A stretch of DNA of 27,337 nucleotides from a virus. The position numbers and the translations under genes are program-made. The stretch is from IMG/VR virus record IMGVR_UViG_3300049740_002426, positions 1 to 27,337 of that record; one strand, 5' to 3'. The notes under the pieces are model-generated. The model ran no database searches and was not told where the DNA came from. It saw only the letters and a list, made by a program, of their open reading frames with translations. Below, piece after piece: positions 1 to 27,337 of the stretch; the stretch's first letter is position 1, and each line of letters begins with the position of its first letter.

Positions 1-119
1 GGGAGAAGAAAAATGCTCGGGCTGCTACCGATGGGGCGCTCGAAGAGGCCGGTATCATTCTCTCAGAGGATGAGCGTTCGATGACTCCATTTTTACGGAA
101 GTCAAAAAATTTGAAGTGA
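1..119 (+). CDS. C-terminal fragment of an unrecognised phage protein
   Basis: An open frame enters from the left edge (frame starting at base 3) and stops with TGA at 117-119. The visible 38 residues are charged and rich in Glu, Lys and Ala, and end in FLRKSKNLK. The other two + frames also stay open for a while, but this frame has the most protein-like composition. It lies about 70 bp upstream of the next + strand gene, so it probably belongs to the same replication operon. No family can be assigned from so short a piece. Confidence 0.5.
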   Translation, partial: EKKNARAATDGALEEAGIILSEDERSMTPFLRKSKNLK

Positions 120-190
120 GTGTATAACAATAGTTAACACTCGCATAACTAAAACAACAATAACCAATAGAAGACAGGAGATATAAAAAG

Positions 191-919
191 ATGGCAAAAG
201 CATCATTATCAGAGTCAAAAAGTGAAGAAACAGAAGTAGCGGAAGCGACCGCAGATATCATTGAAGGAGCACCTACCGGTGCTATGGCAGTTGCAACTGC
301 GGGAGCGGGAATTACCGGAGATCTCGATGCATCAGATATCCAATTCCCTAAGCTCGGGATTGCGCAGGGCGTAGGACCCTTGAGTGAGAACTTCCGCAAG
401 GGAGCAATTGTTCTCGACAGCGAGTTCGAGATCAGTGATGGAAGTACCGAAGTTGAATTCACCGTTCTACGGATCGGAAAATTCTTCGAGGAGAATATTC
501 CTTTCGGTGAGGGAGAGATTCCAAGAATCGTAACCCCGGCTGAACAGAAAGAAATCGGAGGCACAACCATGGGACATCGCGATGATGCCGGTGGATGGGT
601 GCAGCCCGACTGGAAACCAATGGCGGATGCATTGATCTGCATCAAGGGAGGATCTCCCGATGAAGCATTTCCTTTTGAGTACAATAAGGAGAAATATGCA
701 TTCGCGCTGTGGAGAATCAAAAGAACAGCATATGATAAAGGAGCAAAACCGATCTTCTCGGCTGGCGCTACCTATTATCGGAACGGGCTCAAGCACGGCA
801 GCTTTACGCTAACGACTGAAAAATATCAGTTCGGGAGCAATGTCGTTCATGGGCCAAAGATCCGTAAGGGTAAGCTGCATGATGAAAAGTTCGTAAATTG
901 GCTCAGCGAATTTTGCTAA
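191..919 (+). CDS. Conserved early phage protein, possibly ssDNA-binding
   Basis: This 242-aa protein begins the replication cluster. The start is supported by an AGGAG at 176-180, ten bases before the ATG; few genes in this window have such a clear ribosome site. Residues 1-50 are low-complexity (Ser, Glu, Ala, Thr, Gly), followed by a compact region opening with IQFPKLGIAQGVGPLSE. Phage proteins with a 'P(K/R)L.L.QG.S..V' opening often sit next to recombination or replication genes. The C-terminus has aromatic residues (KYQFGS, FVNWLSEF), but it is not the acidic tail typical of single-stranded DNA-binding proteins. Its place just before a DNA polymerase suggests a replication accessory role. 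ssDNA binding is inference by position, not by a recognised motif. Confidence 0.65.
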   Translation: MAKASLSESKSEETEVAEATADIIEGAPTGAMAVATAGAGITGDLDASDIQFPKLGIAQGVGPLSENFRKGAIVLDSEFEISDGSTEVEFTVLRIGKFFEENIPFGEGEIPRIVTPAEQKEIGGTTMGHRDDAGGWVQPDWKPMADALICIKGGSPDEAFPFEYNKEKYAFALWRIKRTAYDKGAKPIFSAGATYYRNGLKHGSFTLTTEKYQFGSNVVHGPKIRKGKLHDEKFVNWLSEFC

Positions 920-932
920 TCCATATTGATTA

Positions 933-987
933 GCTGTGGTGTGGAGGGAGTCCGTTTTAGGGTTTCGGGCTCCCTCACTTCCACAGC
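933..987 (+). other. Long two-part hairpin in the leader of the DNA polymerase gene
   Basis: The 99-bp gap between the 242-aa gene and the polymerase holds an imperfect inverted repeat. GCTGTGG (933-939) pairs with CCACAGC (981-987). A 4-by-4 internal loop (tgtg/actt) follows, then GAGGGAG (944-950) pairs with CTCCCTC (970-976), leaving a 19-nt loop. No U-run follows, so it is not a typical intrinsic terminator. It could be an RNA-processing site, a translational control element or part of a replication origin. The polymerase frame stays open through it, but that upstream translation (from 926) does not look like protein. Confidence 0.6.
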
Positions 988-1018
988 CATATTTCAACCA
1001 CACACCACAAAAAATAAT

Positions 1019-2914
1019 ATGGAAAAATTTGCAGCATTAGATTTTGAAACCTACTACTCTAAGACCTATTCGATTCAGGGTAGTAGTACATATCAGTATG
1101 TTAATCATCCTGAGTTCGATGCCTATTTGGTAGCGATATGGAGCCCCGAGATTTCCTATGTCGGAAAGACATCAGATTTTAAAGATTGGAAAAAATTTGA
1201 TGGATATACCTTTATTGCACACAACGCATCGTTCGATCAGCGATGCTTTGAGAAATGCGTTGAGCAAGGCATCATTCCTGACATCCAAGTAAACTGGATA
1301 TGTACCGCTGATATGTGCGTATATTTTCAGTATCAGAGGAATCTGAAAGGATCAGCCAAGGAGATATTGAATGCCGACATGGACAAGGCTGTCCGTGAGA
1401 ATATGAAGGATAAAACATGGGACGATATGATCGCGATGGATGAATCCAAGCAGGTTCTTGAATACGCATTGGATGATTCGAAATATACTTATCAGATATT
1501 TGAAGAGCTCTACGACCATTGGCCTGAGACAGAACGGCTTCTGTCCAAATTAACTAGGGCCATGTCATGGGAAGGATTACCGATCGATGTTCAGAAATTG
1601 GATGATGGGATCAATAGTCTGGAGGAGACTTTATTCCAGGCAAAGAAATCATTGCCATGGTATGGAGAGATCGATCCTGATACGAAAAAGGAGTATGTAG
1701 TATATTCCAAAAAAGCGATGGCGATAGAATGCCGGAAGGCAGGGGTTGAGCCTCCTAAAAGCCTCGCCAAGGACAGCCCAGCGCTAGCCGATTGGATTGC
1801 CGAGCATGGAGATAAACTGACCTTTGTATCAGCTATGCAGAATCATAATCGGATCAATATGCATTTGCAGAGATTAAAATCGATCAGGGATCGTCTGACC
1901 ACAGAAGATAGAATGTCATACAATCTGAAATATTTCGGAGCGGATGCTACCGGAAGATGGAGCGGTGATGCAGGATTCAATGTTCAGAATATGCCACGGG
2001 AGACAAAGTACGGTGTAAATATCAGAAATGTTATCACCGCACCTGAGGGTAAGACATTTATTGTTTCCGACCTTTCGCAGATCGAGCCTCGGCTTACAGC
2101 ATTCATTGCTGGGGATATGGATTTCCTAAAATTGATAAAGCAGGGAATGAGCCCGTATGAAGCACATGCTAGGCAGACGATGGGATGGACAGGCGGGAAA
2201 TTAAAGGATGAAGATCCTGAGTTATATCTGCTAGCCAAGGTTCGTGTTCTCCAATTGGGCTACGGATCGGGATGGCATAAATTTGCGGAGACGGTTAAAC
2301 AATATGGTCAGCAACAAATCCTGGATATGGATTTCAGTCGTAAGGACGAGGTACGGTTCCAGAATTTCGCGAATACATATCAGCCGGGAAAAGGATCGAT
2401 GTACCCTACCCTTTCGACCTACGACCGTCGGCAATGGGTTAATGCCTTTATCCAAGTCCAGGATTTTCGGGATAAGAATCCCAAGATTACTAGCCAATGG
2501 AAAAGTCTGGATCGTCAATTGAAAGAGGCAGCTGGTGCGGGTGATGATTTTGATAATGAGATCCCTAGCGGTCGTCGTCTAAAATATTTCCGCTGTCGTC
2601 ATGAGACTGACGGGGTAACAGTTGCCACACAAAAAGGGAGCGTCCGCAGGGTAAAGATGTACGGAGCAAATCTTTTTCAGAACAGTGTTCAGGCAACTGC
2701 CCGTGATTGCTTCGGTCATATTCTCAATAATTTGCATGATCATGGGTTTAAGGTTGTTCTTCATGTTCACGATGAAGTCGTTGTCGAGGTAGACGAAGAG
2801 AATGCACTACATGCGAAAGCGGATATTCAGGAATTGATGAAACAAGGCCCCGAGTGGATGAAGGATGTGCCACTCGATAGTGAGGCAATTATAACTAAGG
2901 AGTACACGAAATGA
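1019..2914 (+). CDS. Family A DNA polymerase with 3'-5' exonuclease
   Basis: This 631-aa replicative polymerase extends primers with dNTPs and proofreads. The N-terminal exonuclease has DFE (D8, E10), a second Asp in HNASFD (D73) and the YxxxD motif (Y149, D153), so it is of the DEDDy type. The polymerase domain shows motif A SDLSQIEPR (D351), a motif B region AKVRVLQLGYGSG and motif C HVHDEV (H584, D585, E586). Motif A has Pro where many family members have Leu (QIELR). I chose the ATG at 1019. The frame is open from 926, but those 31 residues are encoded across a hairpin and precede the canonical exonuclease start. No strong Shine-Dalgarno is visible. The stop overlaps the next start (ATGA), indicating coupled translation with the kinase. 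Confidence 0.93.
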   Translation: MEKFAALDFETYYSKTYSIQGSSTYQYVNHPEFDAYLVAIWSPEISYVGKTSDFKDWKKFDGYTFIAHNASFDQRCFEKCVEQGIIPDIQVNWICTADMCVYFQYQRNLKGSAKEILNADMDKAVRENMKDKTWDDMIAMDESKQVLEYALDDSKYTYQIFEELYDHWPETERLLSKLTRAMSWEGLPIDVQKLDDGINSLEETLFQAKKSLPWYGEIDPDTKKEYVVYSKKAMAIECRKAGVEPPKSLAKDSPALADWIAEHGDKLTFVSAMQNHNRINMHLQRLKSIRDRLTTEDRMSYNLKYFGADATGRWSGDAGFNVQNMPRETKYGVNIRNVITAPEGKTFIVSDLSQIEPRLTAFIAGDMDFLKLIKQGMSPYEAHARQTMGWTGGKLKDEDPELYLLAKVRVLQLGYGSGWHKFAETVKQYGQQQILDMDFSRKDEVRFQNFANTYQPGKGSMYPTLSTYDRRQWVNAFIQVQDFRDKNPKITSQWKSLDRQLKEAAGAGDDFDNEIPSGRRLKYFRCRHETDGVTVATQKGSVRRVKMYGANLFQNSVQATARDCFGHILNNLHDHGFKVVLHVHDEVVVEVDEENALHAKADIQELMKQGPEWMKDVPLDSEAIITKEYTK

Positions 2915-3483
2915 TTATTGGATTAACAGGATTCAAGGGCTGCGGAAAAAGTACTGTGGCTGAAATTATGGAAGAGCGTTTTGGATATAAGACTAGAAGT
3001 TTTGCGACTCCGATTAAAGATATGCTTCGGGCCATGGGATTATCCCGTGAAGAATTATACGACCCGGAGATCAAGGAGCAGGTCATTGAGGATTTTGGAA
3101 AAAGTCCAAGAGAGATGATGCAAACGCTAGGCACGGAATGGGGGCGCATGTTAGTGTCTTCCGACATATGGGTTACTGCGTTGATGAGACAGTTAAATGA
3201 TGAAGAAAATTATGTCATTGATGATGTCAGATTTCCAAATGAAGCAGCCGCGATCCATGCACGAGGAGGAAGGATTGTACGAGTTGTACGCCCGTCCGAT
3301 CCGTCAAAAGAGGATAGTCACATATCCGAACAAGGGCTCAACTCTGAGCAGATAGATTATGAATTACAGAATCTGAGCTGTTATCGAACAGACTTGGAAT
3401 TCGCAACAGTTAGAACATTAGAAGAGGTACTTTATTATGGAGCTATTTTCGATCCCGAATCTAAGCGCATCTCAAGTCAGTAA
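2911..3483 (+). CDS. (Deoxy)nucleoside monophosphate kinase
   Basis: This 190-aa P-loop kinase probably phosphorylates dNMPs to dNDPs to feed phage DNA synthesis, like the phage T4 gp1 type. It opens MIIGLTGFKGCGKST, giving a Walker A at residues 7-14. Next comes a lid-like Arg/Lys region and EWGRMLVSSDIWV, then IDDVRFPNEAAAI, which is characteristic of this family (an Asp-Arg pair near the substrate site). The start overlaps the polymerase stop by 4 bases, and the 3' end overlaps the primase-helicase gene by 47 bases. It is therefore embedded in a tightly packed replication operon. Confidence 0.85.
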   Translation: MIIGLTGFKGCGKSTVAEIMEERFGYKTRSFATPIKDMLRAMGLSREELYDPEIKEQVIEDFGKSPREMMQTLGTEWGRMLVSSDIWVTALMRQLNDEENYVIDDVRFPNEAAAIHARGGRIVRVVRPSDPSKEDSHISEQGLNSEQIDYELQNLSCYRTDLEFATVRTLEEVLYYGAIFDPESKRISSQ

Positions 3484-5536
3484 GATCAAGCCATGGGAGC
3501 TTGATTTTGAGTTGCCGGAATTTAAAAATTCCAACGATTACAAATCATGGGCGGCCAGACCGACCACTAAATATAACGCTTACTCGACCGCTGAGGGTGT
3601 AGATCCCAATCAGCGGGTAAGCTCACAGAATCCTGCACAATATCTTCACGGTGTTTGCGTCGATTGGGATGCCACATTTACGGATGAGCAATTCGAAGAG
3701 ATTGTCAGACGATTGATTGATCATGAATATCCGGTCAATTATATCAGCAGGAGTTACAATGGCGGAATCCACGCTGTTTGGTTTTTTGAGGATAAAATAT
3801 TTCTTCATGGATCAAAGAGTAATGTTAGATTCCTGAAACGCTTGGCCAAGGAAATGAAATTGGATGGTCGGGATGCATTGGCTCGCGGATTTGATGCGGG
3901 TAATTTTGAGAGACAGCATTATCTCCTGCATGGCACAGATTGGCGCCCTGTTAGTCCTAATGCTAGAATCTCGACTAGCCTGATAAATTACTGGCAGTAT
4001 GAAGAATCAAAATCTTCTGACTTCACAGGACAGGGCCCGACGATTCCATTGGATGTTGTATTTGAAGAGGTGAAGAAGGTTTGGCCTGATCATCAATGGC
4101 CAGGTGAATTTGTGGAAGGCAGCCGAGGACCGACCTATTGGGATCCGGGCGGACAGCATAAGAGTGTAAATTCCGCTATTGTTCGTGATACCGGCATGCA
4201 GGTATTCAATATGCCGAAAGGATTCTATAGTTGGGCTGAGATTTTATCTCCCGCATTTGTTCAGGATTTTGAGGTCGGTAGGATTGGCGAAGCAATTAAA
4301 GATTATTGGACGGATGGTAGAAACTATTTCATCGAGGACGGTCGCGGTGGGTTCTATATCAATTCAAAAGAGGATGCCCTGCTCGATTTGCAATGCCGAT
4401 ATAATCTAGGATCGAGACCGGGCAGACATGAGAATGTTTCTGAATCCCGACGAGCACTGCACATGATCCATTCGAATAAGCGTGTCGATGCCGGTATTCC
4501 ATTCTGCTTCACAAAATCAAAAATCGTGAAGCATGAGAATGGTGTGTACTTCAATACCGCTAAGATTCGCCCGATCGCACCCGCTGATGATAGTGGCTCT
4601 TGGGGCGAAGGCTTTCCTACCATCGCATCATGGATGGAACATATGCTCGGGGAGGATCAGCTCAAGTATGAATTAGCGTGGCTGGCCTATGCGTACGCAA
4701 ATGCGTACGAGGGTGTACCCAAAAGGGGGCATGCACACTTTCTTGTCGGCCCGCCTAATTGCGGGAAAACTTTGTATAACAGTGTAATACTCGGAGGACT
4801 ATTGGGTGGAGGAATCAAAGCATCTGATTACCTGACCGGAAAAGAAGACTGGACGGAGCATTTATTCGAGTACGGTGCGTGGCTTGTTGACGATGAGGCG
4901 CCGACCGCATCTTCCGCGATGCACACAGCATTTACCGCGAGACTCAAGGAGCATACCGCTAACGATACCTTTTTGATTAAAGGTAAGTTCAAGAAATCAG
5001 GTAGAGCCTATTGGAGAGGTAGAATTAGTATCACACTTAATTCTGATCCTGTTTCCATGCAATTGCTTCCTGATCTGGATATGTCCATTCGCGATAAGCT
5101 TATGATCTTTCAATGCAATGATGGATATCCTTTTACATGGGAGACGAAGGGAGATGCGATCAAAGAACTTCCGGCCTTCGCCCGCTGGCTTTTGAATTAC
5201 GAGATACCACCTGAAATGGTTGACCTACGCTTTGGTGTAAAGGCGTTTATGAACGAGACGATACAAGTTATGGCATCTGCTGACAGTCGCTATTCTCATA
5301 TCATTGAGCTCATTCAAATGTTCAGAAAGACATTAAAAGATGATTCATGGGAAGGCACCTGCTCTGAGCTTTTGGTTGTACTTTCTGCGAATGAGAACAA
5401 TCGAGTGCTCCTGAAAGATTTAAATTCCAAGAAGCTTGGATGGGGTTTGAAGCATATGCTGTCGAAAGGTTTTAGTTTTATCGAGAGATCTGGCAAGGAG
5501 CAGTATGGCTGGAAGCTCCACGGAGCCCATGAATAA
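3437..5536 (+). CDS. Primase-polymerase / SF3 helicase fusion
   Basis: This 699-aa protein is predicted to synthesise primers and unwind DNA at the phage fork. The N-terminal part has archaeo-eukaryotic primase-like signatures: VCVDWDA (D76, D78) and NGGIHAVWFF (H112), then a third acidic candidate in FDAGNFERQ (D153). The C-terminal part is a D5-like superfamily 3 ATPase with Walker A VGPPNCGKT (438-445), Walker B AWLVDDEAP (481-489) and a probable sensor/motif C at ISITLNSDP. The ATG at 3437 lies inside the kinase gene and has GAGG about nine bases upstream. No separate DnaG-type primase or DnaB-type helicase is in the window, so this protein probably does both jobs alongside the family A polymerase. 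Confidence 0.85.
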   Translation: MELFSIPNLSASQVSKIKPWELDFELPEFKNSNDYKSWAARPTTKYNAYSTAEGVDPNQRVSSQNPAQYLHGVCVDWDATFTDEQFEEIVRRLIDHEYPVNYISRSYNGGIHAVWFFEDKIFLHGSKSNVRFLKRLAKEMKLDGRDALARGFDAGNFERQHYLLHGTDWRPVSPNARISTSLINYWQYEESKSSDFTGQGPTIPLDVVFEEVKKVWPDHQWPGEFVEGSRGPTYWDPGGQHKSVNSAIVRDTGMQVFNMPKGFYSWAEILSPAFVQDFEVGRIGEAIKDYWTDGRNYFIEDGRGGFYINSKEDALLDLQCRYNLGSRPGRHENVSESRRALHMIHSNKRVDAGIPFCFTKSKIVKHENGVYFNTAKIRPIAPADDSGSWGEGFPTIASWMEHMLGEDQLKYELAWLAYAYANAYEGVPKRGHAHFLVGPPNCGKTLYNSVILGGLLGGGIKASDYLTGKEDWTEHLFEYGAWLVDDEAPTASSAMHTAFTARLKEHTANDTFLIKGKFKKSGRAYWRGRISITLNSDPVSMQLLPDLDMSIRDKLMIFQCNDGYPFTWETKGDAIKELPAFARWLLNYEIPPEMVDLRFGVKAFMNETIQVMASADSRYSHIIELIQMFRKTLKDDSWEGTCSELLVVLSANENNRVLLKDLNSKKLGWGLKHMLSKGFSFIERSGKEQYGWKLHGAHE

Positions 5537-5945
5537 AAAACGAGGTACAGTTTACGAGTACCGTTTTTTCGCGAGCATTCTTGACCGGGGGTATGAGCTT
5601 TTCATACCCGCCGGAGATGACTTACCGGTTGATTGCGTCGTCCAGAACGGGGCCGGAAAGCTGTTTAGGGTGCAAATCAAGGGCACAGGCAGGGCTGAAA
5701 CCAAAAGACGCAAGGAGCCCCGCTATAAAGTCCTTGCCGGCACGGGCGGAGGATCGAAAATGTCGATAGATTGTACAAAGGTCGACATATTGTGTGCTTA
5801 TGTCGAACCGGTCGACACTTGGTACATCATCCCATGCCTTGAATTAAATAACGCTCTTTCGGTCTGGTTCTATCCGCACAGCGGAAATTCGAATGCTCGG
5901 ACAGAGCAGTTTCGCGAGAACTGGGACTACTTTAAGACTGTGTAA
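5505..5945 (+). CDS. PD-(D/E)XK nuclease (Holliday-resolvase/homing-endonuclease-like fold)
   Basis: This 146-aa protein has the core PVDCVV followed by FRVQIKGTG, a good match to the PD...(E/Q)xK active site with Q and K in VQIK. Next comes KVDILCAYVEPVDTWYIIP, the 'DxxxxYxxxxDxWYxIP' strand common in the PDDEXK_11 group. Such enzymes cut branched or double-stranded DNA, and in a replication operon it may resolve junctions. Start choice is open. The ATG at 5505 has AAGGAG four bases upstream and overlaps the helicase gene. An ATG at 5529 gives the more conserved-looking start MNKKRGTVYEYRF. The 3' end overlaps the convergent gene by 14 bases. Confidence 0.75.
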   Translation: MAGSSTEPMNKKRGTVYEYRFFASILDRGYELFIPAGDDLPVDCVVQNGAGKLFRVQIKGTGRAETKRRKEPRYKVLAGTGGGSKMSIDCTKVDILCAYVEPVDTWYIIPCLELNNALSVWFYPHSGNSNARTEQFRENWDYFKTV

Positions 5946-6219
5946 AAAAGCCTGCGGCCCGAAGCCTGACCCTTACGGACTCTTCGCTTACGCCGATGGC
6001 TTTGGCTATCGTCTTAGGATGTACACCCGATTCGTATCGTGCAAAAATTAGATTTTTACATTTTCGCATACGGTTGGACATTTTCCGTTGCTCAGCCCGG
6101 TAGAGGTAATTCCTTTTCTTCTTAGGCTTCTCCGGTGCGGGTACCGAGAACGCAGCCCGTACCTCATCGACCTCCAGGCCTAGCTTTTCAAGAATTGGAT
6201 TTTTCTTGATCTTCCCCAT
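5932..6219 (-). CDS. Small basic helix-turn-helix protein, candidate lysogeny regulator
   Basis: This 95-aa, strongly basic protein ends in HPKTIAKAIGVSEESVRVRLRAAGFF (residues about 67-92), a helix-turn-helix of the sigma-region-4/homeodomain-like type. A Lys/Arg-rich stretch (KPKKKRNYLYRAEQRK) precedes it. It is the second gene of a two-gene unit read away from the integrase and overlaps the upstream gene by 32 bases. The unit is driven by the sigma-70 promoter at 6515-6543. Its place between replication genes and the integrase suggests a repressor or excision control factor. It is not recognisably CI- or Cro-like, so this role is an inference. Confidence 0.6.
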   Translation of the reverse strand: MGKIKKNPILEKLGLEVDEVRAAFSVPAPEKPKKKRNYLYRAEQRKMSNRMRKCKNLIFARYESGVHPKTIAKAIGVSEESVRVRLRAAGFFTQS

Positions 6220-6469
6220 AGCCGATCGAGTAACATTCCGATACTGATTGCTTGGGCGGAAAGTCTACCGCTCCCTCGCTCCAGATCTCAGTATTCTTTT
6301 CATTGAATTCAAAATGTACCTTGATCATAATATCTGCGCACATTTCATTTTCTAATGCGCACAATCTGATCTGAGGAATCAATTCTTCTGAGATCTGTTT
6401 CGCTTGAATACTTACGGACTCAAGCATGTCGTTTTCCACTTCTTTTTGTTTATCTAACCAATCTTTCAT
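6188..6469 (-). CDS. Hypothetical 93-aa protein, first gene of the lysogeny-region operon
   Basis: The start is MKDWLDKQKEVENDML, followed by a helical, acidic N-terminal half and a C-terminal half with IKVHFEFNEKNTEIWSEG, suggesting beta strands. I do not recognise a family. It is the first gene after the promoter at 6515-6543 (ATG about 45 bases from the -10 hexamer), with AGGCAAG a few bases before the start. Its 3' end overlaps the start of the helix-turn-helix gene, so the two are probably co-translated. Confidence 0.55.
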   Translation of the reverse strand: MKDWLDKQKEVENDMLESVSIQAKQISEELIPQIRLCALENEMCADIMIKVHFEFNEKNTEIWSEGAVDFPPKQSVSECYSIGYGEDQEKSNS

Positions 6470-6477
6470 TTTACTTG

Positions 6478-6503
6478 CCTATGCGCTAATTAGGCGCCAT
6501 ATC
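6478..6503. repeat. Left copy of a 26-bp repeat flanking the att core (candidate arm site/operator)
   Basis: This segment matches 6699-6724 at 22 of 26 positions, with the frame CCTATGCGC-AATTA-GCGC-A-ATC conserved. It contains GCGC half-sites around an AT-rich centre (CTAATTAG). A shorter copy of ATGCGCTA is at 6526-6533, inside the spacer of the - strand promoter. The two long copies lie about 62 bp before and 90 bp after the tRNA-like core. Integrase arm-type sites are often placed this way. Binding by the nearby helix-turn-helix protein is an alternative. Confidence 0.5.
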
Positions 6504-6514
6504 GTATAATATAC

Positions 6515-6543
6515 ATTGTATAGCCATGCGCTACACTTGTCAA
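6515..6543 (-). promoter_or_regulatory. Canonical sigma-70 promoter for the two - strand lysogeny-region genes
   Basis: On the - strand, TTGACA (6538-6543, six of six) is followed by exactly 17 bases and TACAAT (6515-6520, five of six). A perfect inverted repeat, TATACA-T-TGTATA (6510-6522), covers the -10 region, and an ATGCGCTA copy (6526-6533) lies in the spacer. Both are plausible operators. The promoter reads into the 93-aa gene starting at 6469. Confidence 0.8.
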
Positions 6544-6564
6544 GTAACTGAAAATCAACACTTT

Positions 6565-6609
6565 GCCCGGATGGCGGAATTGGTAGACGCGCCGGATTCA
6601 AAATTTTGA
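6565..6609 (+). other. Phage attachment-site core: 5' half of tRNA-Leu(CAA)
   Basis: Bases 6565-6603 read as tRNA-Leu from nucleotide 1 through the anticodon loop. They comprise the acceptor strand GCCCGGA, U8 and G9, a class II D-arm (GCG...CGC) and the left anticodon stem CCGGA, then TTCAAAA with anticodon CAA (6599-6601). After that the sequence departs from tRNA: TTTTG cannot pair with CCGGA, and no variable arm, T-arm or 3' acceptor strand follows. The junction forms a perfect palindrome, TCAAAATTTTGA (6598-6609). The integrase gene starts about 50 bp downstream. This is best explained as attP, with strand exchange at the anticodon loop of a host tRNA-Leu gene. Confidence 0.75.
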
Positions 6610-6656
6610 TTTAGGGTACTAGATGTAGTGTAGGTCCCGCATAAACATTGGACTTT

Positions 6657-7832
6657 ATGAAAAACCCATACTACAGAAAGAGAATGAACCACACACCACC
6701 TATGCGCAAATTAAGCGCTAAATCCCGAGTAGGCACACGCATATATCGCAAGAATGCAAATAGTGTTTTCTTCTACCGTCCGATGGTAGATGGAAAGCAA
6801 TATTACTTCCCTCTCGGGTTTGATAAACGCCAGGCACTGGATCTTGCAGATAAGATCCGTGCAGCCAAAACATTGCACCCGATAAAAGAGGTGATTGAGA
6901 TGTTTAACCGAAAGCGGTTTCAGGCAGAAAAAGATCCGACTCCGAAAGTCTCGGATGTCGAAAAACGATTGCGTGATAATCAGGCAGCTCTCGGATTAGC
7001 CAAGAAAACGGTCAAGGATTACATGGATAATTTGAAACGGGTAATCCGGGTCGTTACGAACCGGAAGGATGTTGATGATTTTGACTGCGGAGAATTGAAT
7101 GAGAGTTTTATTAATGGATATAAAACATTAGCGCTCCATGGGCTAACCGATGAAGGCTTGATTCAATCCCGAAAAAGAACAATCAATGCGAAACTGCGAG
7201 CCACCAAAGCGGTATTCAATCATAAGATATTTGATGGTTTTTCAGTAGATTTTAATGAGAGTCTTCAGGAAGCTGACTTCTTCAAGAAGCTGGGCAAGCA
7301 GTATAAGCTACCGCCCATGGATTTGATCCAAAAGACCTTCGACCTTTGGCATACGACCAACGGCGATGTCCATACGCTCATGGGATTATCCCTGATTTTT
7401 GGATTGCGTCGGAATGAAATTTTCCATGCTCGAAGATCATGGTTTAATCTCGAAGGGGAAAAGGCGCGGGTTAATATCGAGGCGGAGAAAAAGTTTAAGC
7501 CGAAAGGTGGACACGAAGGCCATTCGATGGGAAACAAAGCATTGACCAAACGAATTCTTAATAAAGCGTCGGGCGACGATTATTTAATCAAGAATCGTGC
7601 GGATAATGGACGCCCGGTTTACAGCGAAGCTTTGGAATTATTGAGAGATATCGGATGGGATCGACCCAGTCCATTGCATGAACTGCGAAAACTATTCGGT
7701 AGTTTTGTATCAACTACCGAGAGTCTATACACCTCGCAAAAATATTGCAGGCATGCAGATTCGAAGACCACGAGCGAAAGCTACAGTGATCTTATCGAGG
7801 ATAAAAAAGTGATCGCCTGCTGGGCCGCCTAG
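6657..7832 (+). CDS. int: Tyrosine integrase (site-specific recombinase)
   Basis: This 391-aa enzyme catalyses recombination between attP and a host attB. The catalytic set is visible (numbered from the ATG at 6657): R251 in FGLRRNE, HELR (H341, R344), a second His in CRHADSKTT (H366) and the nucleophile Y376 in SESYSDL. A Lys-rich segment, EKKFKPKGG, follows the first Arg and probably carries the beta-hairpin Lys. Residues about 20-70 look like an arm-binding domain (TRIYRKNANSVFFYRP), and about 95-210 are the core-binding domain. The frame also has a TTG at 6648 and ATGs at 6684 and 6702; none has a strong ribosome site. The adjoining tRNA-Leu half supports its role. Its 3' end overlaps the convergent 40-aa frame. 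Confidence 0.9.
   Translation: MKNPYYRKRMNHTPPMRKLSAKSRVGTRIYRKNANSVFFYRPMVDGKQYYFPLGFDKRQALDLADKIRAAKTLHPIKEVIEMFNRKRFQAEKDPTPKVSDVEKRLRDNQAALGLAKKTVKDYMDNLKRVIRVVTNRKDVDDFDCGELNESFINGYKTLALHGLTDEGLIQSRKRTINAKLRATKAVFNHKIFDGFSVDFNESLQEADFFKKLGKQYKLPPMDLIQKTFDLWHTTNGDVHTLMGLSLIFGLRRNEIFHARRSWFNLEGEKARVNIEAEKKFKPKGGHEGHSMGNKALTKRILNKASGDDYLIKNRADNGRPVYSEALELLRDIGWDRPSPLHELRKLFGSFVSTTESLYTSQKYCRHADSKTTSESYSDLIEDKKVIACWAA
6699..6724. repeat. Right copy of the 26-bp repeat flanking the att core
   Basis: This copy matches 6478-6503 at 22 of 26 bases and lies inside the 5' part of the integrase reading frame. Both copies have the same orientation. If it is an arm-type site, the integrase would bind within its own gene. 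If the integrase really starts at the ATG at 6702, the element would instead straddle its start codon and could control it. Confidence 0.45.
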
Positions 7833-7951
7833 CGTGTTTCAATGTAGATTGTTCGAAGTATGAGAAACATCATGTCAACCATTGCGTCGCGTTCCAGAAA
7901 GAAGAGAATCATTGCTACAATCCAATGAATTTCTCGCGGAACATGAGCCAT
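7829..7951 (-). CDS. Possible 40-aa small hydrophobic protein
   Basis: An ATG at 7951 overlaps the TAA of the upstream 615-aa gene (TAATG), a typical coupling arrangement. The frame runs 40 codons to a TAG at 7829-7831, overlapping the integrase stop in a shared CTAG. The peptide has a hydrophobic stretch (IHWIVAMILFFL), a charged break (ERDAMVDM) and a second hydrophobic stretch (MFLILRTIYI). It could be a small membrane or amphipathic peptide, for example a lysis helper. The tight coupling is the main support, and it may be a chance frame. Confidence 0.45.
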   Translation of the reverse strand: MAHVPREIHWIVAMILFFLERDAMVDMMFLILRTIYIETR

Positions 7952-9798
7952 TAAAAACTCTTCCCATAAAGATGCCCGATGGACATTTCTCGGAGTGCCC
8001 ACGGGTGATCTTTATGGGTTGCGATCATCAGGCATATCTTAAAACCTCGCCCACGCAGATTTGTAAACACTTTCATGTGTTCTTTTACCATACCTTTATA
8101 CTGCCCTTTGGTTTTACCCTCTTCGTTTTGGACATACAGAAAAAGATGTCCGCAGGAATTTTTGTGAAATCTTAGATCAACCCGGTGGATTTGCTTCTCG
8201 TTGTGCTCGTCACCCAGATGCATCCAATTTGTCTCGGCGATGGCTAACGAACAATCGCGAAAGAAAAGTGGATTACCAACGGTTCCGCCACCTATTACAG
8301 AATCGGAAAATGGTGTGCTTTTGTATCGCCCTCGATAAAGGAATCCTTCCCCTGATTCTGATAAAATTACACCCAGCTCATTATCAACCATTGGCTGATC
8401 AAGATTTGAAAATGGGTCGTTAAAAGCGGGAAAATTGGGATCATTAAAATCAGTGAGTACGGTCTTCTTAATTTCGTATTGCGAGTTAACACAATACATC
8501 TCAGCAGAATTGTCACGGGTCGTGACCGTAGTAATATCTTCCGATACAAACGGCCCGGACAAAGCGTTGGTTCGTTCATTAAAGAGATAACCTTTGTATT
8601 TTGACGCTTCCGTAGAACCTATAAATGACGGTTTGTTTGCAACAAGATCTGTAACCTGTCCGGGAACTTCATAATCTCCATGATAATTAGGAACTCCGTT
8701 CGGCATCCAATAGGTAACGCCGTTAAATTCGTGAGTATGCGAGGTTCCACCACCGTTCTGATTAGCACAAATTTCAGTAGTATATAGTGGGTAGTATCCG
8801 TTTATGGATACCGCCTCGCAAACAGTGTCCGAAGTAGCAGTTAAATTAGTTACCTGACCGGGGATAGCCAATCCGGTAGCAGTTAAATTAGTTACCTGAC
8901 CGGGGATAGCCAATCCGGTAGCAGTTAAATTGGTTACCTGACCGGGCGATGCTACTATGGATATTCCTGTCCCTGTCCAATCAGCATCGGCGGGACATTC
9001 GCTGGTAGCCGTTGTGTCTGATTTTACTTCAATGGGGAGTTTCCACCCAGCCGCCCAACAACCTTGAAGCAGTGCCGCATTCCTATCGATAAGATTAAAA
9101 AATGGATCGTTTGCCGTAGTATTCCAGTATGAGGTAGCCCAATTTCCCGGGTTTTTAACCGTTATGGTATAATCAATATTTCTGCTCGACTCGGCAAAAT
9201 GCTGTTGAGTGCTTGTGTAAACACTTTCCGGGAAACAGTAGCCGGCATCAATTGTTGCGTTCGTTCCGTTCTGAGTCAGAAAATCAATTTGATAAAGTTT
9301 ATCTAGATTCTGTGCATCGCTCAGATTTGAATCTACAGTAGGCAAAAGCCACAGTATTCGGCTGTATACCTGAGAAGAAAAATTCGAGTCGCTTAGATAC
9401 CCGTTAATACACCGTCGATGTTTTGTAAATGATCCGGAACTTAATGCCGTCTGCCAGGAAGTCGCTGTACTCGCAGTATGAATGGCGGTGGTATTTACCG
9501 CAGTATCCACGGCTGCACACGAAAGAGCTTCGTCAACTCCCACCGTTTCAATCTCAAAACTTAGGGGTGTATAAACCGAATATACGGGTGTTGCCCCCGG
9601 AGGAGGTGTAGCAGAATGCGGAGTTACTACATTAAATACCCACTCCCATTTATTGAGTGAATTGTTGTAAACTTTTACAAGCTGGCAGGATGGATTGTTT
9701 TTATTAATCCATTGCTGAACATCAGGCAGCTTCTCGTACTCCCCCGAACAGATGGAGTTCGTAAGGGTGTTGGTAACAACTATGGTTTCACAGGCCAT
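7951..9798 (-). CDS. Virion tail protein with PGxVxxLxA repeats and a nozzle-like C-terminal domain
   Basis: This is a 615-aa protein. Residues 1-280 are unrecognised and rich in Thr, Ser, Asn and Cys. Residues about 283-325 hold three nearly identical 14-residue units (PGQVTNLTATGLAI), with a fourth diverged unit (PGQVTDLVANKPS) further on. The last 80 residues, from HRVDLRFHKN through FTNLRGRGFKICLMIATH to IGHLYGKSF, look like a conserved phage tail domain. Together with the 782-aa gene two positions upstream, it may represent parts of a once single tail-nozzle protein. No Shine-Dalgarno is evident. The spacing to the fibronectin-III gene upstream is 31 bp, so the two are probably cotranscribed. 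Confidence 0.75.
   Translation of the reverse strand: MACETIVVTNTLTNSICSGEYEKLPDVQQWINKNNPSCQLVKVYNNSLNKWEWVFNVVTPHSATPPPGATPVYSVYTPLSFEIETVGVDEALSCAAVDTAVNTTAIHTASTATSWQTALSSGSFTKHRRCINGYLSDSNFSSQVYSRILWLLPTVDSNLSDAQNLDKLYQIDFLTQNGTNATIDAGYCFPESVYTSTQQHFAESSRNIDYTITVKNPGNWATSYWNTTANDPFFNLIDRNAALLQGCWAAGWKLPIEVKSDTTATSECPADADWTGTGISIVASPGQVTNLTATGLAIPGQVTNLTATGLAIPGQVTNLTATSDTVCEAVSINGYYPLYTTEICANQNGGGTSHTHEFNGVTYWMPNGVPNYHGDYEVPGQVTDLVANKPSFIGSTEASKYKGYLFNERTNALSGPFVSEDITTVTTRDNSAEMYCVNSQYEIKKTVLTDFNDPNFPAFNDPFSNLDQPMVDNELGVILSESGEGFLYRGRYKSTPFSDSVIGGGTVGNPLFFRDCSLAIAETNWMHLGDEHNEKQIHRVDLRFHKNSCGHLFLYVQNEEGKTKGQYKGMVKEHMKVFTNLRGRGFKICLMIATHKDHPWALREMSIGHLYGKSF
8834..8950 (-). repeat. Tandem 42-bp repeats encoding PGQVTNLTATGLAI
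   Basis: Two copies (8834-8875 and 8876-8917) are identical or nearly so, and a third begins at 8918 and diverges after about 30 bases. The period is a multiple of three, so copy number can change without shifting the frame. The encoded 14-mer resembles the first strand of a fibronectin type III domain. Confidence 0.85.
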
Positions 9799-9829
9799 GG
9801 GCTTGTCTTCTGCCCGCTATCCTGTGGGC

Positions 9830-10099
9830 TTAGGCTGTTGCTTCGGCTGGAGTTGCAGCGGGCCCGTCACCGGCGGTATTCGACGCAACAACTGTGTAGG
9901 AATAGGTTGTTGAAGGTGCAGCAGAGGAGTCCACATAGGTGGTTCCATTACTTACCGGTTCCGTTACTGGGAAACCTGCGTCGGGAGTTCCAGTTATCGT
10001 TCCCGCACTGGTATGACTTCCATTCTTGCGATATATCTTATAATCAGCGACAGAACCGCCAGTTGATGGTGCATTCCAAGATAAATTTATATTTGCCAT
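9830..10099 (-). CDS. Free-standing fibronectin type III domain protein
   Basis: This 89-aa protein is essentially one complete Fn3 fold: INLSWNAPSTGG (strand B with the core Trp), VADYKIYRKNG (strand C, Tyr), TTYVDSSAAPSTTYSYTVVASNTAGDG (strands E-F-G with the YxYxVxAxNxxG signature). Such domains decorate phage virions and are thought to bind weakly to cell-surface carbohydrate. Finding one as its own gene rather than inside a tail protein is unusual. Both neighbours contain arrays of mini-units resembling its first strand. A CAACCGGTTG element ends 36 nt before the start; no Shine-Dalgarno is seen. Confidence 0.8.
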   Translation of the reverse strand: MANINLSWNAPSTGGSVADYKIYRKNGSHTSAGTITGTPDAGFPVTEPVSNGTTYVDSSAAPSTTYSYTVVASNTAGDGPAATPAEATA

Positions 10100-10134
10100 G
10101 ATGTATTAATTTTTAATGTTTTAGATTTATGTCT

Positions 10135-10144
10135 CAACCGGTTG
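10135..10144 (-). promoter_or_regulatory. CAACCGGTTG palindrome upstream of the Fn3 gene
   Basis: This is an exact copy of the late-gene element, in the 46-bp gap between the nozzle-like gene and the Fn3 gene, followed on the - strand by AGA as in two other copies. Its 3' edge is 36 nt from the ATG at 10099. With TTGAGA as a -35-like sequence and 17 bp of spacing, the -10 position would read AAAAAT, which is weak. Confidence 0.55.
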
Positions 10145-10145
10145 T

Positions 10146-12494
10146 TTAGACCGTATAGTCGAGTTTGAAGGTTGTTCCGTCCGCATGACTAGCGCCTCCA
10201 CGATCGCTGCTTGAGTTGGTGTTGACGTAGCTGTAAGGGTTGAGACCAATATAGAGAAACCAGTTAGAAGAGCTGTAGTTATTGTATTTACCTGTGATAC
10301 CGCAAACTGCCCCATCCGCTTTATACCAGCGCTCAAGCTGATTTATACCCCACCACTTTCCTATTTCATAAGCCCCGGAAGAAGTTTGAGTAATTCTATA
10401 CTGAACATTTTTCCAAGTTCCACTAATTTTTTCGACGGCTTGTAATTCAAAATGCCAAGCACCTGTAGAACTGTTAGTTCCATTAGGTCGCAGGAACGAC
10501 CAATATTGATACTCACTATTTATTCCCAGGTATTTAGAAACACCACCTAAATGGGTACCAGTATATGAATCCCATCCTTCGGGGATTTTATGTGCGTACA
10601 CACTGCCTTGAGATTGATCCCAATAATATGCATCGGTTTGAGCGGAAGCGGCGTGCATAGAGTGATTTGGGAAATAAATATATTGCCCGGTAAATCTTCC
10701 AAGGATGGTTCCATAAACCGGGACACCCGTCAGCATTAATCCGTCACTTAAAACAGCAAAATTATTACCGTTTATGTCTTTAAAGCTGTTTACCCAGTGA
10801 GAAGCTGGTACATAGTTCCAATAATGCTGATCAATATTTGAGCAAGATGTGTCTACTGCTGCGGTAAGCCCGCTAACTGCCCCAGGACTATCCGGCAATG
10901 CGGCGAAAGCATTTACTGCCCCCGGAGCCGTTAAGGCTGCTTGAGCTGTGAATCCCGTAACCATGCCGGGTGCGTCAGGCAGTGCGGATAAACCAGATAC
11001 TGCACCGGGCAAAGAAACGGTTGATGTCAATCCGGTAACAGTTCCGGGAAGATCCGGAGTAGCAGATACTCCGGTAACAGTTCCGGGAAGATCCGGAGTA
11101 GCAGATACTCCGGTAACAGTTCCGGGAGTTTGAATAGATGCAGTCAGTCCCGAGACTTGCCCAGGAGCGTCGGGAAAAGCGGAAAGTCCGGACACGCTGC
11201 CTGGAATCCCGATCGATGCACTCAAGGTTGAAACTTGTCCAGGAGCATCGGGCAAAGCCGACAATCCAGACACACCCCCGGGTAGCTCTAGTTGTGCAAT
11301 AAAATTAGTGGGCTGACCGGGAAGATCAGGTGCCGCAGTTAGAAGAAATGAGCGTCCCGGAAGATCGTTCGCGGAGGCTTTTTTGTTTTCATCGGAACGA
11401 ACAAAAAACCAATACATTCCGCTTTGTGGATCATAGGTTGCGAAAGAATCTGTCAGATCAATAGGTAGTTCTTTTTCCCAAAGACCTTTGGCCTTCCAGC
11501 TTGCTTGATCAGGATCAGCCTGTGATTTTTTATCCTCCGCCCCACGGCTTGAGGATTCGTCCTTATAAATTTGTCCATCATGTCCGAGCCAATAGCTCAT
11601 GGTTCCGCTCTCTCCGCCTACGACCTGCGGGTTCACCGCTGCGGAAAAATTGGTTGCGGGTGCCTGCTCAACTCTGTAGCCCGTTTCCGCTTGGTCGGAG
11701 GATGGAGCGTATAGAAGGTGGCAACCTTTATCGGTATGGACTACTACCTGATCACCTCGGGTCGAAAGTGCGGTAATTTCACTGGCATTTGATCCAAGAA
11801 TATCGACCGTGGAAAGACGCCCACCATAAGCAAGCCCGGCAGGATCTTCAGTTGAATATGGAGAATCTTTTATCGCGTAGGGTGATCCGTTTGGGTCTTT
11901 GGTAATGCCCGCAGGTTCTGAGACATAGACTGTCAGGGGTTTATCCGGATTACCTGAGGCGAAGAGTGTTTTCTTTGGTCCTTGGACGAAGAATTTACAG
12001 TTTGGAAATCTAGACCATTCGTAGCTGTATAATGATTCATCCGGATAAACATCTGTACTCGTAGCCAGAGGCGGTCCTTTACCGATAAAGACGGCTTCTC
12101 CATCACTATCGCCAAATGAAAACAAACGATTTCCAACCGGGCTTAAAACAGCCCTTTCATTACGGTACAAATCGAGCGGGTCGACAACTGAATATGTTGA
12201 AACAAAAATAGAAACTTCCGTGTGCTCCGTAGTCGATAAGGCCATTTCATGAACCTCATTTAGACGAGTGACAAATAGTGCTGAGTTCCCATTTCCATCA
12301 TCAGATGCCAACAACTGATTCTCTTCGTCATGTGAAGATACCTGTACGGAACCAACATTTTTCCACACAGGACCGGAACGCAAGCCGCCCGGCCCAAACG
12401 GCAAGCATCCTTCGACTACACGAAGGCTCCCGCGATCGGCGTCATCGCGATGCGTCTCGATCCCGGTGAAGGACGGTATCCGGAAAAACCTCAC
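10146..12494 (-). CDS. Tail nozzle-like protein carrying a 13-residue repeat array
   Basis: In this 782-aa protein, residues 1-375 resemble the start of a T7 gp12/nozzle-type beta-propeller. It begins FFRIPSFTGIETHRDD, then has repeating blade-like segments (NRLFSFGDSDGEAVFIG, FFVQGPKKTLFASG, STRGDQVVVHTDKGCHLLY, MSYWLGHDGQIY). Residues 379-549 are thirteen tandem PGxVxGLxA units. Residues 550-782 form a compact domain rich in Tyr, Trp, Ser and Asn, perhaps carbohydrate-binding (HYWNYVPASHWVNSF to the C-terminus). The start is GTG at 12494, overlapping the stop of the 54-aa gene (GTGA). A CAACCGATTG element lies 33 nt upstream, inside that small gene. The nozzle assignment is by pattern and position and is not certain. 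Confidence 0.7.
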   Translation of the reverse strand: MRFFRIPSFTGIETHRDDADRGSLRVVEGCLPFGPGGLRSGPVWKNVGSVQVSSHDEENQLLASDDGNGNSALFVTRLNEVHEMALSTTEHTEVSIFVSTYSVVDPLDLYRNERAVLSPVGNRLFSFGDSDGEAVFIGKGPPLATSTDVYPDESLYSYEWSRFPNCKFFVQGPKKTLFASGNPDKPLTVYVSEPAGITKDPNGSPYAIKDSPYSTEDPAGLAYGGRLSTVDILGSNASEITALSTRGDQVVVHTDKGCHLLYAPSSDQAETGYRVEQAPATNFSAAVNPQVVGGESGTMSYWLGHDGQIYKDESSSRGAEDKKSQADPDQASWKAKGLWEKELPIDLTDSFATYDPQSGMYWFFVRSDENKKASANDLPGRSFLLTAAPDLPGQPTNFIAQLELPGGVSGLSALPDAPGQVSTLSASIGIPGSVSGLSAFPDAPGQVSGLTASIQTPGTVTGVSATPDLPGTVTGVSATPDLPGTVTGLTSTVSLPGAVSGLSALPDAPGMVTGFTAQAALTAPGAVNAFAALPDSPGAVSGLTAAVDTSCSNIDQHYWNYVPASHWVNSFKDINGNNFAVLSDGLMLTGVPVYGTILGRFTGQYIYFPNHSMHAASAQTDAYYWDQSQGSVYAHKIPEGWDSYTGTHLGGVSKYLGINSEYQYWSFLRPNGTNSSTGAWHFELQAVEKISGTWKNVQYRITQTSSGAYEIGKWWGINQLERWYKADGAVCGITGKYNNYSSSNWFLYIGLNPYSYVNTNSSSDRGGASHADGTTFKLDYTV
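10848..11360 (-). repeat. Thirteen tandem 39-bp units (PGxVxGLxAxxDx)
   Basis: The units encode 13 residues each (one has 15) of the form PG-x-V-x-G-L/F-x-A-x-P-D-x. Copies at 11032-11070 and 11071-11109 are identical at the DNA level, showing recent expansion, while others differ at many positions. This is coding DNA within the nozzle-like gene. Open frames on the opposite strand across it are by-products. Confidence 0.9.
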
Positions 12495-12655
12495 TTCTTA
12501 TCTTTAGAAGCGTTATTGTACGGGAACAATCGGTTGAGTTTTTCCTGTCGGCGTTTACAAGCATCGCACTGACGAATTCTCAATGCCTCGGTTACTTTTT
12601 TTATTGAATCACCGAGTCCTTTGGACGGCTCGTTTGGTTTTTGGTCTTTGGTCAT
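12491..12655 (-). CDS. Small CxxC protein between tail genes
   Basis: ATG at 12653-12655, stop at 12491-12493, 54 aa. It contains IRQCDACKRRQEKLNRLFPY, a CxxC pair followed by a basic helix, a pattern I associate with small phage structural-region proteins of unknown role (possibly metal binding). Its stop overlaps the GTG start of the nozzle-like gene, and it starts 3 bp after the stop of the 397-aa gene. This packing supports it being real. Confidence 0.7.
   Translation of the reverse strand: MTKDQKPNEPSKGLGDSIKKVTEALRIRQCDACKRRQEKLNRLFPYNNASKDKK
12527..12536 (-). promoter_or_regulatory. CAACCGATTG element upstream of the nozzle-like gene
   Basis: This is an exact match to CAACCGRTTG on the - strand, inside the coding sequence of the 54-aa gene. 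Its 3' edge is 33 nt from the GTG at 12494. Counting 17 bp after TTGTTC gives TAAAGA, a fair -10 sequence, which would place transcription start close to the start codon. Confidence 0.55.
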
Positions 12656-12657
12656 AT

Positions 12658-13851
12658 CTAGCTAAGCGTTAAAGTTGTTGGACCCGAGTAAGTAGTCGGA
12701 GGGTTTGACCCCGTTACTTTTACAGAAGTCACCGGAGGTGGGTACTGACCTAAAGTCGGATTACCAACATCATTCGCACCCTCTCCGGCGGCAGGAATGT
12801 ATTCTTTTTGAAATACTAAAGTGTATTGATCCGATATATTCACATAATTTACAGTAACCTGTGTTACATAGCCGCTCGGATAGGTAGCCGTATTAGCCGC
12901 TTGTTTAGTGATTATGCTATAATTAAATGTTTTAGTATCGTGTGGAGCATTCACCTGATCGGTTTCGTCATATTCAACACCGTAATTCGAGGCACAGTTT
13001 GGGCTAGTATAATTTCCAGTTGGTACCGGTACTGCAACGATTGGTGATGTAGAAGGACTAAGACCGTCGATAGAAGATATTTGAAGGGTAACAGAACTCG
13101 CACAGGAGGGATCATCATCGCAGCAGCAGGGAAGATATATAGTCGAGGTGATCGGAGTTCCCTGCGTAGGACTGCTTACACTTTTTAAAAGACCGTCCTG
13201 AAAAGTCAGAGTTTTTTCAGTAACCGGAAATGTGAGATTTAGAATAGTCTGATCGCCGCTACAATTTGCCGTATGTGTGGGAGTTCCGAGTACCGATTCA
13301 ATAACATCACCCGTGTGCCCTGTAGTATCGCCACCACCCTGCCCCGGACATGTATACCACGCGACAAATTGCATTATTTTTGTAGTACCTCGTAGGATAG
13401 AAGATCCTATTTTGATTCCCGCTACAGGGTTAGATTCCTGCAAATCCTCATCAGTCACCACACACATTCCAATATAATAGCATGCGTCTGGATATGTAAC
13501 AGTACCCCCGCTATCAGTTTCTTCGGAATCGTTACACAGGAGAACCAAAACATCCCCATGGGATATCATTCGTTTATTGTTGGCAGTGTCGTTTCTATAT
13601 TCCGCGGCCTGACTAAACGCTTCCTGTGCTTTTTCTACCGAATCGACATCCGCACAGCTTGAAAAGTTCGTTTCAGAGATATCGATCCAATGCAAAAAGA
13701 ACTCGTTAGAGGAAGAAGTTAGCTCGATAAAACCAAGATCTTCCGCAACCTCGGACATGTCAGAAGATTCTTCTAACTCTTCAAGCTTTAACTCTACTTC
13801 CTGAAGCTTTTCCTGAAGCTCTTCGAGCAGTCTCTTATCATCATCCAACAT
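12658..13851 (-). CDS. Probable virion protein with N-terminal coiled coil
   Basis: In this 397-aa protein, residues 1-32 (LLEELQEKLQEVELKLEELEE) form a clear heptad coiled coil, suggesting an oligomer. The rest is rich in Thr, Ser, Gly and Cys (for example ANCSGDQTILNLTF and YLPCCCDDDPSC) with predicted beta character. This fits a secreted-like fibre or tail decoration, but no family is recognised. The ATG overlaps the last codons of the 443-aa gene by 11 bases. Confidence 0.6.
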   Translation of the reverse strand: MLDDDKRLLEELQEKLQEVELKLEELEESSDMSEVAEDLGFIELTSSSNEFFLHWIDISETNFSSCADVDSVEKAQEAFSQAAEYRNDTANNKRMISHGDVLVLLCNDSEETDSGGTVTYPDACYYIGMCVVTDEDLQESNPVAGIKIGSSILRGTTKIMQFVAWYTCPGQGGGDTTGHTGDVIESVLGTPTHTANCSGDQTILNLTFPVTEKTLTFQDGLLKSVSSPTQGTPITSTIYLPCCCDDDPSCASSVTLQISSIDGLSPSTSPIVAVPVPTGNYTSPNCASNYGVEYDETDQVNAPHDTKTFNYSIITKQAANTATYPSGYVTQVTVNYVNISDQYTLVFQKEYIPAAGEGANDVGNPTLGQYPPPVTSVKVTGSNPPTTYSGPTTLTLS

Positions 13852-15172
13852 AGGTCATGCTTACCCGCCATATTTTCCGGTTATCGGCACTGTCTGCACT
13901 GGTAAAAATGGGTGACACTTGTACACCTGCTATTGTCGCATACGAAGAAGTGTTATTGTATGTATGAACCCAAGATATCGTTCCACCACCGCGTATCATC
14001 GGAGTAGCCTGATATAAAGGTAGTTGATCAGGATCAACTTTTAAGACGCCACTACCGCCAAAAGATTGATAGTTTCCGTTAAGTGTAATCTTTCTTTCAC
14101 TACCGGAATAAGTAGCGGCAGAGACATCACCACCAGCGGATTTCGGAAATCTAATATCAGTGTTAAGTTTGTGAAGAAATACGGCATTGGGGATTAGTTG
14201 TTTATGCCCAGTGCTGGTATTGGATCCTTCATGTGCGGTAAATCGAATGTCTACGAAAACAGAGGGTGTCAGATTTCCAGTTCCGCCCCAATAGGATGAA
14301 AAATTAGCAGGCACAGTGTCCGCGACTACGAAGAAATTAAATTGCGCAATTTGATTGTAAGTCGATCCACCGCTACCTGTTCCAAAATCAACAATACGCA
14401 GTCCGTCTTCGTCAAAGGATACAGTCTTCGGCGGTTTGAAACCTGAGGATTTACCTTGTTTTACCCCCGCACTCCAATAAGGAGCGGCGTGGGTTACCCA
14501 TTCAACACTCCAGACATCAACACCCGGCTGAGACATAGATACCTGGGCAGAACCCTTGAGCCAGTTGCCAGTATTTACATCGGTTCTTCCGTTCAGAACA
14601 TCATATAAGTTTTGGTCGTGATCTCCGTTAGTGTCGTAGCCGACACCCGGATTTTTGGATATTGGTTTGTTAGTAGGTAAAGCGATCTGCCCGGGATCAT
14701 CCCCGTATGCTACGGAGATTGGAGGGGTTTTAACGGATGTAGGTGCGTAGCTCCAAGGTTCATAACCACCGTTATTTTGCGGATGGTTATTAAACTCGGA
14801 ACTGTTATATCCTAGACTGTGTATTGCGCGAAGAACAACAAAGGTTCGACGAACTCGTCGGACATCATTGGTTGTTACAACGGATTCCTGAACATGTGTA
14901 TCCCGAATCTCAACAAATTCTCTAGTTAAATATGCAGTATCAACGGATCCCTGCTTAGGGGCGATTTTCTGATTTACCAAATAATGATCGGTAAATTCCT
15001 CATCGGCGGTTCCGACAGCCAGGAATAATGGATTGCTCGAATCATTGATACCGGCATAGCTAGCCCTATAGCCTTCGACCACATACTGTCGGACTATGCG
15101 CTGATAACCTACCTGATCATCCTTGGTTACCTGAGGACGACCGAGAAGCCTGATTGTCAGGTCTTTGGCCAT
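13841..15172 (-). CDS. Unrecognised virion protein between adaptor and tail genes
   Basis: This 443-aa protein begins MAKDLTIRLLGRPQVTKDDQ. A mainly beta sequence follows, with many Asn, Ser, Gly and Tyr. Segments such as FVEIRDTHVQESVVTTNDVRR and IVDFGTGSGGSTYNQIAQFNFFVVAD suggest a folded structural protein rather than a low-complexity fibre. It lies 4 bp after the adaptor-like gene and overlaps the coiled-coil gene. By position it could be a tail or head-tail joining component. No motif settles this. Confidence 0.6.
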   Translation of the reverse strand: MAKDLTIRLLGRPQVTKDDQVGYQRIVRQYVVEGYRASYAGINDSSNPLFLAVGTADEEFTDHYLVNQKIAPKQGSVDTAYLTREFVEIRDTHVQESVVTTNDVRRVRRTFVVLRAIHSLGYNSSEFNNHPQNNGGYEPWSYAPTSVKTPPISVAYGDDPGQIALPTNKPISKNPGVGYDTNGDHDQNLYDVLNGRTDVNTGNWLKGSAQVSMSQPGVDVWSVEWVTHAAPYWSAGVKQGKSSGFKPPKTVSFDEDGLRIVDFGTGSGGSTYNQIAQFNFFVVADTVPANFSSYWGGTGNLTPSVFVDIRFTAHEGSNTSTGHKQLIPNAVFLHKLNTDIRFPKSAGGDVSAATYSGSERKITLNGNYQSFGGSGVLKVDPDQLPLYQATPMIRGGGTISWVHTYNNTSSYATIAGVQVSPIFTSADSADNRKIWRVSMTYVG

Positions 15173-15176
15173 GGCA

Positions 15177-15929
15177 TTACCAGCCTACCCGGCGGGTCAA
15201 ACGAAGTGATCCTTTATGCTTCTGAGGAGTGACTAATGTCCGTAATCTTTTTCTCGCCTCTTCCGCCATACGAGCAATAAATTCTTTATTTGCGCCATTA
15301 TATCTCGGGTCGGAAAGTAGTTTTGCCTGTGCAATCGGGTACATAATATCCCACACGAGTTCGCCAGGAATTCTCGGTTTATCGGTATTCGCACTTAATG
15401 GGTCGGGAATAATATTGGCATAGACTTCGACATCATACGCCTTATCAGGGATCGGATATAAATAAAATCGCGGGATTACATCTCCGTCACTTCCATCATC
15501 ACGATTATCCAAATAATACCAGATAGGACGGCCAACTTCCGCTTCATTTTCCTTGTACATGGGAAAGCTCAATCCTCGACCGGATGGTGCTCTAAAATCC
15601 CATGAGAAAATAGAACGGGCACGAATCTCAGCCTCAGGGCCGCTCATTGGAGATAGCGGGCCCTCCCCTACTAATACTGGAATTTTATCAACAGATGTTA
15701 CTTGTTTCGGAAGAGATACTCCCGCCTGCATTTCAGTAAAGGACAGCGTAAACTTTTTCTGCGCCCACATCGCCCGTCGGCCATCAATCGGATTGTAGCA
15801 TTCACGATGTGCCTGATTGATACATATCTCCAAACGGTTTTGATCGACCGGTGGAAGATCGTCCGCTTCGTCCGCTCCAAGCATAGACGCAAGCTGATCC
15901 TTGAGAGCTTTGAAAGTGATATCGATCAT
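15177..15929 (-). CDS. Head-tail adaptor-like protein (T7 gp11-like by position)
   Basis: This 250-aa protein starts MIDITFKALKDQLASMLG. The N-terminal helices contain RLEICINQAHRECYN, then a beta region with PRFYLYPIPDKAYDVEVYANIIPDPLS. A helical C-terminus follows (LVWDIMYPIAQAKLLSDPRYN..EFIARMAEEARKRLRTL). This layout, with 'x-YPxPD-x-Y-xVxVxA' in the middle, is typical of phage tubular/adaptor proteins that attach to the portal. It follows the capsid gene, as gene 11 does in T7. A CAACCGGTAG element lies 33 nt before the ATG, followed by TAATAT at -10 spacing. Confidence 0.65.
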   Translation of the reverse strand: MIDITFKALKDQLASMLGADEADDLPPVDQNRLEICINQAHRECYNPIDGRRAMWAQKKFTLSFTEMQAGVSLPKQVTSVDKIPVLVGEGPLSPMSGPEAEIRARSIFSWDFRAPSGRGLSFPMYKENEAEVGRPIWYYLDNRDDGSDGDVIPRFYLYPIPDKAYDVEVYANIIPDPLSANTDKPRIPGELVWDIMYPIAQAKLLSDPRYNGANKEFIARMAEEARKRLRTLVTPQKHKGSLRLTRRVGW

Positions 15930-15938
15930 TAAAAAATA

Positions 15939-16238
15939 TTAGGAAACCGCCAGCTCTTCCGCTACCGGTTGACTTTTGGCCTTCGGCTTACGGGCTTTGG
16001 CCTTTGGCTTAGGCTCTTCGGTTTTGGTCTCAAGATATACGGAAAAGAACATGGTCTTATAAAGTTTACCCTGAGTCCGAAAGATATCATCTATTTGCTT
16101 TTGGTTCTCAGGCTCGAAAGCAAAATGTCTGATCTCTTTGTCCCAAACGAAATTGTAACGGACTTGGCTCATACCTTTTACGCGAATATTGGGTGTAGCA
16201 CCCATTTGATTACTTTTTCCTAATATTATGATCTTCAT
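15939..16238 (-). CDS. Hypothetical 99-aa protein with basic Pro-Lys tail
   Basis: The N-terminal 70 residues (MKIIILGKSNQMGATPNIRV..VWDKEIRHFAFEPENQKQIDDIF) look folded. The tail KPKAKARKPKAKSQP is highly basic and probably binds nucleic acid or is flexible. It sits immediately after the capsid terminator, so its expression appears to depend on read-through. By place it may be a head completion or decoration protein. Family not recognised. Confidence 0.55.
   Translation of the reverse strand: MKIIILGKSNQMGATPNIRVKGMSQVRYNFVWDKEIRHFAFEPENQKQIDDIFRTQGKLYKTMFFSVYLETKTEEPKPKAKARKPKAKSQPVAEELAVS
15962..15971 (-). promoter_or_regulatory. CAACCGGTAG element upstream of the adaptor-like gene
   Basis: Nine of ten bases match CAACCGGTTG. 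It is inside the 3' end of the 99-aa gene, 33 nt before the ATG at 15929. A TAATAT hexamer follows at the 17-bp spacing measured from TAGCGG. Confidence 0.45.
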
Positions 16239-16240
16239 TG

Positions 16241-16280
16241 TATATAAAAAGCCTCTCCCCAGCGAATGCCGAGGAGAGGC
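16241..16280 (-). terminator. Intrinsic terminator after the major capsid gene
   Basis: On the - strand, GCCTCTCC and GGAGAGGC (16251-16258 and 16273-16280) form an 8-bp stem with a 14-nt loop, followed by TTTTTATATA (16241-16250). It lies 42 bp after the capsid stop and only about 3 bp before the start codon of the next gene. T7 likewise has a terminator just after its capsid gene. Confidence 0.8.
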
Positions 16281-16321
16281 CGGTTTGATTGGTTATGGGG
16301 AGGGAAAAATCCGTTCCATTA

Positions 16322-17809
16322 CTACTGAGTCAAGGACAACCCAGGAACCTGACGAACAACTTCAACAAGTTGTACGGAAGGAACTCTTCCACGGGTGTCA
16401 TGACGAGCAGCCATACCATAGACAGACTGAACACCAACAGCAGAGAGGTGTGCCTCATTTCCGCTGTTTGCGAAGTCGTCGTAGTGGAAGATTTGCTCAC
16501 CGTAGATCTTACCTTTCGCCATGTACATAGCGTCTTTACCCATAGCGAGTGCGTAACCGATAGGAGTACCGATTTCATTAGCTTGGACAAACAATGCGCC
16601 AGCTGCGAAAGCGTCACCCACTTTAACATTTCCGGTCAATCCACCGTCACCAGCAACACGACTTAAGGTAATCGCGCCGAGGTCAGCAGAAACATTGTTG
16701 TGGTCGTACTCGTAGAGTGCAACTTCACCGTTGGTGTCGATACCAAGGACATAGAAAGTTCCGTTGTCGTTAGTACCCATTGCAACTCCGCCTCCACCAG
16801 GGATACGAACTTGTACACCACGGAAGTTAGCTGCGTAATCTCCGTCATTTCCACCAAGTGCGCCAGCGGCAGTTGCGTCAGCAATTGCACTGTATGCATA
16901 GAAGGTAGGAAGAAGAGGAGAACCTTGACGACCGCGAGCGGTGTCGATTACTACATTGTGGTTAGCAATGATGTTGTTATCCCACTTGGCATAGCTTCCG
17001 GAATAGAGCTTGTTGTCTGCACTGCGAACATCAGCAGATGTGATAGCTTCGAGGTAGTCGGGGTCAGAACGCAGAGGGCGTAAGCATGCGTCAGGAGCGA
17101 AGAATAAGTAACCAGGAATTTCTTGGTTTTGGTCTCCGCCAGTTTGCATAGGCTCAGCACCGTTAGCGATCAATGCTTGCTTAGCTTCTTGGATGATGTC
17201 GGTACTTAATCCGTCAACATATTTAAGAGCTCCGCTAGCGCCGGTTCCGTATCCAGAAATGAAGTTGGATCCAGTAGCGTGTTTCAAGCAGATTTGACGA
17301 AGCGCGTATTGGATTTGGTCCTGCTCGGTACGACTCATCCACTCGGACATAACCTCAGCAGAAAGCTGATCGATGGTTTTGCCGGTGAAGCGCATAAGCT
17401 TAAGAACTTGAGTCCAGGATACTGCGTGACGAACGAGATCAACCTCAACGGAGAAAGTTCCGAAGTCGAGGGTATCTGTAGCATTCTTGAGGATTTCTTC
17501 CCCACGAACACCTTGTCCACGGATAGGAGCAACAGTAGTGAAAGTCACTTTGTCGCTTCCGCCAGCGGATAGGTCGCGTTTCTCAGTAATAGGAGCTCCG
17601 CTTCCTTCGCCACCGATGAACTTTGCGAAGATATTCTTTTCTCTTGCGTCACGAGATACGAGCTCAGACCAAAGTCTTGAACGCAAATCGGAGTTAGGAC
17701 CTGAGAGCAGATCCTGATAAGAGGTAGTGTTAGATACGAGATCAACATTGCCGGCAGCTTGTGCTGCTGCAATGGGATCTGGGTTTGCTGGTATGCTTTT
17801 AATAGCCAT
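16322..17809 (-). CDS. Major capsid protein, N4gp56-like family
   Basis: This 495-aa protein is expected to form the head shell. The key signature is KVTFTTVAPIRGQGVRGEEIL followed by TDTLDFGTFSVEVDLVRHAVSW, matching the 'GqGvrG-(n)-LeG.e..L.f....V.vd..rhav' core of N4gp56/DUF4043 capsid proteins. The later GYLFFAPDACLRPLRSDPDYLEA and AYSAIADATAAGALGGN fit the same fold. It directly follows the scaffold gene (41-bp gap) and ends before a terminator. The leader is AT-rich without a Shine-Dalgarno. Its even codon-level composition compared with neighbours suggests an abundant product. Confidence 0.85.
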   Translation of the reverse strand: MAIKSIPANPDPIAAAQAAGNVDLVSNTTSYQDLLSGPNSDLRSRLWSELVSRDAREKNIFAKFIGGEGSGAPITEKRDLSAGGSDKVTFTTVAPIRGQGVRGEEILKNATDTLDFGTFSVEVDLVRHAVSWTQVLKLMRFTGKTIDQLSAEVMSEWMSRTEQDQIQYALRQICLKHATGSNFISGYGTGASGALKYVDGLSTDIIQEAKQALIANGAEPMQTGGDQNQEIPGYLFFAPDACLRPLRSDPDYLEAITSADVRSADNKLYSGSYAKWDNNIIANHNVVIDTARGRQGSPLLPTFYAYSAIADATAAGALGGNDGDYAANFRGVQVRIPGGGGVAMGTNDNGTFYVLGIDTNGEVALYEYDHNNVSADLGAITLSRVAGDGGLTGNVKVGDAFAAGALFVQANEIGTPIGYALAMGKDAMYMAKGKIYGEQIFHYDDFANSGNEAHLSAVGVQSVYGMAARHDTRGRVPSVQLVEVVRQVPGLSLTQ

Positions 17810-17850
17810 TGTATTTAGTAATTATTGGGTGATGATAGTTGATACCCAGA

Positions 17851-18906
17851 TTACCTTAGAGGTGATGCTCCTCCTGGACTCCCCAGCAATTTGTAAAGAT
17901 CATCATTACTCATTTGAGGAAGTTGTTGAAGCAAGCCGTCTGCGGTAACCTGAGCGTTTACAGGTTGTGCCGTAGTCCCAGTCGTCAACACTTTGGCCTG
18001 AGTTCCCATTTGCGGGGCTGGAGCGGGAGCCGGGGCTGGAGCGAGTTGCTCCTGCTGTGCTACCGGTGCCTGATGCAAAGATGCAAATTCATTTGCAATG
18101 ATTTCGGGCCATTTTGGTGAGTCAAAGACTGCGGCGTAGTCGGGGTCGGACTGAGCCTGGGTCACATAATCATCGAACTGTTTACGATAAACTGATTGTT
18201 TATCCTTCAGATCGGGAAAACGGTCATAGACTCGGTCACGGCTTTCCATCGCTTTGCTGCGATGGGTTTGATAAACCACCTGCTCTCTTTCCTGCAACAT
18301 TTGCTCTTTACGGAGAGTAATAGTCTGCAATTGAAGTTCTTGCTTCATGATCTCACGCTGCAATTTCAGCGCTTCGGTCGTTTCAAGTTCTTCTGCTGCT
18401 TTCTCTACTTTTCCTTCAAGCTCAAGGATTGATGCACGGATGTCGTCAGCCTGTTTATCAATGCCACTGATTGGGTCGGGCTCGGTCGCCTCGACTTGCT
18501 CCTGATTGGGCGTAATTGATTGCTGAGCGGGTTGTTGCGCTTCCTGACCGTAGATGATCCTTGAAGCATCGGCGAAAGAACCTTGGAATCCTTCAGATCT
18601 GTACAAATCAATGACTTGCTGATCCAATTCGTTGCGAGGACGAATCCTACGCTTTCCAAGCTTTTCCTCCTCGTCAGCTTCGGTATCCTCGGGCTGAGCC
18701 TCTTCGGCTTGCGGCTCCGGGCTTTGACTTTCGGCTTCCGGCTCTGGGACTGTGTCCTCAGGCTGTGGGGCTTCGGTCGAAGGCTGAACTTCTTCGGTCG
18801 CTGGCGTTATACCCAAAGCATTGCGAAGATCGTCCGTGGACGCATTCTCAATGCTAAACTCTGATTCTGTTTGCGGGGAGTCAACCTCCGCAGTAGCTGT
18901 TTCCAT
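17851..18906 (-). CDS. Scaffolding protein (probable)
   Basis: This is a 351-aa acidic protein. Residues 1-85 are Glu/Pro/Ser/Gln-rich (STEAPQPEDTVPEPEAES). The middle (about 145-220) is a long Lys/Glu/Gln helix (ELEGKVEKAAEELETTEALKL). A Gln/Ala/Pro linker (PAPAPAPAPQ) follows, then a C-terminal tail ending in MSNDDLYKLLGSPGGASPLR. High charge, coiled coil and position immediately before the major capsid gene are the standard profile of phage scaffolds. No protease domain is seen. It begins 33 nt after a CAACCGGTTA element. Confidence 0.75.
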   Translation of the reverse strand: METATAEVDSPQTESEFSIENASTDDLRNALGITPATEEVQPSTEAPQPEDTVPEPEAESQSPEPQAEEAQPEDTEADEEEKLGKRRIRPRNELDQQVIDLYRSEGFQGSFADASRIIYGQEAQQPAQQSITPNQEQVEATEPDPISGIDKQADDIRASILELEGKVEKAAEELETTEALKLQREIMKQELQLQTITLRKEQMLQEREQVVYQTHRSKAMESRDRVYDRFPDLKDKQSVYRKQFDDYVTQAQSDPDYAAVFDSPKWPEIIANEFASLHQAPVAQQEQLAPAPAPAPAPQMGTQAKVLTTGTTAQPVNAQVTADGLLQQLPQMSNDDLYKLLGSPGGASPLR

Positions 18907-18920
18907 ACTGCGAAGATATA

Positions 18921-18948
18921 CACCGGTTTACAAAAAAGTAACCGGTTG
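18921..18948 (-). promoter_or_regulatory. Paired CAACCGG-type elements upstream of the scaffold-capsid unit
   Basis: CAACCGGTTA (18939-18948, nine of ten) ends 33 nt before the scaffold start. A second, weaker copy, AAACCGGTGT (18921-18930), lies 18 bp further on. The short gap contains no Shine-Dalgarno. A TATATC/TATCTT sequence lies at the -10 position. Confidence 0.5.
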
Positions 18949-18953
18949 GGAAC

Positions 18954-19091
18954 TTATCCGTAAGTACCTTTTCTGACCGGTTTCTTATCTCCCTTTTTTC
19001 CTTCCGATTTCTCACCTAAACAGGTTTTAAATTTGGAACAGAGAGGTTTCTTTTTTTCCGGACAGTCTTCGCATGGTTTAAATTCTGCCAT
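18954..19091 (-). CDS. Small Cys-rich basic protein
   Basis: ATG at 19089-19091, stop at 18954-18956, 45 aa. It has CEDCPEKKKPLCSKFKTC, four Cys in a spacing that could bind zinc, and a Lys-rich tail. It begins 3 bp after the stop of the holin-like gene, in tight operon order. No family recognised. Confidence 0.55.
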   Translation of the reverse strand: MAEFKPCEDCPEKKKPLCSKFKTCLGEKSEGKKGDKKPVRKGTYG

Positions 19092-19094
19092 CGT

Positions 19095-19247
19095 TCAGTC
19101 TTTCTTTCTTAATGTTTGGATTAATTTTGTGGCCATATATGCGGTGGTTACTACCCCGCATACTATAGCAATGATTTCATTCCATTGACCAAGGGATACT
19201 GTGGCCAAGGTTCCGCTCCAACCAATAATCATAGGCGTATCATTCAT
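19095..19247 (-). CDS. Holin-like small membrane protein
   Basis: ATG at 19245-19247, stop at 19095-19097, 50 aa. There is one clear membrane segment, EIIAIVCGVVTTAYMATKLI (residues 24-43), and a short basic C-terminus (RKKD). Small single-span proteins with positive tails in this position are often holins. Its start overlaps the stop of the lipoprotein-like gene (ATGA). No endolysin is in the window to confirm a lysis cassette. Confidence 0.6.
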   Translation of the reverse strand: MNDTPMIIGWSGTLATVSLGQWNEIIAIVCGVVTTAYMATKLIQTLRKKD

Positions 19248-19663
19248 GAGGTTTCTTGTTTAGATAATTTTTTTACAAAATGTCTTCCATACCAGAAATG
19301 GAATATGAAATAGAGTCCTGTGGCTAATGCGGATATCATCAGTATGTCATATATACCATCCACAGTCTTTTCGAACCACCCCTTGTGCTCATCCATCTTA
19401 ATTTTCACGAGCTCTTCAACATCTCCTTTGCTTATAGCTTCCGCTTTTTTTATCGCGGCCTTTACTTCAGCTTCTGACTTTAATACTTCTCCGCTGGCCG
19501 CTCCAGCGAATGCTCCTAATGCCCCGCCCGCCGGGCCTCCGAGAAGTGCTCCTGTACCCCCGCCAACCGTAGCTCCCAAGGTTGGGTACAATGTTTTCAT
19601 GCTACATCCTCCTAGCAATGCCAGGAGAATAACCAGGAATATATAAATAAGGACTACACGCAT
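19244..19663 (-). CDS. Lipoprotein-like, glycine-zipper membrane protein
   Basis: This 139-aa protein begins MRVVLIYIFLVILLALLGGC, a lipoprotein signal peptide with lipobox LGGC (Cys20). The next region is a Gly/Ala zipper (TLGATVGGGTGALLGGPAGG ALGAF). Then comes a charged helix (EVLKSEAEVKAAIKKAEAISKGDVEELVKIKMDE, split here only by reading), and a second membrane span (ILMISALATGLYFIFHFWY) with a basic end. It may act in the envelope during lysis or DNA entry. It begins right after the terminator at 19675-19711 and is coupled to the holin-like gene. Confidence 0.65.
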   Translation of the reverse strand: MRVVLIYIFLVILLALLGGCSMKTLYPTLGATVGGGTGALLGGPAGGALGAFAGAASGEVLKSEAEVKAAIKKAEAISKGDVEELVKIKMDEHKGWFEKTVDGIYDILMISALATGLYFIFHFWYGRHFVKKLSKQETS

Positions 19664-19674
19664 GGGAGATAGGG

Positions 19675-19711
19675 TAAAAAAAGGGGTCAGAGGATTACCC
19701 TCCGACCCCTT
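19675..19711 (-). terminator. Intrinsic terminator after the coiled-coil fibre gene
   Basis: On the - strand, AAGGGGTC-GGAGGG pairs with CCTCT-GACCCCTT around a small loop (19681-19711), followed by a run of seven T (19676-19682). It lies 26 bp after the fibre stop and about 12 bp before the start of the lipoprotein-like gene. There is no room for a separate promoter between them. Confidence 0.85.
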
Positions 19712-19736
19712 AAGAGATTCAATAGGCGATTAAACC

Positions 19737-20741
19737 TTATGCGTTCAACGCAGAGGTAAATTCAGCCAACGATCCAAGGTTGTCTGCTCCGACATAAACA
19801 TCAGAAACTTTGATGTCCATAAGCTCAGCGTTTGAGTCGTCGCCAGAGATGTCAGTTGATGTAGAGGTAGCGGAAGTTTTGTAGCATACGAACTTGTCTT
19901 CACCTTCGTCGAATACCAATGCAACATTGTCTTCGCTGGCTCCACGCTCCATGATCAATCCAACATCATTTGCGTTGTTGGATGAGTCACCTGCTCCGTC
20001 ATTGAGAAGCATGATGGAGTCTTTAACCTGAGAGTTAACGGTTTCCAAGCTGGTGGTTGTACCTTGAACGGTCAAGTTACCGCTAAGAACCAAGTTGGTT
20101 CCAGAAACATCACCGGTAAACGATGCACCGGCAAGATCAGCCTTGATGTTGTCAAGGTTGGTTACTGCTGCTGCACGGGTAGAAGCTTCAGCGGAAACTG
20201 CTGCGATACGAGCGGTCTCTTCGTCAGAGATTGCAGTAGCGTTAGCAGATTCGGCGGCTCTAGCGGTGCTTGCTTCAGCGTCGATGTTGCTTTGAAGAGT
20301 AGTGTCAGCAGAAGATCTGGCGGTCGCTTCAGCAGTAACTGCAGCAGCACGATCAGAAACCTCAGTTGCTAAGTTAGTGGTAAGAGTCGAGTCAGCAGCG
20401 ATACGAGCAGTCTCTTCGTCGTCGATGTTACTTTGAAGAGTGGTATCAGCAGATGAACGAGCAGATGCTTCAGCAGAAACTGCGTTGGTACGATCAGTAA
20501 CTTCTTGAGCGAGGTTAGAGGTCAATACACCTTCAGCTGCGGTTGCACGAGTTTCCTCGTCGCTGATTGCGGTTGCGTTAGCTGCTTCAGCTGCACGAGC
20601 GGTGCTCGCTTCTGATGCAAGATTGGTGGTGAGGGTACTGTCAGCGGCGATACGAGCTGCTTCTTCAGCAGAAATCGCGGTATTAACGCCGTCGATTTTA
20701 CCTTTAACTGCACTACCGATTTGTGAGAGAATATTGGACAT
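19737..20741 (-). CDS. Long coiled-coil tail fibre-like protein
   Basis: In this 334-aa protein, residues 1-20 (MSNILSQIGSAVKGKIDGVN) share an opening with the 171-aa and + strand 64-aa proteins. Residues 20-205 are repeats such as DEETARIAADSTLTTNLATE and VTAEATARSSADTTLQSNI, an Ala/Ser/Thr/Glu heptad pattern seen in trimeric phage fibres. The C-terminal 130 residues (FTGDVSGTNLVLSGNLTVQGTTT onward) look like a beta-rich tip or chaperone-like domain. A CAACCGATTG element lies 98 nt upstream. A strong terminator follows. Confidence 0.8.
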   Translation of the reverse strand: MSNILSQIGSAVKGKIDGVNTAISAEEAARIAADSTLTTNLASEASTARAAEAANATAISDEETRATAAEGVLTSNLAQEVTDRTNAVSAEASARSSADTTLQSNIDDEETARIAADSTLTTNLATEVSDRAAAVTAEATARSSADTTLQSNIDAEASTARAAESANATAISDEETARIAAVSAEASTRAAAVTNLDNIKADLAGASFTGDVSGTNLVLSGNLTVQGTTTSLETVNSQVKDSIMLLNDGAGDSSNNANDVGLIMERGASEDNVALVFDEGEDKFVCYKTSATSTSTDISGDDSNAELMDIKVSDVYVGADNLGSLAEFTSALNA

Positions 20742-20805
20742 AGCTTATATAGATATGGGTTAGATTAATCTGGGTTAAAAAGAGATGAGACTGCCCACCT
20801 CCAAG

Positions 20806-20814
20806 TGCTATAAT
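20806..20814 (+). promoter_or_regulatory. Extended -10 promoter for the + strand islet
   Basis: TGCTATAAT matches the extended -10 consensus TGnTATAAT exactly. The -35 region at the expected distance (about 20786) is poor, as is common for this promoter class. Transcription would begin near 20821 and leave a leader of about 70 nt containing the tandem CAACCGRTTG sites. TAATACTC (20811-20818) and GAGTATTA (20873-20880) form an 8-bp inverted repeat spanning that leader. Confidence 0.6.
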
Positions 20815-20838
20815 ACTCGGACAGGCAGACCCTATTCT

Positions 20839-20858
20839 CAATCGGTTGCAACCGGTCG
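20839..20858. promoter_or_regulatory. Tandem CAACCGRTTG sites between the fibre gene and the + strand HTH gene
   Basis: CAATCGGTTG (20839-20848; its complement is CAACCGATTG) is directly followed by CAACCGGTCG (20849-20858, nine of ten). A weaker AACCGG core is at 20863-20868. This is the only tandem occurrence in the window. It sits in the leader of the + strand helix-turn-helix gene and 98 nt upstream of the - strand fibre gene, where it could serve both directions. Confidence 0.6.
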
Positions 20859-20890
20859 CTAGAACCGGAAATGAGTATTACTAATCGTTT

Positions 20891-21073
20891 ATGGTCGCAA
20901 AAGAAATTCGCTACCTTTCACCAAGAAAGATCCGAGAACGCATGGATGTTTCCGCTGGCACTGTTCGTAGATGGGCAAAACAATACGGATGGGAAAGGAA
21001 AAATATTAACGCTCGTGTGATCCGATACTTGGCCACGGATGTTGAGCAAAGCCTGGGGGTATCTTTCGAATGA
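20891..21073 (+). CDS. Small helix-turn-helix DNA-binding protein
   Basis: This 60-aa protein has PRKIRERMDVSAGTVRRWAK at residues 11-30, a compact helix-turn-helix of the MerR/excisionase type, flanked by basic residues (WERKNINAR). It lies alone on the + strand inside the virion block and shares a 4-base overlap with the next + strand gene. It has an extended -10 promoter upstream and tandem CAACCGRTTG sites in its leader. I infer it may bind that element and control the late genes that carry it. An alternative is a packaging factor (the terminase small subunit class also has such helices). Confidence 0.65.
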   Translation: MVAKEIRYLSPRKIRERMDVSAGTVRRWAKQYGWERKNINARVIRYLATDVEQSLGVSFE

Positions 21074-21264
21074 GTGATCTCGCCAGTCTGATTGGAGGAT
21101 CCGTTCGATCGAGCAAAGGGGTTGTCAAAATCGTGGCGACAGAGGGTATTATAAAAGCAAGAACTTCTGATCCATTAGGATCTCTCGCATTGGGATCCGA
21201 TACCAATAAGCTCTACATATATACCGGGGCCGGCTGGCTTGTTATAAATACCAGCCCTGCGTAA
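21070..21264 (+). CDS. Mini fibre-like protein with NGxxW-type module
   Basis: This 64-aa protein has an N-terminus, MSDLASLIGGSVRSS, that parallels MANILSSLGSAVAT and MSNILSQIGSAVKG of two - strand fibre genes. Its C-terminus, GSLALGSDTNKLYIYTGAGWLVI, is one copy of the 'DTNxLYIYxGxxW' module found in four - strand proteins. This resemblance supports real coding on the + strand. A G-rich run nine bases before the ATG may serve as the ribosome site. Its 3' end overlaps the convergent 107-aa gene by 23 bases. Confidence 0.65.
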   Translation: MSDLASLIGGSVRSSKGVVKIVATEGIIKARTSDPLGSLALGSDTNKLYIYTGAGWLVINTSPA

Positions 21265-21565
21265 GCGAACGCATTGCGGATACCGCAAAAGGGAGAGATC
21301 GGGCGTCTAATCGATCGACCCGAATATTTGCATTCTTTGTCCCCATTCTCGGGGTTCCCTCTTCTTCAAAAGGATATATAAGATCACGCACAAAATCATG
21401 TGCTCCGTTTCTTTTTAACCAGCTCCAATAATTTGATCTTGTACCCTCCTCGCATTCAAGGAGTACATCGAGCTGCCGGAATACCGTCGCGTAAAGCGTT
21501 GCATCCCGAAAGGCTGTGATTGAGGACGGAGGCTCACAGAGTGTGGCCTCAATCCTCAGGATCAT
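21242..21565 (-). CDS. Hypothetical 107-aa protein
   Basis: It starts MILRIEATLCEPPSSITAF, followed by a mostly helical sequence with Arg and aromatics (NYWSWLKRNGAHDFVRDLI). Unlike its neighbours it has no LamG, NGxxW or collagen features. It is the last gene of the adhesion module before the + strand islet, 1 bp after the stop of the 76-aa gene. It could be a fibre assembly helper. Not recognised. Confidence 0.5.
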   Translation of the reverse strand: MILRIEATLCEPPSSITAFRDATLYATVFRQLDVLLECEEGTRSNYWSWLKRNGAHDFVRDLIYPFEEEGTPRMGTKNANIRVDRLDARSLPFAVSAMRSLTQGWYL

Positions 21566-21566
21566 G

Positions 21567-21797
21567 TTATTCTACAGGAAGCTCCTCGGCCCACTCAGAA
21601 CCTGAGAGAATCTCAAGGATCTCGGAATGAGAGTGGGCAGGCTTTCCAGCCAAGAATGCAGGGGCTGATCCTTCAAATTTTACGAAGGTCTTAGATCCAT
21701 CAACTGAAAATCTTAAAGTATTTGCTGAGGTTTCTAGAACCTGATTAAAATCGACCGAAGAAACTTCGGAGGCGTCAATGATTACATAATTTCTCAT
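21567..21797 (-). CDS. 76-aa protein, paralogue of the 22671-22904 gene
   Basis: MRNYVIIDASEVSSVDF and TLRFSVDGSKTFVKFEGSAP are shared almost word for word with the copy one gene pair upstream; about 80 percent of residues agree overall. Differences cluster at the C-terminus (KPAHSHSE versus KQSYDHAE). It always follows a LamG gene, so it may be a dedicated chaperone or subunit of that protein. No known family. Confidence 0.7.
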   Translation of the reverse strand: MRNYVIIDASEVSSVDFNQVLETSANTLRFSVDGSKTFVKFEGSAPAFLAGKPAHSHSEILEILSGSEWAEELPVE

Positions 21798-21802
21798 AGC
21801 TA

Positions 21803-22666
21803 TTAAGAGGGTACTGTTGTTGAAAATGTAGGACCATTTGTGAGAGTACCGTCGTTACCTCCGCTACCCTGATCAGTTATAGTCGTGCCTGTACCACTTT
21901 CATAATCCCCCATTCTCCACCAACCGTCAGGTGAGTAAGAAGTCAAATCCGCTGGTACACCGCTATTGTAAATGTCAGTTAAGTTTTGCGAGGTTAAACC
22001 GGAATCCCAAATCGCAACCTCATCTAATAAGCCCTGGGTGGCGTAATTCGAGTTATGCACTGCCATCACCGCCACATTATCGAAATCTGTTCCTGAAATT
22101 ATTGAAGTAGCAACTTGAGAGCTGTATGATCCCGTGTTACCGCTGTTCAAGATTGCGTTAGGTGCGGTCACACCGTCTATGATTATGTCATACGATGAAC
22201 CATTATGATTTAAACCTATGAGATGCCAACCGGCAGTGAGTTTATCACCATTAACAGGCGCGTCGAATTGAGTTCGATAGGATGTGGTGTAAAGTCCCAA
22301 AAGGTTTTTTGGTGTACCCCAATAGCCCCAAAGAATACCTCCTGCACTACCACCAAAACTCGCAAGATACTTTGCAAGGCTATTAGAGTGGATTCCATTC
22401 GTGCTAGTGACATTGACCCAAAATAACATCGCCCCTAATGAGCGTCCCGCAGTACCTAAGTTCCCCAAAGCGATAACGTCATTAGTGCCATCAAAGTTTA
22501 CGCTGTACTGATTTGGGAATGTTGCCGCGCCGGTGCCATCGCTCTCGAGCTCGACCCATCCGTAACCATTATATACGATAAAGGAATTCGTGTCTGTTTC
22601 GAAGTATGCCTTGCCGAGGATCTCGGAGGCTGTGCTTCTGTTTGCTATTACATCTACTGTTGCCAT
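21803..22666 (-). CDS. LamG-domain adhesin (copy 2)
   Basis: In this 287-aa protein, residues 15-40 carry one 'ETDTNSFIVYNGYGWVELES' module. Then NQYSVNFDGTNDVIALGN opens a concanavalin-like LamG fold (residues about 50-225) with GWHLIGLNHNGSSYDIIIDG and GLLDEVAIWDSGLTSQNLTDIYNSG. The tail is SYSPDGWWRMGD..GSGGNDGTLTNGPTFST. Such domains bind glycans, so this is likely a receptor-binding virion protein. It lies 4 bp after one 77-aa gene and 5 bp before the next. Confidence 0.8.
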   Translation of the reverse strand: MATVDVIANRSTASEILGKAYFETDTNSFIVYNGYGWVELESDGTGAATFPNQYSVNFDGTNDVIALGNLGTAGRSLGAMLFWVNVTSTNGIHSNSLAKYLASFGGSAGGILWGYWGTPKNLLGLYTTSYRTQFDAPVNGDKLTAGWHLIGLNHNGSSYDIIIDGVTAPNAILNSGNTGSYSSQVATSIISGTDFDNVAVMAVHNSNYATQGLLDEVAIWDSGLTSQNLTDIYNSGVPADLTSYSPDGWWRMGDYESGTGTTITDQGSGGNDGTLTNGPTFSTTVPS

Positions 22667-22670
22667 GATA

Positions 22671-22904
22671 TTATAATTCCTCCATTGGTGCGGTCCATTC
22701 GGATCCGGATAAAATTTCTAGAATCTCTGCGTGATCATAAGATTGCTTTCCGGCAAGAAATGCTGGGGCTGATCCCTCGAATTTTACGAAGGTCTTAGAT
22801 CCATCAACCGAGAATCTTAAAGTTTCTGCCGAGGTTTCAAGGACGTTATTAAAGTCAACAGAAGGAACTTCCGATGCGTCGATGATTACGTAGTTTCTGC
22901 TCAT
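22671..22904 (-). CDS. 77-aa protein, paralogue of the 21567-21797 gene
   Basis: It starts MSRNYVIIDASEVPSVDFNN and is nearly the same as the downstream copy through SKTFVKFEGSAPAFLAGK. Its last residues (SGSEWTAPMEEL) include SGSEW, which is also found in the NGxxW modules of neighbouring proteins. It follows the other LamG gene by 6 bp. Function unknown. Confidence 0.7.
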   Translation of the reverse strand: MSRNYVIIDASEVPSVDFNNVLETSAETLRFSVDGSKTFVKFEGSAPAFLAGKQSYDHAEILEILSGSEWTAPMEEL

Positions 22905-22910
22905 AGTATT

Positions 22911-23759
22911 TTAAGTTGGTACGTCAGTTGAGAAAGTTGGGCCGTTTGTTAGCGTTGCGTCGTTACCACCGCTTCCTTGGTCTGTTATGGTTGTACCTGT
23001 TCCCCCATCATTGTCGCCCATACGCCACCAACCAACTGGCGAGTAAGAACTCAAGTCATCGGGTACTCCGCTGTTATAAATTGCTGTTATATCGGAAGAG
23101 GATAAACCTTGGTTCCAATAAGCAACTTCATCCACTTTACCTTTGTGATACCAATTTCCTTTACCAATCAGCATTTTGTCACTCCGACTTACAAGCGAAC
23201 CGGCATTTGTCCTTTGACCAAGTTGCGATCCGTTTAAATAAGTTGTGACTGTACTACTTCCATCCCAAGTAACGGCTAGATGCGACCATGTTCCTTTTGG
23301 AAGTAATGTTACGCTGTTATCAATTGTCTGCGAACCGTGATACCATCTAATCAAATGGGAAGTGCTTCCCATCCAATACTCATCTGTTAAATACCATCTC
23401 AGGTATGGGTAAATTGCATTGGTATCGGCACTGGCATAAGCTCCACCTAGCCAATTTGTAGTACCACCATTACTAGGTAAACTCGGAACATCTTCACGCC
23501 ACATCCAACCCGAAAAGGTATAACCGTTAGCCATATCATCGTAGTCAATTAGCGATGCTGATGTGATTACATGGTCATTAGAACCATCAAAGTCTACGCT
23601 GTATTGATTTAGGAATGGCGAAACATCGGAATTGAAAACCTTCCATGCTGATCCGTTCCATAACTGAACAGCGTTATCATCTGTGTTTAAAACGAGATCC
23701 CCGGATTGAGGCGTTAAATTGGCAATTTCTGCCGTGGTATATGTGTTAATATCGGTCAT
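22911..23759 (-). CDS. LamG-domain adhesin (copy 1)
   Basis: In this 282-aa protein, residues 12-42 carry an NGxxW module (SGDLVLNTDDNAVQLWNGSAW). NQYSVDFDGSNDHVITSA opens the LamG fold. GTWSHLAVTWDGSSTVTTYLNG and GKVDEVAYWNQGLSSSDITAIYNSG are the conserved strands, and SYSPVGWWRMGDNDGGTG ends it. It differs most from copy 2 between residues 60 and 150, the part expected to be exposed. A role in host-surface binding is inferred. Confidence 0.8.
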   Translation of the reverse strand: MTDINTYTTAEIANLTPQSGDLVLNTDDNAVQLWNGSAWKVFNSDVSPFLNQYSVDFDGSNDHVITSASLIDYDDMANGYTFSGWMWREDVPSLPSNGGTTNWLGGAYASADTNAIYPYLRWYLTDEYWMGSTSHLIRWYHGSQTIDNSVTLLPKGTWSHLAVTWDGSSTVTTYLNGSQLGQRTNAGSLVSRSDKMLIGKGNWYHKGKVDEVAYWNQGLSSSDITAIYNSGVPDDLSSYSPVGWWRMGDNDGGTGTTITDQGSGGNDATLTNGPTFSTDVPT

Positions 23760-23765
23760 AACTAA

Positions 23766-24281
23766 TTAGGAATCGTTGTTATAAATGTGCCACTCTGATC
23801 CGGAGTAGATATAGAGATCATCGGTATCCGTTCCGTACATGATGTCTCCGGCGGATGGGCTTTCGAGAGCCACGATATTTGATTCTGTATCGCCGGATAA
23901 ATTAATGGTTGCGGTGATAGTAATGAAATCTGCATTTACAGTATCGATTGTAGTCGCTGCCCATGCGGATCCGTTCCATATATAAATATTGCTGGTATCG
24001 CTAGCGACTGCGACTGCACCCAGAACACTGCTGGTGCTGGCTAAAATGTTTGACTGTGTATCATCAAGTGTAACCGTTACATCAGCAAAGGTTGCTACAT
24101 AACTGGCATAGCTTCCGATTTTAGATTCCAGGGTTTCAACCTGTCCTAAGTTAGCTGCGTGATTAGATGCGGAGGGATCCTGGACGACAAGAGCACCGGT
24201 CATGGTACCGCCTTCCAAAGATAATTTCTCCCCAAGCTTGGTTGCTACTGCTGATCCTAAAGATGATAAAATATTGGCCAT
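23766..24281 (-). CDS. Small fibre-like protein with two NGxxW modules
   Basis: This 171-aa protein has the shared opening MANILSSLGSAVATK (residues 1-15) and a T4 short-fibre-like MTGALVVQDPSASNHAANLGQVETLE. Two tandem modules follow: LGAVAVASDTSNIYIWNGSAW and AGDIMYGTDTDDLYIYSGSEW. The 64-aa + strand gene looks like a condensed version of it. A CAACCGATTG element is 53 nt upstream. It is likely a fibre or collar component. Confidence 0.7.
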   Translation of the reverse strand: MANILSSLGSAVATKLGEKLSLEGGTMTGALVVQDPSASNHAANLGQVETLESKIGSYASYVATFADVTVTLDDTQSNILASTSSVLGAVAVASDTSNIYIWNGSAWAATTIDTVNADFITITATINLSGDTESNIVALESPSAGDIMYGTDTDDLYIYSGSEWHIYNNDS

Positions 24282-24333
24282 AGAGATGTGTGATTAAGGT
24301 TTAGTGAATATTCAGGGAGAACCTGATCTTTCT

Positions 24334-24343
24334 CAATCGGTTG
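24334..24343 (-). promoter_or_regulatory. CAACCGATTG element upstream of the 171-aa gene
   Basis: This is an exact copy in the 71-bp gap between the 87-aa and 171-aa genes, followed by AGA as in two other copies. TTGAGA, 17 bp, GAATAT can be read as -35 and -10. The distance to the start codon is 53 nt. Confidence 0.5.
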
Positions 24344-24352
24344 GCTGATTTT

Positions 24353-24616
24353 TTATTCTCCGCCATCCAGTGCGGCGAGAAATGATCCAACATCCAGATT
24401 ATCAGAGACTTCCTTGAAAGAATTTAGACTGACGGGGGCATCCTGTACCATTTCTGTCACCGTTTGTGAGTTGGCTGCTACCTGATTATTGAGCTCTTCC
24501 ATCTCCTGCTTGGTCATAAATAAATCAATTACCCGACCTACTGTATTATTTACACTCGTAACAGTTTGTGGAGAATCGTTGGCCCCGGCACTGTTGTGTA
24601 CTTTAATATCCCCCAT
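24353..24616 (-). CDS. Hypothetical 87-aa adhesion-module protein
   Basis: The N-terminus, GDIKVHNSAGANDSPQTVTSVNN, is beta-like. The rest is helical (MTKQEMEELNNQVAANSQTVTEMVQ), ending with SLNSFKEVSDNLDVGSFLAALDGGE. 'LNSFKEVSDxL' recalls the trimerisation segment of some phage fibres. Its start touches the collagen-like gene's stop. Function not known. Confidence 0.55.
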   Translation of the reverse strand: MGDIKVHNSAGANDSPQTVTSVNNTVGRVIDLFMTKQEMEELNNQVAANSQTVTEMVQDAPVSLNSFKEVSDNLDVGSFLAALDGGE

Positions 24617-25368
24617 TACGCTCCGTTAATATGGTGCCACGCAGTTCCGTCATGAATATAGAGATGATCGCCGTTAACATCAGAATATCTAAATGCTCCC
24701 GCCGTCCCGGATGTAGGATCATCTGCAAACGAGCTGTCGCCAATATCAAGAGAGTCAACGGATAAAGGTTCGATCGCTTTCCCAAATTCAATAAATCCTG
24801 TGCCCTGCCAAATTTTATATATTCCGATGTCAGAAACATAGAAGGTGTCTCCTACGGTTAAGTCCGAAAGTGTGTGCGTGTACGAGCTTGTGATTATTTC
24901 TGCGGATGCTTGCAAGGAGCTCAGCCAATCGGCCTCGGTTCCCGCAAAACCGTTTGCAACAGCTATCTGATACGCGGAATCTCCGCCTGGTCCGGCGGCT
25001 CCATCCGCTCCATCTGCCCCATCGGCTCCATCAGCTCCTTGAGGCCCGATTGCTCCGTCAGCTCCATCGGCTCCGGCAGGTCCTTGAGGCCCGATTGATC
25101 CATCGGCTCCATCGGCTCCGGCAGGTCCGGCAGGTCCTTGAGGCCCAACTGCTCCGGCGGATCCGGCCAATGAGGCTAGCCACTGGGGCTCAGTTCCCAC
25201 AAAACCGTTTGCGACAGCTATCTGATAGGCGGAATCACCGTCAGCTCCACTCGATCCAGCAGGTCCCGCGGGTCCGGCGGGTCCTACGCCACCACCGCCG
25301 CCGCCACCGCCGCCAGCCGGGGGAGCGCCTACATAAGTGATAGTTTGAGTACTGTTTCCGTAGCGCAT
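24616..25368 (-). CDS. Collagen-like fibre protein
   Basis: In this 250-aa protein, residues about 17-26 are a run of Gly, then GPAGPAGPAG triplets. Next comes a DSAYQIAVANGFVGTEPQWL module, a longer Gly-X-Y block (about residues 75-130, many GADGADG), and the module again (DSAYQIAVANGFAGTEADWL). The C-terminal part has GDTFYVSDIGIYKIWQG and an NGxxW-like HLYIHDGTAWHHI. Collagen triplets give rigid trimers in phage fibres. The repeated flanking module suggests the block was inserted into a pre-existing tail gene. A CAACCGGTTG element is 34 nt upstream. Confidence 0.85.
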   Translation of the reverse strand: MRYGNSTQTITYVGAPPAGGGGGGGGGVGPAGPAGPAGSSGADGDSAYQIAVANGFVGTEPQWLASLAGSAGAVGPQGPAGPAGADGADGSIGPQGPAGADGADGAIGPQGADGADGADGADGAAGPGGDSAYQIAVANGFAGTEADWLSSLQASAEIITSSYTHTLSDLTVGDTFYVSDIGIYKIWQGTGFIEFGKAIEPLSVDSLDIGDSSFADDPTSGTAGAFRYSDVNGDHLYIHDGTAWHHINGA

Positions 25369-25400
25369 GAGAATACTATAATTTTAGAGGGGTTAAGCCA

Positions 25401-25691
25401 TCAACCGGTTGCGCCGCGCTTGACCTTGAACAGCTCAGGATGTTTTACTTTCCGGTTTTTTGCTTCTACCTTTAGCGTTTTTTCTGCAAGAGCCATCGGT
25501 GATAACGCTTCAAGTGCGTTAATGACTGCTTTGATGTGTAAAGTCTCCTCGGGGGTAGTGTCACGATCGAGCATTTTGGCGAGATACCGGCTTCTTTCTT
25601 TTTGAAAGCGTTTTTCAAGATGGATAAAAGCTTCATCGGTCGTTAATTTTTTTATGTCAGCAAGCTGATCAAACACTACTAGATCGGTCAT
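25401..25691 (-). CDS. Hypothetical 96-aa helical protein
   Basis: It starts MTDLVVFDQLADIKKL; the middle is Arg/Lys/Glu helical (FIHLEKRFQKERSRYLAKML), with a basic tail (KNRKVKHPELFKVKRGATG). Helical and charged, it looks like a small head or connector accessory rather than a fibre. Its last codons overlap the CAACCGGTTG element. It starts 5 bp after the 413-aa gene. Confidence 0.55.
   Translation of the reverse strand: MTDLVVFDQLADIKKLTTDEAFIHLEKRFQKERSRYLAKMLDRDTTPEETLHIKAVINALEALSPMALAEKTLKVEAKNRKVKHPELFKVKRGATG
25402..25411 (-). promoter_or_regulatory. CAACCGGTTG element upstream of the collagen-like gene
   Basis: This is an exact palindrome covering the final codons of the 96-aa gene, 34 nt before the ATG at 25368. 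TTATAG lies at the 17-bp spacing measured from TTGATG. No Shine-Dalgarno is present before the start. Confidence 0.5.
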
Positions 25692-25696
25692 AAAAT

Positions 25697-26938
25697 TTAA
25701 GCTCTGAATTTTCCATTAAAGGATATAATAAAATTCGCCCACGCATTTCCGTTACTATATCCGGAATAGTCCGAGAAAAGCGCCCCGTAAGTCGTGCGCC
25801 AAAGTTCGTTATCGTATGTGAATGTGTTAGTAGACCCCGCGACCTGACCTGCGGTCGTATAACCATAACCGAGACCGTGCGGAGAAACCCATACAGACAG
25901 TGTCCACGGATCCGCATACCCGAGGGTTTCAGGTATGATCATATACTGAGCTGGTTTATATCTGGCTGCTGCCGCCGATGCTGCCGCCGTATCCTGTATA
26001 GGATATACCAAGTCGTCTTCGTATATGGGAGTAAATGCGTAATTAGAAATCTTACCCCCGGTTTGCATAAAAGAACGATCTGAGCTCTGCTGATTTTTTA
26101 TCAGGCTCGTGACATCGCTACCATCCGCACTATTTGTCAAAGCTCCATAACTGGAGCCTGAGGAAAGCCCGATATCCTGATCAAACTCTAAAACATAAGA
26201 CTCATCCGTTTTAAGTGCGGCATCCCAGCTGGCATGGGGCAGACCCGTACCTGAGTTATAAAGCTCAGAAACTTCGGATGGATCCAAGGCTCTGTCCCAA
26301 AGACCTATCTGATCCAATTTACCATTAAAAAAGTTATCCGGAGTCCAGCTTGAAGCTTTTACGCAACCAAGATAAAAATTATTATTGGTTCGCCCGATAT
26401 TGTTCATAAGGGTTCCAACAGAAATCAATTCACCGTTGATATACATCGCGCCATTATCAGCGCTCCGGGTAAATGTTATATGATACCAATCGTCAAGAAC
26501 CGCATCCACATACACCGAGCTTCTGAAGCTTGTGCGATATGCGTATGGGCTGTGGTAAAAAGTGGATTGTAGAAAACCCCCATAATCAAGGTCTGGACAG
26601 TAAAGAGTTGCGGGATCGGGTGTACCGGATTGACCGCCCGAAGATTCGCAGGTTCCTCCACTGGACTCATTAAAAGTAGGCGGGGTGAGGTTTAACTCTG
26701 CAAAGGTTTTAACTCCCGGGGAGCTTGGAGCTGGCTGAGCACAGGTTTGCAACTTCTTTAATGCGGGGCTGCGCCAATCCCGAACGATGGCATCTTCAAA
26801 GCCGTCGGCATCGACATCGCAATGATCTACCTTTATTGAATTAGCCCCGCGACTTTTGCGGTATTCGATCCATTCCTCAGAATATTTGAGAATCCGTTTA
26901 GGCTGGAGGTTGCCCTTTATGTTCCGGTATTTTCTCAT
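25697..26938 (-). CDS. LamG-like adhesin with apparently permuted halves
   Basis: This is a 413-aa protein. Residues 1-60 are basic (RKYRNIKGNLQPKRILKYSE) with a DVDADGFEDA calcium-loop-like segment. Residues about 120-230 are the second half of a LamG fold: DDWYHITFTRSADNGAMYING to FFNGKLDQIGLWDRALDPSE. The last 90 residues (YMIIPETLGYADPWTLSVWV to WANFIISFNGKFRA) read like the first half. The middle is Ser/Gly/Ala-rich. Its ATG overlaps the stop of the portal-like frame (ATGA). It is a likely virion adhesin, the first gene of the adhesion block. Confidence 0.65.
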   Translation of the reverse strand: MRKYRNIKGNLQPKRILKYSEEWIEYRKSRGANSIKVDHCDVDADGFEDAIVRDWRSPALKKLQTCAQPAPSSPGVKTFAELNLTPPTFNESSGGTCESSGGQSGTPDPATLYCPDLDYGGFLQSTFYHSPYAYRTSFRSSVYVDAVLDDWYHITFTRSADNGAMYINGELISVGTLMNNIGRTNNNFYLGCVKASSWTPDNFFNGKLDQIGLWDRALDPSEVSELYNSGTGLPHASWDAALKTDESYVLEFDQDIGLSSGSSYGALTNSADGSDVTSLIKNQQSSDRSFMQTGGKISNYAFTPIYEDDLVYPIQDTAAASAAAARYKPAQYMIIPETLGYADPWTLSVWVSPHGLGYGYTTAGQVAGSTNTFTYDNELWRTTYGALFSDYSGYSNGNAWANFIISFNGKFRA

Positions 26939-27337
26939 CCCTGATATTGATTAGCGCCCTGAGGATTACTGTTCCCCATACCGGCAGCCATCGCGGAGAC
27001 TCCGTCCTTTGGCTCATTGGCATTTTCCATGGCCGATGCATTATCGCCAAGCATCTTGGCAATTTCTGCTTCAGTCTTAGGATCGGGTGGTGCTTCCTGA
27101 GGCAATAATTCATCGGTTCTTTCAAAGCCCATGGCATCAAGAATACGCTTGAGCATAGGACGAATGAACGGACGCATTTCGGGAGGAGATTGGAAATATC
27201 TGTCCTGGGTCTGCAATGCGAGATTTGCTTTCTCGATAGCCCTCTGGCCTTGGTCCTGCGACAGGATGACTTTGGTATTGATACCAATATTACGGATCGC
27301 TTCAGGAGTCATAACACCAAAGGCTCGAACATCACCT
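26935..27337 (-). CDS. C-terminus of a probable portal protein (partial)
   Basis: The frame is open to the window's right edge (GDVRAFGV precedes the ATG at 27312, so that ATG is internal). It contains PPEMRPFIRPMLKRILDAMGFERTDELLP, a Pro-rich linker and a Gln/Asn/Gly tail. This arrangement is common at the C-terminus of portal proteins, and the order portal, scaffold, capsid fits, with the adhesion block between. It is tentative because the conserved core is outside the window. Confidence 0.5.
   Translation of the reverse strand, partial: GDVRAFGVMTPEAIRNIGINTKVILSQDQGQRAIEKANLALQTQDRYFQSPPEMRPFIRPMLKRILDAMGFERTDELLPQEAPPDPKTEAEIAKMLGDNASAMENANEPKDGVSAMAAGMGNSNPQGANQYQG

Follow-up and report, generated by a model that had tools for sequence, protein, structure and literature searches.

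A palindromic element in register with a sigma-70-like -10 marks predicted, largely leaderless late promoters in an uncultured phage lineage

In the split sigma systems, such as T4 gp55/gp33 and B. subtilis SigO-RsoA, region-2 and region-4 functions are placed on separate proteins, and gp33 is not known to bind DNA. A phage protein described below likewise carries region 4 alone, but differs from these systems in that no region-2 partner was found for it here (PF04542, 12 records) and, unlike gp33, it retains an intact DNA-recognition helix. At T4 middle promoters, which depend upon sigma appropriation by MotA/AsiA, a phage-specific box stands in place of the -35 or overlaps it, and the -10 remains that of sigma-70 (PMC7403470). 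The late promoters of phiKZ (TATG) and AR9 (AACA-N6-TA/G) have a short motif at a set position with respect to the start, those of the phiKZ type being read by phage multisubunit polymerases (PMC5312081), and leaderless promoters of Deinococcus-Thermus place a -10 at a fixed distance before the ORF, yielding leaderless mRNA (PMC12340547). The promoters predicted in our study resemble T4 middle promoters in that a box of the phage covers the -35 and the -10 is of the host type, a likeness that we do not extend to membership, and differ from them in having a 10-bp palindrome at -42 to -33, late genes and start codons at +1; no MotA/AsiA relatives came up in our Pfam/PHROG scans, which were general rather than family-specific. 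In contrast to phiKZ and AR9, no phage polymerase was found (PF00940, nine records, searched without a positive control) and the -35/-10 layout is sigma-like, whereas the Deinococcus-Thermus promoters are cellular and lack the palindromic -35 element that the phage promoters possess. Our literature search found no paper naming CAACCGGTTG as a phage motif. Relative to these known kinds, what is new is that a palindromic -35 occurs with leaderless geometry, is used divergently and is accompanied by a candidate regulator that has region 4 only.

The DNA analysed, referred to here as the window, is a 27-kb fragment (27,337 nt) of an uncultured phage. Its virion genes are read from the - strand, and the + strand encodes DNA polymerase, a dNMP kinase and an integrase; next to the integrase gene lies a 44-nt stretch (6565-6608) that resembles attP and corresponds to half of a tRNA-Leu gene. 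The relatives used for comparison were public virus contigs, several of them 67-71 kb; one, G002 (68,374 bp), starts and ends within a single 699-aa gene and is therefore probably complete and circularly permuted. Megablast of the whole window against phage records gave no match, and tblastn with the portal and capsid proteins found no relative among 50,697 phage records. Relatives of the portal were seen only in short contigs of two MAGs from different phyla. Searched with up to three mismatches permitted, neither MAG genome contained the tRNA-Leu attP half, and exact searches of 398 and 395 sampled genomes from those phyla did not find it either.

The initial annotation had placed five exact copies of CAACCGRTTG and two near-copies upstream of - strand genes, and all seven were found where it put them:

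10135-10144, - strand: element CAACCGGTTG, with -10 AAAAAT at 10109-10114 and start at 10099 (89-aa gene) across a gap of 35 nt
12527-12536, - strand: element CAACCGATTG within a 54-aa ORF (12491-12655), 32 nt before the GTG start at 12494; the gap is 32 nt in nine of ten records
15962-15971, - strand: variant CAACCGGTAG, with -10 TAATAT at 15936-15941, 32 nt before the start at 15929 (SU10-adaptor-like, 250 aa)
18939-18948, - strand: variant CAACCGGTTA, with -10 TATCTT at 18913-18918, 32 nt before the start at 18906 (351 aa, upstream of the major capsid gene)
20839-20848, - strand: element CAACCGATTG, with -10 GAGTAT at 20813-20818, 97 nt before the start at 20741 (334 aa)
24334-24343, - strand: element CAACCGATTG, with -10 GAATAT at 24308-24313, 52 nt before the start at 24281 (171 aa)
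25402-25411, - strand: element CAACCGGTTG, with -10 TTATAG (or TATAGT, one base on), 33 nt before the start at 25368 (collagen-like tail protein, 250 aa)

Five exact copies are far beyond chance, since windows simulated under Markov models of order 1-4 average 0.10-0.17 (maximum 2 in 200); with one mismatch permitted the window holds 16 matches, compared to 3.5 in dinucleotide shuffles. Counted as intervening bases, the element-to-start distances are 35, 32, 32, 32, 97, 52 and 33, each one less than the value first given. A TTGA overlapping the 3' end of the element in several copies, a weak -10 lying 17 bp beyond and the absence of a Shine-Dalgarno sequence at all seven starts were likewise borne out. 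The copies lying in upstream coding sequence were undercounted, as there are three rather than two: 12527 in the 54-aa ORF, 15962 in 15939-16238 and 25402 in 25401-25691.

The spacing between the element, the -10 and the start codon was fixed at most sites. Exact elements in start contexts lay 32 nt before ATG or GTG in 34 cases and 33 nt in four, with almost none elsewhere; when one mismatch was permitted, 111 contexts fell at 32 nt compared to a mean of 1.5 at other spacings. Almost no real start context was shorter than 32 nt, and control sequence gave zero at 32 nt. A -10 logo built from 30 mutually diverged CAACCGATTG sites revealed a NANNNT hexamer beginning exactly 20 nt past the element, with A at the second position in 26 sites, A at the fifth in 21 and T at the sixth in 25. 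Beyond this hexamer, the only departure from randomness in the flanks was an A immediately following the element; position -31 was C in 0/30 sites. A two-part matrix of element and -10 retrieved 38 sites of at least 16 bits in 11 records and none in reversed sequences. Twenty bases, the six of the -10 and a further six sum to 32 nt, which places the start codon at +1, where sigma-70 polymerase would initiate. The hard edge at 32 nt is expected if a start codon cannot lie upstream of its transcript start, and is otherwise hard to explain. Start codons about 6 nt after a -10, with Shine-Dalgarno sequences absent, agree at the sequence level with what is described for leaderless promoters, and a common element at several late starts, in register with the -10, is what a dedicated upstream element should look like. 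We infer leaderless mRNAs at most of these sites. The members with gaps of 52 and 97 nt should have leaders of about 20 and 65 nt, and these long leaders are a point against the reading proposed below.

Whether the element also stands at homologous starts in relatives had been set beforehand as the check on the proposal that it belongs to promoters of late genes whose messages are nearly leaderless. The element was present there, which supports that reading. The pattern was found in 19 of 20 relatives, and a reversed-pattern control returned 0. For the SU10-adaptor-like gene, CAACCGGTAG, or CAATCGGTGG in the most distant record, lies at 32 nt in 9/11 records. The 351-aa gene has the element in ten of 11 records, as CAACCGGTTA at 32 nt in eight and at 33-34 nt in two more, and the ~1000-aa gene has it at 32 nt in 9/10. 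Record G820 was held out and used to build nothing; in it the 351-aa-type, adaptor, ~1000-aa, 106-aa and post-terminase genes, all late, each have a site at 32 nt, and four of the five are homologues of genes already tabulated. The element was not found before the DNA polymerase, helicase, exonuclease, integrase, sigma-like, HTH95 or major capsid genes, the sole exception being a weak match 105 nt before the polymerase gene of record G016. Variant copies also precede a few early-region genes, so the element is not absolutely confined to late ones. When all viral contigs were scanned for the pattern, 32 loci were obtained, of which 18 came from this phage family and the remainder look like background; unrelated records with a sigma-4-like stretch were also searched and the element was not found in them.

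At the copy within the 54-aa ORF, the codons CTC-AAY-CGV-TTG were kept in 25/25 distinct contexts, with leucine encoded by CTC in all 25 at one position and by TTG in all 25 at the other, codons that make up 14 % and 16 % of leucine codons in the genomes. Neighbouring Phe and Pro codons of the same ORF vary freely. As the contexts are related, they do not amount to 25 independent events; nevertheless, this pattern of codon use is that of selection on DNA as well as protein.

Our analysis also revealed an eighth predicted promoter, divergent from the others and absent from the initial annotation, together with the genes downstream of it:

20849-20858, + strand: element CAACCGGTCG, abutting the - strand copy at 20839-20848, with -10 TACTAA at 20879-20884 and an ATG at 20891, exactly 32 nt on
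20891-21073, + strand: 60-aa HTH protein downstream of the divergent promoter, with a weak match of the HTH_23 or terminase small subunit-like kind
21070-21264, + strand: 64-aa ORF overlapping the 60-aa HTH gene by 4 bases

The 60-aa HTH gene is conserved in six of 11 records examined and probably forms one operon with the 64-aa ORF. The divergent layout with its 32-nt geometry recurs in about 20 relatives, and record G017 has one perfect palindrome between both divergent genes; the abutting pair is therefore read as two back-to-back promoters rather than a tandem operator. The copies at 20839-20858 would thus drive transcription in both directions.

Taken together, these results make it probable that late promoters of a class specific to these phages share CAACCGRTTG as their upstream element. 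In the commonest geometry the element would cover -42 to -33, its final TTG opening a TTGA-type -35, with a sigma-70-like -10 (NANNNT) at -12 to -7 and the ATG or GTG at +1, giving a leaderless message; at a few genes the start codon would lie further downstream. A sequence-specific protein, probably a phage dimer, would bind the palindrome and recruit or re-direct host RNA polymerase to the late genes. Promoter function, leaderless transcripts and activation rather than repression are all inferred from the DNA. The symmetry of the element was examined in 62 diverged, promoter-oriented sites of form CAANCGNTTG, among which CAACCGATTG occurred 29 times, CAACCGGTTG 15, CAATCGGTTG six, CAAGCGGTTG five and CAATCGATTG once, which indicates that at least one half is usually GGTTG. 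In some functional-looking sites the right half is broken (GTAG, GTTA) and the left half intact. This half-site pattern is easier to reconcile with a dimeric binder than with a plain -35, although the palindrome is only 10 bp long and its half-sites, about 7 bp apart, are tight for two HTH heads.

The same symmetry bears upon an extended -35 read by a primary or alternative host sigma factor with no phage regulator. The TTGA right half, the 17-bp spacer and the NANNNT -10 are all sigma-70-like; however, conservation is as strong in the left half CAACC as in the right, the left half can stay intact where TTG is broken (CAACCGGTAG, CAACCGGTTA), and a host -35 has no symmetric upstream half, which together make this reading unlikely. 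An operator, where a repressor of the phage would occlude the -35 in the lysogen or at an early stage of infection and host sigma-70 would otherwise read the promoters, is an improbable alternative that draws upon several features of this phage: it has an integrase and the attP-like tRNA-Leu half, its universal small HTH gene owns the only conserved host-consensus promoter, and a palindrome over the -35 occupies the classical operator position. Operators usually wander, however, whereas the element sits at a single fixed offset from the -10, and the replication genes are without it. Moreover, the core promoters match the host consensus poorly and host-consensus sigma-70 promoters (near TTGACA and TATAAT) displayed no excess over shuffles in the late region, which suggests that help is needed.

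The phage-specific and tightly spaced nature of the element would also suit a promoter of a phage-encoded RNA polymerase, T7-like or of the virion type. This is extremely improbable, given that PF00940 was detected in 0/9 records (again without a positive control), that the giant virion-type protein carries no polymerase domain and that the -10 looks sigma-dependent. We give equally little credence to an RNA element, a replication or packaging signal or a modification site. The element is palindromic and repeated, but it keeps a fixed spacing to the -10 and start codons, is oriented with the gene and is absent elsewhere, and an inverted repeat without a loop cannot form an RNA hairpin.

If the preferred reading of a phage-specific promoter class holds, a regulator would probably be encoded by the phage. 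A 76-195-aa protein with a C-terminal sigma-70 region 4 was present in all ten relatives covering the locus (nine aligned, plus G820), its gene lying just upstream of the helicase gene in the early region. The window, as a fragment, is without this gene. The region 4.2 HTH scored above the curated cut-off, the recognition helix GVTRERVRQ was invariant in the nine-record alignment, and the protein matched region 4 of sigmaA/RpoD in the PDB, the fold match to sigmaA domain 4 having weak E-values and a probability of 0.98. Region 2 was detected in 0/12 records (PF04542; control positive in 10/14), indicating that this is not a complete sigma-70 family factor, and the same search found no separate region-2 partner protein. 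A rival candidate and its partner gene lie within the window:

5932-6219, - strand: 95-aa HTH protein, in all relatives covering the locus
6188-6469, - strand: 93-aa partner gene of the 95-aa HTH protein, with promoter TTGACA-N17-TACAAT, first base 6543

The promoter before this pair is the only conserved host-type promoter found, and fold searches with the 95-aa protein gave generic HTH matches only. We tentatively favour the region-4-only protein, because it has the helix of factors recognising -35s of the TTG(A) type. What ties it to the element is co-occurrence, in which the 95-aa HTH protein is just as universal. That -31 is never C in the 30 sites counts against the region-4-only protein, as a sigma-70-type helix would favour TTGAC. 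A pair of region-4-only sigma proteins on head-to-head -35 half-sites (CAACC/GGTTG) could give host polymerase a palindromic -35 and fire leaderless late genes singly or divergently, a detailed scheme that we regard as somewhat unlikely. Two other proteins were rejected as regulators: the 60-aa HTH protein, which is missing from element-bearing G002 (continuous across its ends) and others, and a 54-aa ribbon-helix-helix-like early protein, which was not found in G017, a record with six perfect palindromes.

In summary, the late regulon of an uncultured phage lineage can be read from sequence alone. The geometry predicts transcript starts to the base, and also that the messages of many virion proteins are leaderless. 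Should the regulator prove to be the region-4-only protein, the phage would offer a minimal form of promoter switching by sigma and a simple system in which to study how polymerase is re-targeted by region 4 alone.

Two strong intrinsic terminators were located in the minus-strand gene region of the window, each ending approximately 12-18 nt ahead of the start codon that follows:

16250-16281, minus strand, strong intrinsic terminator, next gene start codon at 16238
19681-19711, minus strand, strong intrinsic terminator, next gene start codon at 19663

The genes starting at 16238 and 19663, just after these terminators, were without the CAACCGRTTG element. Variants of the element (CAACGGATTG, CATTCGATTG and CATTCGGTTG) were seen in the early region of three related phage records, at G820:25090 (minus strand), G008:7120 and G014:8022, 32-33 nt upstream of small genes, and these retained the TTG and had a degraded left half.

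Other observations concerned gene content. Approximately 1.1 kb was duplicated in tandem at 21587-23132, where 76-aa and 287-aa genes recur as 77-aa and 282-aa genes with a DNA identity of 71-78%, and collagen-like repeats with a 9-nt period (24902-25284) lay within a 250-aa tail-type gene (24616-25368). The related record G001 (L084:14116-20000 and L085:1-5397) encodes a virion-type polyvalent protein of 3,693 aa, with LPD38 and a weakly matching ADP-ribosyltransferase-like stretch.

The 5' half (44 nt) of a tRNA-Leu gene (CAA anticodon) was found at 6565-6608, adjacent to the integrase, and is kept in relatives; this half gene is probably attP. At 6188-6543 (minus strand), a near-consensus host promoter, TTGACA-N17-TACAAT, was observed upstream of the 93-aa/95-aa HTH gene pair and is kept in five relatives. 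This pair, with its host-type promoter, is possibly an immediate-early or lysogeny module.
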